NCBI RefSeq assembly: GCF_000565015.1
Contig: NZ_JDFF01000012.1
Location: forward strand, 1-64,000
Direction: 5' to 3'
DNA: 64,000 nt
From: Porphyromonas catoniae ATCC 51270
GTDB taxonomy: Bacteria; Bacteroidota; Bacteroidia; Bacteroidales; Porphyromonadaceae
Program-made: the position numbers and the translations under genes
The notes under the pieces: model-generated
Seen by the model: only the letters and a program-made list of their open reading frames with translations
The model's database searches: none
What the model was told of the DNA's origin: nothing
Part shown: positions 1 to 64,000 of the stretch, in pieces
Position numbering within the stretch: the first letter of the stretch is position 1
Layout of the letters: the number at the start of each line of letters is the position of its first letter

Positions 1-24
1 GGTAGCCGCCGTTTTTAGGAAGAG

Positions 25-59
25 ATCGGGTGTGATTGCGCTAAGCAGTCACACCCGAT
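25..59. terminator. Inverted repeat, possible terminator
   Basis: Arms 25-39 and 45-59 pair over 15 positions with one G-U and a 5-base loop. It lies at the window edge, so it may end a gene that is outside the window. Neither side carries a long T-run (a T5 tract sits at 12-16), so termination is uncertain. Confidence 0.5.
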
Positions 60-278
60 TCTGCGTTTATAGACCTCGGGTGTGCTTGGACTGGGCTAGA
101 TTGGTAATCGGAGGGATGTGGGGAAATGGTAGGGCTGTTACACTAGCTTCGCTTCTATTACGCTGTCGAACTACCTTTGTAGCCTCTCTTACCTGCTGGT
201 TTTATCTCACACCTCTTCCTAGATCACTTTTTCTCTATTTATCAAGGTATCCCTTCTTCCTGCACCTCCTTTATTTAC

Positions 279-286
279 TATCTTTG
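279..286 (+). promoter_or_regulatory. Orphan -7 promoter box TATCTTTG
   Basis: A perfect TATCTTTG box with no convincing gene directly behind it. It may drive a long leader of the spondin-domain lipoprotein gene 340 bases downstream. Positions 395-540 between them are very purine-rich and hold no ORF that looks coding. Confidence 0.45.
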
Positions 287-581
287 CGCCTGTATAACGC
301 TTAGCTTATTCTGCTTAGGATTTTGTAAGAGGTATGAGCTATGCGCTGGCGTAGCTGGAGGAAGAGCTAGATGAAGATACAGTGGAGGAGATATTATCAA
401 AGAAGGGAAGAGTAAAGTAAGAGTAGAGTAGAGCAGAGCAAAGGAAGAGTAGAGGAGGAAGCAATGGAAGAGAAGGTTTCAAGGTAAAGGATGGTCGCAA
501 AGAGGTGCAAGGAATAGGGTGATAGAAGGGAGACTACGATAGTTACAGGGCGATGGATTACTATTGCAATGCTCTTTTGTA

Positions 582-589
582 TATATTTG
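582..589 (+). promoter_or_regulatory. Promoter box TATATTTG for the spondin-domain gene
   Basis: The box TATATTTG has a TTG at 564-566 about 15 bases upstream. A transcript from here would start near 596. That excludes the in-frame ATG at 553 and supports the start at 625. Confidence 0.6.
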
Positions 590-624
590 TTAGCTCAAAA
601 GGCTTTACTAATAATATAGATAGC

Positions 625-1827
625 ATGATGATTAAACGACTAGTGTTTGTTGCTTTTGTGGCGTTTGCCTTGGTTGGTGTGACTGCTTGTTCGAATGGGA
701 ATAAGAAGCCTGAGGAGCCACAACCCGAGGAGTTAGGTGTACGGAAGATCTTCACTATAACCGATCGTTCCGAAGAGAATGATTTTGCTTATACGGGAGT
801 CTTTAAAGGTGCTGAACGTGGAAAATCCACAACTTTTTCTTTCCCAGCTCGCAAAGGCCAAAGTCTTGTCTTTACGACGAAGTTCAGTGCAACTAAGGAC
901 TGGTTCGTAGCACCAACTATCCTTTTCCCTCTCTTTAATGAAGATGGTACACCGAATACGGGTGATCTCACCGACTACATCAGTGTTTGGGATGCTAATC
1001 TTTTCGATGTCTCGGGGCAACGTCGTCTCTACCCACCAGCCTCTCCTGTACGTGCATTTTGGGTGAAAAGTGATGAATGCCTAAAGTTCTCGCTTAGCTA
1101 TAATGAGCCTACGGGGATGTTCACTGCAACGCTTACAAATAAGACCCAAGCGGGTAAGAGTTGGAATGGTGTCTTCTCTCCTGGTGTCTATAGTGTGAAG
1201 AATGTGGATCCCAAGGAGGATCCATTTAGTGTAGATGCCTTCCGGTATTACTTTTTGCAGACTAGACCTGCCAACCCAGCATTTGAAGAGTATATTCTGT
1301 CTGGGAATTTCAGCAAGCTCTTATCGCAGGTCAAGGCTGGTACGGGGTTAAACTTCACTTTCTCAGATCCCGTTGTTGTGGTATATCAGGGTGAAGGGCA
1401 TCCGATATTCCAGCTTGGAGAAAAGGATCGTGGACAAGGAATTAAGGAGCTTATCCAGAATGGTGATGTGAAAAAGCTTGCGGGATCCCTCAGGCAAGTG
1501 AAGGGTGTCAGGCAGGTTTATACCGATCCTGTCCAGACAATGCGCTTGCCAGATGGAGCTAAGGTTTACTATGTCATTGGACTAAGGAATACGAATGACT
1601 GGTTCCTTGCCAACATTGAGCCTGTGGGAGCTACGGATGGAGGGTTCATGGGTACTCAACTCTTTGATCTAGGAGTTGCCAAGGATGAAATTCCCGGTGC
1701 TGGTGCACATCAGGGTCTCTATGGTGGTAAGCCACAGCCTGAGTCCAATCCAATAAAGCTCGTCAAGACATCCTATCCAATCCCTTCGGTTGATAAGATT
1801 ATCGAGGTTTGGCTTAAGAAGCTCTAG
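625..1827 (+). CDS. Lipoprotein with spondin-like domains
   Basis: The product is about 400 residues: a lipoprotein signal peptide with a VTAC lipobox, then a polar linker. The block at about residues 50-130 (TKDWFVAP, then DGTPNTGDLTDYISVWDA) resembles the bacterial Spondin_N family. A second block at about 170-330 carries SPGVYSV, GHPIFQLGE and GIKELIQNGD, which match the C-terminal part of that family, and then NTNDWFLANIEP, which resembles the first block again. I read this as one and a half to two spondin-type domains. The protein should be anchored in the outer membrane or periplasm; spondin domains in bacteria are poorly characterised, so no substrate is proposed. Start 625 (or the adjacent ATG at 628) is chosen because the promoter box at 582-589 lies inside the longer frame from 553. 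It is monocistronic and ends at a strong terminator. Confidence 0.7.
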   Translation: MMIKRLVFVAFVAFALVGVTACSNGNKKPEEPQPEELGVRKIFTITDRSEENDFAYTGVFKGAERGKSTTFSFPARKGQSLVFTTKFSATKDWFVAPTILFPLFNEDGTPNTGDLTDYISVWDANLFDVSGQRRLYPPASPVRAFWVKSDECLKFSLSYNEPTGMFTATLTNKTQAGKSWNGVFSPGVYSVKNVDPKEDPFSVDAFRYYFLQTRPANPAFEEYILSGNFSKLLSQVKAGTGLNFTFSDPVVVVYQGEGHPIFQLGEKDRGQGIKELIQNGDVKKLAGSLRQVKGVRQVYTDPVQTMRLPDGAKVYYVIGLRNTNDWFLANIEPVGATDGGFMGTQLFDLGVAKDEIPGAGAHQGLYGGKPQPESNPIKLVKTSYPIPSVDKIIEVWLKKL

Positions 1828-1973
1828 TATTGAGCTGAAAGGACTCTACTACTTCCGCTGGGAAGGCTGTTATTCTTCTCTATCCTGAACTATAAACCTA
1901 GAGAAGGTCTAGAACTGATGAATAACCAGCACTTCTTCTCTGCCTAGCAATCCCAGCTCTATTGATTAAGTAC

Positions 1974-2009
1974 AACACCCCCGACCAGCAATGGCTGGTC
2001 GGGGGTGTT
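1974..2009. terminator. Bidirectional terminator
   Basis: A perfect 16-bp stem (1974-1989 with 1994-2009) closes a 4-base loop and is flanked by T-rich sequence on the right. It lies between convergent genes and can serve both. Confidence 0.85.
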
Positions 2010-2029
2010 TGCTTTTGGGGGTGGAGAGG

Positions 2030-2509
2030 TTAAATACCTATTCCTCCTCCGCCTGGGGTTAGGCCGGAGTCACCACCGGGCTTGGGCTTCTTGGGCTTAG
2101 CTTTATCACTGGGTTTGGGAGAGGGGCCTTGATCAAAGGTTGCTCCAGCAAGAGCATCCTTGAAGCCTTTGCGGATGCGTAGCCCAACACGTGGAGCACG
2201 GATGAGCCCAACGTTAAAGTCCTTGACATTCTCGACGGGCTTTGAGCCGTAGGTGAGCTGGAAGATGCCTAGCTCACCACAGTCCACGGTGTGTCCGAGG
2301 GCAAGGAGCTGAGGTATAACCTCCGTCAGACGCGAGAGCACAGCCTTGACATCGGTCTTACCGACTGTGGTATTCTCGGCAAGGAGCTTGCAGAGGTCGT
2401 CGAAGGAGACCTTGCTGTGGACGATGGGCTGTACGCTGAAGACCTTCTTGCCTTTGAGCTTACCGACGGTGGCAACATGCTCAAATAGGTGGAATTTTAG
2501 TACAGGCAT
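2030..2509 (-). CDS. HU-related DNA-binding protein
   Basis: A 159-residue protein of the HU/IHF-related type found in Bacteroidota. Residues 1-120 hold the HU-like fold: FHLFEHV near the start, then FDDLCKLLAENTTVGKTDVKAVLSRL, the helix pair that dimerises, then GELGIFQLTYGS. It is followed by a basic Lys/Pro-rich linker and a glycine-rich end, PGGDSG...GGGGIGI. Such proteins are expected to bend or coat DNA. A second member is at 51968-52441 and ends in nearly the same peptide. The ATG is only 28 bases from an array of five palindromes with a 22-bp period (2537-2636), so that array must lie in its promoter region. No clear TANNTTTG box was found for it. Confidence 0.8.
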   Translation of the reverse strand: MPVLKFHLFEHVATVGKLKGKKVFSVQPIVHSKVSFDDLCKLLAENTTVGKTDVKAVLSRLTEVIPQLLALGHTVDCGELGIFQLTYGSKPVENVKDFNVGLIRAPRVGLRIRKGFKDALAGATFDQGPSPKPSDKAKPKKPKPGGDSGLTPGGGGIGI

Positions 2510-2536
2510 AGCTGTGTAGTAGAGGCCTGGGAAATA

Positions 2537-2636
2537 CTCCTATAGGGTAACTTTATTTCTCCTATAGGACAAATATTTTTCTCCTATAGGGCAAAAGAAA
2601 TTCTCCTATAGGATAAATGAGTTTACCCTATAGGAG
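2537..2636. repeat. Array C: five CCTATAGG palindromes, exact 22-bp period
   Basis: The 8-bp palindrome CCTATAGG starts at 2539, 2561, 2583, 2605 and 2627, exactly 22 bp apart. The flanks give orientation: the first four copies read CTCCTATAGG and the last reads CCTATAGGAG, so it is four direct units plus one inverted unit. Spacers are AT-rich and differ. The array is immediately upstream of the HU-related gene on the minus strand. Confidence 0.95.
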
Positions 2637-2673
2637 AAATTACTTCAGGGTAAATGAGCTTTCCCTTAGCCCC

Positions 2674-2710
2674 GTGGGACTTGCACCCACGAGCCGTCCT
2701 TTATCGGCTC
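2674..2710 (-). other. Two abutting hairpins resembling a tRNA 3' half
   Basis: Hairpin GTGGG-TGCAAGT-CCCAC (minus strand; 2674-2690) has the 5-bp stem and 7-base loop of a T-arm. It abuts a 6-bp stem with an 8-base loop (2691-2710) that could be a variable arm. No matching 5' acceptor strand or anticodon arm was found on the minus strand up to about 2760, so it is not an intact tRNA. It could be a tRNA remnant, an old attachment site, or chance. Confidence 0.25.
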
Positions 2711-2884
2711 TGTTTAAGGATTAATAGTAAGCTGTGTTTATGTCGTTATCCTTCACCACCTTCTCCCCAGTCGTCAACCCCTATCTCTGCGGAGAACTCG
2801 ATCAGGAGGTTCAGAGGCTGATCTATGCGGATGATTTCGGCTATTGGCTGCTGATATATTTCCTTTTTCATTGCTTGAGAGGAT

Positions 2885-4915
2885 TTACTGGAACTTGCGG
2901 AAGAGATACACAGGATAGTATACTACTTGATGGGTCCAACCCCCACTACTGTAGTGGACGCGAGCTTTTGGGCCTGAACCAGTGAATACCCCACCCTTGA
3001 TATAATCAAGACCACCCAAGCGCAGGCTTCTATCAGGTCCAAAAGTAGCACAGGCCAAGTTGTTATAAAGAATAGCTGCATCATTGTTGTTTCTTCCAAG
3101 TGTTAGCTCCTCTGCCCAAAGGTGTAGCCTGTCGATGGCATGAAGTTCAATTTCCTGGATATCAGGGCGGTGAGGAACCCCTTCATAGTGAATGTTAATA
3201 CGGACTTTAGCACTGTAAGCAGGGATTGTACGAGAGGTTGTTACCGAAGACCAGTTTATCTTATTCTTAACATCTTCAGCTGTCGTAAACTCAGGATTGG
3301 CTCCGACATACTTGCACTTGATTGTCATCATGTGCGTAGTATAGTCATACTTATAGTAGAAGGCATACCGCTTATTCTCTGAGATCTCAGGAAGGAAAGC
3401 TGCTCGATACAGTTGATTAACGTATCCATCTGTGAACCAATACCAGCTACCTGCTGTAGGAAGAGCTGGCAATGGTCTAGTCAGCTCCCCTGCTATAAGC
3501 TCCTTTGTGATCTTATCATTTGCAAGAGGGTTAAAGCATAGAGTGTATACCTCGTAGGTATTACCAGATTGCTCATAAGACTTAATATTGGGTACACCAA
3601 ACAAGCCCTTATAATCTCCTATTTGAACTGGAGAATTGACCCAGTTTGCGGTGAACACGCTATTCCATTCCGCAACAGTAGGTAGATGCCACTTCACTCC
3701 AGCACCACCATTTGGATATGAATATTCTTCACCAGCTAAGATTAGGGCCTTTGAGAGGTCATTACCGCCTTCTCGCATCGTAACTTGGTAGCCATCAAAG
3801 TAGCCTACCTCTTTATTCTTGGTCGTGAAGTTCTTAGTATCTTCGGGGGCAAAATCATCCCAGTTGGTTAGGAAGCCTGTTCCATCTTTATTCACCGCAT
3901 ATTTAGACAAGTATTCTAGTGGATTACGTATCGGACGTACCGTGAGTGTCACCGAATACATGTTTCCCTCCACGTATTCGGAAGGTGATGATTTCGTGAA
4001 TAGCTTAGACACGTAGAACGCTTGGCTCGGCACATCCTTTACGATGAGATCGATCAGGTAGTTGGCGTTATCTAGCATCTCGGGGAGCCACATGAGGAAA
4101 GCCTCTGAGCTTGTAGCTCCAGCTGGTACGGTGAAATCCTTGCTGAACGAGAACTTGCGGTTAGTGTAGTACGAGGTATTATAGCGCCCTTTAAGAGGAC
4201 GATCTGTAATGGATCCACTGCCAGCATAATCCGCAACGTCTGGCACAAGACCACAGGACTGCACACCTGAGAGAGCCAATGGCTCGTTAAGCTCATTCTT
4301 GACGTGTACTTTCAGCAGGTATCCCTTAGGCTTGAACTTATTATTTGCCAACAGTTTATTCACGTATATTCCCTGCGCATCCTTTTTCAGTTCCATTTCA
4401 GGAAGAAAGTAGGGAACCTTCATGGAGAAGGTAGACGATGTTGTGGGAGTAAAGACTTTCACTTCATTATTCTCTGGTAAGGGAATTATGTCAGAATGAA
4501 TATTTCGCATAGCATAAATCCCTGCGACGAGTGTTACCTTATCATAATCATTCGGATTAAAGGTCATATCCCTTATCGTCTGCTTACAGTAAAGTTTTTT
4601 CCCATCATCTGAGACCCGCCACTTGAGCTTATCAGTGTATCCCGTTTCGAGCCTTATGCCTCTATAGGCAAGTATCTGAGTATAAACCTCTATCTCCTCT
4701 CCAGGTACGAGATTTGGCTTTACCTTACCGTTATCAAACTTGTAATTCAGGTGATCTAGAGCTTTGTACCTTTGCACCTCAGTAGATGCCGCAACATCCA
4801 AGGATAGGGAATAGTGCTTTTGCTCTTGCTCTTTCTGGGGCTGGGGTTCTCCTGCCTCTTTATTACATGAGGCAAAGAGGAGTACAGCAAAGAGCATCAT
4901 GAGTACTTTCTTCAT
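2885..4915 (-). CDS. Large lipoprotein, function unknown
   Basis: A 676-residue protein with a lipoprotein signal peptide (lipobox FASC, Cys at about 17) followed by a Gln/Glu/Pro-rich linker. The N-terminal half looks like beta-sandwich surface modules. At about residues 380-420 there is GYQVTMREGGNDLSKAL and then WHLPTVAEW, which recalls the WRLPT.AEW signature of paralogous surface domains in Bacteroidota and Fibrobacter (FISUMP-like). I do not recognise a catalytic motif. It is monocistronic. The leader is unusual: two candidate promoter boxes (5163-5170 and 5036-5043), a run of nine C on the transcript strand, and a long perfect hairpin 27 bases before the ATG, all of which suggest switched or attenuated expression. 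Confidence 0.65.
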   Translation of the reverse strand: MKKVLMMLFAVLLFASCNKEAGEPQPQKEQEQKHYSLSLDVAASTEVQRYKALDHLNYKFDNGKVKPNLVPGEEIEVYTQILAYRGIRLETGYTDKLKWRVSDDGKKLYCKQTIRDMTFNPNDYDKVTLVAGIYAMRNIHSDIIPLPENNEVKVFTPTTSSTFSMKVPYFLPEMELKKDAQGIYVNKLLANNKFKPKGYLLKVHVKNELNEPLALSGVQSCGLVPDVADYAGSGSITDRPLKGRYNTSYYTNRKFSFSKDFTVPAGATSSEAFLMWLPEMLDNANYLIDLIVKDVPSQAFYVSKLFTKSSPSEYVEGNMYSVTLTVRPIRNPLEYLSKYAVNKDGTGFLTNWDDFAPEDTKNFTTKNKEVGYFDGYQVTMREGGNDLSKALILAGEEYSYPNGGAGVKWHLPTVAEWNSVFTANWVNSPVQIGDYKGLFGVPNIKSYEQSGNTYEVYTLCFNPLANDKITKELIAGELTRPLPALPTAGSWYWFTDGYVNQLYRAAFLPEISENKRYAFYYKYDYTTHMMTIKCKYVGANPEFTTAEDVKNKINWSSVTTSRTIPAYSAKVRINIHYEGVPHRPDIQEIELHAIDRLHLWAEELTLGRNNNDAAILYNNLACATFGPDRSLRLGGLDYIKGGVFTGSGPKARVHYSSGGWTHQVVYYPVYLFRKFQ

Positions 4916-4948
4916 AATTACTAATTAATTGTGATTGTACATAACGAA

Positions 4949-4995
4949 GCAGGGACACCACATGGCGTATCGTGCCATGCAGTGTCCCTGCTTCT
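4949..4995 (-). promoter_or_regulatory. Long leader hairpin of the lipoprotein gene
   Basis: Outer arms AAGCAGGGACAC and GTGTCCCTGCTT pair over 12 bp, and inner arms ATGGC and GCCAT extend the stem. On the minus strand it lies in the 5' leader of the lipoprotein gene, with no U-run behind it, so it is more likely an RNA-stability or translation element than a terminator. On the plus strand it is followed by a T-rich stretch. Confidence 0.6.
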
Positions 4996-5026
4996 ATTCT
5001 TTGTTAAGTATTGTTTCCCGCTAGTA

Positions 5027-5043
5027 GGGGGGGGGCAAAATTA
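5027..5043 (-). promoter_or_regulatory. -7 box TAATTTTG next to a nine-C tract
   Basis: On the minus strand the box TAATTTTG (5043-5036) is followed directly by nine C residues (5035-5027), where transcription would begin. A homopolymer of this length can slip and so vary promoter spacing or leader sequence. The -33 region is weak. Confidence 0.4.
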
Positions 5044-5162
5044 TGTTAAGATTTTGACGAGCGTCAGTAAAGAAGAGACGCTGAGAAGCCTTGCCTCCCA
5101 GTATCTCTAAACTCATATATGTCTGATTACCTGCCATTACTCTTAACTAGGTCTTGCGACTG

Positions 5163-5170
5163 CAAAGGTA
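5163..5170 (-). promoter_or_regulatory. -7 box TACCTTTG, upstream promoter of the lipoprotein gene
   Basis: A consensus box on the minus strand, 248 bases from the ATG, giving a leader of about 240 bases that contains the C9 tract and the hairpin. Confidence 0.5.
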
Positions 5171-5311
5171 AAGAAATAAATTAAATACAAGTACTATATG
5201 TTTCACATTCATTGATTTGTCGTGATGGTATGGATGAGGCGTGATGCCTTCCCTCTGCTGCTGTCTTTGTGCCGATCGGGAGGCATACGTAGCTATGTGG
5301 ATAGATAAACG

Positions 5312-5319
5312 TATTTTTG
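5312..5319 (+). promoter_or_regulatory. -7 box TATTTTTG for ldhA
   Basis: The box ends 57 bases before the ATG at 5376 and lies inside the longer open frame from 5241, which argues against the upstream start. Confidence 0.55.
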
Positions 5320-5375
5320 CTCCGCAAACAGGTTTTTTCCAAGACCACTACTTTAGGTATTTAACAACGGAATTT

Positions 5376-6380
5376 ATGTCCAAAGCAACCATAGCGTTCT
5401 TCGGAACAATGCCTTATGACAAGGCGACCTTCAAGGCTGTGAATGAGCAGTACGGCTTTGATATTAAGTTTTACACAGGTAACCTCAGCCTCGATAACGT
5501 CTCACTGACGCGTGATGCTGATGCCGTCTGCGTCTTCGTTAACGACAATGTCGATGCAGAGTTGATCCTTCGGCTGAAGGAGCACGGTGTGCGTCTGATT
5601 GCCCTGCGCTGTGCAGGGTACAACAACGTGGACATCGCTGCTGCACAGCGTGCTGGTATTGCTGTGGCACGTGTACCTGCCTATTCACCACATGCCGTGG
5701 CAGAGTACGCTGTTGCGCTCATGCTCTCACTCAACCGCAAGATACAGCGTGCCTCTTGGCGTACACGTGATGGGAACTTCTCGCTCAATGGTCTGATGGG
5801 CTTCGATATGTATGGCAAGACCCTCGGTGTGATCGGTACGGGGAAAATTGCCAAGGTACTAATTGGCATCCTGAAGGGCTTCGGTATGAAGATCCTTGCC
5901 TACGACCTCTACCCCGATCATGCCTTTGCAGAGGCGAACGGCGTAGACTACGTTAGCCTCGATGAACTCTATGCAGGCTCAGACATCATCTCTCTGCACT
6001 GTCCACTCACCCCAGAGACAGAGTACCTCATCAACCGTGAGAGCATCGCGAAGATGAAGCGTGGTGTGATGATTATCAATACGGGGCGTGGGCGACTAAT
6101 CCACTCCGATGACCTTATCGAAGGGCTGAAGACAAAGCAAGTGGGCTTCGCAGGACTCGACGTTTACGAGGAGGAAGAGCCGTACTTCTACAAGGATAAG
6201 AGTGACAAGATCATTGATGATGACACGCTGGCACGTCTGCTGTCCTTCAACAACGTCATTATGACCTCGCACCAAGCCTTCTTCACTGAGGAGGCAACGC
6301 AGAATATCGCTCATACGACACTCTCTAATGTACTAGACTTCGTTGAGGGTCGTCCGCTCGTGAACGCTGTGCATGACTAG
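5376..6380 (+). CDS. ldhA: D-lactate dehydrogenase (2-hydroxyacid dehydrogenase)
   Basis: A 334-residue NAD-dependent D-2-hydroxyacid dehydrogenase, probably interconverting pyruvate and D-lactate in the cytosol during fermentation. The start (MSKATIAFFGT) matches the family N-terminus. LRCAGYNNVD, then PAYSPHAVAEYAV, precede the Rossmann nucleotide site GVIGTGKIAK at about residues 153-162. Catalytic residues lie in the expected places: Arg in NTGRGRLI, Glu in DVYEEEEP, and His in MTSHQAF. A longer frame back to 5241 exists but contains the promoter box and adds 45 residues that do not resemble the family. Monocistronic, ending at a strong bidirectional terminator. Confidence 0.88.
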   Translation: MSKATIAFFGTMPYDKATFKAVNEQYGFDIKFYTGNLSLDNVSLTRDADAVCVFVNDNVDAELILRLKEHGVRLIALRCAGYNNVDIAAAQRAGIAVARVPAYSPHAVAEYAVALMLSLNRKIQRASWRTRDGNFSLNGLMGFDMYGKTLGVIGTGKIAKVLIGILKGFGMKILAYDLYPDHAFAEANGVDYVSLDELYAGSDIISLHCPLTPETEYLINRESIAKMKRGVMIINTGRGRLIHSDDLIEGLKTKQVGFAGLDVYEEEEPYFYKDKSDKIIDDDTLARLLSFNNVIMTSHQAFFTEEATQNIAHTTLSNVLDFVEGRPLVNAVHD

Positions 6381-6407
6381 CCTCTTGGGCTAACCTATTC
6401 AACCATT

Positions 6408-6459
6408 ACTCGCCCCACCCCGACCTTACCCATCTGAGGTAAGGCGAGGTGGGGCGAGT
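6408..6459. terminator. Bidirectional terminator
   Basis: A long GC-rich hairpin (arms about 6408-6430 and 6437-6459, with small mismatches) between convergent ldhA and the methyltransferase gene, followed by CTTTCTT on the plus side. Confidence 0.8.
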
Positions 6460-6479
6460 GCTTTCTTATGGATTGCCTG

Positions 6480-7307
6480 CTAAAGCTCGAAGGTAAAGAT
6501 GGAGGTATTCAGCCGTATCTTTTGATTTAGGCGCATGAGCTTCGCCACCCACCAGACCTCAGCCATGAGGTCTATGATCGGTGTCTTGCGGATGAAGCGA
6601 GCCGATGGTACGAGCCGTAGGATGTCTGCCTCGGAGTCAACCCCCTCGGCGAAGTTCGCCTCCATGTGCTTCAGTGTGTCGTGTTGTCTGGAGCGTTTCG
6701 CCCATGCACGGCTTAGTGCGTCGAAGATAACGGTGCATCTACCCGCGAAGGCCTCATGTAGATGCGTCAGAGCCTGCTGGATCTCGATCTGATTGAGGTA
6801 GGCAAAGACACCCTCAATGCAGACGATGACGTGCGTCTCGGCATCCAGCTCGGTAGCAATGGTCTTGATCCATGCCTCGTCGAGGAGGTTACCCCCGATC
6901 ATATCTTTTGCCTCCTTGAAGAGCTGTTGCCGAACCTGAATGACGTTGGGGAAGTCCATATCGAAGTGCCGGGCTCCGTACGTGCGGTCAGCGATGCGTT
7001 CGCCTCGGGTATCTAGCCCGCAGCCTGCATTGATCGTGACAAATCGTTTACCTGCTGCGTGCAAAGCCTCCGCTTGTCGTACGACCTCCGCATCGAAGTA
7101 ACGGGCTCTGACGAGACAGCCATAGTAGCTAGGGCTCTTCTTCGGGGAGAACTTCTCTTGGTCGTAGCGGATTTTTTGGTACAGCTCCTCGGCGAGTTTA
7201 TCGTTGAGAATAGGCTTCTTACTACGGCAGTCGAGTGCGCGCATCGCTAGTGGGATTACAAGGGTCTCTTGGACTGCACCAAGCCCCTCGAGATTGATCT
7301 GTTCCAT
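6480..7307 (-). CDS. Class I SAM-dependent methyltransferase, LCM family
   Basis: A 275-residue protein of the leucine carboxyl methyltransferase-like family (the group annotated as polyketide-type O-methyltransferases). The order of motifs fits: VIPLAMRALDCRSKKPILNDKLA near the start, YFD then AGCGLDTRGER as the SAM-binding loop (about residues 94-104), DMDFPNVI for the acidic ribose contact, and VICIEGVFAYL after it. The substrate is not evident. It has its own promoter and terminator and is divergent from pfp across a region holding palindrome array D. Confidence 0.78.
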   Translation of the reverse strand: MEQINLEGLGAVQETLVIPLAMRALDCRSKKPILNDKLAEELYQKIRYDQEKFSPKKSPSYYGCLVRARYFDAEVVRQAEALHAAGKRFVTINAGCGLDTRGERIADRTYGARHFDMDFPNVIQVRQQLFKEAKDMIGGNLLDEAWIKTIATELDAETHVIVCIEGVFAYLNQIEIQQALTHLHEAFAGRCTVIFDALSRAWAKRSRQHDTLKHMEANFAEGVDSEADILRLVPSARFIRKTPIIDLMAEVWWVAKLMRLNQKIRLNTSIFTFEL

Positions 7308-7340
7308 ATTTAATAATGGTGTTATTTATGACTTACGTCA

Positions 7341-7348
7341 CAAAGCTA
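7341..7348 (-). promoter_or_regulatory. -7 box TAGCTTTG for the methyltransferase gene
   Basis: The box ends 34 bases from the ATG on the minus strand. Array D begins 30 bases upstream of it, where the -33 region and upstream contacts would be. Confidence 0.6.
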
Positions 7349-7377
7349 CTATTTCTCTATTAACTCCGTTTGGATAC

Positions 7378-7429
7378 CTCTAGAGTTTTCAGTCGAGAGC
7401 TCTAGAGCTTTTGCTTGGAAGCTCTAGAG
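7378..7429. repeat. Array D: three CTCTAGAG palindromes, exact 22-bp period
   Basis: CTCTAGAG starts at 7378, 7400 and 7422. The second and third copies extend to GCTCTAGAG. The period equals that of array C but the unit sequence is unrelated. It lies between the divergent methyltransferase and pfp genes. No further CTCTAGAG copy was found one period to either side. Confidence 0.9.
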
Positions 7430-7605
7430 ACTCTAACCCGAAAGTACTCTGTTTCTCCTCCGCTAGAACTTGGTTTAGGGTGACAGATAGACCTCTATCT
7501 TCCTCTGTAAAAGGGCAAAGGAAGGACACGGAAGGCATATATGAAGAAATTTTAAGATATTTGTGCTGAGAATTTGCGACATAATCCAAAAGAATACTTA
7601 ATTAA

Positions 7606-9252
7606 ATGGCTAAAAGTGCTTTGCAAGAGGCGCGTAGTAAGTACGCTCCGAAGCTACCAGCAGCCCTAGAAGGGGCAGTAAAAGTACGCCTTGGTGAGGC
7701 TACCAAGAGCGTTAGTGACCAAGACGCTATCCAAAGTCTTTTCCCAAATACCTATGGCTTGCCCAAGCTCACCTTTGAGGCTTCTAGCGAGGCGGTAGAG
7801 GCTAAGCCCCTCAACGCTGGGGTAATCCTCTCCGGAGGTCAGGCTCCTGGTGGTCATAATGTGATTGCTGGGATTTTTGATGGTATCAAGAAGATTCATC
7901 CCGATAGTCGCCTCTACGGCTTCCTCATGGGGCCTGATGGGCTGGTGAAGCACAACTATATTGAGCTAACGAGCCAGATCATTGATGAGTACCGCAATAC
8001 AGGGGGCTTCGATATCATTGGCTCTGGACGTACCAAGCTCGAGGAGAAGGAGCAGTTCGATAAGGGGCTAGAGGTACTCAAGAAGCTAGACATCCGTGCC
8101 CTAGTCATCATCGGAGGAGACGACTCCAATACAAATGCTGCCGTACTAGCCGAGTATTACAAGGCTATCGGCGCACCAGTCCAGGTAATTGGTTGCCCTA
8201 AGACAATCGATGGAGACCTGAAGAATGAGCAGATTGAGACGTCCTTTGGCTTCGACACTGCTACGAAGGTGTATGCTGAGGTCATCGGTAATATCCAGCG
8301 TGACTGTAACTCTGCCCGCAAGTACTGGCACTTCATTAAGCTCATGGGTCGCTCTGCCTCACACATCGCACTCGAATGTGCCCTGCAGGTACGTCCCAAT
8401 GTGGCGATCATCAGCGAGGAAGTAGAGGCAAAGAACCTGACCCTAGACGACGTCGTGACCTCAATCGCTGAGGTAGTAGCGGAGCGCGCTAAGAATGGTG
8501 AGAATTTTGGTACGGTACTCATCCCCGAGGGACTCATCGAGTTCGTCCCAGCGATGAAGGCTCTTATCGCAGAGCTGAACGACTTCCTCGCTCACCACGA
8601 AGGAGAATTTCGTGCTGTTGCCTCCGAAGATCAGCGTGCATTCATCATTGAGAAGCTCTCAAAGGCTAACTCCGATCTTTATGCTAGCCTCCCCACAACG
8701 GTTGCTCGCCAGCTCACACTCGATCGTGACCCACATGGTAATGTGCAGGTGTCGCTGATTGAGACAGAGAAGCTCCTAGCAGAGATGGTAGGGACGAAGC
8801 TCGCAGAGTGGAAGAAGGATGGACGCTTCGTCGGTAAGTTCGCTCCACTCACACACTTCTTCGGCTACGAAGGTCGCTGTGCTATGCCCTCCAACTTTGA
8901 CGCAGACTATTGCTATGCCCTTGGGCGCACGGCTGCATGTCTCATTGCCGCAGGTGTCACAGGGTATATGAGCTCTGTACAGAACCTTACTGCTCCAGCT
9001 AAGGAATGGATTGCAGGTGGGATTCCTACAACGATGATGATGAACATGGAGCGTCGTCATGGTGAGATGAAGCCCGTAATCCAGAAGGCTCTAGTTGATT
9101 TGAATGGGAAGCCCTTTGCCTTCTTTGCTGCACATCGTGCAGAGTGGGCGAAGACAACGAGCTTTATCTACCCAGGGCCTATCCAGTTCTACGGACCAGC
9201 AGAGCTGTGTGACCAGCCTTCACGTACGCTAGCTCTCGAGCAAGGCAAGTAA
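7606..9252 (+). CDS. pfp: PPi-dependent 6-phosphofructokinase
   Basis: A 548-residue pyrophosphate--fructose-6-phosphate 1-phosphotransferase of the long type usual in Bacteroidales; it catalyses the reversible PPi-driven step of glycolysis in the cytosol. Visible motifs are [11 protein letters not shown] (phosphate-binding loop, about residues 77-87), GGDDSNTNA, the [10 protein letters not shown] active site where GGDD...KTIDGD marks PPi rather than ATP use, and [14 protein letters not shown]. Full length, no frameshift. Upstream, GATATTTG near 7550 is a poor match to a -7 box, so its promoter is uncertain; array D lies about 180 bases upstream of the start. Ends at a strong terminator. Confidence 0.95.
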
Positions 9253-9321
9253 TCGCTCGGCGCATCCCCAAGGTCGGAGTAACCGCACTCCTAAAGGCCT
9301 AGCTCCGACCCTTGGTAAAAG

Positions 9322-9362
9322 ACAAAGGCAACACCTCTCAAAGTGAGAGGTGTTGCCTTTGT
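9322..9362. terminator. Bidirectional terminator
   Basis: A perfect 19-bp stem (9322-9340 with 9344-9362) with a 3-base loop between convergent pfp and the MATE gene. Confidence 0.88.
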
Positions 9363-9517
9363 TCCTTTATATCTAGGCTTGTGTAGGTCGTCCACAAGCG
9401 GTGGTGTTTACTTAGGACTCTTTGGAGAGCATCTGTATTCTTTTAGTCTCGGAGAGGTAGAGTAGGGGGGATTTCCCTGTATTTGGTGTGAGAGATGTTT
9501 GGGGATTCGTAGGATGC

Positions 9518-10939
9518 TTAGCCTCGGTAGAGCCGTGCGCCGAGGAGCCAGACGAGGGTACTGCGCACCGTGAGGTAGCTGAGGAAAGCAATCCAAAGAC
9601 CATGCGCCCCGAGAGGATGAATGGTCACAGCATAGACCAAGAAGAACGTAGCTCCAGCAACCAGCATAGCCATACCCATCGTACGGCTGTCCGTAGCTCC
9701 AACGAGTATCCCATCCCAGAGGAAGGCAGCAAAGGAAACCAAGGGTACGAGTGCCATCCAATACCGAAACTCCAATGCACGCTCCAGCACATTGGTCTTG
9801 TCCGTCAGCAGAGAGAGGAAGGGCTCGGGTAGGAAAGCATAGAGTACAGCACCAATGGAGGCTAGGATGAGCCCGACACGAAGCACCGTTGGGATAACCT
9901 GCTTCAGCCGATTTCGATCTCTTGCTCCGATTGCTTCCCCGACAAGAGCCTCTGCTGCATAGGCTATCCCATCCATGAAATAGGAGAAGAGGGTGAAGAG
10001 CTGCATCAAGAGGCTGTTAGCCGCCAAGGTTGTGACTCCAATCATTCCGCCTGCATGTATGAAGAAGAGCGTCACAGCTTGTAGGGTAAGCGTGCGGATG
10101 AGTAGATATTTCCCTACATGGAAGTAGCGGACAAGTGTCGGCGGATGCCAGAGATACTTCCGAGAGAAGAGCCTCAGGATACGTCTATGGCTATGCCAAG
10201 CACCGAGAGCAAGAGCAATGATGGCTGCATACTGAGCTAGAGCCGTACCTAGAGCTAGCCCCCCGACGCCCATCTTGAAGGGGAAGGCTAGGAGATAACT
10301 GAAGAGGATATTGGCGAGGTTGCTCCCGATGCTCACGCTCATCACGAGCTTCATGCGCTGCACTCCGATGAGCCAACCATTATATACGTACAGAAGGAGT
10401 GCCGCAGGAGCGCCAAGGAAAGAGTAACTGAGGTACTCTTGTGCCTCTAAGGAAAGGGAGGCAGAGCCGTCCTGCAGGAGGTCTGCAGCCGGTGTGATAT
10501 AGAGTGGACGAAGCAGTACGAGTATGAGCCCGACAGTGAGGGCAATGATTGATCCTGAGGAGAGCTGACGAAGGAGTGCACGCACATCGCCTGCTCCCCA
10601 GGCCTGTGCTGTAAAGCCTGTTGTTCCCATCCTCAGAAGGCTCCAGATGCCGATGACAAAGTGCGTCACGGCTGCACCAATGGCTACGGCAGCAATGCTC
10701 TCGGAGTGAGCCATCCGCCCTGCCATAGCCATGTCGCAGAGCATCAGGAGTGGGACGGTGACGTTCGATAGGATATTGGGCAAAGCCAGTGCCCAGACCT
10801 TCTGTGTTAGGGTCGTCTGTCGCTGATTGCCTCCTATCAGATATGTGTTCTTCGTCTTACCCAAGCTGTCGATAGTTGTGCTTGAACCTCGATGGCTACT
10901 TCTTGGTGTGTTGCTCGAAGACGATGAGCAGGATGTCAC
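9518..10939 (-). CDS. MATE family efflux transporter
   Basis: A membrane protein of up to 473 residues with about 12 hydrophobic segments, of the MATE multidrug/cation antiporter family in the inner membrane. After a Ser-rich first 25 residues comes TLTQKVWALALPNILSNVTVPLLMLCDMAMAG, the conserved start of the first helix, then later YAAEALVGEAIGARDRNRL, the family signature before the C-terminal half. The only ATG before the first helix is at 10939, giving a 44-base overlap with the antiporter gene upstream; a non-ATG start nearer to residue 30 is possible and would remove the odd Ser-rich N-terminus. The overlap implies co-transcription with the antiporter. Confidence 0.85.
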   Translation of the reverse strand: MTSCSSSSSNTPRSSHRGSSTTIDSLGKTKNTYLIGGNQRQTTLTQKVWALALPNILSNVTVPLLMLCDMAMAGRMAHSESIAAVAIGAAVTHFVIGIWSLLRMGTTGFTAQAWGAGDVRALLRQLSSGSIIALTVGLILVLLRPLYITPAADLLQDGSASLSLEAQEYLSYSFLGAPAALLLYVYNGWLIGVQRMKLVMSVSIGSNLANILFSYLLAFPFKMGVGGLALGTALAQYAAIIALALGAWHSHRRILRLFSRKYLWHPPTLVRYFHVGKYLLIRTLTLQAVTLFFIHAGGMIGVTTLAANSLLMQLFTLFSYFMDGIAYAAEALVGEAIGARDRNRLKQVIPTVLRVGLILASIGAVLYAFLPEPFLSLLTDKTNVLERALEFRYWMALVPLVSFAAFLWDGILVGATDSRTMGMAMLVAGATFFLVYAVTIHPLGAHGLWIAFLSYLTVRSTLVWLLGARLYRG

Positions 10940-12359
10940 CTACCTCGAGTGCGAGCTTTCCCTTAGGCACCATGTAGTTATCGCCACGGCGTACCAGGAT
11001 GACAAGTTCCTCCTCCCTGAGGTCAATCTCCATCAAGAGACGTCCGTCGGAGAGCATTTCGTTCGTTACCTCCCGCTCTACCATCTGCGCACCTGTGTGC
11101 TGAGGGATTTCCACACCGAATAGGCTCACTTTATCCTTCGCTTCTTCGTCCAGTTTCAGCAAGCGTGCCACCGCAGGCATGGTACTACCCTGGATGAGTA
11201 GCGAGAGTAGGGTGATGAAGAAGACAATATTAAAGAGAGTCTCTGCTCCCTCAACTTGGCTCATCAAAGGGTAGGTAGCAAAGATAATCGGTACAGCACC
11301 TCGGAGCCCAACCCAGGAGAGGAACCACCGACCACGCATACTGATGCTCGGGAAGAAGACGAGACAGAGGTGTACGGCCAGAGGTCGGGCAACGAAGATC
11401 ATGAACAGACCAGCCAAGAGGGCAAAGCCTGCAATCGGTAGCAGGTTGTGTGCATCGACAAACAGCCCCAATATGATGAAGAGGGCAATCTGCAGTAGCC
11501 ACGTCAGCCCGTCGAAGAAGGTGACGATACTCTTCTTGTGTATGACTTTTTTATTTCCTACGACCACTCCCATGATGTAGACAGCTAGATAGCCATTACC
11601 TTGTAGGAGCGTTGTAGCGGAGAAGGTTAGGAAGACCGCACAGAGCAGGAGGATGGGATATAGGGCTTCGTTGCCAATATTCGCTTTGTTGAGAAACTTG
11701 ACTGTTAGCCATCCCATCGCATAGCCTAGCAATCCACCGACTGAGAATTGTAGTAGGAAGGTCAGTAGGATGCTCCCTATGGAGCCTTCGCTCCCCCCCG
11801 TGACATACTGAATGAGGGCAATGGTGAGCATGTAGGCCATCGGGTCATTACTCCCGCTCTCGAGCTCTAGGATGGGGCGCAGACCCTCCTTGAGGTGCAT
11901 GTTCTTCGAGCGTAGCAGGGCGAAGACAGAAGCCGAGTCAGTACTGGACATCGTGGCGGCCAGCAGCAGAGCGATGGGGAAGGTAAAGTGTACGGGAGCA
12001 AAGCCTAGCTGATCCATTCCATAGAGGAAGCCTCCGAAGCTGACGGTTGTCAGTAGTACACCCAGCGTGGAGAGCGTAATCCCTGGCCCGAGGATGGGAC
12101 GGATCTCTATGAACTTCGTCTCTAGTCCCCCGAAGAAGAGGATGACGGTGAGGGCGATCATCCCAACGAATTGGGTGTGCCCTGCGTCATTATACTGTAT
12201 CCCGAGTCCCGAGCTACCGAAGATCATCCCCGTGATGAGGAAGAGGAGCAGGGCAGGCACGCCAAAGCGCGTCCCAACCTTGCCTGCCATGATCCCAGCG
12301 AGCATGAGGATTGACCCGACGAGTAGAATAGGTTCGTATGCTAATGGGGCATGCTCCAT
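10896..12359 (-). CDS. Cation/proton antiporter with RCK_C domain (NhaP2-like)
   Basis: A 487-residue inner-membrane antiporter of the CPA family, likely exchanging K+ or Na+ for protons. The first 390 residues form about 12 helices, including the family motif ESGSNDPMAY (about residue 165) and WVGLRGAVPIIFATYPL (about 347). The C-terminal part DGRLLMEIDLREEELVILVRRG is a TrkA-C/RCK_C regulatory domain. This order is that of potassium/proton antiporter NhaP2 (CvrA). Promoter box 12413-12420 is 54 bases upstream; the MATE gene follows with overlap. Confidence 0.87.
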   Translation of the reverse strand: MEHAPLAYEPILLVGSILMLAGIMAGKVGTRFGVPALLLFLITGMIFGSSGLGIQYNDAGHTQFVGMIALTVILFFGGLETKFIEIRPILGPGITLSTLGVLLTTVSFGGFLYGMDQLGFAPVHFTFPIALLLAATMSSTDSASVFALLRSKNMHLKEGLRPILELESGSNDPMAYMLTIALIQYVTGGSEGSIGSILLTFLLQFSVGGLLGYAMGWLTVKFLNKANIGNEALYPILLLCAVFLTFSATTLLQGNGYLAVYIMGVVVGNKKVIHKKSIVTFFDGLTWLLQIALFIILGLFVDAHNLLPIAGFALLAGLFMIFVARPLAVHLCLVFFPSISMRGRWFLSWVGLRGAVPIIFATYPLMSQVEGAETLFNIVFFITLLSLLIQGSTMPAVARLLKLDEEAKDKVSLFGVEIPQHTGAQMVEREVTNEMLSDGRLLMEIDLREEELVILVRRGDNYMVPKGKLALEVGDILLIVFEQHTKK

Positions 12360-12412
12360 GAGTGCATGATGTTATCTAGTCTTTTTTGTTCCGTGTCAAG
12401 TGTCGAATTTAA

Positions 12413-12420
12413 CAAAGATA
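12413..12420 (-). promoter_or_regulatory. -7 box TATCTTTG for the antiporter-MATE pair
   Basis: A perfect box on the minus strand 54 bases from the ATG. Array A1 lies about 155 bases further upstream. Confidence 0.7.
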
Positions 12421-12575
12421 TGAAAATGCAACTACTTTTTCAATAATAAGTCTCGAAAAGCCCTCTTTATCACATCTTTTGCTCTCCTAGGATGAATCTC
12501 CAGAGTATGACGAAATGGTGTTTTGTAAGTGTTTAAATATAAGCTAGATACATTTGTGTGAAATGAAGTAACTGC

Positions 12576-12682
12576 GAGTTGCCATAAGTCGCTTCGACGA
12601 GTTATGGTAACTCGTCGCAACGAGTTGTGGTAAGTCATCTCAGCGAGTTATGGTAAGTCGTAGAGACGAGTTATGGTAACTC
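12576..12682. repeat. Array A1: five 15-bp palindromic units, exact 23-bp period
   Basis: Units start at 12576, 12599, 12622, 12645 and 12668. The consensus is GAGTTATGGTAACTC, with 8-base spacers such as GTCGCAAC. The first unit has the opposite centre (GCCATA against ATGGTA), so one inverted unit is followed by four direct units. Half-sites vary between GAGTT and GACTT. It lies between the antiporter promoter and the end of radA. Confidence 0.96.
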
Positions 12683-12812
12683 GTTTAGGTGTGTTTTTGT
12701 GTGCTTGTATCGAATTGATTTGTAGTGGTTTGTGCCTTGCCTAGGGTTTGGGTGTAGTCCACTAGAGGAAGGCGTGCGTTTTCCTATACACGGAAACTGT
12801 TTATACACCAAG

Positions 12813-12845
12813 GGCAGGAGGGTCTTAGGAGTTGACCTTCCTGCC
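12813..12845 (-). terminator. Possible terminator of the radA operon
   Basis: Arms 12813-12824 and 12834-12845 pair with one mismatch, 125 bases past the radA stop. There is no strong T-run behind it on the minus strand. Confidence 0.4.
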
Positions 12846-12969
12846 ATAGTGCTTTTGAGGAAATAGAGGGAAAGGATTGAGCTTTGGGGAGAGAGTTCGC
12901 CTGTTAGAGAGGTCGGGGCTTGCCCTGCGAGCGTGCGAGGAGGCAAGTAGGGGTAGAAGTGGAGGGACT

Positions 12970-14349
12970 TTATCCCTCCTTGCGGAAGAGGAGACGAAAG
13001 GCCTCCTCCACAGTCTTTACCCCAACGAGACGGATCTTACGTGTAGGATCCTCAGGCAGGCTTGCGAGATTTCCCTCGGGTAGGATCATTGCACGGAAGC
13101 CGATGCGCTCCGCCTCCATCAGACGCTGCTCTATGCGACTAACGGGGCGTACTTCACCCGATAGCCCGACTTCGCCCGTGAGGCAAACACCCTCGGGGAG
13201 TGCGAGATCAAGGCTCGAGGAGAGTACGGCGGAGATGACGGCAAGATCCGAGGCAGGATCGCTCAGCCGTATGCCACCAGCGATGTTGAGGAAGACGTCC
13301 TTTTGGATGAGCTTAAAGCCTGCTCGTTTCTCCAAGACCGCTAGGAGCATATTCATACGTCGGGTATCGTAGCCTGTCGAGGAGCGTTGGGGGGTGGCGT
13401 AGACTGCTGAGCTGACGAGGGCTTGCGTCTCGATGAGGAAGGGGCGTACTCCCTCCATGGCAGCAGCAATGGCTACCCCACTGAGACGTAGCCCGGTGTG
13501 GCTCATCAAGTGCTCGGATGGGTTATCTACAGGGCGTAGCCCGCTGTGACGCATCTCATAGATGCCTAGCTCGGCGGTACTGCCAAAGCGGTTCTTTTGC
13601 CCCCTGAGGATACGGTACATGTAGTGCTTGTCCCCATCGAACTGCAGGACGACATCCACCGTATGCTCCAGTATCTTGGGGCCAGCGATGCTACCTTCTT
13701 TATTGATATGTCCGATGAGGATGACTGCCACACCCTCCGTCTTACAGTATTTAAGTAGCGCCCCAGCACATTCCCTGATCTGTGAGACGCTCCCCGCTGA
13801 GGAGTCCGATAGCTCAGTCTGGATCGTCTGTATGGAGTCTATGACGAGGAGGTCAGGGTGGATGTCGTGAGCTGTGTGAAGGATTTTCTCTAGGCTGGTC
13901 TCTGCATAGATGAGACATTCGCTCTCAGACCCGCCCAAGCGATCAGCACGCATCTTGAGCTGAGAGAGGCTCTCCTCCCCCGAGATGTAGAGCGTGCGAT
14001 AGGGTGTGCCTAGGACGGTTTGTAGGATGAGGGTGGACTTCCCGATGCCGGGCTCACCACCGAGCAGGACAAAGGAGCCTGGGACAAGACCACCACCAAG
14101 TACACGATTGAGCTCTGGGTCACCGAGGTCGAGACGTACCTCCTCCCTGCGCTCAATGTCTTGGATACGTATCGGTCGAGAGGGGCTTAGGGTTGTGGCG
14201 GAGAAGGAAGAGGATGCGTCCTTCTTGCCTACTACGATTTCTTCCTCCTCAATGCTATTCCATACGCCACACTGTGAGCAGAAGCCTTGCCATTTCGGGT
14301 ACTGAGCCCCACACTCGGTGCAGTGGTAGATCGTCTTTTTCTTAGCCAT
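12970..14349 (-). CDS. radA: DNA repair protein RadA
   Basis: A 459-residue RadA/Sms, a RecA-like ATPase that drives branch migration in recombinational repair. The C4 zinc finger is at the start (CTECGAQYPKWQGFCSQCG, about residues 10-28), Walker A GGEPGIGKSTL at about 98-108, then the Walker B stretch LLVIDSIQT, the KNRFGS motif typical of RadA at about 251, and the Lon-like C-terminal domain ending in a region with LTGEVGLSGEVRPV. Full length. It starts 3 bases after menG, so it is translated from the protease-menG-radA message. Confidence 0.95.
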   Translation of the reverse strand: MAKKKTIYHCTECGAQYPKWQGFCSQCGVWNSIEEEEIVVGKKDASSSFSATTLSPSRPIRIQDIERREEVRLDLGDPELNRVLGGGLVPGSFVLLGGEPGIGKSTLILQTVLGTPYRTLYISGEESLSQLKMRADRLGGSESECLIYAETSLEKILHTAHDIHPDLLVIDSIQTIQTELSDSSAGSVSQIRECAGALLKYCKTEGVAVILIGHINKEGSIAGPKILEHTVDVVLQFDGDKHYMYRILRGQKNRFGSTAELGIYEMRHSGLRPVDNPSEHLMSHTGLRLSGVAIAAAMEGVRPFLIETQALVSSAVYATPQRSSTGYDTRRMNMLLAVLEKRAGFKLIQKDVFLNIAGGIRLSDPASDLAVISAVLSSSLDLALPEGVCLTGEVGLSGEVRPVSRIEQRLMEAERIGFRAMILPEGNLASLPEDPTRKIRLVGVKTVEEAFRLLFRKEG

Positions 14350-14352
14350 AGA

Positions 14353-15117
14353 TTATTCGGCAATGTCCTCGGTAGGGAAGGGGATAGGAGCAGCGTTAAT
14401 CCCGACATAGATAGTACATGAGCCGGGGAAGATACTTTCGTAGAAGGCCTCCCGAAAGCCTGCCTCCTTTAGGATCTCGACCATTTGCTCCCTCTGTGGC
14501 ATTGCCTTGATGGACTGAGGAAGGTAGCTGTAGGCATCCTTATCCTCCGTCATAAGGCGTCCGATGAGGGGGACAATGTGCCCTGCGTAGAGCTTGTAGC
14601 CTAGGTGTAGAATGGGGTTTGTAGGCTCGGAGAGCTCGACAATGATGAGGACACCAGAGGGACGTAGTATGCGGTGTAGCTCACGAGCTGCAGCGGGGAT
14701 GTCAGAGAAGTTCCGAATGCCAAAGCCAATCGTCGCCGCATCAAACGTTGCCTCAGTGAAGTCTGTGGCGGTGGAGTCCTGCCTAAGGAAGTCAATCTTC
14801 CTATCTAAGCCCAGCATGCGTACTTTCTCACCCCCTATGCGCATCATCTCCTCGGATATATCAATCCCTGTCACGTGGGTGATGGATGGGATCGTTTGTA
14901 CAAGTTCGATGGCGAGATCCCCTGTCCCCGTGGCGACATCCAGCACTTCTTTTGGCTGATAGGGGGCTAATAGATGCAGAGCTCGTCTTCGCCATGAGCG
15001 GTCGAGACCTAGTGAAATGATTCGATTAAGCCGGTCATACTTCGGAGCGATCCGATTAAACATCTTGCGTATCTGATCGACCTTAGGCTCGTCACTGTCT
15101 TTGTATGGGGTGATCAT
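14353..15117 (-). CDS. menG: Demethylmenaquinone methyltransferase
   Basis: A 254-residue UbiE/MenG class I methyltransferase making menaquinone from demethylmenaquinone at the inner membrane face. The family N-terminus VDQIRKMFNRIAPKYDRLNRIISLGLDRSWRRR is present, followed by VLDVATGTGDLAIEL (SAM site), IDISEEMM, and GFGIRNFSD. The ATG at 15117 is preferred; a frame reaching 15201 would overlap the protease gene and adds nothing family-like. The upstream stop codon is 1 base away and radA follows after 3 bases. Menaquinone fits the anaerobic fumarate respiration encoded by sdhCAB nearby. Confidence 0.93.
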   Translation of the reverse strand: MITPYKDSDEPKVDQIRKMFNRIAPKYDRLNRIISLGLDRSWRRRALHLLAPYQPKEVLDVATGTGDLAIELVQTIPSITHVTGIDISEEMMRIGGEKVRMLGLDRKIDFLRQDSTATDFTEATFDAATIGFGIRNFSDIPAAARELHRILRPSGVLIIVELSEPTNPILHLGYKLYAGHIVPLIGRLMTEDKDAYSYLPQSIKAMPQREQMVEILKEAGFREAFYESIFPGSCTIYVGINAAPIPFPTEDIAE

Positions 15118-15118
15118 T

Positions 15119-17554
15119 TTAGGGTAATATAAAGGAGAAGGCGACCTTACGGCTTGGGACTTCGCTCGTTGAGGTACGTGTAGGGACAACCGTTGCCACA
15201 TACTGCCCCGAAGGGAGGCTGAGAGGAAGGGTTAGATGATCCTGATTGAAGGAATAGCGAGCACGTAATACTTCTTCGCCCAGCATGGAGTAAATGCGTA
15301 CGTCTACTGACTTGTAGAGGGCGAGGTCAGCCTTGATATGGAGCTGGCGGTCGTGATAGTAGGCGTGGATAAGTGCATCTTGTGTAGAGACGTTACGACC
15401 TGTCTTAGCGGGGGTGGACGTTTCGATGAGGAGGTCAATCCAATATGCCCCATTGGATACATCCGCACTGCGTTGCCAAGCCTCGCCCACCTTGCGTGTC
15501 CATGCTGACCAACCATGCGAATCTATTGGCCCACCCTGATGCATGAGTACGGGTAGACGCATCGCTCCTCCCTCCTTATTGCCACAAGAGAGGATATATT
15601 GTCCTTCGGGTAGGGTAAGGGTAGGGGTTGCAGGGGCTGGGAAAAAGACCTCAATAGAGTCTTGTCTCAGCGTGCGCGAGCGGAGGACATACTTATTCCC
15701 CTGCTCCTCGTGGGCGCTGAACTTCCCAACGTTTGTTGAAGCGAACTCAAAGAGTGGAGTCGTTAGCTCCCCATCGCCTCGGAAGGGAGATAGTGCAACA
15801 CGTAGCTGAGGGAGTTGCGTACGAGCTAGGTCTTTATTCGACTTAAAGACAACGTACGCTCCGAGGACACGTACCGTACGACTCTCGGGGAGGGTGAAGA
15901 CGCTTCCTAGCTCCTCGGTACTTGTCGTTGGCTTATAGATATAATTAGGTCTATTGCCTCCCTGGCTCGGAGTATTGGGGTCAGGGTAGAGATGACTGAT
16001 GCGCTGGATGACCTTGGGAGCTATGGGATCATAGCCTGCACAAGTCTCTTGCCCTGTGCCCGAAGGGTCGAGCCAAGGTTGTAGGGCGGTGAGGCTTCCC
16101 TTGGTTGGGTCTTTTCGCCAAGCTTCTTTAATTGCCCAATAGGCATCTTCTGTGGGTGAAGAGCAATTGGAGGAGCCTCCCGTCAATGCCCCGATGACAC
16201 GACCTTCGCCATCGAAGAGTGGAGAGCCAGAGGAACCTGCTGCCGTGGAGCCTATTTTCCAGCGATGTACCATCCAGTGCTTACCCTCCCATGAAGGGTC
16301 GCACAACAAGCCCAAACAATAGTCTTCTAGTGAGAGCGTCCTATCGGCAGCCTCTGAGTAGCGTTTGGTAGAGCCAAGTGGATGGTGTATGCCAAAGAAT
16401 GGGGCGCGAGGCTGTGCCTCGATGCTCCAGCCTGCGAAGTAAGGCTGATAAGCCTCTGGGATCTTCCTCGAGGCAGGGAGCCCCACGATACGAAGGAGCG
16501 CCATGTCGGAGTCCTCATTGTAGGCTATGAGCTCTGCACCACTGAGGCTTTGCTCCTCGGTGGCACGTATATTACCTTCTCGCTGTGGCGTTTGGAAGTT
16601 AAAGAAGAAGACGGTCGTGGCAGCTTCCTTCTTAACCTTGAGGAGGTCTCCTTTTAATGCAAATAGCTGATTGACGCAGTGCCCTGAGGTCAGGACGTAG
16701 GGCGTACCATCGGAGCGTGTGGTGTTGATGAGCACACCACTGCTGATCCGCGATCCCCCGACCATGAGCTGTACAACACTGCGGGTCTCCTTCCAACGAC
16801 TAGGATAGGCAAGGACATTTGGTATGCAAGCAATCTCTGTGAGTCCATTATACCCATTGATGGTATAGTCATAGAAGGGCTCACCAGGATGAGCAAAGTC
16901 AGGCTCTGCCCTCCAGCTACGGAAGCCATGGAAAAGTGCCTGTATCTGGAAGGGTAGTTCACCACGCTCGGGCGTATATCCCATGGGGAAGTCATACTCC
17001 AACCTCAGGTAATCGCCCTCTAAGGGTCGCAGTTGTAAGAGGCTGTCTGGTGCGTTGTTTTGGCTCGTGAGGGCTCCGATTTGGTCTCCCTCTGCACCTG
17101 TAATGAAGAGCCGTCCTCCCTCGGGGAGAGCAAAACGACTCAGACACAGGCTGACGTTCTTTGCTCCCGTAGCGATGAGCTCTGCCCTCCATACATAGTT
17201 GCCCGCTCCATCTACGAGATATTCTCCGAAGCTGTGGGCATCCGCATCGAGGGGACGCTCTAGGGCGAACTGATAGGTGCGAAAGCCTTTCCCCTTGTGG
17301 GTGTCTAGCTTGGGTAGCTCTGCTGTCCTCAGCTCTGGTAGACGGAGGACAGTAGGTACCAAAGCTGCTGTGCGAGCTTCGCCTACGAACGCCTTACGTA
17401 GTACGCCCTCACTAGAGCGTGCTGGTAGTGGCTGAGTAATCTGTGCCTCACTCCTGAGCCCTCCCAAGAGGGTGAGGACGAGGAGCGTGAGGAGACCTAT
17501 TTGTGATGGGGCTAGTCCTTTGTGGAGGTAGCTGAGGGATCGCTTCATCTTCAT
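15119..17554 (-). CDS. Secreted trypsin-like (lysyl endopeptidase-type) serine protease with C-terminal sorting domain
   Basis: An 811-residue exported protease. The N-terminal hydrophobic segment ends in EAQ. The S1-type catalytic triad is visible: His292 in LTSGHC, Asp in YNEDSDMALLRI at about 345, and Ser in TAAGSSGSPLFDG at about 440, as in lysyl endopeptidases. The last 75 residues (VDVRIYSMLGEEVLRA, then LPLSLPSGQYVATV) look like the type A sorting domain that sends proteins through the type IX secretion system, so it is probably secreted or surface-attached. It is first in an operon with menG and radA, an unexpected grouping. The promoter box is 13 bases from the ATG, giving an almost leaderless message; the second Met (17548) is an alternative start. 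Confidence 0.83.
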   Translation of the reverse strand: MKMKRSLSYLHKGLAPSQIGLLTLLVLTLLGGLRSEAQITQPLPARSSEGVLRKAFVGEARTAALVPTVLRLPELRTAELPKLDTHKGKGFRTYQFALERPLDADAHSFGEYLVDGAGNYVWRAELIATGAKNVSLCLSRFALPEGGRLFITGAEGDQIGALTSQNNAPDSLLQLRPLEGDYLRLEYDFPMGYTPERGELPFQIQALFHGFRSWRAEPDFAHPGEPFYDYTINGYNGLTEIACIPNVLAYPSRWKETRSVVQLMVGGSRISSGVLINTTRSDGTPYVLTSGHCVNQLFALKGDLLKVKKEAATTVFFFNFQTPQREGNIRATEEQSLSGAELIAYNEDSDMALLRIVGLPASRKIPEAYQPYFAGWSIEAQPRAPFFGIHHPLGSTKRYSEAADRTLSLEDYCLGLLCDPSWEGKHWMVHRWKIGSTAAGSSGSPLFDGEGRVIGALTGGSSNCSSPTEDAYWAIKEAWRKDPTKGSLTALQPWLDPSGTGQETCAGYDPIAPKVIQRISHLYPDPNTPSQGGNRPNYIYKPTTSTEELGSVFTLPESRTVRVLGAYVVFKSNKDLARTQLPQLRVALSPFRGDGELTTPLFEFASTNVGKFSAHEEQGNKYVLRSRTLRQDSIEVFFPAPATPTLTLPEGQYILSCGNKEGGAMRLPVLMHQGGPIDSHGWSAWTRKVGEAWQRSADVSNGAYWIDLLIETSTPAKTGRNVSTQDALIHAYYHDRQLHIKADLALYKSVDVRIYSMLGEEVLRARYSFNQDHLTLPLSLPSGQYVATVVPTRTSTSEVPSRKVAFSFILP

Positions 17555-17566
17555 ATTTTATAGAGG

Positions 17567-17574
17567 CAAAGATA
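17567..17574 (-). promoter_or_regulatory. -7 box TATCTTTG for the protease-menG-radA operon
   Basis: A perfect box ending only 13 bases before the ATG at 17554, so the leader would be about 6 bases. Confidence 0.65.
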
Positions 17575-17754
17575 AGCTAATCTCATGCGACTACTTCCCT
17601 GTCATCTCGATAGAGTGGGATAAAGTGAGGAAAGAGGAGTGTAACTCTGACCGATTGTCAGCGGGTATTCGATACAAGTACTTTAAACTGTTTGGAGTGG
17701 TTTATACCTTGCTCTTACAGAGTGAAATGCGCAGGTCAAAAAATGTGGCATGAC

Positions 17755-17861
17755 GAGTTACCATAACTCGTTACAAAGAGTTATGGTAACTCGCTGAAGA
17801 GAGTTGTGGTAAGTCGTTGAAGAGAGTTATGGTAACTCGTTTTGGCGACTTATGGTAAGTC
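17755..17861. repeat. Array A2: five 15-bp palindromic units, exact 23-bp period
   Basis: Units start at 17755, 17778, 17801, 17824 and 17847, of the GAGTTATGGTAACTC family. The first is inverted (centre ACCATA) and the other four share one orientation. The last has both half-sites changed to GACTT/AAGTC, which keeps the palindrome. Confidence 0.96.
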
Positions 17862-17967
17862 GTTACGCCTCGCTCACTAGCCCTGTATCTAGGGCGTTTG
17901 AGAGAGATGGCAATCGATAATAAAGAGGGACAAGGCAAGAAGAACTAAAAGCGAGAGAAACGAAGAA

Positions 17968-18030
17968 GTAGCCATTAGGGGTACCATCCTAGCCTGTAGA
18001 CTATGAGGATGAACTTAACCTAATGGCTAC
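17968..18030 (-). terminator. Terminator-like structure behind pdxB
   Basis: Outer arms GTAGCCATTAGG (17968-17979) and CCTAATGGCTAC (18019-18030) are perfect; inner arms CATCCT and AGGATG pair as well. On the minus strand T-rich sequence follows, 73 bases past the pdxB stop. Confidence 0.65.
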
Positions 18031-18102
18031 GTCTTTGCTTCCTGTTGTGCGATGACCTGCTGTAATCGAACGCGTGTGTTATCAAGGCTTCACGCTAGCC
18101 GA

Positions 18103-19233
18103 TTAGCTGAGGTTGAAGTCGAGCTGCCTAAGGAGCAGTGCCTCTGCCTCATCATACCCTACAATATGGTAAGCCGAAGCCTCACGAGGGAAGAGATAGC
18201 TCTTGCGTAGACGATTGAAATCCTGAGGTGTGGCTTGCAGCTCTTGTGTCGTTGCACTGGGGTTAGCTGTGTGAAGTAGGGCACGACGTACACGCTCCCC
18301 CTTGGGGTAGCATGAGAGGTCAATCATGGGGGTGCTGGGTGTGGGTAGGCAGGAGGCATCCCATAGCCCCTTGGGCTTATTTAGTGCTAAGTCATCACAG
18401 ATTGCCTCGAGAGCCATGCGTGACCCACGCCACTTCCCATCGGCAGTCCAGCCTGCGATATGTGGGGTGGCAATGAAGGCTTTGCGTGCTAGCCTACCAT
18501 CAATCGTAGGTTCGCCTTCCCAGCAGTCGAGGATAACATCTCTGATCCAGCCTTTGTCTAGTGCTTCGTGTAGAGCCATGCTGGGTGTCACTCCTCCCCG
18601 GCAAGCGTTGATGAGGAGAGGCCTCCGAGAGCATCGTTTGAGGAAAGCAGGATCCACCATCCCTTGGGTTGGGTAGCGTCCATCTTTGGTCAGAGGTACG
18701 TGTAATGTGATGATGTCGCTCTCTGCGAGGAGTGTCTCGAGGGAGGTTGTGAAGCCTTCCGCTCCCTCACGCTCCACTCGAGGAGGGTCGTAGAGCAAGG
18801 GTTGTAGTCCGAGTGCTGTGACACGCTTGGCGAGTCTTCCCCCGACGTTCCCTACGCCAATGATCCCGATGGTCTTGCCTTGTAGCGTCTCACCTCGTTG
18901 TAGCGACCAGAGCGAGAGAGCCGAGAGTACATATTGCACCACGCCGAGGGCGTTGCATCCAGGGCTGTTGTGCCAGTGAATATGATGCTCCTCGCAGTAG
19001 GCAGTGTCGATATGGTCAAACCCTGCCGTTGCGGAGGCAATGACGCGTACGGAGCTCCCCTCGAGGAGGGTTTCATCACATTGTACGACACTTCTGATGA
19101 GCAGGGCATCGGCGTTCTTAATCCGTTCGGAAGAGAAGTCTGTACTGTCCAAACGTATGACTTCGCCGACCTCCTCTGCTAATGTGCTTAGGTAGGGCAG
19201 CGAACTGTCTATGATGAGTTGTGGCTTTTTCAT
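18103..19233 (-). CDS. pdxB: 4-phosphoerythronate dehydrogenase
   Basis: A 376-residue D-2-hydroxyacid dehydrogenase of the PdxB type, acting in the DXP-dependent route to pyridoxal phosphate. Evidence is the early ADALLIRSVVQCDE, ATAGFDHID, HWHNSPGCNALGVVQYV, the Rossmann loop GIIGVGNVGGRLAKR (about residues 123-137), INACRGGV with the catalytic Arg, and TPHIAGWTADGK with the catalytic His. The PdxB-specific C-terminal extension with LRKSYLFPRE is present, which separates it from general 2-hydroxyacid dehydrogenases such as ldhA in this window. Monocistronic. Confidence 0.92.
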   Translation of the reverse strand: MKKPQLIIDSSLPYLSTLAEEVGEVIRLDSTDFSSERIKNADALLIRSVVQCDETLLEGSSVRVIASATAGFDHIDTAYCEEHHIHWHNSPGCNALGVVQYVLSALSLWSLQRGETLQGKTIGIIGVGNVGGRLAKRVTALGLQPLLYDPPRVEREGAEGFTTSLETLLAESDIITLHVPLTKDGRYPTQGMVDPAFLKRCSRRPLLINACRGGVTPSMALHEALDKGWIRDVILDCWEGEPTIDGRLARKAFIATPHIAGWTADGKWRGSRMALEAICDDLALNKPKGLWDASCLPTPSTPMIDLSCYPKGERVRRALLHTANPSATTQELQATPQDFNRLRKSYLFPREASAYHIVGYDEAEALLLRQLDFNLS

Positions 19234-19352
19234 CCCAGTCTTTCGGCTCTATGATATGTGAGCAAATAATCTTTCACACCCCAAAGGTGCATAGGGTACC
19301 TCAGAGGAGTGCTCGGCGAGATGAGAAGATGATAATATGGTACTATTGGGTA

Positions 19353-20318
19353 CTATCGCAGGCTGAGACGTGTGTATAGATATGGAGCGTGCAGGAAGAG
19401 CCAAGTTTTCATAGCATGTATTCGACCTCCTGCTACATTGAGGTAGGGACGTCGACGTGCTCGCTTCAAATAAGGAAGGAAGGCTTTAGTTATTTCTTGA
19501 TACTTCTCCGGGGCTTCTAAGTAAAGTTGATACCAGTACATCCACAGGTAATTTACAGCCATTGTGTTTGCGTGCAGGAGCATATCCCTATCTCTTGTGT
19601 AGCGGCTCATTAGTTCCTCTATGTTATTGAAGAGGTAGGACATGCGCTCACTGAATACCCCAGTTGTAGAGCCATCTCGCCCCATCCTATAGTTGTATCC
19701 TGCAATAGGAAGTAGGTAGTAAGACTTAATCTTGTGGAGGACTTCAAGCACGAAGCTGTTGTCCTCGTACACATAGCCTTCGCGGAAACGTATGGTGCCA
19801 ATTGCTTCCTGTCTGAAGACTTTAGACCATACGGATGGGCCAAGTTTAAAAGAAAAGCCTTGAGTGACCTCACGTAGAGCTTCCTCTCGGGAGTAGAGTC
19901 TGCCAACAGATTCTCCGCAATAAACTTTCCCCTCCGTGCGTAGCTCATTAATTCCAAAGCCGACAATATCAACCTCTTGGTGTTCCTCCAGAAACGAGAT
20001 TGCAGCCTTATAAATGTCTGGCTCTATGTAGTCATCGCTGTCGACGAAAGTAATGTAGGTGGCATCTTTGGCTAACTCTAGCCCTCTGTTACGTGCTGTA
20101 GATTGACCACCATTCTCCTTATGTACGACAATGACTCGAGGGTCTTGGTGAGCATATTCTTCGCAGATTTCACCGCTGCGATCAGGGGATCCATCATCCA
20201 CAAGGATTACACGAAGTGAGGTATAAGACTGGGAGAGGATGGAGTCAATGCACTCACGAAGATAATCTTCTACCTTGTAGACAGGTACAATGACGGCAAG
20301 GAGAGGAGAGGTGTTCAT
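19353..20318 (-). CDS. Family 2 glycosyltransferase
   Basis: A 321-residue GT-A fold glycosyltransferase. The N-terminus LLAVIVPVYKVEDYLRECIDSI, then VILVDDGSPD (nucleotide site), GGQSTARNRGL and FVDSDDYIEPD (DXD-type metal site at about residues 93-97) are all canonical for GT2 enzymes that build surface polysaccharide or lipopolysaccharide. The acceptor sugar cannot be read from sequence. It is last in the operon DUF4286-ruvC-GT4-GT2, 4 bases after the GT4 gene. Confidence 0.88.
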   Translation of the reverse strand: MNTSPLLAVIVPVYKVEDYLRECIDSILSQSYTSLRVILVDDGSPDRSGEICEEYAHQDPRVIVVHKENGGQSTARNRGLELAKDATYITFVDSDDYIEPDIYKAAISFLEEHQEVDIVGFGINELRTEGKVYCGESVGRLYSREEALREVTQGFSFKLGPSVWSKVFRQEAIGTIRFREGYVYEDNSFVLEVLHKIKSYYLLPIAGYNYRMGRDGSTTGVFSERMSYLFNNIEELMSRYTRDRDMLLHANTMAVNYLWMYWYQLYLEAPEKYQEITKAFLPYLKRARRRPYLNVAGGRIHAMKTWLFLHAPYLYTRLSLR

Positions 20319-20322
20319 AGTC

Positions 20323-21480
20323 TTATTTCTTTTCTTTGGTCAATGACTGGAAGAGAGCATCCCACTGAGGAAGGATTACCTCAGGGCTAAAGCGATGAGC
20401 GTTAGCTTTGGCAGCTTGCCCCATCTTGTATCTCAGTTCTTCGTCTTCCATGAGTAGGCTGAGCTTTTCCGCAAAGGCGTGCCTATCTCCGTACGGGACA
20501 ACGAATCCAGGTGCTTCAATAGCATCACAAATTACATCACGTGCACCGCAGTGGAAAGCATAGCATATTGAGGGTAATCCCACCTCCTGTGCCTCCAGAA
20601 GAACCATAGGGAGCCCTTCAGAGTGGGATGTCATAAGAAGGATGGAGGATTGCAGATACTCTTGCGTAATCGTGTTCGTTGGAGAGTAGAAGTGGCAGCT
20701 TGTGTCAATCTTTAAGGCTCTAGCCCGATCCTCTAGGCTTTGTTGCAGGTAGCCATCTCCGAAGAAAACAAGTTCCCAGTCTGGATGTTGCGCAGAGACT
20801 ATTGCCCATATCTCTAAGATTTCATGGAGATTCTTCTCATGACTAAAACGAGCAACTACAATACATCGCTTGTTAGAAAGTGGAGCTGTAATATCGGAGT
20901 GAATGGGGACAATGTTATGAATCACTTGCAGGTGCTTGATTTTTCCATCCCAGAACGAAGCATCCTCTTTTGTTAATAGTTGCATGCAATCATAGCGAGA
21001 AGCATGCGATGCGAATGAACGTGTCGCCCACCAAGCCATAAGGCGGCGTAGGTAGTTTTTTGAAGAGAATCGATGCTCTTTTTTTATGTTCCCAAATGAC
21101 CCGTGGTGTTCTCCTACCTTGACGCTACCATCTTTGATGGAGTGCAGGAAGGAAAACTCATGATAGCCCGTTGATATAGTGATATCAGGCTGTGCTTGCT
21201 TGAGGTATTCCGTGAGGAGCTTTCTGTGATGCTTTCTATGTTTATAAAGGTGCCAGTACTTCCTTAGTCGAGATGTCCCATCTATCTCATCATAATTGAT
21301 AGATAAATCTACTACATGAATAGATGGATTGAGGAGGAAGAAAGGCTCCCGTCTAGATAGGTCAGTGACGACAATGGTGACATCATGCCCCTGCTCTGCA
21401 AAGTAGTTTGCCTTCGTTGTTGTGACACGCTCCATCCCTCCAGCGTGATGGAGGCTCTTGATGCAATAGACTATTTTCAT
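20323..21480 (-). CDS. Family 4 glycosyltransferase
   Basis: A 385-residue GT-B fold glycosyltransferase. The first strand and loop, KIVYCIKSLHHAGGMERVTT, is the GT4 acceptor-side start; the C-terminal half has VVARFSHEKNLHEILEIW, FFGDGYLQQSLEDRA and the E-x7-E site in SEGLPMVLLEAQEVGLPSI (about residues 298-306). It probably adds a sugar to a surface glycan with its GT2 neighbour. It follows ruvC by 48 bases in the same direction. Its base composition is more AT-rich than the ruvC and DUF4286 genes upstream, as surface-glycan genes often are. Confidence 0.88.
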   Translation of the reverse strand: MKIVYCIKSLHHAGGMERVTTTKANYFAEQGHDVTIVVTDLSRREPFFLLNPSIHVVDLSINYDEIDGTSRLRKYWHLYKHRKHHRKLLTEYLKQAQPDITISTGYHEFSFLHSIKDGSVKVGEHHGSFGNIKKEHRFSSKNYLRRLMAWWATRSFASHASRYDCMQLLTKEDASFWDGKIKHLQVIHNIVPIHSDITAPLSNKRCIVVARFSHEKNLHEILEIWAIVSAQHPDWELVFFGDGYLQQSLEDRARALKIDTSCHFYSPTNTITQEYLQSSILLMTSHSEGLPMVLLEAQEVGLPSICYAFHCGARDVICDAIEAPGFVVPYGDRHAFAEKLSLLMEDEELRYKMGQAAKANAHRFSPEVILPQWDALFQSLTKEKK

Positions 21481-21528
21481 TTTCTTCAGACAGATTTTTA
21501 AGCTAAAAGCATTTGGTACAAAGGTTGT

Positions 21529-22113
21529 TTAGCTCTTTTGACCTTTGATACGAGTGGGGTTTTGACGGACGAAGTCTCTCCAGGTCTTCGCTGCACCTGC
21601 ACTGCTAGAGGTTAAGGGGGAAGAAGTGAGGAAGTGATGACAAAGAGCTGCAGCAAGACCATCCGTGGCATCTAGCTCCTTGGGCATATCCCCTTCGGGT
21701 ATTTTTAGATAACGCTGGAGCATCCCTGCTACTTGCTCTTTTGATGCCGCTCCGTTGCCAGTGATAGCTTGCTTGATACGCATTGGGACATATTCGGTGA
21801 TGGGGATGTCGCGCGTTAGGGCGGCAGCCATAGCTACACCTTGGGCTCGGCCGAGCTTGAGCATACTCTGCACATTCTTGCCGAAGAAGGGGGCTTCGAT
21901 GGCGAGCTCATCAGGATGATACTCATCGATGAGCCCCAGCACACGATCAAAGATACGACGCAGGCGCAGATAATGGTTGTCGAACTTATTCAGATTAATC
22001 GTCCCTAGGGCGAGGAGCTTTGCCTCTTGCCCTTTTACCTCGAGTAGGCCATATCCCATGATGATGGTGCCTGGGTCTATGCCCATGATTATGCGCTCAG
22101 AGACGTGCTTCAT
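21529..22113 (-). CDS. ruvC: Crossover junction endodeoxyribonuclease RuvC
   Basis: A 194-residue Holliday junction resolvase. The acidic catalytic residues are in place: Asp in [13 protein letters not shown] (about 13), Glu in [23 protein letters not shown] (about 73) and the Asp pair in [13 protein letters not shown] (about 148-151). Twenty-five or so residues beyond the catalytic core end in a basic tail. It is second in the operon, 5 bases after DUF4286. Confidence 0.95.
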
Positions 22114-22118
22114 CCTGC

Positions 22119-22433
22119 CTAACCGACTTCCTCCATTATGGTGCTGAACCCAATAACAGCTTCCCCGAAGCGTGCGACGAGAGCCTCTGCCAGACGTAGC
22201 CCAGTATTGGAGAGGACGTCCTGTAGATGGTACTCTGTCGGTGTATAGAAGTGCAAGGCATAGCTGATGCTGTCTACCTCTTCACCCTGCTGACGGATGC
22301 GGTGCAGGCGAAGGCTTCCTTCTTTGATGAGGTCATCCTGAGCTAAGGCAGGGAGGTAAACCTCTTGCATAAACTCCAGAAAAGCACCCTCCGAGAGCGG
22401 TGCCATGACAAAGGTCGTATTATATAGGATCAT
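22119..22433 (-). CDS. DUF4286 family protein
   Basis: A 104-residue cytosolic protein with the DUF4286 pattern: MILYNTTF at the start, LPAL, and [17 protein letters not shown] in the centre. It is predicted to be a small alpha/beta (ferredoxin-like) fold. It is very often next to ruvC in Bacteroidota, as here, but its function is unknown. It is first in the operon; a -7 box lies 35 bases upstream. Confidence 0.8.
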
Positions 22434-22467
22434 CCAATACTTGGGTTAGTATGCAGAATTTGTAAGA

Positions 22468-22475
22468 CAAAGTTA
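22468..22475 (-). promoter_or_regulatory. -7 box TAACTTTG for the DUF4286-ruvC-GT operon
   Basis: Minus-strand box ending 35 bases before the ATG at 22433; array A3 begins 160 bases further upstream. Confidence 0.6.
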
Positions 22476-22634
22476 CCCTTATTCTTCATAACTAGGCTTA
22501 GATGAAAGGGAAACATTAAGGGCTGATACATATGGATGATGATGAGTACGTCGTATAATAATCCCTTTGCTAAGATGGTCTGTCACCTCCCTTCATAAAA
22601 TCCCCAGATACGGGGTTTGTGAAAGGGTGGTAAA

Positions 22635-22741
22635 GACTTACTATAAGTCGTTGTAACGAGTTACCATAACTCTCTTCGACGAGTTACCATAACTTTTCAT
22701 CACGAGTTACTATAACTCTTTGTGACGAGTTATGGCAAGTC
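22635..22741. repeat. Array A3: five 15-bp palindromic units, exact 23-bp period
   Basis: Units start at 22635, 22658, 22681, 22704 and 22727. Here four units read with centre ACCATA or ACTATA and the last is inverted (ATGGCA), so the array is the reverse of A1, A2, A4 and A5 but has the same make-up. It lies between the divergent DUF4286 operon and dnaE. Confidence 0.96.
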
Positions 22742-23155
22742 GTCAATTCGTGTTTTGGTGATCTTTGTATTTGATTGTGTATGAGTTTCCTATAAGCTCC
22801 TCCTCATCCATGGCCTTCGCCAGATTGGTGAGCTCTGAAGCGATGTGAATAAATGCGACCTGCACCCCTTTTCAAGGACTGACCTAGGAGCAAAAGCATT
22901 TATCAGCTCTCTCCAATCTAGCTATTAGACTTGGACCTGTAGTGAGAGGGTAGCTCTTTATACTTCAGTCATGGAATAAGATCCCGTGTGCTAGGACTGC
23001 CCTTCCGTAATTGCAATCGATGGGCATGTGGTGAGGGCTACTCTACGCCTAACGATGCAATGAGGGGAAGATGCTCCAATAAAATATGTCTGGAGGTGCC
23101 GCCTCTGGAGTTGATGGAGACGGGTATGTGGGGAAGGGAATACAAGGATTTACGG
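22742..23155. other. Intergenic stretch without recognised genes
   Basis: No ORF with coding character, no RNA-like hairpin and no -7 box was seen between array A3 and the dnaE promoter. Confidence 0.5.
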
Positions 23156-23163
23156 TAACTTTG
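23156..23163 (+). promoter_or_regulatory. -7 box TAACTTTG for dnaE
   Basis: The box ends 72 bases before the preferred ATG (23235) and 45 before the alternative at 23208. Confidence 0.6.
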
Positions 23164-23234
23164 TGCCTCAAAGAAAGGAGATGCGCAGGTCGTATCGCTT
23201 TCTCTGAATGATACGTAATCCGGATTTACAGCTT

Positions 23235-26200
23235 ATGGCTACAGATATGCAACGCTTTGTACACCTGCATGTGCACTCTCAGTTCTCTCTCCTAGACGGA
23301 CAAGCCTCAATTAAGGGTCTTGTCGATAAGGCAATCCAGGATGGGATGAGTGGTATCGCCCTGACTGACCATGGGGCAATGTTTGGTATCAAAGAGTTCT
23401 ATAATTATGTAGCCAAAAAGAATGACCCAATTCTCTCAGAAGTAAAGAGGCTGAAAAAGGAGATACAGAAGCTTGAGGAGAAGGCGGAACGGACGACCGA
23501 AGATGAAGCTACATTGGCTGATCTACGAGAGAAGTTAAAAGAGGCTGAGGCAAAGCCTTTATTTAAGCCCATCCTAGGCTGTGAAGTCTATTGTGCGCGT
23601 CGCTCACGGTTCAAGAAAGAGGCAAACGTCCCCAACCCCTACCGACCTAATCAATCCATAGATAATAGTGGCTGGCATCTTGTCTTGCTGGCTAAGAATA
23701 TCACGGGATACAAGAACCTTATTAAGATGGTCTCTCGTGCATGGATTGATGGCTACTATTATCGTCCACGCATCGATAAGGAGCTTCTAGAGAAGCATCA
23801 TGAGGGTATTATTGTCTCCTCTGCCTGCTTAGGAGGAGAGATCCCTCAGCACATCATGCATGGGAATATAGAGGAAGCAGAGAAGAGCATCCAATGGTTC
23901 AAGGGGATCTTTGGTGAGGACTTTTACCTTGAGCTACAACGACACAAGACCGATAATCCCCTCGGGAACCAAGAGACCTACGAGAAACAACAACAGGTGA
24001 ATGCTGTCCTGCTGGAGCTAGGGAAGAAGCATGGAGTGAAGGTGATTGCGACAAACGATATTCACTTCCTGAATGAAGAGGATGCCGAGGCACACGATCG
24101 CTTGATTTGTCTGAGCACGGGGAAGGATCTCAACGACCCCAAGCGCATGCGCTATAGCAAGCAGGAGTGGATGAAGACGACGCAGGAGATGAATGCCTTG
24201 TTCGCAGACGTCCCTGAGGTACTTGCCACGACACAAGAGATTTGTGACAAGGTGGAGTTCTATAGCATAGACCATGGACCTTTGATGCCTGACTTCCCTA
24301 TCCCTGAGGAGTTCGCTTCGGCAGATGAATATCTGCGCCATCTAACCTATGAGGGGGCAAAGCGTAAGTATGGTGACGAGCTAACAGAGACTGTACGTGA
24401 GCGTATTGACTTCGAGCTGGAGACGATTGCAAATATGGGCTTCCCTGGGTACTTCCTCATCGTGCAGGACTTCATTGCTGCGGCACGTTCGATGGGGGTC
24501 TTCGTGGGGCCTGGGCGTGGATCGGCGGCGGGCTCTGCTGTGGCCTATTGTCTAAACATTACGGATATTGACCCTATTCGCTACGACCTCCTGTTTGAGC
24601 GTTTCCTCAATCCTGACCGTATCTCGATGCCTGATATTGATGTGGACTTCGATGATGACGGGCGAGCGGATGTCTTGCGGTGGGTAACGGAGAAGTACGG
24701 TTACGAGCGAGTAGCACATATCGTGACCTATGGTACGATGGCAGCCAAGAGTGCTATTAAGGATGTGGCACGAGTGCAGAAGCTCCCCCTCTCTGAGAGT
24801 GATCGCCTTGCCAAACTCATTCCAGATAAGATACCCGATGTCAAGTCCGTAAACATTCCCGCTGCCATCAACTTCGTGCCAGAGCTTCGCCAGGCTTCGC
24901 TTAGCCCAGATCCCCTGGTACATGATACGCTGAAGTATGCGCAGATGCTGGAGGGGAATATTCGCAGTACGGGGGTGCATGCCTGTGGTATCATCATCGG
25001 GAAGATGGATATCAGTGACGTCGTCCCACTTAGTACGGCGGAGGATAAAGCTACAGGCGAAAGCCTCCTCGTTACACAGTACGAAGGCTCAGTGATCGAG
25101 TCCACTGGGCTTATCAAAATGGACTTCCTCGGTCTAAAGACCTTGTCTATCATCAAGGAGGCTCTGCATAATATCAAGAAGCGCAGAGGGGAGGAGATTG
25201 ACATTGATACCATATCAAGGGAGGATGAGAAGACATATGAACTCTATCAAGCTGGTCGGACGATAGGTACCTTCCAATTTGAGTCTGCGGGTATGCAGAA
25301 ATACCTCCGAGAGCTCCAGCCTACGACCTTTGAGGATCTGATAGCGATGAATGCCCTTTATCGTCCAGGGCCGATGGAGTATATCCCGGATTTTATTGAG
25401 AGGAAGCACGGGCGCAAGGAGATTGTGTACGACCTCCCTTGCATGGAGCGATACCTGAAGGATACCTACGGCATCACGGTATATCAGGAGCAGGTGATGT
25501 TACTCTCCCGAGAGATCGCAGACTTCACCCGAGGACAATCGGATGAGCTTCGTAAGGCGATGGGGAAGAAGCTCAAGGATAAGATGGAAGCGCTCAAGGT
25601 GAAGTTCTTAGCGGGGGGAAGTAAAAAGGGTTATAAGGAGGACATCCTAGAGAAGATATGGGCTGACTGGGCGAAGTTTGCGAGCTATGCGTTTAACAAG
25701 AGCCATGCTACCTGCTACAGCTGGGTGGCGTATCAGACAGCCTACCTCAAGGCAAACTACCCCGCAGAATACATGGCGGGTGCCCTGAGTCGTAACCTAA
25801 ACAATATCACGGAGCTGGTGAAGCTCATGGACGAGTGTCGGGCAATGGGGATTGCGGTCCTCGGGCCAGACGTCAATGAGTCTGACTATAAGTTTTCGGT
25901 CAATGCAGAGGGGAGCATCCGCTTTGGGCTCAATGCCATTAAGGGCGTAGCTAGCTCTGCTGTGGATATGATTGTTGCCGAGCGGGAGAAGGATGGCCCC
26001 TTCGTCTCCGTCTTTGACTTCTTTGAGCGTATTTCCTCGAGTGTTGCCAATAAAAAGACTTTGGAGAGCCTTGTCTTCTCTGGAGCATTTGACAGCTTTG
26101 GTTTCCCAAGAGAGCTGTATCTAGCTCCAATGGAGAGTGGGGAAGACTCATTCCTCACCGCCCTCGTGCGCTATGGACAGGTTGTGATGAGTGAGCAGGG

Positions 26201-26960
26201 GCTGAATGAGGCCTCCCTCTTCGGGGGGGATGAAGATGCTCTGCAGATACCACGCCCGACGCCACCGAGCATTCGCCCAGAGTTCTCGGATCTCGAGCGC
26301 CTCAATAGGGAGCGGGACTTGATTGGGATTTATATTTCGGGCCATCCACTAGACCCATATCGCGTAATCCTAGAGTGCTACTGCACACATCGCACGACAG
26401 AGCTTAGTGACCTAGCTGCTGTTGGTGAGGGACGTCAGGTGAGCTTCGGTGGATTGATCTCGAAGGTATTCCAGGGTATGACTAAGCGTGGAGATCCCTA
26501 TGCTCGTATCACGGTCGAGGATCTTGCAGGCTCGATAGATGTCGCCTTCTTTGGAGAGAGCTATGCCAATCATGCCAAGTATTGCATGAAGGGCTTGTAT
26601 GTGCTCCTATCAGGTACGGTACAGAAGAGACGTTATGGAGATGAGCTGGAGCTCAACATACAGCGTATCGACTTACTCTCCTCTGTAGCAGCGAGCCTAA
26701 TTACCTCTGTACACCTTGTCATCGACGTGCGTACTATCAGTGAAGAGATTATAGCGGAGCTAAGCACTCTACTCGCTCCTGTGGTGGCAAATCCTAGCGA
26801 TGAAAACAATAAGGGTGCCGCCATGTTATCTATTCGTATCACAGACGGTACAGGGCGAAACGATGTCGAGCTTTCTTACGATCGTAACCTCATCGCTCCC
26901 TCGCCTGTCCTCTTGGATTTCTGCCGTCTGCATGGTATCCAGATGACGGTAAATAAGTAG
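23235..26960 (+). CDS. dnaE: DNA polymerase III subunit alpha
   Basis: The replicative polymerase catalytic subunit, about 1241 residues from the preferred ATG. The PHP domain opens with FVHLHVHSQFSLLDG, and the start at 23235 (MATDMQRF) puts that motif where the family has it; the ATG at 23208 would add nine residues. Polymerase motifs include FVGPGRGSAAGS and PDIDVDFDDDGR with catalytic aspartates (about residues 455-468), then FLGLKTL and RPGPMEYIPDFIERKHG. A helix-hairpin-helix region and an OB-type domain (VSFGGLISKVFQGMTKRGDPYARITVEDL, about 1065-1095) follow. trxA is 35 bases downstream in the same direction. Confidence 0.96.
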   Translation: MATDMQRFVHLHVHSQFSLLDGQASIKGLVDKAIQDGMSGIALTDHGAMFGIKEFYNYVAKKNDPILSEVKRLKKEIQKLEEKAERTTEDEATLADLREKLKEAEAKPLFKPILGCEVYCARRSRFKKEANVPNPYRPNQSIDNSGWHLVLLAKNITGYKNLIKMVSRAWIDGYYYRPRIDKELLEKHHEGIIVSSACLGGEIPQHIMHGNIEEAEKSIQWFKGIFGEDFYLELQRHKTDNPLGNQETYEKQQQVNAVLLELGKKHGVKVIATNDIHFLNEEDAEAHDRLICLSTGKDLNDPKRMRYSKQEWMKTTQEMNALFADVPEVLATTQEICDKVEFYSIDHGPLMPDFPIPEEFASADEYLRHLTYEGAKRKYGDELTETVRERIDFELETIANMGFPGYFLIVQDFIAAARSMGVFVGPGRGSAAGSAVAYCLNITDIDPIRYDLLFERFLNPDRISMPDIDVDFDDDGRADVLRWVTEKYGYERVAHIVTYGTMAAKSAIKDVARVQKLPLSESDRLAKLIPDKIPDVKSVNIPAAINFVPELRQASLSPDPLVHDTLKYAQMLEGNIRSTGVHACGIIIGKMDISDVVPLSTAEDKATGESLLVTQYEGSVIESTGLIKMDFLGLKTLSIIKEALHNIKKRRGEEIDIDTISREDEKTYELYQAGRTIGTFQFESAGMQKYLRELQPTTFEDLIAMNALYRPGPMEYIPDFIERKHGRKEIVYDLPCMERYLKDTYGITVYQEQVMLLSREIADFTRGQSDELRKAMGKKLKDKMEALKVKFLAGGSKKGYKEDILEKIWADWAKFASYAFNKSHATCYSWVAYQTAYLKANYPAEYMAGALSRNLNNITELVKLMDECRAMGIAVLGPDVNESDYKFSVNAEGSIRFGLNAIKGVASSAVDMIVAEREKDGPFVSVFDFFERISSSVANKKTLESLVFSGAFDSFGFPRELYLAPMESGEDSFLTALVRYGQVVMSEQGLNEASLFGGDEDALQIPRPTPPSIRPEFSDLERLNRERDLIGIYISGHPLDPYRVILECYCTHRTTELSDLAAVGEGRQVSFGGLISKVFQGMTKRGDPYARITVEDLAGSIDVAFFGESYANHAKYCMKGLYVLLSGTVQKRRYGDELELNIQRIDLLSSVAASLITSVHLVIDVRTISEEIIAELSTLLAPVVANPSDENNKGAAMLSIRITDGTGRNDVELSYDRNLIAPSPVLLDFCRLHGIQMTVNK

Positions 26961-26995
26961 CATATATCACCTATTAATAACGAAAGGAATAAATC

Positions 26996-27310
26996 ATGGC
27001 ACTAGAAATCAACAGCCAAAACTTCGAGACCCTTATTGCTGATGGCAAGCCCGTGGTAGTGGACTTTTGGGCCACATGGTGCGGTCCCTGCCAGATGGTA
27101 GGTCCCTTCATCGAGCAACTTGCACAAGAGTATGAAGGTCGTGTGACGATCGGGAAGTGTGACGTCGACAAGGACGAAGAACTCCCCAGCCGCTTCAGCG
27201 TGCGTAATATCCCCACGATCCTCTTCATCAAGAACGGCGAAGTTGCTAAGAAGCTCGTCGGAGCACAGAGCATCGACGTGCTGAGGAAGGCGGTCGAAGA
27301 GCTGCTCTAA
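26996..27310 (+). CDS. trxA: Thioredoxin
   Basis: A 104-residue thioredoxin with the redox motif WATWCGPCQM (Cys at about 30 and 33), the buried Asp in VVVDFWA, the cis-Pro in NIPTILFIKNGE, and no signal peptide, so it acts in the cytosol. It sits behind dnaE, probably on the same message, and is closed by a strong terminator. Confidence 0.96.
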   Translation: MALEINSQNFETLIADGKPVVVDFWATWCGPCQMVGPFIEQLAQEYEGRVTIGKCDVDKDEELPSRFSVRNIPTILFIKNGEVAKKLVGAQSIDVLRKAVEELL

Positions 27311-27330
27311 TCCCTTTAGGATTACATAAC

Positions 27331-27376
27331 GGATCCCCCTGTGAGGCGCCTGCTTCACAGGGGGATCCTCTTTTTA
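27331..27376 (+). terminator. Rho-independent terminator after trxA
   Basis: Perfect 14-bp stem (27331-27344 with 27355-27368) followed by TCTTTTT. Confidence 0.92.
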
Positions 27377-27424
27377 GACCTTTGGGTGGGGGGCTCATCG
27401 GGGGTGAGTAATATCTCTTCGTCG

Positions 27425-27432
27425 TATCTTTG
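27425..27432 (+). promoter_or_regulatory. -7 box TATCTTTG for the acyltransferase gene
   Basis: Perfect box 34 bases before the ATG. Confidence 0.68.
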
Positions 27433-27465
27433 TGTATCGTAATCACTTAAGACAAGGCAAGGAAG

Positions 27466-28524
27466 ATGAGCTACTCTGCTACCCCCAGCACCCTACCCAA
27501 GGAATATACTATTGCCATCAAGGGCATCCTCTCGCTCTTCATCGTTGGTACACACCTCTGTGCTACGTGTGCGCCCGGTGAGGCCTCCCTTTGGCTACAG
27601 CTCTGTAGTGCTCTCACTCCCCTTGCTCTTGCTTTCTTTTTCTTCTTCTCGGGCTTTGGCCTCATGACACAGCTGAGGTTGCAGGAGGCACGCCAAGGGG
27701 GAGCCCTTACGAAGTATTGGTCGGGTTGGCTTAGGAAAAGGCTCTGGGGACTGGTTAAGCCCTTCCTCTTTTTCTTTGTTCTGGCTCATCTGCTCACGAT
27801 TGTTGCCCAAGGGGTCGATACCTTTACATGGGGGGCGTTGGGAGAGAGACTCCTAGCCTCTTGGTCTGGGCTGAGGTATGGGGTGATTGGCCCGCCCTAT
27901 CCGGCTTGGTTTTTGGGTGAGCTCTTCTTCCTCTATATTTTCTTTTTCCTCGCCTTTCGCTGGGGCGTGAAGCGATGGATTGCGCTCCTCTTACTCGTGG
28001 GGCAGACGCTTGCCCTTATACTCTTTGCTTCGCGAGCTGAGTTCGGTGGCTATTGGCTCCGTTACCCTCTTTGCTTTGCTGTTGGGGTGGGTTTTGCTCT
28101 GTGGGAGCAACCGATCTATGGGTTTATGAAGCGATACCTTGCCCTTTCGATCCCAATGCTACTGCTCGGGATGGTCTCTTATGTCCTCGGGATTGTGGCA
28201 CCTGGACTACAGGCACGCTTTTTCATCGATACATACCAAGCCTCGCTCTTCTTGCTCCCGATCCTCCTGATGACCCTTGCCAAAGCCCTAGGTTTGACGA
28301 ACCTTTTTCTGGCTCATCAGCAGGGGAAGATGGGGCGTTCCCTTCTCCTTTTGGGCGATATTTCGCTAGAGGTATATCTTCTACACATGTCCTTCGTGGA
28401 GCTTTTCCATAGCCCTGTGCTTTATATTCATTCTGTTTGGGGCTACACGCTGGCAACCTATGGAGCAACGCTCCTCGGAGCTTATCTCATTGCCCGCTAT
28501 CTGCGTCCACTAGTGAGAGGGTAG
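27466..28524 (+). CDS. Membrane acyltransferase (acyltransferase_3 family)
   Basis: A 352-residue polytopic inner-membrane protein with about ten hydrophobic helices. The start EYTIAIKGILSLFIVGTHL resembles the acyltransferase_3/OafA family, where the His after the first helix is catalytic; here it is in GTHL. The region LGDISLEVYLLHMSFVEL near residue 305 matches the family's last-helix signature (SYxxYLxH). These enzymes acetylate or acylate surface polysaccharide. It stands alone between its own promoter and a gap, so no partner indicates the substrate. Confidence 0.78.
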   Translation: MSYSATPSTLPKEYTIAIKGILSLFIVGTHLCATCAPGEASLWLQLCSALTPLALAFFFFFSGFGLMTQLRLQEARQGGALTKYWSGWLRKRLWGLVKPFLFFFVLAHLLTIVAQGVDTFTWGALGERLLASWSGLRYGVIGPPYPAWFLGELFFLYIFFFLAFRWGVKRWIALLLLVGQTLALILFASRAEFGGYWLRYPLCFAVGVGFALWEQPIYGFMKRYLALSIPMLLLGMVSYVLGIVAPGLQARFFIDTYQASLFLLPILLMTLAKALGLTNLFLAHQQGKMGRSLLLLGDISLEVYLLHMSFVELFHSPVLYIHSVWGYTLATYGATLLGAYLIARYLRPLVRG

Positions 28525-28777
28525 AGGAGTAGGCTGTCGAGGGAGGAATGCCTGCCGTGGAAGGGAGGACAAGTAGCACAGCTGGTGAGGGTGTGCGTCT
28601 CCTACCTCGCTAGCATAGATTCACTGCATAGCCTAAATGAGTGAATGGGGGAATGCCGCCATGCGTCCTTGGTCTTATTGAAAATACCTCACACCCTTTT
28701 ATCAAAGCCTTTTGCTCCATCGCCTCAAGAGAGTCATGAGGTTGCGTGGATGACTCTCCCCTAAAAGCATCGAATTA
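28525..28777. other. Intergenic stretch without recognised features
   Basis: Nothing coding or clearly structured was seen before array B1. Confidence 0.5.
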
Positions 28778-28884
28778 GGTAACGAGGAAACCTCTCGGGA
28801 GGTATCCCCGTAAAGTCAGGAGGGGTATCCCCGTAACCTCCTCAGAGGTGTCCCCGATACCTATTGAGGGGTGTCTGCTCCTGC
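28778..28884. repeat. Array B1: five 15-bp units of a second sequence family, exact 23-bp period
   Basis: Units start at 28778, 28801, 28824, 28847 and 28870. The consensus is GGTATCCCCGTAACC. The first unit is inverted (centre ACGAGGA), the other four share one orientation and the last is degenerate (GGTGTCTGCTCCTGC). It lies upstream of sdhCAB. Confidence 0.92.
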
Positions 28885-29066
28885 TTGGGAAGCCTTCTCC
28901 CGATGGTGAAGGGAGGTCATACAGCAATGTGGTTAGCCTTTTTTAGGTAGAAAAACATAGGGCTTTTCCTGCTTTCACAGCCGAATATACCTAGATATGG
29001 TGATGGAGGTTCGTACGATTATGCCTTTTTTTCGCTAATAATAGTACTTGATATACCTAATTGATT

Positions 29067-29074
29067 TATCTTTG
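29067..29074 (+). promoter_or_regulatory. -7 box TATCTTTG for sdhCAB
   Basis: Perfect box with TTG at 29048-29050 as the -33 element, 124 bases before sdhC. Confidence 0.7.
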
Positions 29075-29197
29075 TAGTGCGTTGGGGTGACTACGCCGTG
29101 TCGCTGGGAGGATCAGCAGAGGAGATAATGGCATGTGGCACGTCACCTACCCTTGGAGATGCATAAATAGATAAACAACAGTATAAACAGAACTTGT

Positions 29198-29902
29198 ATG
29201 TCGTGGTTAATCAAATCTTCGATCGGGCGTAAGTTGGTCATGAGTATCTCAGGGCTAGCACTTATCCTGTTCTTGACCTTCCACATGTCGATGAACCTTG
29301 TGGCTCTTTTCTCAGAGGAGGGTTACAACGCTATCTGTGAATTCCTCGGGGCGAATTGGTACGCGCTTGTGGGGACGATGGGCTTGGCCTTCCTCTTCAT
29401 CGTGCATATCGTCTATGCGTTCATCTTGACCTATCAGAATCGTAAGGCACGAGGCAACGACCGCTATGGCGTTGTAGACAAGCCTAAGGGCGTAGAGTGG
29501 GCTTCGCAGAACATGATGGCCCTCGGTGTGGTCGTCATCCTCGGGCTGGCACTGCACTTCTTTAACTTCTGGGCTAAGATGCAGCTAGCCGAGATCATCG
29601 GTCAGCATGACCTGGGTATCGATGGGGTGTCAGGCCCTACGGATGGTGCTGGGCTCATTCGCTACACCTTCTCTAATCCTATTTTTGTCGTGCTATACCT
29701 CGTATGGCTGGTTGCGCTGTGGTTCCACCTGTCACATGGCTTCTGGAGCTCGCTACACACCATCGGGTTCAACAATAAGATTTGGTTCAACCGCCTACGC
29801 TGCCTCTCGAACGTTTACACAACGATCATCGTCCTAGGCTTTGCCGTTGTCGTACTGTATTACTTCATCCAATCCCTTTGCGGGGGTGCTTGTGGTCTCT
29901 AA
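29198..29902 (+). CDS. sdhC: Succinate dehydrogenase/fumarate reductase cytochrome b subunit
   Basis: A 234-residue five-helix diheme cytochrome b of the b558 family, the membrane anchor that passes electrons between menaquinol and the SdhAB subunits. Its start, IKSSIGRKLVMSISGLALILFLTFHMSMNL, places the first haem-ligand His in the first helix; further His residues lie in LFIVHIVYAF, GLALHFFNFW and WFHLSHGFWSSLHTIG. The sdhC-sdhA-sdhB order is that of Bacteroidota fumarate reductase, which in anaerobes runs toward succinate. Confidence 0.93.
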   Translation: MSWLIKSSIGRKLVMSISGLALILFLTFHMSMNLVALFSEEGYNAICEFLGANWYALVGTMGLAFLFIVHIVYAFILTYQNRKARGNDRYGVVDKPKGVEWASQNMMALGVVVILGLALHFFNFWAKMQLAEIIGQHDLGIDGVSGPTDGAGLIRYTFSNPIFVVLYLVWLVALWFHLSHGFWSSLHTIGFNNKIWFNRLRCLSNVYTTIIVLGFAVVVLYYFIQSLCGGACGL

Positions 29903-29954
29903 TCGTTAGCGATAAAGACACTACACGCGATCCATTATCAGTCATATAAACACT

Positions 29955-31898
29955 ATGTCTCAGATAGATTCCAAGATCCCCGCCGGCCCATTGGCCGAGA
30001 AGTGGACCAACTATAAGGACCATCAGAAGCTCGTTAACCCTGCGAACAAGCGCCGCCTCGACATCATCGTTGTAGGAACGGGGCTGGCAGGTGCCTCCGC
30101 TGCTGCTTCGCTGGCAGAGATGGGATTTAACGTCCTGAACTTCTGTATCCAGGATTCTCCTCGCCGCGCACACTCGATTGCGGCACAAGGGGGTATTAAC
30201 GCTGCTAAGAACTACCAGAATGATGGTGACTCCGTCTATCGTCTCTTTTACGATACGATCAAGGGTGGTGACTACCGTGCCCGTGAAGCGAATGTCTACC
30301 GTCTAGCAGAGGTCGCGAACAGCATCATCGACCAGTGCGTGGCACAGGGCGTGCCTTTTGCTCGTGAGTACGGCGGTCTCTTGGACAACCGTTCCTTCGG
30401 GGGCGCACAGGTCTCACGTACGTTCTATGCCCGTGGTCAGACGGGACAGCAGCTCCTACTCGGTGCTTACTCAGCCCTGAGCCGTCAGGTAGGGAAGGGT
30501 GCGGTGAAGATGTACACCCGCTACGAGATGCTCGATGTAGTCATCATTGACGGACGCGCACGAGGTATCATCGCTCGTAACCTAGTCACTGGGAAAATTG
30601 AGCGCTTCGCTGCTCATGCGGTAGTAATCGGGACGGGGGGCTATGGTAATGCCTTCTTCCTCTCCACCAACGCTATGGCCTCCAACGGGTCTGCAGCTTG
30701 GCAGTGCTATAAGAAGGGGGCTTACTTCGCTAACCCCTGTATGGCACAGATCCACCCTACCTGTATCCCTGTTCATGGAGAGTTTCAGTCTAAGCTCACG
30801 CTGATGTCTGAGTCGCTCCGTAACGATGGTCGTATCTGGGTGCCCAAGAACCTAGAGGATGCCAAGAAGCTCCAGGCTGGCACGCTACGTCCTACCGAGA
30901 TCAAGGAGGAAGATCGTGACTATTACCTCGAGCGTCGTTATCCAGCCTTCGGTAATCTCGTCCCTCGTGACGTGGCTAGCCGTGCGGCTAAGGAGCGTTG
31001 TGACGCTGGCTATGGTGTGAATAACACAGGTCTGGCTGTATTCCTAGACTTCTCTTCGGCTATCCAACGCCTCGGTAAGGACGTTGTAGAGGCTCGCTAT
31101 GGGAACCTCTTCCAGATGTACGAAAAGATTACCAACGATAATCCCTACGAGACTCCTATGATGATCTACCCTGCTATCCACTACACCATGGGTGGAATTT
31201 GGGTAGACTACGAGCTGATGACCTCCGTACCAGGGCTCTTTGCTATCGGGGAGGCTAACTTCTCCGACCATGGTGCTAACCGCCTCGGGGCTTCAGCTCT
31301 GATGCAGGGGCTTGCTGACGGGTACTTCGTGCTACCCTATACCATCCAGAACTATCTGGCAGACCAAATTCAGGTGCCACGTTTCAGCACAGACTTGCCC
31401 GAGTTTGATGAAGCAGAGAAGGGTATCCAGGATCGTATCAACCGCCTGATGTCCGTCAAGGGCTCACAGTCGGTAGATAGCCTGCACAAGAAGCTTGGTC
31501 ACATCATGTGGGACTTCGTAGGTATGGGACGTGAGCGTGAAGGTCTGGAGAAGGCCATCGTTGAGCTCAAGGCGCTCAAGAAGGAATTCTGGAGCGATGT
31601 CCGCATCCCAGGTAAGGCTGATGATTTGAATGTTGAGCTAGAGAAGGCTCTCCGTCTGGCTGACTTTATCGAGATTGGCGAACTGATGGCTCGTGATGCT
31701 CACGACCGTGAGGAGAGCTGCGGTGGTCACTTCCGCCTCGAGCACCAGACTCCCGAAGGTGAAGCTCTTCGCCATGACGATAAGTTCGCTTATGTCTCCT
31801 GCTGGGAGTATCAAGGTGAAGACCAGGATCCTGTCCTCTTGAAGGAGCCTCTCGACTACGAGTTTGTCGTACGTCAGCAGCGTAATTATAAGAACTAA
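29955..31898 (+). CDS. sdhA: Succinate dehydrogenase/fumarate reductase flavoprotein subunit
   Basis: A 647-residue flavoprotein, the catalytic subunit. [19 protein letters not shown] is the FAD dinucleotide site (about residues 36-54), [17 protein letters not shown] carries the covalent FAD His, QIHPTCIPV and the H-x-x-G region [12 protein letters not shown] hold substrate contacts, and [14 protein letters not shown] is conserved. It is longer than the enterobacterial SdhA, as expected for the Wolinella/Bacteroides type. It lies 52 bases after sdhC and 21 before sdhB. Confidence 0.95.
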
Positions 31899-31919
31899 CC
31901 CTTAGCCATTACACGTACA

Positions 31920-32675
31920 ATGGACAAGAATATTAACATCAAGGTAAAGGTCTGGCGCCAACGTGGTCCCGAGGTACAAGGGGCTTTCGAGACGTATGAT
32001 CTAGAAAATATATCGCAGGGAAGCTCGTTCCTAGAGATGCTTGACATCCTCAACGAGCAGCTCGTGCGCCAAGGGAAGGAACCCGTCGTCTTCGATCATG
32101 ACTGCCGCGAAGGGATCTGCGGGATGTGTTCACTCTATATCAATGGTCATCCCCATGGACCCGATGACAGTATCACTACTTGCCAGCTACACATGCGTCG
32201 CTTCAACGATGGCGATACGATTACCATCGAGCCCTGGCGTTCGGCTGGCTTCCCAATTATTCGCGACCTCATGGTGGACCGCTCGGCCTATGACAAGATC
32301 ATCCAAGCTGGTGGTTTCGTGTCGGTCAATACGGGAGGTGTGCCTGATGCCAACGCAATCCCCATCCCTAAGGCCAACGCTGATATGGCAATGGATGCCG
32401 CTGCATGTATTGGCTGTGGTGCTTGTGCCGCTGCTTGTAAGAACGGCTCTGCCATGCTCTTCGTTTCTGCAAAGGTTAGCCAGCTAGCCCTCCTGCCACA
32501 GGGACGTGTCGAAGCTGCTCGTCGTGCAAAGGCTATGGTAGCTAAGATGGATGAGTTGGGCTTCGGGAACTGTACCAATACCCGTGCCTGCGAGGTGGAG
32601 TGCCCGAAGAATATCTCGATCTCGAACATTGCCCGTCTGAACCGCGAGTTCCTTGCGGCAAAGTTCAAGGACTAA
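31920..32675 (+). CDS. sdhB: Succinate dehydrogenase/fumarate reductase iron-sulfur subunit
   Basis: A 251-residue subunit that carries electrons from flavin to haem. The [2Fe-2S] ligands are in CREGICGMC (about residues 61-69) with a further Cys in TTCQL; the C-terminal domain has [11 protein letters not shown] and [15 protein letters not shown] for the [4Fe-4S] and [3Fe-4S] clusters. Full length; end of the operon. Confidence 0.95.
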
Positions 32676-32686
32676 GTTTTCATGCC

Positions 32687-32714
32687 AAGCCTCTGAGCAA
32701 AGGTTTGGAGGCTT
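32687..32714 (+). terminator. Hairpin after sdhB
   Basis: Arms AAGCCTC and GAGGCTT pair 12 bases after the stop codon, but no T-run follows. It may be a weak terminator or a 3' protective stem. Confidence 0.5.
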
Positions 32715-32772
32715 GATATCCAATCTCCTCTTAATTAGGCTCTACTTCCTTTGAGTATGAGTTTCAGTCTCT

Positions 32773-32912
32773 CTTAGTGTGCCATCGCACTGAGAGGGTT
32801 TGAGTGAGGAGGATTATTTGATCCTTTTGAGAGACTAGAGCGTCTCTTCACAATAGGTTAGATTGATGTAGTATCGCCCGCCCTGATGAGTCCTAGGCTT
32901 ATCACGGTGGGC
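32773..32912 (+). other. Cluster of three further hairpins upstream of rpsO
   Basis: Between sdhB and the rpsO promoter are hairpins at about 32774-32799 (CTCTTAGTG with CACTGAGAG), 32829-32848 (GAGAGAC with GTCTCTT) and a long one at about 32872-32910 (ATCGCCC with GGGCGAT, extended inward), the last followed by CATCTTTTATC. They could be a terminator cluster or a small structured RNA; no -7 box for an RNA was found. Confidence 0.4.
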
Positions 32913-32970
32913 GATCATCTTTTATCATGGGGTGATGAGGAGAGAACAGGGTGATATGTTTCATTCTTTG

Positions 32971-32978
32971 TATCTTTG
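32971..32978 (+). promoter_or_regulatory. -7 box TATCTTTG for rpsO
   Basis: Perfect box, 92 bases before the ATG. Confidence 0.68.
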
Positions 32979-33069
32979 CGCCACGATCCGATGCGTCGTT
33001 TGTCTTCCTCTGAGGGAGTGATAGCTTGCGACGGCGGTATTTTGTTTCACTATTTAAGTACTAGTATTT

Positions 33070-33339
33070 ATGTATCTAGATTCAGCTAAGAAGGCAGAGC
33101 TCTTCGAAAAGCATGGTAAGTCCGCCAAGGATACTGGCTCACCTGAGAGCCAGATCGCTCTCTTCACTTTCCGCATTGCCCACCTAACGGGACACCTGCA
33201 GAAGAACAAGAAGGATTACAGCACCCAGCGTGCTCTAAAGATGATCATCGGGAAGCGTCGCCGCATGCTCGACTACCTCCAGAAGATTGACATCGAGCGT
33301 TATCGTGCCATCATCAAGGAGCTAGGCATTCGTCGCTAA
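33070..33339 (+). CDS. rpsO: 30S ribosomal protein S15
   Basis: An 89-residue S15, the 16S rRNA central-domain binder. The conserved segment [29 protein letters not shown] is followed by [19 protein letters not shown]-type sequence and ends in [13 protein letters not shown]. Single-gene unit with its own promoter and terminator; the 92-base leader could carry autoregulation, which I cannot show. Confidence 0.97.
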
Positions 33340-33382
33340 TCTCAGTGACTACTCTTCGCTAGCTCTAGAGGCTAGTGACCCC

Positions 33383-33417
33383 AAGAGGCGGTACCCAAGT
33401 GGCATCGCCTCTTTTTT
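33383..33417 (+). terminator. Terminator after rpsO
   Basis: AAGAGGCG pairs with CGCCTCTT (33406-33413), running into TTTTTTG. Confidence 0.92.
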
Positions 33418-33485
33418 GTGTTTGCCCTAATGGTCAGTTATCGCCTTTCACTATGTTCTATCATTGATTTTTAGAGCAAAAAGAA

Positions 33486-33493
33486 TATCTTTG
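33486..33493 (+). promoter_or_regulatory. -7 box TATCTTTG for the outer-membrane protein gene
   Basis: Perfect box 66 bases before the ATG at 33559. Confidence 0.68.
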
Positions 33494-33558
33494 TGGCCTT
33501 GAGTTGTGACCTTGGAAAGTCATATAAGTAAAACCCTTACGTAATATTATCAATAAAG

Positions 33559-34368
33559 ATGAAGAGAATCTTTACTCTACTCCTCTCCCTTGTGCTAGCT
33601 TCCTCTGCCATGGCACAAAAAGAACACTTTGACCCTAGTAGCTGGGGATTACTCGATGGGAAGACGATCGTTAAAGCGAATATCACAAGCCCAATCTTCC
33701 GTAACTATAGCTTCGCAGCAGAGCGTATCCTTACCCCTGGCCTCGGGGTACAGCTTGCGCTGAATACAATGCCTCGTGGGGGGCTACCTCTTGTCCCAGC
33801 TGAAGGGACTCTAGGTCTAAGTGAAGAGTACTCCTTAGACTTTGGGCTGAGCTCGTTTGCTCTCACTCCAGAGCTTCGTTGGTACACAGGTGGAGGCTAT
33901 GGACATGGCTTCTATCTCATGGCTTACTATCGCTTCCAGAACTATGGCCTCTCGAACTATAGCTACGACTTCCATGTGACGCCAGAGTCGGGTAGCAGTG
34001 CTACGGGGACACTTGTTGTCGATGGCAAGCTCTCTACGCATTCCTTGGGCTTTGGTCTCGGGGTGCAGTGGCTACTCGGTCGGAATAAGAATATCGTCCT
34101 AGACTGGAATATCCTAGGTGCCCATATCGGACAGGGAAACCTAAGCTTCTCGGGGAAATACTTCATGTGGGCAGGAAGAAGACTTACTCAGAGAGAGATT
34201 CAGTCTCTGAAGTCGGAGATCCTTAATCCCTTGGATAATCTTGCTGTCATCAAGCAAAGGCATACGGAGCTTGAAGTGGATGAACATAACCAGACTGTTG
34301 AGCTAAAGAACCTTGCTACACCTTGGGCATTCTTCCGCATGTCCGTATCGGTAGGTTTCCGCTTCTAG
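33559..34368 (+). CDS. Putative outer-membrane beta-barrel protein
   Basis: A 269-residue exported protein with a cleavable signal peptide (ending SSAMA-Q). The mature part has alternating hydrophobic strands rich in Tyr and Gly (GYGHGFYLMAYYRFQNYGL, LGFGLGVQWLLG) and ends in FFRMSVSVGFRF, with the terminal aromatic residue typical of beta-barrels inserted by BAM. About residues 210-250 form a charged helical insert (REIQSLKSEILNPLDNLAVIKQRHTELE). The family is not recognised beyond general similarity to DUF3575-like barrels. Own promoter and terminator. Confidence 0.65.
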   Translation: MKRIFTLLLSLVLASSAMAQKEHFDPSSWGLLDGKTIVKANITSPIFRNYSFAAERILTPGLGVQLALNTMPRGGLPLVPAEGTLGLSEEYSLDFGLSSFALTPELRWYTGGGYGHGFYLMAYYRFQNYGLSNYSYDFHVTPESGSSATGTLVVDGKLSTHSLGFGLGVQWLLGRNKNIVLDWNILGAHIGQGNLSFSGKYFMWAGRRLTQREIQSLKSEILNPLDNLAVIKQRHTELEVDEHNQTVELKNLATPWAFFRMSVSVGFRF

Positions 34369-34391
34369 GCCAGGATCCACTATCTAGAGCG

Positions 34392-34436
34392 AAAGAAATA
34401 GCCTGCACGCTACCATAGCGTGTAGGCTATTTCTTT
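34392..34436 (+). terminator. Terminator after the outer-membrane protein gene
   Basis: A 21-bp stem with G-U pairs (34392-34412 with 34416-34436) and a 3-base loop; the right arm ends in TTTCTTT. Confidence 0.88.
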
Positions 34437-34644
34437 ATTGTGGTGATAAGTAAGTTCAGTAGAACACCCTCCACAGCTTAAATATACTCGCTGATTGGGC
34501 TTAGATAGGAAGGGATATAGGCTGTACAAGCTCCAAATAAATAGGGGATAGCTAGTCTTAGGTATTGAGAAGCCCGCAATTTATTTGAGGGAACTGAAGT
34601 AAACAAGTAAGAGAAATGGGGTAGCGGGGAATGAGGATGGAGTA

Positions 34645-34720
34645 TAAAAACAGCGGAGCCAGCTTCCCAGCTGACTCCAACCTATTAACCAAAACCTTAA
34701 CTATGAAAAATCTTACATTT
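34645..34720 (-). ncRNA. Orphan small RNA gene with full promoter and terminator
   Basis: On the minus strand, CAAA at 34755-34758 (TTTG) and CAAATATA at 34727-34734 (TATATTTG) form a -33/-7 pair with a 20-base spacer. Transcription would start near 34720. The terminator stem at 34655-34678 (10 bp, 4-base loop) pairs fully only in the minus-strand RNA, because one pair is G-U there and C-A on the other strand, and it is followed by GCTGTTTTTATAC. The RNA would be about 70-75 nt. It lies between two plus-strand genes and has no ORF. The plus strand over the same bases has a 10-codon frame (34703-34735), which I consider accidental. Confidence 0.6.
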
Positions 34721-34726
34721 TCACCA

Positions 34727-34758
34727 CAAATATAAAGGAGAATATTTGAACTACCAAA
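34727..34758 (-). promoter_or_regulatory. Promoter of the orphan small RNA
   Basis: TTTG, 20 bases, TATATTTG on the minus strand: one of the best complete matches to the Bacteroidota promoter in the window. Confidence 0.65.
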
Positions 34759-34854
34759 TACAAGGTATACGAAGTCTCTATTTATATTGGTGCTGTGTAG
34801 GGGCGAAATCTAGGTGATGGAGCCACTGATGATGTGTTTCTCCCTGCATCGTAG

Positions 34855-34862
34855 TACTTTTG
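34855..34862 (+). promoter_or_regulatory. -7 box TACTTTTG for miaB
   Basis: The box ends 38 bases before the ATG. Confidence 0.55.
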
Positions 34863-34899
34863 CACTCACAAGTATAATGTATCACTTAATAGTCCTTTT

Positions 34900-36297
34900 A
34901 TGACGAGAAACGAGACGGCGGACTCTAAATCCGCTTCGTCCCTTAGCGAAAAGCGTGTTTATATCGAGACCTATGGCTGCCAAATGAATGTAGCCGATAG
35001 TGAAGTCGTAGCGTCTATCATGCAGATGGATGGCTACCACCTGACCGAAGATCCAGAGCTTGCAGATGCGGTGCTTATCAATACTTGTTCGGTACGAGAT
35101 AATGCAGAGCAGAAGGTACTCAACCGCATTGAGTATTACCACTCGATCCGTAAGAAGCGGAAACGGAGCCTGACGATTGGGGTCTTGGGCTGTATGGCTG
35201 AGCGTGCGAAGGGAGAGCTGATCGAGAAGCACCACGTCGACCTAGTCGTCGGGCCAGACAGCTACCTAGACTTGCCGAACCTAGTTGGTGCGGTGGAGCG
35301 GGGCGAGAAGGCAATCAACGTTGAGCTCTCTACCAGCGAGACCTACAAGGATGTGATGCCTCTGAAGATGAGCGGTGTGCATATCTCGGGCTTTGTATCC
35401 ATCATGCGTGGCTGCAATAACTTCTGCTCCTATTGCATCGTGCCTTATACACGTGGTAGGGAGCGTAGCCGTGAGCTAGAGAGCATTATTCGAGAGGTAA
35501 CAGATTTAGCCAGCAAGGGCTACCGAGAGGTAACACTGCTGGGGCAAAACGTGAATTCTTATCGCTTCGTAGATGGTGATCGGGTTTATGACTTCGCTGA
35601 TTTGCTGGAGGCTGTGGCACTGGCGGTACCTGGTATGCGTATCCGTTTTACTTCCCCACACCCCAAGGATATGGATGACAAAGCCATCCGCACGATGGCG
35701 AAGTATCCCAATATCTGTAAGCATATCCACCTGCCTGCTCAGTCTGGGAATAACCGCATCTTGAAGCTGATGAAGCGTAACTACACGCGCGAGTGGTACC
35801 TTGAGCGTGTTGCTGCCATTCGTGCCGTTATGCCTGACTGTGCAATTACCTCGGATCTTTTCTGTGGCTTCCATGACGAGAGCGAGGAGGACTTCCAGGA
35901 AACCCTGAGTCTCATGCGTGAGGTGGGTTACGAGGCATCCTTTATGTTTAAGTATTCTGAGCGCCCTGGTACCTACGCCGCTAAGTACCTGGAGGATAAC
36001 GTGCCTGAGGAGGTGAAGATCCGTCGCCTGCAGGAGATGATTGACCTGCAGAGCCAGCTGTCGCTAGAGAGCAATCTTCGTGATGTGGGGCATGTGGTTG
36101 AGGTGCTGATAGAGGGCTTCAGCAAACGCTCTCGTGAGCAGCTCTTCGGTAGGACACAGCAGAATAAGGTTGTGGTCTTTGACAAGCAAGGCTATCGTAT
36201 CGGGCAGTACGTCCAGGTACTCGTTGAGAGTGCTACGGCAGCGACACTTCTGGGGAAGCCTGTCCAGCCTGCCGAGGGCTACGTACTGGCCCCTTAG
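34900..36297 (+). CDS. miaB: tRNA-2-methylthio-N6-dimethylallyladenosine synthase
   Basis: A 465-residue radical-SAM methylthiotransferase that modifies A37 of tRNAs reading UNN codons. The N-terminal UPF0004 domain has YIETYGCQMNVADSE, NTCSVRDNAE and GVLGCMAERAK with the three cluster Cys; the radical-SAM motif is MRGCNNFCSYCIVPYTRGRERSR (Cys spaced CxxxCxxC, about residues 171-178). The C-terminal TRAM domain includes GFSKRSREQLFGRTQQNKVVVF. Both the TRAM ending and GLTSDLFCGF-type region match MiaB rather than MtaB or RimO. Single gene with terminator. Confidence 0.93.
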   Translation: MTRNETADSKSASSLSEKRVYIETYGCQMNVADSEVVASIMQMDGYHLTEDPELADAVLINTCSVRDNAEQKVLNRIEYYHSIRKKRKRSLTIGVLGCMAERAKGELIEKHHVDLVVGPDSYLDLPNLVGAVERGEKAINVELSTSETYKDVMPLKMSGVHISGFVSIMRGCNNFCSYCIVPYTRGRERSRELESIIREVTDLASKGYREVTLLGQNVNSYRFVDGDRVYDFADLLEAVALAVPGMRIRFTSPHPKDMDDKAIRTMAKYPNICKHIHLPAQSGNNRILKLMKRNYTREWYLERVAAIRAVMPDCAITSDLFCGFHDESEEDFQETLSLMREVGYEASFMFKYSERPGTYAAKYLEDNVPEEVKIRRLQEMIDLQSQLSLESNLRDVGHVVEVLIEGFSKRSREQLFGRTQQNKVVVFDKQGYRIGQYVQVLVESATAATLLGKPVQPAEGYVLAP

Positions 36298-36320
36298 CTA
36301 GAGATGTCAGTTTAATAGAG

Positions 36321-36371
36321 GAGCCATCCCCCTCCATGGATTACTAGGCCATGGAGGGGGATGGCTCTTTT
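36321..36371 (+). terminator. Terminator after miaB
   Basis: A perfect 19-bp stem (36321-36339 with 36349-36367) followed by TTTTATTT. Confidence 0.93.
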
Positions 36372-36442
36372 ATTTAGTCTTTCTGCGAGGGGGAAAATTG
36401 AGTGAATGTGTGTAGGATGGTAGAGAGAAGGTGTGGGGGAAA

Positions 36443-36582
36443 TAAAAGGTCACTATTGGTGCAGATAAAAGACTGTTGTAGGGAGAGTAGACAGTTGTTT
36501 TTGGGGTAGAGTAAAGAATCGCTCTTGGCGTAGGTAGAAGGAGGGATATTGGGCAGAGTAGAAGGTCGTCACTAGGATAGGT
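36443..36582. repeat. Degenerate array E: about six purine-rich units, period 22-24 bp
   Basis: Units beginning TAAAAGG, TAAAAGA, TAGACAG, TAAAGAA, TAGAAGG and TAGAAGG start at 36443, 36466, 36488, 36512, 36535 and 36559; most carry TTGG or TTGT in the middle and end GTAGAG or similar. Spacing is 22-24 bp. It may be a decayed relative of the exact 23-bp arrays or an independent tandem repeat. Confidence 0.55.
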
Positions 36583-36607
36583 GAGTTATCCCTACCCTCA
36601 GCTCGCT

Positions 36608-37609
36608 CTATACGGAGAGGATTGTTGCTACCAGCTCTTTGTAGAGCTCAGAGGTGGGGAGATTAGCGTCTACACCCTTGGAGGCTGCGTCAATCATCCT
36701 CAGGTGATGCACGATGGCATAGACTTGGGCTGCGGAGTAGACTCGGCGGGCTTGGTCGTAGTCTCGTGCTGCATAGGGTGAGAGCTTTAGGGCTTCGGCT
36801 ATAGTGCGCTCGTTGGGCTGGTTTAGGTAGTACACCGCCATTAGGTTCGAGAAAAAGCCAAAGAGGGTAGCGAGAGTAATCTGTATGGGGTGGCTTCGCT
36901 CATTGGCAGCAAAGTAGAAGGCAATGCGCCAAGCACGCTGAACATCTCGCTTGATGAGGGCAGAGAGGAGCTCGAAGTTATTGTACTCCTTGCTCACCCC
37001 CACATAATACTCGATGATTTCGGGAGTGATAACCTGTGTTCTCCCTTGTAGAGCAAGGGTGATTTTGTCTACCTCCCCAAGGATTTTCTCTAGGTCATTC
37101 CCCGTGGCCTCAGCCATGAGGGAGGCTGTGCGCTGGTCGATGGATAGCCCTTTTGTCGAGAAGCTCTTTGTGATAAAATCGGGGATCTTGGAGTCGTAGA
37201 TACGTGTAGACTCGTAGACGGTATCCTCTGCTTGGAGTGTCTTGTAGAGGGATTTTCGCTTATCAGGTTTTTTCTTGTAGCACAGCACGAGGCATGTACT
37301 CTGAGGGAGGTCGTTGATATGGCTTGCAATCTGCTCGATGTCTCGCACTTGCTGTGCCTCCTTCACGAGGACAAGTACCCGCTCCCCCATCATCGGGAAG
37401 CGCAAGGCATCGAGGAGGATGTCCCGAGCAGATACATCTGCACCATAGAGGACGGAGAGGTTGAAGTCTTGCTCATCCGCAGGGATAACCTCCGAGAGGA
37501 AAAGCTCCGCCAGTTGGTCGATGAAGAGCGGTTCATCCCCTGCGATGAGGTAGACGGACTTCAATGCCCTCTTCTTGATGGACTTCGCAATATCCTCGTA
37601 GGTAGCCAT
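36608..37609 (-). CDS. holA: DNA polymerase III subunit delta
   Basis: The clamp-loader delta subunit, 333 residues from the preferred start MATYEDIAKSIKKRALKSVYLIAGDEPLFID; the phrase YLIAGDEPLFID is the family N-terminus. Other markers are VLVLVKEAQQ, the Lys/Arg-rich KPDKRKSLYKTL and the C-terminal collar helices with NNFELLSALIKRDVQRAW and YDQARRVYSAAQVYAIVHHLR. The frame extends to 37666, but the promoter box (37664-37671) overlaps that end, so ATG 37609 is chosen. Divergent from the HsdR-N gene. Confidence 0.9.
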   Translation of the reverse strand: MATYEDIAKSIKKRALKSVYLIAGDEPLFIDQLAELFLSEVIPADEQDFNLSVLYGADVSARDILLDALRFPMMGERVLVLVKEAQQVRDIEQIASHINDLPQSTCLVLCYKKKPDKRKSLYKTLQAEDTVYESTRIYDSKIPDFITKSFSTKGLSIDQRTASLMAEATGNDLEKILGEVDKITLALQGRTQVITPEIIEYYVGVSKEYNNFELLSALIKRDVQRAWRIAFYFAANERSHPIQITLATLFGFFSNLMAVYYLNQPNERTIAEALKLSPYAARDYDQARRVYSAAQVYAIVHHLRMIDAASKGVDANLPTSELYKELVATILSV

Positions 37610-37663
37610 ATCGACAATTATTGTATAACTTCGTGTGTGCCTCTCTGGAGGGTACACGCTAGA

Positions 37664-37671
37664 CAAAGATA
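37664..37671 (-). promoter_or_regulatory. -7 box TATCTTTG for holA
   Basis: Minus-strand perfect box, 55 bases from ATG 37609 and directly beside the ATG of the divergent gene at 37675. Confidence 0.68.
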
Positions 37672-37674
37672 AGA

Positions 37675-38130
37675 ATGATAGAGCTAAATCTCCCTACCTA
37701 CCCCCTGCGCCTCACGAAGAAATACGGCAAGCCTTATATCTATGATGACCTACGCCATCGGTTTGTTGCCCTCACACCCGAGGAATGGGTACGCCAACAC
37801 TTCGTCCATTACCTATTGGAGCATCTGGGTTACCCTCGTGAGTTGATGATGAATGAGGTTTCCCTTGTAGTAGGCCTAACGAAGAAGCGTTGCGATAGCC
37901 TCCTTTATAGCCGAAGTCTCACACCTCGCTTACTCATCGAGTACAAAGCTCCACACGTACCCCTGACGGAGGAAGTCCTGCAGCAGATCTTGCGCTACAA
38001 CTATACCCTACGTGTGCCTTACCTCATTCTCTCCAATGGGATAGAGCATCTAGCCTGGCACCTTGACTACGAGCAAATGACCTCTAGCCCCCTCGACCAT
38101 ATCCCTCACTATACCGAGCTGGTTGACTAA
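37675..38130 (+). CDS. HsdR N-terminal domain protein (stand-alone nuclease-like)
   Basis: A 151-residue protein matching the type I restriction HsdR_N_2 domain, found as a solitary gene in most Bacteroidota. The PD-(D/E)xK nuclease core is visible: KKRCDSLLYS with the Asp (about residue 72) and LLIEYKAP with the Glu-x-Lys (about 86-88). No HsdM/HsdS partners or helicase domain are nearby, so it is not part of a restriction system here. Its role is unknown. DUF2851 follows after 60 bases and may be co-transcribed. Confidence 0.8.
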   Translation: MIELNLPTYPLRLTKKYGKPYIYDDLRHRFVALTPEEWVRQHFVHYLLEHLGYPRELMMNEVSLVVGLTKKRCDSLLYSRSLTPRLLIEYKAPHVPLTEEVLQQILRYNYTLRVPYLILSNGIEHLAWHLDYEQMTSSPLDHIPHYTELVD

Positions 38131-38190
38131 CCTTTTACTCCGCTCCCTTCGGCACTCTTTACCACCCCTTGCTTACGCCCTTCCCTTTTT

Positions 38191-39591
38191 ATGGAGGCCT
38201 TCCTGCACTACGTTTGGCTCCGACGTCTCTATTGCGAACTTATCCCGACAGGTAGGCTTGCAGGAGCAAAGATTGAGGTCATTGACCCCGGAGAATTAAA
38301 CCGAAATGCCGGGCCAGATTTCTTCCTCTCCAAGGTTAAGATCAATGGTCTGCTCTGGGTAGGCTCTGTGGAGATTCATCACGCTTCCTCCGAATGGTTC
38401 ACGCATCATCATGACGAAGACCCCGCCTACCATTCGGTAATTCTTCATGTCGTGGAGCTGGATAATCGGGAGGTATCTCTCCCCTCTGGTGAAGGTATGC
38501 CGACCTGCCTTCTCATGGTGCCCGATGCTCTACGTCCAGAGGCAACCAACCTTGTTTCATTGTCAAATAAGCTCCCATGTGCAGGAGGTGAGAAGGGGGG
38601 CAAAAATCCTCCACTCTCTGGTGTAGAGACAGAGGTGAAGGACGTGTGGCTACACTGCCTGCTACACGCTCGCCTGCGAGAAAAGACACGTGCTTTCCAA
38701 GACCTTTTGCTTCGTGCATCAGGTAACTGGAATCAAGCCTTCTATACACTCCTGCTCCGCTATTTTGGCTTTGGGCTAAATGCAGAGGCCATGGAGCGTC
38801 TTGCCTTTGCGTTGCCCTACGCTACGCTCATGAAGCACCGAGACCATCCCGACCAAGTGGAGGCTCTGCTCTTGGGGCAAGCAGGGTTACTCTCTGTGCT
38901 TCCCACGGGTGACTACGCCGAGCATCTTGTGGAGGAATACACGTTCCTAAGGCATAAGTATTCCCTTAGCCCCTTGCCCGAGGGGACATTTCAGAGAGCG
39001 CGCACCCGACCAGCGAACCTGCCCGAGCGTCGTCTCGTACAGCTCGCTACGTTACTCTCTGCCTCGGACTTCCTTCCCGACCGCTTCCTGCACCTCACTA
39101 CACCCGAGGAGGCCTATGCCTTGCTCCAACATCCGCTCTCTGAGGCTTGGGCAGCGTGGGATAAGGGGCAAGGGGGATGCCTCTCGAGGAAGGCCTGTGA
39201 CCTCTTGCTCATCAATGTGCTGGTGCCCTATCGCCTTGCCTATCGCCTCCGCTATGGAGCTTTGCATTCCTCCGTTCCCTCTCTCAAGTCTCTCCCTTCT
39301 GCTTCCTCTTCCTCTCCCCTCGCTGTGGCTGGATTTTCCTCTTCAAGTCAAGAGGGAGATCCCCATCCTAATTCAGCAGGAAGCCCCTCCCACGAAGCCC
39401 CCACAGACACCTACCCAGAGCTGATGCTCCTTCAGGGTATTTCAGCAGAGGACAATCGTATAGTCCGACTCTTCGCCGATGCAGGCCTGCAGGTGAAGAC
39501 TGCCGCAGAGAGTCAGGCGCTCCTCCACCTGCATCGCTTCTATTGTACCAAGGGGCTTTGCTCCGCTTGTCCCTTCTCTCACTTGGGCTAA
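38191..39591 (+). CDS. DUF2851 family protein
   Basis: A 466-residue protein with the DUF2851 opening EAFLHYVWLRRLYCELIPTGRLAGAKIEVIDPGELNRNAGPDF (seen in part as WLRRLY and NRNAGPDF), then VEIHHASSEWFTHHHDEDPAYHSVILHVV, with several conserved His and acidic residues that look like a metal or nuclease-type site. It ends in FYCTKGLCSACPF, a CxxC-type cluster. Residues about 355-405 (39265-39420) are a Ser/Pro-rich low-complexity insert, rich in SS and PS, that seems lineage-specific. Function unknown. Confidence 0.8.
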   Translation: MEAFLHYVWLRRLYCELIPTGRLAGAKIEVIDPGELNRNAGPDFFLSKVKINGLLWVGSVEIHHASSEWFTHHHDEDPAYHSVILHVVELDNREVSLPSGEGMPTCLLMVPDALRPEATNLVSLSNKLPCAGGEKGGKNPPLSGVETEVKDVWLHCLLHARLREKTRAFQDLLLRASGNWNQAFYTLLLRYFGFGLNAEAMERLAFALPYATLMKHRDHPDQVEALLLGQAGLLSVLPTGDYAEHLVEEYTFLRHKYSLSPLPEGTFQRARTRPANLPERRLVQLATLLSASDFLPDRFLHLTTPEEAYALLQHPLSEAWAAWDKGQGGCLSRKACDLLLINVLVPYRLAYRLRYGALHSSVPSLKSLPSASSSSPLAVAGFSSSSQEGDPHPNSAGSPSHEAPTDTYPELMLLQGISAEDNRIVRLFADAGLQVKTAAESQALLHLHRFYCTKGLCSACPFSHLG

Positions 39592-39646
39592 TGCTCTATC
39601 ACCTACCCTAGCTCTGCTCTACCCTTTCCCCTGTAACCCCTCAGGA

Positions 39647-39730
39647 GGTATCCCCGTAACCTCTCGAGAGGTTACGGGGAAAACTCCTATGAGGTATTGG
39701 GGATACCTCTCGACAGGTTTCCTCGTAACC
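39647..39730. repeat. Array B2: four 15-bp units of the second family, exact 23-bp period
   Basis: Units start at 39647, 39670, 39693 and 39716 (GGTATCCCCGTAACC, GGTTACGGGGAAAAC, GGTATTGGGGATACC, GGTTTCCTCGTAACC). Orientations are forward, inverted, inverted, forward. Spacers such as TCTCGAGA are themselves palindromic. It lies upstream of efp. Confidence 0.94.
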
Positions 39731-39795
39731 TTAGGGGAGGAGCGAATGGGCGGAGAGGAAAAGTACTGGGTATGGGGCATTTGGGGTAATTTTCC

Positions 39796-39803
39796 TATTT
39801 TTG
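39796..39803 (+). promoter_or_regulatory. -7 box TATTTTTG for efp
   Basis: The box ends 39 bases before the ATG; array B2 ends 65 bases upstream of it. Confidence 0.58.
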
Positions 39804-39841
39804 TGGGGAAAAAGAAAATAACATCCTTTAGTTAGATATTT

Positions 39842-40411
39842 ATGGCTACTACAGCAGATTTCCGTAATGGTATGTGCCTTGACATCGATGGGCAGTACTA
39901 CTTCATCGTGGAGTTCCTTCACGTTAAGCCGGGTAAAGGTCCAGCTTTTGTTCGCTCAAAGCTCAAGAACGTCTCCACAGGACGTGTCATTGATAAGACT
40001 TGGAACAGCGGTGTGAAGGTCGAGGAAGTGCGTATCGAGCGTCGCCCATACCAGTACCTATATAAGGACGAAATGGGGCTGAACTTTATGCATCCAGAGA
40101 CCTTCGAGCAGATCTCAATCCCTGAGGCTGTCATCGATGGCGTCCAGTTCCTCAAGGAAGGGGATACTGTAGAGGCGATGGTTCATGCAGCCTCCGAGAC
40201 TGTCCTCACCTGCGAGTTGCCAGCACATGTGACCCTTCGTGTGACTTATACCGAGCCAGGTCTCAAGGGCGATACCGCTACAAACACGCTGAAGCCCGCT
40301 ACGGTAGAGACGGGGGCAGAGGTGCGTGTGCCTCTCTTCATCAACGAAGGTGAGCTCATCACCATCGATACACGTGATGGCTCGTATGTGGGTCGTGTGA
40401 AGGAGGCTTAG
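39842..40411 (+). CDS. efp: Elongation factor P
   Basis: A 189-residue EF-P, which relieves ribosome stalling at consecutive prolines. The KOW-like N-terminal domain has the tip [17 protein letters not shown], where the Lys in KPGKGPA (about residue 34) is the usual modification site; two OB-type domains follow, with [22 protein letters not shown]-type sequence (here [20 protein letters not shown]) and the C-terminal [20 protein letters not shown]. Single gene with terminator. Confidence 0.96.
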
Positions 40412-40425
40412 TCACTCCATCCCTA

Positions 40426-40471
40426 AACGACAAGGCCGTGCACCTCAAGCGAGATGCACGGCCTTGTCGTT
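40426..40471 (+). terminator. Terminator after efp
   Basis: A 21-bp stem with one mismatch (40426-40446 with 40451-40471) and loop AAGC. Confidence 0.9.
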
Positions 40472-40621
40472 GCTATGTGAAGCTGTAAATTATGGAAGGC
40501 TAAGGGAGAGGATACAGGACTAAGACAAATGAAAGGTGGGGTGTACGGCAAGGGAAACACTTGCCGAGGTGGGCAGAGAGTGGCGGAGAAGAGAAGAGGA
40601 GGAAGGGATGGCAGAGGAAAA

Positions 40622-40664
40622 GAAAAAATCCCTCAGACTAGGTGTAAAAGCTAGCCTGAGGGAT
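40622..40664 (-). terminator. Terminator after sod
   Basis: Arms 40628-40641 and 40651-40664 pair; on the minus strand the stem runs into TTTTTTC. It lies 21 bases past the sod stop. Confidence 0.9.
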
Positions 40665-40684
40665 CGAGGGTGGTAAGCTGGAGC

Positions 40685-41260
40685 TTAGTAGCGAGAGGCT
40701 ACGACAGACCAGTCAATGATGCCCCATACATCCTTGATGTGATCGGCACGGCGGTTCTGGTAGCTCAAGTAGTAAGCATGCTCCCAAACGTCGATACCCA
40801 TGAGCGGACGAAGTCCGTGTACGACAGGGTTGCTCCCGTTGGGCTCCTTCGTGATAACTAGTTCGCCATCAGCCTTAGCAGCTAGCCAAGCCCAGCCCGA
40901 GCCAAAGAGGGTAGTACACGCCGTAAGGAACTCCTGCTGAAACGCTTCAAAGCTGCCCCACTTAGCCTCGATGGCTGCGAGTAGCTTCCCCGTAGGAGCA
41001 CCTCCAGCATTGGGGGCAAACTGTGTGAAGTATAGATTGTGATTGAGGGTCTGGCCTGCGTTGTTAAAGAGGGCACCTTCGCTCTTGCACACGATTTCCT
41101 CTAGCGAGGCATCAGCGAACTCCGTACCCTCGATGAGGCTATTGAGTGTATTAACGTAGCCTGCTAGATGCTTGCCGTGGTGGAAGGAGAGAGTCTCTGC
41201 GCTAATGGCGGGGGCGAGAGCGTCGGGAGCATAGGGGAGTTGAATAAGCTCGAACTTCAT
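40685..41260 (-). CDS. sodB: Superoxide dismutase (Fe/Mn)
   Basis: A 191-residue Fe/Mn superoxide dismutase. Metal ligands are His in SFHHGKHLAGYVNTLN (about 27), His in GQTLNHNLYF (about 74), Asp and His in GIDVWEHAYYL (about 157-161). The residue pattern is closest to Fe or cambialistic enzymes, as known for P. gingivalis, but metal choice cannot be settled by eye. No signal peptide, so it is cytosolic. Important for aerotolerance of an anaerobe. Confidence 0.94.
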   Translation of the reverse strand: MKFELIQLPYAPDALAPAISAETLSFHHGKHLAGYVNTLNSLIEGTEFADASLEEIVCKSEGALFNNAGQTLNHNLYFTQFAPNAGGAPTGKLLAAIEAKWGSFEAFQQEFLTACTTLFGSGWAWLAAKADGELVITKEPNGSNPVVHGLRPLMGIDVWEHAYYLSYQNRRADHIKDVWGIIDWSVVASRY

Positions 41261-41340
41261 AGATTCTACTGTTTGAGTGATTATGCATTACGTAATACCC
41301 CTCCGAGAGGGGCTATACAAGCATAACTATGATACAGAGG

Positions 41341-41793
41341 CTATTGTTCCCCAGCTAGCCAGCCATTGTAGTAGCGTGGATTACCCGTAACCTCATCCCC
41401 AACCCATGGGGGAAGGGGGAAGGTCTCATCGAGGCTGGTGACCTCAAGTTCGGCTAGGATCAGTCCCTCATGTCTGCCCGAGAAGACATCTACCTCCCAG
41501 GTGTAACCTGCGTAGGGGACTAGGTAGCGGGTCTTGGTCAGTCGCCGAGGGCCACAGAGGGCAAGTAGTGCCTTGGCGTCGGAGAGGGGGATCTCGTATT
41601 CGTATTCCTCTCTTGCTAGACCGCTTTTGTCACTCCCTCCCTTGATGGTGAGGAAGCCTTGCTCGCCACGTACACGTACACGTAGGGTAGGGGGTGAGGC
41701 ATGTAGATAGCCTTGGTCTATGGGGTAAGCCTCGGTAGCTTCGCTGAGGAAGTCCATAGAGCGTACGAGGAACTTATGCTCAATCTCCTGCAT
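41341..41793 (-). CDS. CYTH domain protein
   Basis: A 150-residue CYTH (triphosphate tunnel metalloenzyme) protein. It opens with the ExExK-type motif EIEHKFLV, followed by the basic strand TLRVRVRGEQGFLTIKGG, REEYEYEIP, and EVDVFSGRHEGLILAELEV, with the alternating charged residues that line the tunnel. Bacterial members hydrolyse inorganic triphosphate or adenylate cyclase-type substrates. It is the last gene of an operon, 1 base after the Smr gene. Confidence 0.85.
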   Translation of the reverse strand: MQEIEHKFLVRSMDFLSEATEAYPIDQGYLHASPPTLRVRVRGEQGFLTIKGGSDKSGLAREEYEYEIPLSDAKALLALCGPRRLTKTRYLVPYAGYTWEVDVFSGRHEGLILAELEVTSLDETFPLPPWVGDEVTGNPRYYNGWLAGEQ

Positions 41794-41794
41794 A

Positions 41795-43039
41795 CTATCT
41801 GATTGTTACCTGAGTGGCACCATAGCCGTATTCTCTGAAGGAGGCGTCTTGATACGTGCAGCTCTTATACTTGTGCTTCAGCTCACGCTCTATGGAGCTA
41901 CGTAGTACGCCGTCTCCCTTGCCGTGGATGAAGATGACCTTGCGCCCCTTATATGGAAGTTCCTCCTGCATGATGCGATGAAAGTACTCGATCTGATACT
42001 CGTGGATATCTGCACTCGACATACCAGCTGTTGTCTCTAGTAGGCTGTGGGCGTGCAGGTCAATGACCAGAGGTTCATTGGGATTTCTCTTGGGGGCAGG
42101 TTGCTTCTTGTGGGGCTGGCTTTTCTCTTTTGTAGAGGGGCTTTTTAGGGCTTCCTCTAGCTTAGCTGTCTCCACTTTTAGCTCCTCGGTAGCCCTGCCT
42201 CCCTCCAGCACGGGGATGAGCAGAGCATCGTCTTGGAAGAACTCATTCTCGGTGAAGCTATGCAGCTTAAAGAACTTGCGTGTGTCAAGGCGAAGACGTA
42301 CGAGCTCTGGGTTAAGGAGCTTGAACGGACGCTGGTCATCGTAGGGGGCAAGCTGAAGGGCAAGCTGCTCCAGATCATTGAGCGAAGCAGGGGTAAACTC
42401 CTCTAGGAAGGCATCGCCATTGGGCTCAATTACCCCCGAGGCACGTAGCTTGTAACTTGTGCCGACACTGCTGAGGTAGGTGAAGAAGAGGCAGTAGTTG
42501 CTCTTATTCACGAGGTAGGCTTCGTAGCTGGTCAGCCCCAGCTGGGTGCGGTCTATGGGGAGGAAGGCTAGGTAAACACTTAGCTCTGAGTGATCAGGGA
42601 GGTAAGTGTAGGGCAAGCCCTTGGTGGGGAGATGCGGAGACTGTCCCAGAGTCTGTGCAGGGGAGCCTTCGGAGCTTACGGGGATACCTCCCTTGGGGTT
42701 ACGGGGATACCTCTCTTGAGGTTGTGAGGATACCTCTCTCGAGGTTACGGGGATACCTTTTCTCGTGGAGTGGGAGGCGTTGCCTTGAGTTCGTCCTAGT
42801 TCCCCTCCAGAGCTGGAGGATTTGAGTTTATCCTGGATGACCTTGGGGGGGCGGATAGCTGGGATAAAAGTGTCGTCCTTCTCTACGACGACACAGTCCT
42901 TGAGGGGCGTGGGAATCTCGAAGCCATCTTCATCCTCCACCCACGCCGTGTCGCCCGTGATACGGGCAACATGCCCTCCGCCGACAGCATTGAGGAAGCG
43001 TACCTCAGAGCCGACGTGTACGTTATGGGGATTATTCAT
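41795..43039 (-). CDS. DUF2027/Smr domain protein with a repeat array in its coding sequence
   Basis: A 414-residue protein: an N-terminal KOW/Tudor-like part (VGSEVRFLNAVGGGHVARI, about 9-27), a disordered linker (about 72-140), a central DUF2027 domain (LSVYLAFLPIDRTQLGLTSYEAYLVNKSNYCLFF is only partly conserved), a Lys/Pro-rich second linker and a C-terminal Smr domain with IDLHAHSLL and the FIHGKGDGVLR loop (about 330-414), the MutS2-type DNA/RNA nicking fold. Residues 94-122 are encoded by four copies of the 23-bp array B3, which are read in three frames and give GIPVT, VSSQP, RYPRN and GIPVS. It overlaps the DUF6427-like gene by 4 bases (ATGA) and abuts the CYTH gene. Confidence 0.82.
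   Translation of the reverse strand: MNNPHNVHVGSEVRFLNAVGGGHVARITGDTAWVEDEDGFEIPTPLKDCVVVEKDDTFIPAIRPPKVIQDKLKSSSSGGELGRTQGNASHSTRKGIPVTSREVSSQPQERYPRNPKGGIPVSSEGSPAQTLGQSPHLPTKGLPYTYLPDHSELSVYLAFLPIDRTQLGLTSYEAYLVNKSNYCLFFTYLSSVGTSYKLRASGVIEPNGDAFLEEFTPASLNDLEQLALQLAPYDDQRPFKLLNPELVRLRLDTRKFFKLHSFTENEFFQDDALLIPVLEGGRATEELKVETAKLEEALKSPSTKEKSQPHKKQPAPKRNPNEPLVIDLHAHSLLETTAGMSSADIHEYQIEYFHRIMQEELPYKGRKVIFIHGKGDGVLRSSIERELKHKYKSCTYQDASFREYGYGATQVTIR
42674..42757. repeat. Array B3: four 15-bp units of the second family inside a gene, exact 23-bp period
   Basis: Units start at 42674, 42697, 42720 and 42743, in one orientation with consensus GGTTACGGGGATACC, the reverse of the B1 unit. They lie in the linker of the DUF2027/Smr gene. 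The frame stays open through all units. Confidence 0.95.
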
Positions 43040-44058
43040 TGTAGTATTGGTGCAAAGTGGGGTAGGGTAGCGTAGTATGTGTGGGCGAACATCATACCGA
43101 GTAGGGTAAGGAAGATCACTGCACGCAGGGCATAGGCGAGCTTGGGGGGGACGTCTGCCATCCCCCGAGCAAGGAGGAGGGAGAGTGGGATAACTGAGAG
43201 AGTGAGTAGCTCTGAGGCATGCGCACCGAAGATGAAGCTAAAGCCAATAAGCAGGAAGGCATCGAGCTGTAGAGCTCCAATCATACCTCGCTGGCGGATT
43301 TTCTCTCGCCCAAAGCTCCTCCTATAAAGCAAGCATCCTAAGGCTAAGAGGATAGTGAGCAGTAGGACATAAGTGAGACTTATACCTGAGATAGCGGGAA
43401 ACTGTGTGGGGGTAAAGTCAAGGAATTGCTCGTAGAGATAGGCTAGGTAGTTGTTTAGCTCCCCTTGATCACATAGTAGGAGCAGGAAGGGAAGCAAGAG
43501 CCAGGCAGGCAAGAAAAGCCCAAGCAGCGTAGCTAGGATATTCCTCAGTGTGGCTAGGCGTAGGATGTATTGGGTGGTAATGACCAGCGGTGTAATGAGC
43601 AGGTAGATAGGATGAACCAGCGCCAGTGTACCGATGAGTAGGCCTGTGATTAGATAGGGAATGGGTTGCTCCTCCCTTCCCTCCCCTCCAAACGAGGTAA
43701 ACAGGATGAGTGTCATCAAGAGAAGGGATGAACTCTTCAGCAGGGTGAGTCCTGGTAGGCTTAGGGCAAGTGTTGTGAGGAAGAGCAGCGCTACGGGATG
43801 CTCAGGCTTCCCCAAGAGTATATCCCGCTCACTGAGGTACACGATGACCAGATAAGAGAGCAGGATAGGAACAAGTGTCCCTAGACGTGCCGCTAGTGTA
43901 CTGGGCTGAGAGAGCAGTATACCCCAGGGGAGGCTGCCGATGGCTGAGGGGAGCGGAGAAAAGGGAGAGAGCAGGTAAAGCGCAAGAAAGAGCGAGAGCC
44001 AAAGGACAAACTCATGCCAGTTGGCTCTATGTCTGCGTACGGGCTGTCTGTAAGACAT
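43036..44058 (-). CDS. Polytopic membrane protein, DUF6427-like
   Basis: A 340-residue inner-membrane protein with about 10-11 hydrophobic helices after a basic N-terminus (RQPVRRHRANWHEF). Charged residues are rare, with a loop SFGREKIRQRGMIGALQLDAF before the last helices. The order and length resemble the Bacteroidota family DUF6427, which is not characterised. It is first in the operon with the Smr and CYTH genes. No clear -7 box was found upstream. Confidence 0.62.
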   Translation of the reverse strand: MSYRQPVRRHRANWHEFVLWLSLFLALYLLSPFSPLPSAIGSLPWGILLSQPSTLAARLGTLVPILLSYLVIVYLSERDILLGKPEHPVALLFLTTLALSLPGLTLLKSSSLLLMTLILFTSFGGEGREEQPIPYLITGLLIGTLALVHPIYLLITPLVITTQYILRLATLRNILATLLGLFLPAWLLLPFLLLLCDQGELNNYLAYLYEQFLDFTPTQFPAISGISLTYVLLLTILLALGCLLYRRSFGREKIRQRGMIGALQLDAFLLIGFSFIFGAHASELLTLSVIPLSLLLARGMADVPPKLAYALRAVIFLTLLGMMFAHTYYATLPHFAPILQ

Positions 44059-44107
44059 CTATCGTTTGTGGGGGTGAAAGGGTAGAGGCTATGCCTTTAC
44101 AGAAGGA

Positions 44108-44147
44108 AGCCTATGAGCCTGCCTGCAGAGGGCGAGGCTCATAGGCT
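44108..44147 (-). terminator. Hairpin after purD
   Basis: Perfect 13-bp arms (44108-44120 with 44135-44147), 10 bases past the purD stop on the minus strand, followed by TTCCTTCTG. Confidence 0.7.
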
Positions 44148-44157
44148 GAAGATGAGG

Positions 44158-45453
44158 TTATTCGCCCTGGAGCTTGATGAGGTCTTGACCAATATCTCGG
44201 CGTAGGGCCTTGCCTCGATAATGCACTTGGTCAGCTAGATGGTAGCACCTGTCAAGTGCCTCCTGGAGCGTGGTGCCAAGGCAACTAGCTGTCAGTACTC
44301 GCCCTCCGCTGGTGACGAGATGCCCTGAGGCATCTTGCATGGTGCCAGCATGAAAGAGTGCCGAGTCAAACGTCGGCATATGTGGGTAGCTAATCGGGAA
44401 GCCCTTGGGGTAGTTCTCTGGGTAACCCTGTGAGACTAGCACAACAGTGGCTGCATATTCAGGTGATTCCTGGAGCTGATAGTCCCCGAGGTCCCCCATA
44501 GCCATGCGCTCCAGTAGCTCTACAAAGTCAGAGTCGATACGCAGCATGACGGATTCTGTCTCGGGGTCTCCCATGCGACAATTATACTCAATGACGTAGG
44601 GGTCACCTGATACATTCATGAGTCCGATGAAGATGAAGCCTCGGTAGTCAATCCCTTCTTTCTGTAGCCCCTCGATCGTGGGGCGAATGATGCGCTCTTC
44701 GACCTTCGCCATGAAAGCTTCGTCGGCGAATGCCACAGGGGAGACTGAACCCATACCGCCAGTGTTTGCCCCTGTATCTCCTTCGCCTATGCGCTTGTAG
44801 TCCTTAGCAACGGGGAGCACACGCCAGTTCTTGCCGTCGGTGGCAACGAAGACAGAGCACTCAATGCCAGAGAGGTACTCCTCGATGACCACACGGGCAC
44901 TAGCCTCCCCAAAGCGCCCAGAGAGCATCCACTGTAGCTCTCGTCCAGCCTCCTCTAGAGTCTCAGCAATCACGACCCCCTTGCCGGCAGCCAGACCATC
45001 GGCCTTCAGTACATAGGGTGGTTGTAGCTCCTTCAGATACTCTAAGGCCTGTGTATAGCCAGCCTTGTCGAAGGTGCGGTAGCTGGCTGTCGGGATATTG
45101 TAGCGAAGCATGAAGGCCTTACTGAATTCCTTGCTCCCTTCAATCTGAGCACCTTTGGCATCAGGCCCCACGATAAGTAGGTTGTGCATCCCCTTCTTAG
45201 TACGTAGATAGTCCACTAGCCCTTCGACTAAGGGGACCTCTGGCCCTACAACGAGGAGATTGATATTTAGTTTGGTGATGAGCTCCGCAATCGCAGGGAA
45301 ATCCGTCACGCCAACTTCAGGGAAGCATGTCCCATAGGGTGCCATGCCTGGGTTTCCTGGAGCTATATACAATTCCCTCAGACGAGGACTACGAGCCATG
45401 CGCCAAGCTAGGGCATGCTCTCGCCCTCCAGACCCTAATAGAAGTATATTCAT
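44158..45453 (-). CDS. purD: Phosphoribosylamine--glycine ligase
   Basis: A 431-residue GAR synthetase of the ATP-grasp superfamily, second step of purine synthesis. The N-terminus [23 protein letters not shown] is diagnostic; the ATP-grasp core contains [19 protein letters not shown] (about residues 134-152), [24 protein letters not shown] and the metal site [14 protein letters not shown]. Full length, single gene between purine-unrelated neighbours. Confidence 0.96.
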
Positions 45454-45488
45454 ATATGTCGTGGTATAATTATCGTGAATGGTGAGGA

Positions 45489-47660
45489 CTAAAGATGATC
45501 CTTGAAGAAACGTGTGATTACCCCATTGAGGTGTACACGATCTGCTCCCCGTACGTTATGCTCGTGCTCTGGGTAGATCATGTAGTCGGGGTAAGTGTCT
45601 GCCTTCACGCAAGCCTCTACGAAGAGCTGTGTGTGTTGCCAGAGGACAACCGGGTCAATCGTCCCATGGATCAAAAGGAGGCGTCCCCGTAAGTCTTTAG
45701 CCCGAAGTGCGAGGTTTGTCGCCTTGTACCCTTCTGGATTTTCCTGGGGTGTGTCCATATAGCGCTCGCCGTACATAGCTTCGTAGCGACTCCAGTCCAT
45801 CACAGCACCACCCGCTACACCGACCTTGAAGGTCTCGGGGTGTGTGAGCATGAGGTTGGTTGTCATGAATCCCCCATAGCTCCAGCCATAGACACCGATA
45901 CGATTAGTATCTACGTAGGGCAAGCTCTTGAGGAAGTCTACGCCTCGCATCTGGTCAGCCATCTCATGGAGGCCAAGGTGACGATGTATGACTTGCTCAA
46001 AGGCTGTGCCTCGAGCATCTGAGCCTCGTCCATCGATGGTGAAGAGCACATAGCCCTGTGTGGCCATATAGAGATCCCAGCCAAGAGAGCCTGCATGGAA
46101 GCGGTTCTGCACGAGCTGAGCATGTGGACCGTTGTAGACGTAGACGATGGTAGGATACTTCTTCGTTGGATCGAAGTTCGTGGGCTTAATCAGGCGATAG
46201 TGCAGGTCTGTCTTGCCATCGTCTGCCTTGATTGTCCCGAGGATAATCTCTGGCGTAATGTAGCTAGCCTCGGGGTTGTCTGACTGATAGAGCCTTTGGT
46301 CTCTGCCTGTAGCTGTCGAGACCAACCTGTTCTCCCGCACGTCATGAAGTGACTCGAAGGTGTCGAGGAGGTATTTCCCACTCTTCGATGCTGAGGCTAT
46401 GTGCCAGCCAGGCTGAGGTGTGAGGAGCTTCTTCCCCTTCCCATCAATACTGATTCGGTAAGCGACACGGTTGATTGGGCTTTGCTCTGTCGAGGTGTAA
46501 AGTAGAGTCTTCCCCCCATCTGCAAAGCCAAGGAAGCTAATGACCTCAAAGTCTCCCTTGGTAATTTGCCCAAGGAGCTTACCCGAGGTTGTATATCGAT
46601 AGAGATGGGAGAAGCCGTCACGGCGTGTTTGCCAAATGAATTCATTTGGACGGTTAGGTATGAAGTAGAGTGGGTGCTGAGGCTCAATATACTTCTCGTT
46701 CTCCTCAACGAAGAGTGTTTGTAGTGGCTCCCCTGTTTCAGCTGAATAGCTTTTCAGCTCCATACGGTTTTGCTGTCTGTTGACCTCTGCGATGTAAATC
46801 GTTTTACCCTCGGGAGACCAAGTGATGTTGGTTAGATATTTCTCCTTCGGTAGTCCTGTGTTCAGATAGATGGTCTTCCCCGTAGCCCTATTGTAGACCC
46901 CTACGGTGACGTGGTGAATGGGCATGCCTGCCATGGGATAGTAAAGGTCTTGGCGGGTTGCCTTGCGGGTGTTGGTATGTACGATGGGATAAGGTGCGAC
47001 CATGCTTTGATCCATGCGGTAGAAAGCAAGCTGGCTACCATCGGGACTCCAGAATAGTCCACCATGGATGCCGAACTCGTTCTGATGTACCGAGCTGCCA
47101 TAGACAAGTGTTGGGCTACCATCGGTGGTGACTTGTACCTCTTCGCCACGGCTTGTGGTGACATAGATGTTGTGGTCCTTGATGATAGCAGATGCCTCTA
47201 GCGTTGGAGCGAGGTCAAATGTTTTCTCACGCTTGGTGTCCTGCTCAAAGGTAGTGGTCAGTTGCTTCGTTCGTGGATCGAGGACGTAGTGCTTGCCTGA
47301 AAAAGTAATGAGCAAGTGGCGCTGGTCTCTACCAACCACTTGGAACGGGCTGAAGTACTTCGCTGTATTCCCTTTCGTGCCTTCCCCGATGAGAGCTAGG
47401 AGTTCGTCTTGTGTCAGCAGGGTGCGCTCTGCCTTCTTTGCTCCAGGTGTCCCGAGGATGAGGTTTCGCTCCTGGATATAGATGTAGTCATCACCGAGCC
47501 ATTGTAGAGCTCTGAGCGAAGTAGGGCGGAGCTGTGAGGGGGACCCTGAGGTATATTCAGCGAGTGTGGGTGTGCGAGTGGCTTCTCGCTCCTGAGCAGA
47601 GGCAGAGGGAAGTGCTGTAGGGAGCATGACGAGTAGGGCTACGAGCGATCTGAGTTTCAT
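45489..47660 (-). CDS. dpp4: Dipeptidyl peptidase IV
   Basis: A 723-residue S9B serine peptidase that removes X-Pro dipeptides, the same length as the P. gingivalis DPP-IV. A signal peptide ends in SASAQ, so it is periplasmic or surface-exposed. The first 480 residues are the beta-propeller; the alpha/beta-hydrolase domain has GVYGWSYGGFMT with nucleophile Ser (about 593), HGTIDPVVLW with Asp (about 668) and EHEHNVRG with His (about 700). In asaccharolytic Bacteroidales such enzymes feed dipeptides for growth. Own promoter. Confidence 0.93.
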   Translation of the reverse strand: MKLRSLVALLVMLPTALPSASAQEREATRTPTLAEYTSGSPSQLRPTSLRALQWLGDDYIYIQERNLILGTPGAKKAERTLLTQDELLALIGEGTKGNTAKYFSPFQVVGRDQRHLLITFSGKHYVLDPRTKQLTTTFEQDTKREKTFDLAPTLEASAIIKDHNIYVTTSRGEEVQVTTDGSPTLVYGSSVHQNEFGIHGGLFWSPDGSQLAFYRMDQSMVAPYPIVHTNTRKATRQDLYYPMAGMPIHHVTVGVYNRATGKTIYLNTGLPKEKYLTNITWSPEGKTIYIAEVNRQQNRMELKSYSAETGEPLQTLFVEENEKYIEPQHPLYFIPNRPNEFIWQTRRDGFSHLYRYTTSGKLLGQITKGDFEVISFLGFADGGKTLLYTSTEQSPINRVAYRISIDGKGKKLLTPQPGWHIASASKSGKYLLDTFESLHDVRENRLVSTATGRDQRLYQSDNPEASYITPEIILGTIKADDGKTDLHYRLIKPTNFDPTKKYPTIVYVYNGPHAQLVQNRFHAGSLGWDLYMATQGYVLFTIDGRGSDARGTAFEQVIHRHLGLHEMADQMRGVDFLKSLPYVDTNRIGVYGWSYGGFMTTNLMLTHPETFKVGVAGGAVMDWSRYEAMYGERYMDTPQENPEGYKATNLALRAKDLRGRLLLIHGTIDPVVLWQHTQLFVEACVKADTYPDYMIYPEHEHNVRGADRVHLNGVITRFFKDHL

Positions 47661-47691
47661 TGTTCCTTAGCGTGATGTATTTGTCTGCAAG

Positions 47692-47699
47692 CAAAGATA
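47692..47699 (-). promoter_or_regulatory. -7 box TATCTTTG for dpp4
   Basis: Minus-strand perfect box, 32 bases from the ATG. Confidence 0.68.
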
Positions 47700-47817
47700 G
47701 GTATTCTCATTGGTTTCTCTAGGGGAGATAAAAAGCCTGAGTGAAGCTGATTATAGGGCGATCACTCGCTCCCTTCACTCTCTTTGCTTCACCCTCTTGC
47801 CTGCCCCTAGGGTGTAG

Positions 47818-48237
47818 CTAGAGGCGACACGTGGCCGAGCATTTACGTGTCTCGTCTACACGGCAGCTCGTGAGTCGAATCCCCGTACCTGCCAGACATT
47901 GAGGCCCAACGACATGGACGAGATGCTGGGCTATCTGCTCTGCTGTGGGGTTGAAGGGGACGATGCAGAGATCCTCCGAGGCGATGCGTTGTAGCTCGGG
48001 TAGTAGTGGATCTTCCTGCCAGATCATCAAGCGATGATCCCAGTGTTCCTCGAGCCACTGACAGAGGCGATCGTTGATAAGCCCAAAGTCAATCACACGG
48101 CCAAGTGCATCAAGCTGGTCAGCCTCACAGACGAAATGGATGCGGTAGTTATGCCCGTGTAGGTGTCGGCATTTATTCTCATGTCCTACGACACGGTGTC
48201 CCATGCTGATGTCGTGATAACGCTCTGCTGTGATCAT
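47818..48237 (-). CDS. queD: 6-carboxytetrahydropterin synthase
   Basis: A 139-residue QueD/PTPS enzyme for the queuosine precursor pathway. The zinc His are in FxxGHR-type DISMGHRV and CRHLHGHNYRI, where Cys of NKCRHLHGHNY is the catalytic Cys; DFGLINDRL and the LNxx-equivalent EHWDHRLMI follow, with the Glu in VDETRKCSA near the end. Full length. Alternative annotation as 6-pyruvoyl-tetrahydropterin synthase is less likely because the CxxxHGH form is the QueD type. Confidence 0.88.
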   Translation of the reverse strand: MITAERYHDISMGHRVVGHENKCRHLHGHNYRIHFVCEADQLDALGRVIDFGLINDRLCQWLEEHWDHRLMIWQEDPLLPELQRIASEDLCIVPFNPTAEQIAQHLVHVVGPQCLAGTGIRLTSCRVDETRKCSATCRL

Positions 48238-48282
48238 TGTCTCTGCTGTTTGTTTGCTTATTATTGCTTGCTTCTACTTAGG

Positions 48283-48290
48283 CAAAGATA
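48283..48290 (-). promoter_or_regulatory. -7 box TATCTTTG for queD
   Basis: Minus-strand perfect box, 46 bases from the ATG. Confidence 0.66.
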
Positions 48291-48312
48291 CGGTATCTGC
48301 CCCTCTATAAGT

Positions 48313-48351
48313 CAAGTGGCTATCCCATCACATCGATGAGATAGCCACTTG
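48313..48351 (-). terminator. Hairpin between rpmE2 and queD
   Basis: CAAGTGGCTATC pairs with GATAGCCACTTG and an inner CATC/GATG pair extends it. It lies 71 bases past the rpmE2 stop on the minus strand without a strong T-run. Confidence 0.6.
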
Positions 48352-48421
48352 GTAAGGTCTGTGCTTTGCCTCTGGCTTGTACTTCACCGAAGGCTTTGCG
48401 TGCCCCTCATTGGGGTGCCTA

Positions 48422-48673
48422 CTACTTCTTACGCTCTCCGTAGCGGCTCATGAACTTATCGACACGACCAGCCGTATCAACAAGCTTTGCCTTCCCAGTA
48501 AAGAAGGGGTGTGATGTGCTAGAGATTTCTACCTTGATCAGAGGATACTCTACGCCATCAACTACGATTGTTTCCTTCGCTGCCATCGTGGAGCGGGTGA
48601 TAAAGATGTCTTCGTTTGACATATCCTTGAAGACTACGGGACGGTAGTTTTCAGGATGGATACCTTTCTTCAT
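48422..48673 (-). CDS. rpmE2: 50S ribosomal protein L31 type B
   Basis: An 83-residue B-type L31, the zinc-free paralogue: the Cys of zinc-binding L31 are absent. Markers are [19 protein letters not shown] and [25 protein letters not shown]. No zinc-type L31 is present in the window, so this may be the only copy. Confidence 0.95.
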
Positions 48674-48746
48674 TCTTTCGTTATAACGTTATAATATTGT
48701 TGCTTACGCTGTTGCTTGTGGTAACCGTACGAGCGTTAATGGACTG

Positions 48747-48754
48747 CAAATATA
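48747..48754 (-). promoter_or_regulatory. -7 box TATATTTG for rpmE2
   Basis: Minus-strand box, 74 bases from the ATG. Confidence 0.6.
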
Positions 48755-48982
48755 GTGATAATTTATGGAATATCATAGCGATGTGCCTCTCTGTGTCTCA
48801 TCCCTCATGCCTCGTGAAGAGGGAGCTTGGGGTAAGTGGGGCCGTGTTGGCGTTAGCCTAGGGATCAAGGTGCTGTGGTGTAGGTGTTGGGCTCTCTTCG
48901 AGTGGAAACACTACGGCTTCTTTATGCTGCCCTAGGGCGGTAAATGGATGCTGATTCTCAGTCCCTTATGGAGGGAGATGAC

Positions 48983-49089
48983 GACTTACCACAACTCGTC
49001 GCGACGAGTTGTGGTAAGTCGCTTGAGCGAGTTATGGTAAGTCTTCGGAACGAGTTATGGTAACTCGTTGTGACGACTTATGGTAAGTC
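48983..49089. repeat. Array A4: five 15-bp palindromic units, exact 23-bp period
   Basis: Units start at 48983, 49006, 49029, 49052 and 49075. The first is inverted (GACTTACCACAACTC), the rest share one orientation. It lies between divergent rpmE2 and gapA; nothing else was seen between 48780 and 48982. Confidence 0.96.
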
Positions 49090-49199
49090 GTTCAGGGTGT
49101 CTCGTGGAGTGGGGGTATGTCTATTGATACATAGTGTGTTACGTCTTTGTTTGGGGTGTGGGAAGAGGACTTTTATAAGATTTTTGAGAAAGGTGCAGA

Positions 49200-49226
49200 T
49201 TGTATGGACAAAATTCCGTAATTTTG
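49200..49226 (+). promoter_or_regulatory. Promoter of gapA
   Basis: TTG at 49200-49202 and TAATTTTG at 49219-49226, 16 bases apart; leader of about 130 bases. Confidence 0.58.
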
Positions 49227-49332
49227 TAGGGCAAAAAGGTTGCTTTCTGCTTGCAGATCAGGTGAAGAGGTTGTATTGACCTCAACTTTTAGGCATTGCG
49301 ATGGAGTATCCTCGTTGCATAGTGACAAGTAA

Positions 49333-50367
<1,035 letters not shown>

Positions 50368-50394
50368 GCCACTACCCCAAGCAACCATAAGTCT

Positions 50395-50429
50395 ACAGCC
50401 CCGCACTACGTCAGGTAGTGCGGGGCTGT
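50395..50429 (+). terminator. Terminator after gapA
   Basis: Perfect 15-bp stem (50395-50409 with 50415-50429), loop of 5, then TTGCGTTTCTT. Confidence 0.9.
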
Positions 50430-50457
50430 TGCGTTTCTTCAGCTTGTACAGACATTG

Positions 50458-50465
50458 TATCTTTG
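50458..50465 (+). promoter_or_regulatory. -7 box TATCTTTG for the AbiF-like gene
   Basis: Perfect box 44 bases before the ATG. Confidence 0.7.
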
Positions 50466-50495
50466 TCTCATCGTAATACTATGTTAGAGCAAACT

Positions 50496-50507
50496 TAACT
50501 ATAGTTA
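50496..50507. promoter_or_regulatory. Perfect 12-bp palindrome just before the AbiF-like start codon
   Basis: TAACTATAGTTA ends one base before ATG 50509, so it covers the ribosome-entry region of the leader. It could be an operator or an RNA element controlling the gene. Confidence 0.5.
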
Positions 50508-50508
50508 G

Positions 50509-51420
50509 ATGGAGAAAAAAGCAACAACACTAGATGAGCAAATTCAGCTGATGCGCAGTCGGGGGATACAGATAGAAGATGAAGGCAAAGCTAAAGAATA
50601 CCTTATGGATATTGGCTACTACAGGCTTGGCTTCTATATGTTCCCCTACGAGAAGAGCTATCCCAATCTAAGTAGACGGACACATGAGGTAGCCGAGGGA
50701 ACTCGAATCGAAGATGCTGTCCGCCTTTATTACTTCGACTATGACCTACACACCATCTTGAGCAAATATCTACGCAGAATAGAGGTTGCACTCCGAACCA
50801 AGATGATTTATGAAATATCTAATCGCTACCCTGAGAACCCTGTCTGGTTCGTAGATCCAGAGGTTATAGAAGATCAGTTTATTAGGACTTTTGATAAGAA
50901 GATATATACAACCCTCAAGCGGGGTAGTGACGCAATCAAGCACCACCATAAGACACACCCTAGGGATACCTATCCTCCAGCCTGGAAGGTAATAGAGTTT
51001 ATGACATTCGGATCGGTAGAATGTCTATATAATAGCTTGATTAAAGGTTCTGACAAGAGTGTCATAAGTCGCCACTTTGGTATAAAGAATACTTTAACCT
51101 TCTCTGCCTATCTGATGGTTTGTCGCCACTTGCGGAATATCTGCGCTCATGGAGGACGACTCTTTGATTACCACCCACATTATCAGATAGCGACAAAGCC
51201 TGCCTCTCTGATGAATAGCGACCAGTATTACCTAAGTGGATGCCTCAAGGTCGTCTCATATCTACTTGGGGAGATCTCTCACAACCGCAAGAAAGAGATG
51301 ATGGACGAATTGGGTACAGCAGCAAGATGCCTTTTAGAACATTCTCCTAGAGCCCAAGAGACCCTTCTTAATACCTCTCATATCAACTTGAAGGATCTTG
51401 CAAGCGGAGCAAGCTTATAA
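50509..51420 (+). CDS. AbiF-like (Abi_2) HEPN-domain protein
   Basis: A 303-residue protein of the Abi_2 family (AbiD/AbiF type), linked to abortive infection against phage. The pattern is typical: LDEQIQLMRSRGIQIED with YLMDIGYYRLGFYMFPY near the start, FDYDLHTILSKYLRRIEVALRTKMIYEIS in the middle, PPAWKVIEFMTFGSVECLYNSL (about 156-177), and the HEPN RNase motif R-x4-H in CRHLRNICAHGGRLF (Arg209, His214). It is probably an RNase toxin active in the cytosol. AT-rich composition differs from gapA and the ABC gene around it, consistent with acquisition by transfer. A small RNA gene with its own promoter and terminator lies 45 bases behind the stop, which is the arrangement known for AbiF systems. 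Confidence 0.85.
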   Translation: MEKKATTLDEQIQLMRSRGIQIEDEGKAKEYLMDIGYYRLGFYMFPYEKSYPNLSRRTHEVAEGTRIEDAVRLYYFDYDLHTILSKYLRRIEVALRTKMIYEISNRYPENPVWFVDPEVIEDQFIRTFDKKIYTTLKRGSDAIKHHHKTHPRDTYPPAWKVIEFMTFGSVECLYNSLIKGSDKSVISRHFGIKNTLTFSAYLMVCRHLRNICAHGGRLFDYHPHYQIATKPASLMNSDQYYLSGCLKVVSYLLGEISHNRKKEMMDELGTAARCLLEHSPRAQETLLNTSHINLKDLASGASL

Positions 51421-51434
51421 GTAGATTAATCTAC
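51421..51434. promoter_or_regulatory. Perfect 14-bp palindrome at the -33 region of the small RNA
   Basis: GTAGATTAATCTAC starts directly after the AbiF-like stop codon and covers the place of the -33 element for the -7 box at 51453. It looks like an operator over the RNA promoter. Confidence 0.55.
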
Positions 51435-51452
51435 CTAGATTAAAAAATGTAC

Positions 51453-51460
51453 TATCTTTG
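51453..51460 (+). promoter_or_regulatory. -7 box TATCTTTG of the AbiF-associated small RNA
   Basis: Perfect box in a region without an ORF; the -33 TTTG is missing, which may mean an activator or repressor uses the palindrome there. Confidence 0.65.
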
Positions 51461-51465
51461 TGGTA

Positions 51466-51562
51466 GAATACAGTGTAGGTGTATTACCTAAGTCGTGTAC
51501 ACAAGGCACTCTAAAATCCTGCAACGCCCTAGTACTGCTTCAGTGCTGGGGCGTTTTGCTTT
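51466..51562 (+). ncRNA. Small RNA gene next to the AbiF-like gene, candidate antitoxin RNA
   Basis: Promoter box 51453-51460 is followed by about 95 bases without an ORF, ending in a strong terminator. A first stem pairs AATACA (51467-51472) with TGTATT (51480-51485) over a 7-base loop. The middle (51486-51522) is mostly single-stranded with the palindrome GTGTACAC. The 3' stem pairs AACGCCC (51523-51529) with GGGCGTT (51549-51555), with an inner AGTACTG/CAGTGCT stem, followed by TTTTGCTTTT. An RNA family near abiF genes has been described, and AbiF toxins have been reported to be neutralised by a neighbouring RNA; that this is such an RNA is inference from position and structure. Confidence 0.65.
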
Positions 51563-51739
51563 TAGTAGGAGAGTGAAAATATGATTATGGCAGGGCAGCG
51601 TCAGGGGCGTTAGATAAAGTTTGTATCGTTTGCCCTAAATGGGAAAAGAGATTATCTCTCCTCGCGCGCGTACACTATTTATATGGAGAGATGAAGATGG
51701 ATGTGGATGCTCTGTTAAGGAATGAAAAACTTTTGGGGA

Positions 51740-51754
51740 GAGTTATAGTAACTC
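51740..51754. repeat. Solo unit of the A family
   Basis: GAGTTATAGTAACTC, with perfect 6-bp arms, stands alone about 46 bases upstream of the -7 box of the second HU-related gene. No neighbour was found one period away. Confidence 0.7.
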
Positions 51755-51799
51755 GGCATGAATTTCTTTGGGGGGCTTGGTGGACTAAAAAACTCATTC

Positions 51800-51807
51800 T
51801 ACCTTTG
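51800..51807 (+). promoter_or_regulatory. -7 box TACCTTTG for the second HU-related gene
   Basis: Box 161 bases before the ATG, giving a leader of about 155 bases. Confidence 0.55.
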
Positions 51808-51967
51808 TCTTGTCGAAAGGGATAAACCTCAAAACGGCTAGAGTATACCGAGGATCACTCCTATATATTTGGTGCACCAAGTGACCCGAAGCGTACCTGT
51901 CTGATATGAGGGGAAACCTGAGATGGAAACGACTACCTATGTATTCTTTTTTATTTAAGTAACTACT

Positions 51968-52441
51968 ATGATTCACTTTGAAGTAAAGTCCAAGAAGCTC
52001 AATCTTGGCAAGCGTAAAGGACAGACTGTCTTCTATGCAAAGCGCAAGCACTATGATCGTGTTTCTCTCAAAGAAGTAGAGAACGAAATCGTCTACTCTA
52101 CGTCACTCACCCATGCCGATGTCCGAGCTGCTATCTCAGCCCTCTCTCGCTTCGTCCTCCGTGCCCTGGAGGAAGGTCGAGCTGTAGATCTTGGCGAGCT
52201 GGGCTCACTCCGTGTCACCGTCCCCGTACGTATGGTGGATAAGGAGGAGGACGTCACCCTCCACTCCCTTCGCCATCCCGTGGTGCGATTTGCTCCGAAG
52301 GCGGATATGCGTCGGTCAGCACAGCGAGTCTCCATCGGGGTTCACAACCCCAAGGCAAAGGATGCTAAGCCCAAGACTCCTCAGCCAGGGAAACCTGGTG
52401 CTGATAGTGGCCAGCCTGGTGGCGGAGGTGTAGGTATATAG
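51968..52441 (+). CDS. HU-related DNA-binding protein
   Basis: A 157-residue paralogue of the protein at 2030-2509. It has the same plan: an N-terminal strand, VSLKEVENEIVYSTSLTHADVRAAISAL (dimerisation helices, about 37-64), GRAVDLGELGSLRVTVP, a DNA-arm region with VRFAPKADMRRSAQ, then a Lys/Pro-rich linker and the tail PGADSGQPGGGGVGI. The tail is almost the same as in the other copy although the cores differ widely, so the tail is under its own constraint. Likely a nucleoid-associated protein. Own promoter, closed by a terminator. Confidence 0.8.
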   Translation: MIHFEVKSKKLNLGKRKGQTVFYAKRKHYDRVSLKEVENEIVYSTSLTHADVRAAISALSRFVLRALEEGRAVDLGELGSLRVTVPVRMVDKEEDVTLHSLRHPVVRFAPKADMRRSAQRVSIGVHNPKAKDAKPKTPQPGKPGADSGQPGGGGVGI

Positions 52442-52471
52442 CCTCTGTATAGCCCCTTTGGGGATCCATCT

Positions 52472-52517
52472 AGCCCCTACCGCATATTCAAGATGTATGT
52501 GGTAGGGGCTTCTTTTT
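52472..52517 (+). terminator. Terminator after the second HU-related gene
   Basis: AGCCCCTACCGCATA pairs with TATGTGGTAGGGGCT, then TCTTTTTGG. Confidence 0.88.
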
Positions 52518-52572
52518 GGTTTATTGAGGTGGAGAGAGGGGGCTTTGCCACAAGGGAGTGAGCGGAAAGTCG

Positions 52573-52580
52573 TAACTTTG
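52573..52580 (+). promoter_or_regulatory. -7 box TAACTTTG for the ABC-clp-sigma run
   Basis: The box ends 87 bases before the ATG at 52667. Confidence 0.58.
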
Positions 52581-52666
52581 GTATAATTATTGTATTCATT
52601 TCGGTGTGCCATCTAGCCGTTATAATAAAGTCAAGTAGGCTAGAGTGGCATTGTTAATGATTTTGG

Positions 52667-54523
52667 ATGAAAGATATTTTGATGCTTGTGCAGCGATTTA
52701 TTGCCCCTAAATACAAGGGGCTTTTATCTCTCGCTGTCTTCTTTAATATACTTAGTGCGCTACTTAATCTTGTGGCGTTCTCCCTCGTGATGCCGATCTT
52801 AAATATCCTCTTCCAGATCGAGGGTCGGGTCACGACGTTTATTCCTTGGTCAACGCTTGACCTAGCCTCTCAAGAGGGATGGAGACAACTACCCCAGGTA
52901 CTGTCTCACAACTTTGGTTATGCTGTCTCTAATATGATCGAGACGAAGGGTGGCTCCTATACGCTCATTGTACTCGGGGTGTACCTTGTCCTGATGACGA
53001 TGCTCAAGGTTGGGGCTACCTATCTTGGAGGGTTCTTCCTGATCCCAATGCGTACAGGGGTGGTGCGTGACCTTCGCAATATGATGAATCGTAAGATCCT
53101 CTCACTACCCCTTGCCTTCTTCAGCGAGGAGCGTAAAGGAGATGTGCTGGCTCGTATCACAGGTGATGTTGGGGAGGTGGAGAACTCTGTGATGAGTTCG
53201 CTTGACCTGCTCCTAAAAAATCCCATCCTAATCACTGTGTACCTTGGGTCGATGTTTATCATTAGCTGGGAGCTCACCCTCTTTGTAATCTTTGTCCTGC
53301 CCATCGCAGGGTTTATCATGGGACGAGTGGGGAAGTCGCTCAAGCGTACAAGCCTAGAGGCTCAGAATCAGTCCGGAGAGTTGATTAGCCAAGTGGAGGA
53401 AACGCTAGGAGGTCTTCGCATTGTGAAGGCTTTCACAGCAGAGGAGTATGTGGCTAGGCGATTTGAGACGCTCAATGAGAAGCTCAGACGTACGGTCATC
53501 GGTGTAGGGCGTAGGCAGCTCTTAGCACATCCGATGAGTGAGTTCTTGGGCACGATTGCTATCGTCATAGTCCTTTGGTATGGAGGTTCACTCATTCTTG
53601 CTCAATCAAGTGAGATTACAGCCTCTACGTTCATTTATTACCTCGTTATCTTCTACAGCCTCATTAATCCACTCAAGGAGCTGAGCAAAGGTCTCTATGC
53701 TATTCGAAGGGGGATGGCTTCGATGGAGCGTGTCGATCGTATTCTAAAGGCTGAGAGCACAATCTTAGACCCTGAGTACCCAATGCCCGTGACCTTCCAG
53801 GACGCAATCGAGCTACATCATGTATCCTTTCGCTATGCCGAGGAATGGGTTCTTCGGGATGTAAACCTCAAGATTCGCAAGGGACAAACGGTGGCTCTTG
53901 TTGGCCACTCGGGATCGGGTAAAACCACGCTTGTTGATCTTATCCCACGCTTCTACGATGTAGTGGAGGGGAGCATCACGATTGATGGCGTTGATATAAG
54001 GGATGTCGCTGTACAAGACCTCAGACATCTGATGGGGAATGTAAACCAAGATCCCATTCTATTCAACGGCTCGGTCTTTGACAACATAGCTTTTGGAATC
54101 GAAGATGCTACAGAGGAGGCTGTACGGCGTGCCGCAGAGGTGGCTCATGCTGACGAATTCATTGATGTGCTTCCTGATGGCTATCAGACGAATATTGGAG
54201 ACCGAGGTGGTAAGCTCTCGGGAGGGCAACGCCAGCGTCTCTCTATAGCACGTGCAGTCTATAAAAACCCCCCAATTCTCATCCTTGATGAGGCAACATC
54301 AGCTCTTGACACCAAGAGTGAACGCCTTGTACAGAGTGCTCTAGATCGGCTGATGACAGGACGCACAACGATTGTCATTGCCCACCGCCTCTCTACAATC
54401 GTTCATGCGGATCTTATCTGTGTTGTCGATGGTGGACGTATTGTGGAGCAAGGTACACATGAGGAGCTACTAGCACTAAATGGTCATTACGCTAAGCTCC
54501 ATGCTATCCAGGTTAAGGCTTAG
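52667..54523 (+). CDS. ABC exporter, fused permease and ATPase (MsbA-like)
   Basis: A 618-residue half-transporter that works as a dimer in the inner membrane. Six helices fill about residues 18-330; the NBD has Walker A GHSGSGKTT (about 413-421), signature LSGGQRQRLSIARA, Walker B ILILDEATSALD and the H-loop AHRLSTI. The family includes lipid flippases and drug exporters; the substrate cannot be deduced. The Clp gene starts 15 bases after its stop, so it heads a run of co-directional genes. Confidence 0.9.
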   Translation: MKDILMLVQRFIAPKYKGLLSLAVFFNILSALLNLVAFSLVMPILNILFQIEGRVTTFIPWSTLDLASQEGWRQLPQVLSHNFGYAVSNMIETKGGSYTLIVLGVYLVLMTMLKVGATYLGGFFLIPMRTGVVRDLRNMMNRKILSLPLAFFSEERKGDVLARITGDVGEVENSVMSSLDLLLKNPILITVYLGSMFIISWELTLFVIFVLPIAGFIMGRVGKSLKRTSLEAQNQSGELISQVEETLGGLRIVKAFTAEEYVARRFETLNEKLRRTVIGVGRRQLLAHPMSEFLGTIAIVIVLWYGGSLILAQSSEITASTFIYYLVIFYSLINPLKELSKGLYAIRRGMASMERVDRILKAESTILDPEYPMPVTFQDAIELHHVSFRYAEEWVLRDVNLKIRKGQTVALVGHSGSGKTTLVDLIPRFYDVVEGSITIDGVDIRDVAVQDLRHLMGNVNQDPILFNGSVFDNIAFGIEDATEEAVRRAAEVAHADEFIDVLPDGYQTNIGDRGGKLSGGQRQRLSIARAVYKNPPILILDEATSALDTKSERLVQSALDRLMTGRTTIVIAHRLSTIVHADLICVVDGGRIVEQGTHEELLALNGHYAKLHAIQVKA

Positions 54524-54538
54524 TAAGCAAAGGAAAAG

Positions 54539-57061
54539 ATGAAGTATAACTATACAGACACCTTTCGCTCAGCCCTTGAGTTAGCCTCTGAGCAAGCTCG
54601 TGAGCTCGGGGTGTCGGAGGTCAATCCCAATCTCCTCCTCTGGGGCATATTGAAAGAAGGCACAAGTGCCGCTATCAAGTTCTTTAATGACCGTGGCCTC
54701 TCTCACCTTGAGCTGATGCGCCGACTAGAGGAAATGCTGGAGCGGGGATCTGGGACTGCTTCGGAGCCCATCTTATACAACGTAGAGGCACACGAGACCA
54801 TTGCACGTGCTGCTGAGATTTCGACCCTTTTAGGTGATAAGGCTATAAGTCCATTACACCTCCTATTGAGCATCTATTTCAGTGAAGAGACTACAATTCT
54901 CTCCTCCTATCTGGTTGCACACGACATTGTACCCCAGCGTGACTCTCTGCTCTCTCGTGTGGAGGGTGGACTTAGTGGACACCAGCAGGGGATGACTGAG
55001 CATGCAGATATGCCCTCAGAGGGGGAGCTACAGATGTCCTCGGCGAAGTCTCTACTTGGGAGGGCACACATCACAGCTGTACGCCTTGATGAGAACTTCA
55101 AGCCTGTATCCGCTTTTGCCAAAGGACCGGATGGTGAGACTTCGATTGATGGGGAGGCAATGCTTCGTATGCTCAAAGGGCTCGCAGACCATTTGGAGTC
55201 TGTAGATGCAGAGCAAGGGGGTAATGCCAATAGTCACTTCCCGTTTGCAGACTTTGGGGTAGATTTAGTTGAGCGCCTCCAGCGAGAAGAGAAAGAGCCT
55301 GACACTTGTGTTGGGCGGGAGAATCAGTTAGCACATCTTCAGCAGCTGCTCCTTCGGTATAAGAAGTGTAGCCCAATAATTATAGGTGAACCTAAGGTTG
55401 GTAAGACCGAAGTTGTACGTCAGCTTGCTCGGATGATTGCCCGTGGTGATGAGCTGCCCGAAGGCTTCCCATATAGGCATATCCTACAGCTGAGTATGGC
55501 GAGGCTTTTTGCTGGCTCACAGTTTCAAGGGGGGGTAGAGAGCTCTGTTCGTTCGCTTGTGGAGGCTCTGCGTAGTCACCCAGAGGTACTTCTTTTCATT
55601 GATGATATTCATCTGATGAAGTCTGGGGGGCGAGGCTCCAGTGTTGATGCTGCTGAGCTGATTTTCTCTGCCCTAGAGCTTCATGGGCTTCGCCTAATAG
55701 GTACAGCTACGAGTAGTGGCTTCTCTCAGAGTATTGATGATAGTGATTTGATGTCGCGCTACTGCTATCCAATCCTCGTTGAGCCCTTAACAAAAGAGCA
55801 GACTCACCAAGTCCTCCTTGCTAAGAGTCGCCTATATGGAGACTTCTTTGGTATAGACTTGCAGCCCCTCCTTGAGCGTATTCTTATACTCTCCGAGCGG
55901 TATATGCCTGCTCTTCCATACCCTTACAAGGCGATTGAGCTCATGGATGCCACTGGTGCAGAGGTCCGAACTCGTATCAAACGTGCAGACCTTAACCGAG
56001 GGCAAATGGAGTTTGGATATACTGAGGATGATGTCGATCAAGCTCTTGCCCGGCTTACAGGCCTTCCTTTAGAGCGCATTACAACAGAGAGTGAGCTGAA
56101 GCGCCTCATCGGCCTACCACACTATCTGAAAGAGCGTGTCATTGGGCAGGATAAGGCAGTGGAAGCGATTGCCCGTACCGTGCAGCGATCACGTCTTGGA
56201 CTGCGAGATAGCCGTCGCCCTATTGCTTCAATGCTTTTCCTCGGACCGACAGGAGTTGGGAAGACGTATCTAGCAAAAGCCCTTGCCCGCGAGGTCTTCG
56301 GGAGTGAGGATGCTATGGTTCGCATCGATATGAGTGAATTCTCTGAGCGTTTTGCCGTCTCTCGTCTCATCGGATCACCACCGGGATACGTAGGCTTTGG
56401 TGAAGGAGGAGAGCTGACCCAGCCGATACGCACGAAGCCCTATTCCCTTGTCCTCCTAGACGAGATAGAGAAAGCCCACCCGGACACATATAATATTCTC
56501 TTGCAGGTCTTCGAGGATGGTCGTCTGACCGATACGGAGGGTAACGTGGTGGACTTCCGCAATACGATTGTGATCATGACCAGTAATGTGGGTTCTCGTC
56601 AAGCTCAAGACTTTGCTCGAGGGGTTGGCTTTGCTGAGCTGTCGGACGAAGCCACACGCAGTGAGGGTATTATACGGAAGGCACTACAGCGGACATTTAG
56701 CCCTGAATTCCTCAACCGTTTGGATGAAGTCATTGCCTTCGAGCCTCTCTCTGATGACGCCCTTGTCCGCATCCTTGAGCTGGAGTTAGCACAGTTGAAG
56801 GAGCGCGTGACCCAGCAAGGATATAATGTAAAGGTATCACCTGAGGCTTGCCGAGTGCTTGCTCTCCGCGACAACGATCGTACAATGGGTGCGCGCCCAA
56901 TCCGCCGTACGCTCCAGCACACCGTAGAGGATAAGCTCCTCTCCTACATACTAGAGGGGAAACTCAATGAAGGGGAAACACTCTCCATCGCTCTAGGGCG
57001 AGATAAGATGCTCCGCTACAGTGTCACTCGCCCCCGACGCCAAGTAAAGAACCACCGATGA
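54539..57061 (+). CDS. clpC: Clp protease ATP-binding subunit, ClpC/ClpA type
   Basis: An 840-residue AAA+ unfoldase with two ATPase rings. Residues 1-150 hold the double Clp_N repeat (SEVNPNLLLWGIL, then KAISPLHLLLSIY). D1 has Walker A IGEPKVGKTEV (about 281-291) and Walker B LLFIDDIHLM; D2 has GPTGVGKTYLAKAL (about 571) and LVLLDEIEKAHPD, sensor NTIVIMTSNVGS and PEFLNRLDE. The VGF tripeptide in RGVGFAEL is where ClpC docks to ClpP, so a protease role is likely. An extra, poorly conserved stretch lies at about 150-260. Its stop codon overlaps the start of the sigma factor gene (ATGA). Confidence 0.88.
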   Translation: MKYNYTDTFRSALELASEQARELGVSEVNPNLLLWGILKEGTSAAIKFFNDRGLSHLELMRRLEEMLERGSGTASEPILYNVEAHETIARAAEISTLLGDKAISPLHLLLSIYFSEETTILSSYLVAHDIVPQRDSLLSRVEGGLSGHQQGMTEHADMPSEGELQMSSAKSLLGRAHITAVRLDENFKPVSAFAKGPDGETSIDGEAMLRMLKGLADHLESVDAEQGGNANSHFPFADFGVDLVERLQREEKEPDTCVGRENQLAHLQQLLLRYKKCSPIIIGEPKVGKTEVVRQLARMIARGDELPEGFPYRHILQLSMARLFAGSQFQGGVESSVRSLVEALRSHPEVLLFIDDIHLMKSGGRGSSVDAAELIFSALELHGLRLIGTATSSGFSQSIDDSDLMSRYCYPILVEPLTKEQTHQVLLAKSRLYGDFFGIDLQPLLERILILSERYMPALPYPYKAIELMDATGAEVRTRIKRADLNRGQMEFGYTEDDVDQALARLTGLPLERITTESELKRLIGLPHYLKERVIGQDKAVEAIARTVQRSRLGLRDSRRPIASMLFLGPTGVGKTYLAKALAREVFGSEDAMVRIDMSEFSERFAVSRLIGSPPGYVGFGEGGELTQPIRTKPYSLVLLDEIEKAHPDTYNILLQVFEDGRLTDTEGNVVDFRNTIVIMTSNVGSRQAQDFARGVGFAELSDEATRSEGIIRKALQRTFSPEFLNRLDEVIAFEPLSDDALVRILELELAQLKERVTQQGYNVKVSPEACRVLALRDNDRTMGARPIRRTLQHTVEDKLLSYILEGKLNEGETLSIALGRDKMLRYSVTRPRRQVKNHR

Positions 57062-57627
57062 CTACCCCACTGATTACCGAAGAAGAATTGCAACGCCAGC
57101 TTGCCGAGCCTAGCTCTCGGCGGGTGGCGTTTTCTCTTGTTGTGCGTCTCTACTCCAAGCAGATCTATTGGCAGATTCGCCGTATGGTCTATTCGCATGA
57201 AGATGCAGACGACCTTGTTCAGAATACGTTCATTAAGGCGTGGGAGGCGATAGAAGGCTTCCGTGGAGAAGCGAAGGTCTCGACTTGGCTGTATCGCATT
57301 GCCACTTACGAGGCGCTGAACTTCCTGAAAAAACGTCGCAGTGAGGAGGAGCATCGCATTAGCCCGAGTGAAGAGGCTGATGCTGCGTATTTATTGTCTC
57401 GACTCCATGCAGATGAGTACTTCGATGCGGATGAAGTAGAGGAACGCTTTCAGAAAGCCATCCTTACCCTTCCTGCCAAGCAGCAACTGGTCTTCCGACT
57501 GCGCTACTATGATGAGATGCCTTACGAGCAAATGTCTAAGCTGACGGGAACGAGTGAGGGCGCTCTCAAAGCATCCTACCACCACGCTCATCGCAAGATT
57601 CTTGAGCTTCTTGATGCTGAAGAATAA
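57058..57627 (+). CDS. ECF sigma factor (RNA polymerase sigma-70 family)
   Basis: A 189-residue extracytoplasmic-function sigma factor. Region 2 contains YSHEDADDLVQNTFIKAWEAIEGFRGEAKVSTWLYRIA (the -10 recognition helix), region 4 contains LTLPAKQQLVFRLRYYDEMPYEQMSKLTGTSEGALKASYHHAHRKI, a helix-turn-helix. It is translationally coupled to clpC by a 4-base overlap and followed by a small membrane protein and a CpxP-like protein, so the set probably senses envelope stress. Confidence 0.93.
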   Translation: MTTPLITEEELQRQLAEPSSRRVAFSLVVRLYSKQIYWQIRRMVYSHEDADDLVQNTFIKAWEAIEGFRGEAKVSTWLYRIATYEALNFLKKRRSEEEHRISPSEEADAAYLLSRLHADEYFDADEVEERFQKAILTLPAKQQLVFRLRYYDEMPYEQMSKLTGTSEGALKASYHHAHRKILELLDAEE

Positions 57628-57683
57628 ACCTTTCCCTTAATATCTTGTCTCACCCATTGAAGTCTAGTGCTTCACAGTTATAT

Positions 57684-58091
57684 ATGGATAAGCAAACCAA
57701 ACTTCCGACCCCTGAAGAGAGTCGTCAGCACTACTCCGTCCCTGAGGGCTATTTTGATAGGCTCGAGGAGCGTATCCTCGCTCGTCTACCCGAGACCCCG
57801 CAGGAGGATAACCCCGAGCATGCACGTCCTTCACTATGGATACGTGTACGTCCGATCGTTTATCTGGCGGCTGTCTTCGTCTCGATGAACCTCATCTTCC
57901 GCACCTTTTTCAGCCCAGCACATAAGGAAGGCACTCAGCGGGTCGCTACTACGACTGCTGAGGTGCAGGACGAAGACTACAGTGCCTATTATGCCGAATA
58001 TGGAGGGCAGGTCGCTGCGTATGATGCTGATAAATCTCTCTTCTTGGGTGAAGCAGGCTTTGCTTCGACTTCGTATTCTAGTTACTATTAA
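57684..58091 (+). CDS. Small single-span membrane protein, probable anti-sigma-like partner
   Basis: A 135-residue protein with a cytosolic N-terminal part (about 1-60, including SVPEGYFDRLEERILARL, a stretch common in Bacteroidota genes behind ECF sigma factors), one hydrophobic segment IVYLAAVFVSMNLIFRTFF at about 67-85 and an acidic, Tyr-rich tail. The place after the sigma gene suggests it restrains the sigma factor. ATG 57684 is chosen; upstream in-frame codons up to 57645 start only with TTG. Confidence 0.62.
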   Translation: MDKQTKLPTPEESRQHYSVPEGYFDRLEERILARLPETPQEDNPEHARPSLWIRVRPIVYLAAVFVSMNLIFRTFFSPAHKEGTQRVATTTAEVQDEDYSAYYAEYGGQVAAYDADKSLFLGEAGFASTSYSSYY

Positions 58092-58102
58092 CTCTATTGT
58101 TT

Positions 58103-58741
58103 ATGATGAAGAAGATTGTCTATGGCCTCCTCACGATTGCTCTGGGGGTAGGTCTTACTGCCGAGGCCCAGCAGACAGGCTCTCACTGGAGGCGAGATAG
58201 GGCGAGGTATGAGCAGCGTCTTGACCACCAGCGACAGCGTCTTGCCCTGCTTCATGAGCGACTGCAAGAGCAAAGGCACGAGCGAGCTAGGGCAAGGCAC
58301 GAGCGTCTTTTGGCTCAGAAGCAAGAGCAATCCACAGCGAAACGTGAACGCCCTCGTGGCAATAAGCAGGAGCGTATGGCCTCGATGCGTGAGCGTATCC
58401 GAGCAGAGAAGCGAGCCTATCTCATCCAACACCTCGAGCTGACGGAAAAGGAAGCCGATGGAGTCATGTCCATCCTCAACGAGCTAGACGAGAAACGTTT
58501 CCAGCTCTGGCGTGAAGGCGAAGCCCTCGGTGGTCGTGTCCGCAAGTCTGACAAGACGCTCACCGAAGAAGAACTAAACGCCTTCCTTGAGCAATCCCTC
58601 TCGGCTCGCATCAAGGAAGCTGAGCTTGAGAAGGCCTACTATCTACGTTGCCGTACTGTCCTCCCGGTACAGAAGGCTGTTCGTCTGCCCCATGTTTGCC
58701 GGGCTTTTGCTCGTCGTTTTTTTGAGCAACATAAGCACTAG
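58103..58741 (+). CDS. Exported CpxP/Spy-like protein
   Basis: A 212-residue protein with a signal peptide (cleavage after AEAQ) and a strongly charged, Arg/Gln/Glu-rich coiled-coil stretch at about 30-115 with repeated RARHERL-type heptads. Then comes LIQHLELTEKEADGVMSILNELDEKRFQLWREGEAL, which resembles the LTxxQ helical hairpin of the CpxP/Spy family of periplasmic chaperones. It completes the clpC-sigma-membrane protein run and is probably a target or part of the stress response. Start at 58103 or 58106 (two adjacent ATG). Confidence 0.65.
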   Translation: MMKKIVYGLLTIALGVGLTAEAQQTGSHWRRDRARYEQRLDHQRQRLALLHERLQEQRHERARARHERLLAQKQEQSTAKRERPRGNKQERMASMRERIRAEKRAYLIQHLELTEKEADGVMSILNELDEKRFQLWREGEALGGRVRKSDKTLTEEELNAFLEQSLSARIKEAELEKAYYLRCRTVLPVQKAVRLPHVCRAFARRFFEQHKH

Positions 58742-58911
58742 TGTTGGTAGCCTCTGTAGCACCAGGTGCAGAGGTGAGTCCACAGAGAGCTAGAGTTGAG
58801 CATACCGCTATCTAGCATCTACATTTGGCAACCTGCTTAGATTAAAGTCTCAGTCTCCTAATAAGGCTTTGGTCTTATTCTCTCTGCATCCTTATTGATT
58901 GCTTCGGATGC

Positions 58912-58966
58912 GCCCCCTATTCTCCGTCCCCTCATCGAGGCTCTGAGTAGGGGGCTTTATTTTTTG
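58912..58966 (+). terminator. Terminator after the CpxP-like gene
   Basis: GCCCCCTA (58912-58919) pairs with TAGGGGGC (58948-58955), then TTTATTTTTT. A second inner hairpin lies between the arms. Confidence 0.85.
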
Positions 58967-59072
58967 ATGTAAGTGGCCATGGATAATATGAGGAAATTCG
59001 TTATGCCTTTAGGTGAGATGGGTAATCGACTGTGTGCCAGAGGGAAATGTTTTTGTTGAATCTGCTTTTAAT

Positions 59073-59202
59073 GAGTTGCCATAACTCGTTTCAGAGAGTT
59101 ATGGTAACTCGTCTGAGCGAGTTATGGTAACTCGTCTGAGCGAGTTGTGGTAAGTCGCTCCAACGACTTATGGTAACTCGTTTTGATGACTTATGGTAAC
59201 TC
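59073..59202. repeat. Array A5: six 15-bp palindromic units, exact 23-bp period
   Basis: Units start at 59073, 59096, 59119, 59142, 59165 and 59188. The first is inverted (GAGTTGCCATAACTC), the other five share one orientation; units two and three with their spacers are identical over 46 bases, which suggests recent duplication. It is upstream of the cytolysin-like genes. Confidence 0.96.
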
Positions 59203-59420
59203 TCTACCTACCCTTCTGGGGTATGGTGGAGGAAGTTGGTATACTTCGTACTTTGGCTTTGGGGGCTTCTCATGTCTCATCTCGGACGGGTAGAGGTCTT
59301 GTAGATATTTAAGCTGAGATTTTCCTGGATGAGAAGTGGAATGATGTGTGTTCTAGGAAGGTTGTCTTTGTTTAACTTGTTGATAATAAGTATCTGTTTT
59401 GAATTTCAGAGTGAAGATTA
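59203..59420. other. Intergenic stretch without recognised features
   Basis: AT-rich, no ORF with coding character and no clear hairpin seen. Confidence 0.5.
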
Positions 59421-59426
59421 TTTGCT

Positions 59427-59434
59427 TACCTTTG
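59427..59434 (+). promoter_or_regulatory. -7 box TACCTTTG for the cytolysin-like operon
   Basis: The box ends 282 bases before the first ATG, so the leader is long. Confidence 0.5.
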
Positions 59435-59579
59435 TGGGAGAAGAACGTTCCTTGCTATGGTACATAGAGGAGCAAACATAAGCAAAGATATAGAAAGAGA
59501 GGCTACTCCCTTCAGTCTCTTTGTGTGCCTAATAAATGCACCATCCATCCCGCTCCTATCAGTCCCCACTCTATGCTCT

Positions 59580-59597
59580 GTGATCAAGTCTGATCAC
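59580..59597 (+). promoter_or_regulatory. Perfect inverted repeat in the long leader of the cytolysin-like operon
   Basis: GTGATCA, 4 bases, TGATCAC. It could be a protein-binding site or a leader hairpin; the gap is wrong for a CRP/FNR site. Confidence 0.45.
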
Positions 59598-59715
59598 CAT
59601 CCTACCCTCAAAGAGGTAGTGAGGTACATGCAAGTCCCATGGCCCCTCCTCCGCTCTATGTAAAGTAAACTACTGCAGTTGTAGCATGTAAGCACCGAAG
59701 AAAATACGTGAAGAT

Positions 59716-61530
59716 ATGAGACTTACAAACCAAACGAATTTCCTATTTCTCTTCCTGATGACTTTAGCTCTTTGCCTTGTGGTAAGTTGCAAGAGCCGAG
59801 AGATAGATCCCCAGCCTACCGAGAGTCCCGAGCACACCTACTGGAGAAATAGTATCGACTCGGTGCTATCTATTGGTGGTGAACTTATCCAAGGAAAACT
59901 CCGAGCCGTCGAGCCCAAAGAGACGAGGTATGATATCACTGAGGGAGGGAAGCCTGTCGTAGAGCATAAGGGTAGCGATAGCTATGATGTCGTCCGTCCA
60001 GGCTACTATAGGAAGATACGGAGAATCTTTGATTTCTACGGTTACCGTACGGATGACGACTATATTCCTAAACTGAGCGAAGAGGCTATCTGGCCGGGGA
60101 ATATTATTCATGTTAAGTCTCTCAAGAGCTCTCAAATCGAGAGTCTTAGAGAATTAAATGAATACCGATGTCCAGGGCGTGTGACGATGGCCGTTGTCAA
60201 TGGCTCGAGGGATCTTACTCGTGAGTTGACCGACTTTCGCTTCTCTGAGGTGACAAAGCAGATTAACTCACTCGTTGCAGCAAATGAGGGTGAGCTACCC
60301 GCCAATCTTGAGTATAGCATCCACACGGTACGTACGCTGGGTGAGGCTGCCTACTACCTACGTGTGCCACAGAGTGAGCTAGAGAATGGTAAGAAATACA
60401 AAGAGTTTCGTGCCGTACGCTGGACGGATAATACGCTGAAGTTTATCCTGACCTTTAGACAAAAGTTCTTTACGCTCGTCTATGATACTCCAGAGACAGG
60501 TTCAGCTCTTTTCAAACCTAGCCTTACTGCGGAGAAGCTCAGTAGCTACACGGGTAAAGGTGATCCATTGGGCTATGTCTCCTCTGTGACCTATGGGCGT
60601 CGCTTCGTAGCACTCGTTGAGGAGACACGCCGTACCTACAGCGATAGCACCGAGCTCAAGCAAATCCTAGAGAAACAGCTCCCCAGTGGTGATCGGATTA
60701 AAAACATTGGACGTAAAGTGCTGGATAAACTCCCGAATACGAAGCAGACCCTTCGGAATGTGAGGATATACCTTCACCTAGAGGGAGGCCGAGATATCTT
60801 TACGACAGATGTTAGTATGCTTCCTTCAATGGCTGAGCTGAATAAGTTCCTTATCTCTACCGCAACGGGTGCACATATTCGCTATGGTATCCCGATTACT
60901 TGTACCATCAAGTATCTAAAGAACCTGAAGACCGTTATCATACCTCATAAGATGGAGGGACGTTACTCCTTCGATGACTACGAGCCAGAGGAAGACGACA
61001 ACAAGATCATCATCTCTGGGCTAAGGCTCGAGGGAAAAGGTGCGGGGAAATACGCAGAGCCTGGAGCAAACTATGATGAGATTAGCAATAGGTCAAGTGT
61101 CCACATTAAGCATATCCAAGTGTCGTATAGCACGGATAACAAGGAGGAGAATGTGATTGACGTGGCTGCTCGACTTAGGGATTACCCACAGAGCTATCAG
61201 GATGGATTTACGCATTACTTCCCCAACATCGAGCTTCCAGCCTTTGGTAAGACTCCTGTCGGACATATTAGATTGAGTATTAACCTGTTGTATAAGACGG
61301 TCCGCTATGCGGGCGGATACGAGTACGATCCGCCCCAGGATATTGTGCGGAGCATAGAATTTCGTTACAGTCCTACACGAGGCTGGTTCATAGAGGATGA
61401 TGGTAAGGTAAGTGCCGTGGATGCCCCCTTCCAACGTCTCGGATACAAGGGGTCTCATCGGTTCTGCCCGATTGAGTTTACGCTCCACTACCATCTAAGT
61501 ACACAGCTGAAAGGCTCCCTTAATGAGTAG
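59716..61530 (+). CDS. Cholesterol-dependent-cytolysin-like (CDCL) lipoprotein 1
   Basis: A 604-residue lipoprotein (lipobox VVSC, Cys at about 25) that resembles the thiol-activated cytolysin superfamily. Family marks are EEAIWPGNIIH (about 122-132), AANEGELPANLEYSIHTVRTLGEAA, FRQKFFTLVYDTPETGSALF and GYVSSVTYGRRFVALVEE (about 287-304); the VSSVxYGR block is a hallmark of the pore-forming core. The tryptophan-rich undecapeptide of classical cytolysins is not seen. About 150 residues at the C-terminus extend beyond the core. It lies in tandem with a homologue 45 bases downstream; Bacteroidota CDCLs are reported as two-component pore formers active on related bacteria, so this may be one half of such a pair. 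Confidence 0.78.
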   Translation: MRLTNQTNFLFLFLMTLALCLVVSCKSREIDPQPTESPEHTYWRNSIDSVLSIGGELIQGKLRAVEPKETRYDITEGGKPVVEHKGSDSYDVVRPGYYRKIRRIFDFYGYRTDDDYIPKLSEEAIWPGNIIHVKSLKSSQIESLRELNEYRCPGRVTMAVVNGSRDLTRELTDFRFSEVTKQINSLVAANEGELPANLEYSIHTVRTLGEAAYYLRVPQSELENGKKYKEFRAVRWTDNTLKFILTFRQKFFTLVYDTPETGSALFKPSLTAEKLSSYTGKGDPLGYVSSVTYGRRFVALVEETRRTYSDSTELKQILEKQLPSGDRIKNIGRKVLDKLPNTKQTLRNVRIYLHLEGGRDIFTTDVSMLPSMAELNKFLISTATGAHIRYGIPITCTIKYLKNLKTVIIPHKMEGRYSFDDYEPEEDDNKIIISGLRLEGKGAGKYAEPGANYDEISNRSSVHIKHIQVSYSTDNKEENVIDVAARLRDYPQSYQDGFTHYFPNIELPAFGKTPVGHIRLSINLLYKTVRYAGGYEYDPPQDIVRSIEFRYSPTRGWFIEDDGKVSAVDAPFQRLGYKGSHRFCPIEFTLHYHLSTQLKGSLNE

Positions 61531-61575
61531 TCTAGATATAGAAGCATTATTCACACATCTAACTAATAAAAAGCA

Positions 61576-63384
61576 ATGAAGCAGAATCTCCTTGCCCTCG
61601 TGGCATTCGTTGGTCTTGGTCTCTTTGCCTCCTGTAAGCAAAAGGACGTAGACCCCAACAAGGGTGGATCAAATGATCCTCAGAACATCCGCGAAGTAGC
61701 TGCACTACTACAGTCCGCTGGTAAGCTCCCTGAAGGAGCAAAGCCTAAGACCGAACTAACCAAGTGCGATACCCTAAAGAAAGAAAGTGCTGGTATCCAA
61801 AAGTTGGAGTACACAGGCGAGAATAGAGACTGTGACAAGGTCTCTACCGAGGAACACTATGACTACATAGGTCGCTCTGAAGAGTTCGCTATCCTCGACC
61901 CATGGGCTTCCATACTATGGCCTGGTTGCTTGATACAAGGAGCCTCGATCCGTGGGGATAATGTCCCAACGGCAATCCCCATAGTGAGCAAGCGTAAACC
62001 TGGGAAGATCCTCCTACAGATCGTATCTGGTGCTGACTCTCGACTTACAGGGAAGGACCAAGAAGGCTCTTGGTCAGAGCCTGTCAAGACAATGAATGAG
62101 AGTAGTGTGCTTCAAGCGCAGAACAATCTACTTCGTCGCTGGCGAGAGAGTGGCATCCCTGCTAGTACCTCGTACTCTATGGAGGTGGTCCATAGTCTGA
62201 AGGAGACTGCGATCGCTACGGGGCTTGATATAGATAAGTTCTTTGGCAAGATACAAGCAGCTTTTAGGACAGACTTCAGCGAGAGGAAAAGCTATGTACT
62301 GGTAAAGCTTTACCAGCGTTTCTATACCCTGAGCTACGAAGATCCCGAAGGCTTCAAGGGAGTCTTCACGGACAATATCCAGAGGAGTGACCTCGCACCT
62401 TACACTGGGTCAGGTAACCCAATCTGTTACATCTCCTCTGTATCCTACGGACGTATCTATTACCTTCTTTATGAGAGCTCAGAGAAGTCAGACGTCTTGA
62501 TGACCTCTCTGAAGACCTCATTTGCCTCCATTAATATTGATGGAAGCATAAAGAAGAATGAAGTAGTCTCGAATAGCCGTGTCCACCTCATCCAGCGTGG
62601 CGGAGATGCTCAGCTGGGTCTTGAGGGGGCGATCAATCCCAATAAGGTAGCAGACTTCATCATTAAAGGTGCTATCCCATCGGAGAAGAATGTTGGAGCT
62701 CCCATCTCCTTTACGGTTAAGCATCTCTATGATGCTAGCCTTGTCCGTATGTCTAATACGACATCATACTCATACAGAAAGACGCAGTTCATCCCGAAGT
62801 CAAAGTATAATACGGTGACTGTTCTACTTCGAGACATTAGTGTGCATGCTTCGGCTAAAGGTAAATACCAGATATCAAACAATGCACATGTCCGCCTTGT
62901 AGATGCGAAGGTAGAGTATGTAGCAAAGACGAAACCAAAGACACGCCCTGCACAGAGAGAGTTCTCTCTTATGCCTGATGGTAAACAGCTACTCTATGGG
63001 TTACGAAGTCTTACCTTCATTAATGTGTACAAGGCTCAGTCTAATGACTGTGGTTTCGCAGAGGATGACCGTAACGACCGTGTCCTCCTTCGAGTAAAGC
63101 TCGCTATCCGTCCAGAGGCCTATCACAATGGCGTCTTGGGTACAGGTCTAGGAGGAAGTAGGACAGGCGAAAGTGAGCAATTTGTTGAGTTTATCCAAGA
63201 GTTGGAGTACGAAACAAAGGAAGGTTGGGAAGCTGTGGCTCCATCATCACCTTACTCGTATAACGCCTTCCAGTCCATATCCAGGTCACTAGATCTAACA
63301 GATCTCCAGCTGAATGTCTCTGTCAACTACTCCGTCTACGTAGATAATACTCGCCTACGTCCTCAAAGCCGTAACAGGAAGTAG
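61576..63384 (+). CDS. Cholesterol-dependent-cytolysin-like (CDCL) lipoprotein 2
   Basis: A 602-residue lipoprotein (lipobox FASC, Cys at about 16) homologous to its upstream neighbour. Here the family pattern is clearer: PWASILWPGCLIQGAS (about 109-124), QAQNNLLRRWRESGIPASTSYSMEVVHSLKE, YQRFYTLSYEDPEGF, CYISSVSYGRIYYLLYESS (about 283-301) and PISFTVKHLYDASLV. The two proteins share layout and length but low sequence identity, as expected for partners with different roles rather than recent duplicates. No undecapeptide was seen. A third lipoprotein gene starts 75 bases after the stop. Confidence 0.83.
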   Translation: MKQNLLALVAFVGLGLFASCKQKDVDPNKGGSNDPQNIREVAALLQSAGKLPEGAKPKTELTKCDTLKKESAGIQKLEYTGENRDCDKVSTEEHYDYIGRSEEFAILDPWASILWPGCLIQGASIRGDNVPTAIPIVSKRKPGKILLQIVSGADSRLTGKDQEGSWSEPVKTMNESSVLQAQNNLLRRWRESGIPASTSYSMEVVHSLKETAIATGLDIDKFFGKIQAAFRTDFSERKSYVLVKLYQRFYTLSYEDPEGFKGVFTDNIQRSDLAPYTGSGNPICYISSVSYGRIYYLLYESSEKSDVLMTSLKTSFASINIDGSIKKNEVVSNSRVHLIQRGGDAQLGLEGAINPNKVADFIIKGAIPSEKNVGAPISFTVKHLYDASLVRMSNTTSYSYRKTQFIPKSKYNTVTVLLRDISVHASAKGKYQISNNAHVRLVDAKVEYVAKTKPKTRPAQREFSLMPDGKQLLYGLRSLTFINVYKAQSNDCGFAEDDRNDRVLLRVKLAIRPEAYHNGVLGTGLGGSRTGESEQFVEFIQELEYETKEGWEAVAPSSPYSYNAFQSISRSLDLTDLQLNVSVNYSVYVDNTRLRPQSRNRK

Positions 63385-63459
63385 CATTCGTTTTATATGT
63401 AGTCTCTTATCCAAGGTCTTTTAATAGGCCTTGGGTGGGACTGCCTATACTGTACAGCG

Positions 63460-64000
63460 ATGAAAATATATCGAAATATCACCCTCTGTCTCGTAGCTTG
63501 TTTCGTCCTCACCCTCTTGTCGTGCAAAGACAGCCGGAAGGGGGAGGAGCCTACGCCGACCAGGCCACATAAGCAGGAGCAGAAAGGGCAAGGGGCAGGA
63601 GGCGAGCAAGGAGGGAAAGGTAAGGAAGGCAAGAAGGACGTGCATAAAGTCAAGACGCTTATCATCGAATGGGAAGGCCACGAGTTCATAAGTAGCAAGC
63701 GACGTAGGACGATGCACTATAGTGAAGAGGGGCTGCTCACGGAGGACATCACAGAGTACCTTTCGGATGGTGGAGTCTATGAAGAGACTTCCCATATAGT
63801 CAAGGCTTATGATGCTCAGGGTAACCTTATCCAAGTGAGCAATCTTAGTCGAGAAAACTCGGAGGATGGGGCTAGGACATCCTATTATACCTATGACTAC
63901 AAAGCCAATCTAAAGGGGCAACTCACTACAATCAAGCAGTACGACCAAGCAGATGCGCCGATACAAACTATAGAATATACGTGGAGAGCAGGCCGTCTTC
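63460..64000 (+). CDS. Lipoprotein with YD/RHS-like repeats, cut by the window end
   Basis: The first 180 residues of a gene that runs off the window. It opens MKIYRNITLCLVACFVL with lipobox LLSC (Cys at about 22), then a Lys/Gly/Gln-rich linker (about 28-60). From about residue 63 come strands of the YD-repeat type: AYDAQGNLIQVSNL, YTYDYKANLKGQLTTIKQYD, IEYTWRAG. Such repeats form beta-shells or extended surface structures. It is third in the cytolysin-like operon, so it may be an accessory, carrier or immunity component; this is inference. The full length is unknown. Confidence 0.7.
   Translation, partial: MKIYRNITLCLVACFVLTLLSCKDSRKGEEPTPTRPHKQEQKGQGAGGEQGGKGKEGKKDVHKVKTLIIEWEGHEFISSKRRRTMHYSEEGLLTEDITEYLSDGGVYEETSHIVKAYDAQGNLIQVSNLSRENSEDGARTSYYTYDYKANLKGQLTTIKQYDQADAPIQTIEYTWRAGRL

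Follow-up and report, generated by a model that had tools for sequence, protein, structure and literature searches.

IHF and SPO1 TF1 are sequence-specific members of the HU superfamily, and IHF combines dispersed sites with autoregulation. Dispersed chromosome-organising sites are also found in the matS/MatP and NBS/Noc systems, which use single sites, one code per genome and unrelated protein folds. To our knowledge, neither these nor the GalR-type systems have rival codes that exclude each other. Finally, REP and BIME elements are dispersed repeats in which the REPs form hairpins and spread with RAYT transposases.

The palindrome arrays of the oral bacterium Porphyromonas catoniae resemble each of these systems in part. 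As for IHF and TF1, we propose HU-type proteins with sequence preference; unlike these, which involve one protein or protein pair and single sites, five Porphyromonas genomes encode 6-15 paralogs each, many with their own tandem palindrome array. Like REP/BIME, the arrays are intergenic, species-specific palindromic repeats present in hundreds per genome, but their phasing at 22-24 bp is exact and we found no hairpin covariation over 175 units of the family called A below. As in matS/MatP, NBS/Noc and the GalR system (PMC5110547), there would be many palindromic sites per protein and effects beyond the adjacent gene. Another close system is the BrickBuilt repeat of P. gingivalis, many sites of which have a leader, a tail or terminal inverted repeats, and whose copy number ranges from 1 to about 23 (PMC4596501). 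Our arrays share with it 23-nt tandem units, intergenic location and species specificity, whereas family A, set against that same description, lacks leader, tail and terminal repeats and nearly always has five copies (PMC4596501).

The window, i.e., the whole stretch of 64,000 nucleotides analysed here (contig NZ_JDFF01000012.1 of strain ATCC 51270), had been predicted to hold ten arrays, all of which were recovered at their predicted positions by a pattern check and TRF. It also carries two HU-HIG genes. The features are the following, the arrays having no assigned strand:

2030..2509, minus strand: HU-HIG protein (PF18291, TIGR01201) of 159 aa, C-terminus ...GGGGIGI (Pfam E 9.8e-21; NCBIfam TIGR01201 E 4e-22), putative binder of family C
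2537..2640: family C array of five CCTATAGG units with a 22-bp period, the last inverted (pattern check, TRF); it comes to within about 30 bp of the start codon of the HU-HIG gene at 2030-2509
7378..7429: family D array in the gap between two divergent genes, with three clear CTCTAGAG units spaced 22 bp and degenerate units on the outside
12574..12684: family A array, five units at 23 bp, orientation '-++++'
17753..17863: family A array, five units at 23 bp, orientation '-++++'
22633..22743: family A array, five units at 23 bp, orientation '----+', in a divergent gap with dnaE on one side
28776..28863: family B array (B1), 4 x 23 bp (GGTWWCSSSGWWACC), first unit inverted
39645..39732: family B array (B2), four units at 23 bp in mixed orientations, flanked by a DUF2851 gene and the EF-P gene
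42672..42759: family B array (B3), 4 x 23 bp, all in one orientation
48981..49091: family A array, five units at 23 bp, in a divergent gap and about 270 bp ahead of the GAPDH gene
51740..51754: isolated single family A unit (14/15), 228 bp upstream of the HU-HIG gene 51968-52441
51968..52441, plus strand: HU-HIG protein of 157 aa, tail ...PGGGGVGI (Pfam E 6.6e-23; TIGR01201 E 1.2e-26)
59071..59204: family A array, 6 x 23 bp, '-+++++'

Some of these have counterparts elsewhere. A second family C array lies at L017:15260 (similarity 0.98), four more arrays labelled D occur within the 784 kb spans, and in oral taxon 278 (G015) an array of another unit lies upstream of the GAPDH gene. The array at 42672..42759 overlaps the N-terminal part of an ORF (41795-43039) whose first domain, DUF2027, begins only at residue 153, which makes a start codon downstream of the array probable. 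The HU-HIG gene 51968-52441 has no array of its own upstream, and its product falls in a tree clade associated with odd 23-bp palindromes; this clade and the single unit upstream make it a candidate binder of family A.

Arrays of this kind are frequent in the genome. A phased-palindrome scan of 464 kb gave 37 arrays at a threshold of 26, or 27 at a threshold of 28, almost all with periods of 22-24 bp, and none in shuffled sequence. Over 864 kb (42% of the 2.036 Mb genome), 99 intergenic arrays of at least eight unit families were found, with periods of 22-24 bp and a typical distance of several thousand bases between them, against none in shuffled sequence. By extrapolation, the genome is estimated to carry about 230 arrays, or roughly two hundred, in line with the few hundred originally predicted. 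The GAGTTRYSRYAACTC pattern has 227 matches genome-wide, while its reverse has none, and it is absent from 24 other genomes of the genus.

The architecture is regular, with family-specific variations. Families A, B and H have a 23-bp period and tandem units without spacers, and the other families have periods of 22 or 24 bp. The period was expected to be exact, and 126 of the 127 unit-to-unit steps in 32 family A arrays are indeed of 23 bp, the sole odd step being due to one spurious extra unit. The copy number that had been thought common to all families is instead specific to each: five units in 49 of 53 family A arrays, four in 16 of 20 family B arrays. Most of family A obeys the rule of a single inverted terminal unit ('----+' or its reverse complement in 35/53 arrays, as well as in two of the three six-unit arrays), as do B1 and the family C array, the latter through its flanking bases. 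It is not universal, since B2 and B3 depart from it, and the exceptions in family A include '-----' (4), '+---+' (3), '+++-+' (3) and '-+++-' (2). A B unit is present in register in four of the five H arrays, the exception being the H array at an HU-HIG promoter. Overall, the data bear out the idea of many unit families with one architecture, under selection for spacing and palindromy.

The association of the arrays with HU-HIG/HU_rel proteins (PF18291/TIGR01201) is new here; like the even spacing and the apparent membership of BrickBuilt described below, it formed no part of the original prediction. The P. catoniae genome has 17 profile matches, which we read as 15 HU-HIG and 2 ordinary HU proteins, and the HU-HIG proteins tested match TIGR01201 and PF18291 above the curated cut-off. 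The HU-HIG profile itself matches solved HU chains (best 5eka, E 1.6e-8; TF1, 1exe, E 2.4e-5). In eleven genomes of other families of the order, we found mainly short HU-like matches. In five genomes of the genus, 35 of 51 HU-HIG genes are preceded, at a distance of up to about 400 bp, by an array with a score of at least 50, and none of the 51 has one downstream; the upstream counts are 1/10 for ordinary HU genes and 57/388 for control genes (Fisher P 2.6e-15). Among the 51, L196 and L248 have a stop inside the profile match. The remaining 16 HU-HIG genes have no array upstream at this score. At a score of 54 the figures are 32/51 upstream and 0/51 downstream, with 1/10 ordinary HU and 38/388 control genes, and the contrast is weaker at a loose score of 46 (40/51 upstream, 12/51 downstream, 4/10 and 127/388). 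In 16 further genomes, a second set comprised 29 HU-HIG loci (29 of the 30 found, the partial match L322 being left out) and has an array upstream in 16 cases and an array-like match downstream in 6, its control genes being those of the first five genomes. tRNA-linked islands were considered as the setting of these loci and rejected, as a tRNA is present in only 3 of the 51. Genomes with at most three HU-HIG genes, as counted from hit lists, have 2 arrays in 159 kb, and those with at least six (P. catoniae left out) have 49 in 900 kb; this trend is weak because four well-supplied genomes gave none in 20-60 kb.

The link between codes and HU-HIG genes extends to scattered arrays. Among 87 scattered non-A arrays, 27 match (at 0.75 or more) the upstream unit of an HU-HIG gene in their own genome, 60 have no such match, and 10 match an HU-HIG upstream unit from another genome. 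In P. catoniae these numbers are 12/41 for own and 0/41 for other-genome units, whereas G004 has more matches to other genomes (6/13) than to its own (3/13). That some codes match arrays before HU-HIG genes suggests that each protein variant may have its own DNA address code. By the array criterion, the commonest families here, A and B, and the TGAGGGATATCCCTCA family of G012 are upstream of no HU-HIG gene. Of the 269 A units found in 864 kb, just two stand alone, each of them upstream of an HU-HIG gene: the one in the window at 51740, and another at L008:2064, about 760 bp before L194. The binders of the A, B and TGAGGGATATCCCTCA families can only be guessed from the clade and, for A, from the single units. 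The BrickBuilt unit, GAGRGGATACTATGGTCTC, is present at 23-bp steps upstream of the HU-HIG gene L231 in the P. gingivalis-like genome G041. This copy fits BrickBuilt_14 of the published list (PMC4596501), for which the entry gives no terminal repeat and which adjoins PGN_0872, a 'DNA-binding protein (PF00216)' (PMC4596501). BrickBuilt itself looks like a member of the phased-array class; its unit is absent from 864 kb of P. catoniae, and the A pattern from 200 kb of G041.

Units and proteins diverge together. Unit similarity tracks protein identity (Mantel r 0.354, 0/5000 permutations), also among 31 non-redundant proteins (r 0.266, 0/3000), where the presumed arm region gives the highest value (0.296), and co-inheritance of gene and promoter can add to this signal. 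Three of five pairs of related proteins, all three between species, keep the unit cores (85-90%) but not the linkers (37-57%) or flanks (38-52%); one pair shows no difference between core and linker (0.66 vs 0.67), and another, of two distant G041 paralogs, matches poorly. The original prediction of one element class that diversifies its unit came close, in that the units seem to have diversified jointly with the paralogous HU-HIG proteins. The C-terminal tails of these proteins are shared within a species, and 13 of the 15 in P. catoniae end in [VIL]GI.

Arrays are evenly spaced along the P. catoniae genome. When arrays closer than 90 bp are merged, 6 of 89 intervals are shorter than 3.5 kb, against 21.8 expected (0/2000). 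When the expectation is conditioned on gap type and length, with merging below 200 bp and genes called by a greedy ORF rule without a trained gene finder, there are 5 of 85 against 21.5-22.0 (0/3000), and gene context alone was rejected as the cause since the deficit persists. The families also keep apart from each other, as 1 of the 44 non-A arrays has an A array less than 3.5 kb away where 11.2 would be expected (0/2000). Two close pairs are known, one at 54.3 kb in C1, 132 bp apart, and one at about 126 kb in C12, outside the spans. Even spacing is clear in P. catoniae, weaker in G012 (P 0.021 and 0.008) and not significant in G004 and G015.

These positions bear on two other explanations. 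If each family were the regulon of one regulator, HU-HIG or other, the arrays would be ordinary multi-site operators controlling adjacent genes, without architectural role. The enrichment of promoter-bearing gaps is in line with this (among gaps of at least 200 bp, 28/38 divergent, 41/108 tandem and 7/28 convergent ones hold an array), as is the location of low-copy families close before HU-HIG genes. We nevertheless consider it rather unlikely: mutual avoidance of families over several kb is not predicted by independent regulons, nor even spacing by single-gene regulation, scattered A arrays are usually separated from start codons by at least 200 bp and are found in convergent gaps too (4/30), and orthologous genes in relatives mostly lack arrays. 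Positions are indeed mostly not kept between species (array in both, 6; own only, 24; relative only, 17), and their conservation is not clearly above a rough chance expectation of 3; a stricter test of conserved gene pairs left a very small sample of two, neither with an array. Such turnover would also suit a selfish cassette, in which an HU-HIG gene and its array copy themselves and seed their code across the genome, paralogs are competing lineages and even spacing reflects the purging of harmful neighbours. The dominant unit differs from species to species, G012 has a duplicated cassette and G041 an identical inverted pair of 1.8 kb, as such a cassette might leave. Yet we recognised by eye no recombinase or transposase in the ORFs of L209 and L247, and the near-constant number of units, the mixing of B and H units in one array and the tails in common point to cooperation over competition, which makes this explanation improbable.

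The arrays could also be BrickBuilt-like MITE or minisatellite copies spread by transposition or ectopic recombination, without cellular function. BrickBuilt was introduced in its report as a minisatellite inside a MITE (PMC4596501). In our data, arrays L055 and L056 have one flank and the last units in common and differ in the remainder, as after an exchange, and G012 has three copies, at 92-95% identity, of a block of about 1 kb with an HU-HIG gene and an array. Still, we regard this origin as very improbable. Between A arrays, cores are 87% identical and linkers 40%, which implies that the cores are selected; unit number is nearly fixed and positions are over-dispersed. The A flanks show a weak positional pattern of two kinds, with similarity ending about 50 bp out and nothing in common beyond, and no enriched 8- or 10-mer was found in them. 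No clear target-site duplication was seen in 53 A arrays, where no pair of offsets gave more than four shared 4-mers or two shared 5- to 6-mers (the best 3-mer count was 7/53, at unequal offsets of 40 and 30). BrickBuilt-like terminal repeats are not enriched in family A (0/53 on both sides and 1/53 on either side, against 4 and 35 of 530 random positions). The flanks, target sites and terminal repeats of family A therefore give no support to the derivation of all units from one MITE with leader and tail. Alternatively, the palindromes might form RNA hairpins or cruciforms that serve in termination, processing or attenuation, given that every unit is a dyad and that several flanks show short inverted repeats by eye. 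This is scarcely credible, because the mirrored variable bases of 175 A units (G/C 79, C/C 72, G/G 18, C/G 4 and two others) do not covary and neither do the flanks. A search of the window with Rfam gave no match at the gathering score.

The arrays, their codes, gene association, co-divergence, spacing and tails, all established by computation, lead us to propose, with a probability of about two thirds, that the arrays are cooperative binding arrays of sequence-specific HU-type proteins, which would regulate their own genes and form spaced anchors of the nucleoid. Each array would be the cooperative site for several dimers of one HU-HIG (HU_rel) protein, with one dimer per palindrome and successive dimers 22-24 bp apart (a palindrome of 18-20 bp and a linker of about 4 bp), so that four to six dimers and some flanking DNA would make one nucleoprotein particle. 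Each paralog would have its own unit; the array in the promoter region of many HU-HIG genes would mediate autoregulation, and copies of the same code would be scattered in intergenic regions, above all between divergent genes. Since the different families space themselves as one system, we infer a single function for all particles, most likely that of spaced architectural anchors or nucleoid boundaries, in which the species-specific C-terminal tail found in most paralogs may be the shared contact. A bolder version, which we advance only tentatively, is a bar-coded chromatin: paralogous HU-type proteins would each read their own array and build evenly spaced particles, independent of code and interchangeable, since most of them would dock onto one partner through a glycine-rich tail that is shared and species-specific. 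As codes and proteins would diversify together between species, the address system would be rewritten at speciation.

HU-type proteins are generally regarded as packers of DNA with little sequence specificity. A genus in which a genome encodes up to 15 such paralogs, many of them linked to their own code of tandem palindromes, would be a natural library for the reading of sequence by the HU fold, and the HU_rel family would gain a testable function. This would also explain the nature of the BrickBuilt repeats of P. gingivalis, and would offer a bacterial chromosome whose architectural sites are readable from sequence.

The ten arrays of phased palindromes that the original prediction described in this part of the Porphyromonas catoniae genome are present on direct reading and were confirmed with Tandem Repeats Finder. 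The genome is a draft of 2.04 Mb in 25 contigs, and its RadA shares 83-85% identity with the RadA of the three nearest genomes in the genus, G004, G012 and G015. Scanning 464 kb for palindromes repeated in fixed phase gave 37 or 27 arrays, nearly all with periods of 22-24 bp, and zero in shuffled sequence. At a stricter threshold, 864 kb of the genome contain 99 intergenic arrays, against 0 in shuffles. Arrays with identical geometry and different units were also found in the stretches scanned of four relatives: P. pasteri JCM 30531 (G004), the near relative G012, Porphyromonas sp. oral taxon 278 (G015), and the P. gingivalis-like genome G041. The most frequent unit varies from species to species: among those seen it is GACCTACNGTAGGTC in oral taxon 278 (period 23 bp) and TGAGGGATATCCCTCA in G012 (period 22 bp, four units in 15 of 16 arrays).

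Main array families of P. catoniae (unit, period, copy number)
Family A: GASTTAYSRTAASTC, 23 bp, five units exactly in 49 of 53 arrays
Family B: GGTWWCSSSGWWACC, 23 bp, four units in 16 of 20 arrays
Family C: CCTATAGG, 22 bp
Family D: CTCTAGAG, 22 bp
Family G: ACCCWNNNNWGGGT, 24 bp
Family H: CACCTATSATAGGTG, 23 bp

Further families (E, F, K and more) occur in the same genome. The family A pattern GAGTTRYSRYAACTC has 227 matches across the whole genome (reversed control 0) and none in 24 further genomes of the genus. An E and an F array lie 132 bp apart in one stretch (L007:14300-14620), where F also fits a 33-bp period.

Palindromes of odd length mostly recur at 23 bp and those of even length at 22 or 24 bp, with some exceptions, as if a linker of about 4 bp were held constant. 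Compared with each other, family A arrays are 87% identical in their cores and 40% in their 4-nt linkers, which shows selection on the cores and none on the linkers. The variable bases that mirror each other within a unit do not covary, which fits a site for a dimer on double-stranded DNA and does not fit a hairpin. The flanks of A arrays carry a weak positional pattern that reaches about 50 bp on either side and then ends. They are of two weakly conserved kinds, with one per side in 37 of 53 arrays whatever the orientation of the array. Two A arrays (L055 and L056) have their last units and right flank in common and different left flanks, a pattern resembling the outcome of an exchange between arrays.

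When the ORFs in 42% of the genome were clustered, one paralog family stood out, with seven proteins of 127-246 aa. Its best match is HU-HIG (PF18291, 'HU domain fused to wHTH, Ig, or glycine-rich motif'), and it also matches TIGR01201 (HU_rel) in NCBIfam. The start of one of these seven genes is about 30 bp away from the family C array of the window. PF18291 has 17 matches in the whole genome, which we read as 15 HU-HIG proteins and 2 ordinary HU.

Features of the window
2030-2509, minus strand: HU-HIG gene
about 2655-2720, minus strand: tRNA-like fragment GAGCCG-TAAAGGA-GGCTCGTGGGTGCAA-TCCCAC, with a second copy in locus L193 at about 1335-1385
51968-52441, plus strand: HU-HIG gene (L195)
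59716-61530 and 61576-63384, plus strand: adjacent ORFs of 604 and 602 aa, paralogs by the clustering, which gives both by length and the position for the first alone

The first of the two adjacent ORFs matches thiol-activated cytolysins (PF01289, E 2.7e-11). The tRNA-like fragment is located on the upstream side of two related HU-HIG genes; no tRNA was detected by ARAGORN in the HU-HIG loci or by Rfam in the window.

HU-HIG genes are associated with arrays on their upstream side. Across five genomes, an array scoring at least 50 lies within about 400 bp upstream of 35 of 51 HU-HIG genes and downstream of 0 of 51. Among the 51 are L196 and L248, each with a stop within the profile match. The same criterion gives 1 of 10 ordinary HU genes and 57 of 388 random genes (Fisher P 2.6e-15 for HU-HIG against these 388). 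At score 54, the counts are 32/51 upstream, 0/51 downstream, 1/10 for ordinary HU and 38/388 for control genes; at the loose score of 46, they are 40/51, 12/51, 4/10 and 127/388. A further 29 HU-HIG loci, drawn independently from 16 other genomes, have arrays upstream in 16 cases and downstream in 6. These downstream matches indicate that the scan is noisier in this set; the upstream excess persists, with P 1.8e-6 relative to the control genes used above, which come from other genomes. We found no link between HU-HIG proteins and repeat arrays in the titles and abstract openings of the open-licence papers listed by our searches.

Within each species, most HU-HIG paralogs have a common C-terminal ending. 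In the P. catoniae ORF set, these endings turned up in six proteins, all of them HU-HIG.

C-terminal endings shared by HU-HIG paralogs
P. catoniae: [VIL]GI, 13 of 15
Oral taxon 278: GH[VI]GA, 5 of 8
P. pasteri: VGI, 4 of 7
G012: NSGL, 5 of 6
G041: [GS]GL, 11 of 15

Units and proteins diverge together. HU-HIG paralogs mostly differ in their units, and the near-identical duplicates (L209/L210/L212 and L246/L247) have common ones. Among 35 genes, unit similarity rises from 0.19 at less than 30% protein identity to 0.60 at more than 80% (Mantel r 0.354, 0/5000 permutations). Once near-duplicates are removed, leaving 31 proteins, r is 0.266 (0/3000); by region of these proteins, it is 0.296 for the putative arm, 0.251 for the C-terminal part, 0.231 for the N-terminal part and 0.197 for the helical body. 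Joint inheritance of promoter and gene could inflate this signal, and we therefore compared the arrays of five HU-HIG pairs, four between species and one inside G041. In three pairs, the cores are 85-90% identical, the linkers 37-57% and the flanks 38-52%. Another shows no difference between core (0.66) and linker (0.67), with the flank at 0.85, and the pair inside G041, made of distant paralogs, has a poor array match (0.40). As for the duplicates, L209, L210 and L212 of G012 have a block of about 1 kb, with the HU-HIG gene and its upstream array, that is 92-95% identical, in surroundings without further similarity in the 3.3-kb loci. L246 and L247 of G041 are inverted copies of one 1.8-kb segment, identical in sequence, that includes gene and array. 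We consider it probable (about 0.8) that HU-HIG proteins bind the arrays.

Many arrays lie scattered, away from HU-HIG genes. Leaving aside 54 A arrays and 4 arrays at HU-HIG genes, 27 of 87 scattered arrays have a match of at least 0.75 to the upstream unit of an HU-HIG gene in their own genome, and 10 of 87 to one of another genome. The counts are 12 and 0 of 41 in P. catoniae. In oral taxon 278, the unit of the HU-HIG locus L232 is matched by 6 of 8 scattered arrays. P. pasteri reverses the trend, with 6 of 13 arrays matching units of other genomes and 3 of 13 its own. G041, which we take to be P. gingivalis ATCC 33277, carries copies of BrickBuilt, the 23-nt minisatellite of that species. 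The BrickBuilt unit has 83 matches on one strand there and 89 on the opposite one, against none for the control; the first 100 matches listed are spaced by 23 bp or multiples of it. One cluster (961,378-961,442) directly precedes the HU-HIG gene L231 at 961,562. The published description (PMC4596501) has BrickBuilt_14 as the shortest element, gives no terminal repeat for it, and places it beside PGN_0872, a 'DNA-binding protein (PF00216)'. Given this adjacency and the cluster ahead of L231, we think that the BrickBuilt copies form the scattered array family that belongs to L231; position and annotation are the grounds for equating L231 with PGN_0872.

No A array was found at the HU-HIG genes of P. 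catoniae. Of 269 A units (at least 14/15) in 864 kb, only two are isolated, each of them upstream of an HU-HIG gene. One, at 51740 in the window, is 228 bp ahead of the gene at 51968; the other (L008:2064) is about 760 bp ahead of L194, with a 79-aa ORF between, and is taken to share one intergenic gap with it. The array-less proteins L192, L194, L195 and L202 group in a clade with odd 23-bp units. These lone units and this clade make L195 (51968-52441) or L194 the candidate binder of family A. In four of five H arrays, one B unit (12-14 of 15) stands exactly 23 bp off an end H unit; the remaining H array sits at an HU-HIG promoter.

The arrays also keep apart from each other. In seven contiguous P. 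catoniae spans that total 784 kb, 6 of 90 intervals are shorter than 3.5 kb, where random intergenic gaps would give 19-25; a further 24 measure 4.2-5.7 kb, where about 12 would be expected. The deficit is unchanged at stricter array thresholds. Among gaps of at least 200 bp, arrays (threshold 58) occupy 28 of 38 divergent, 41 of 108 tandem and 7 of 28 convergent ones. Gap type and length are rejected as the cause of the spacing, since the deficit survives conditioning on both (5 of 85 short intervals against about 22 expected, 0/3000). The effect acts across families: an A array lies within 3.5 kb of a non-A array in 1 of 44 cases, against 11.2 expected (0/2000). It is weaker in G012 (3 short intervals against 7.0, P 0.021) and below significance in P. 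pasteri and oral taxon 278.

The sequences thereby show the arrays themselves, selection on their cores, their association and co-divergence with HU-HIG genes, and their spacing. We propose that HU-HIG dimers would bind the palindromes cooperatively, with four to six dimers per particle and possibly contacts through the protein tails, and that many HU-HIG genes would be regulated through the arrays next to them. The scattered arrays would be spaced architectural points, equivalent irrespective of their code, a role that we regard as possible, at slightly less than even odds. IHF is a precedent for an HU-type protein with dispersed sites and self-regulation.
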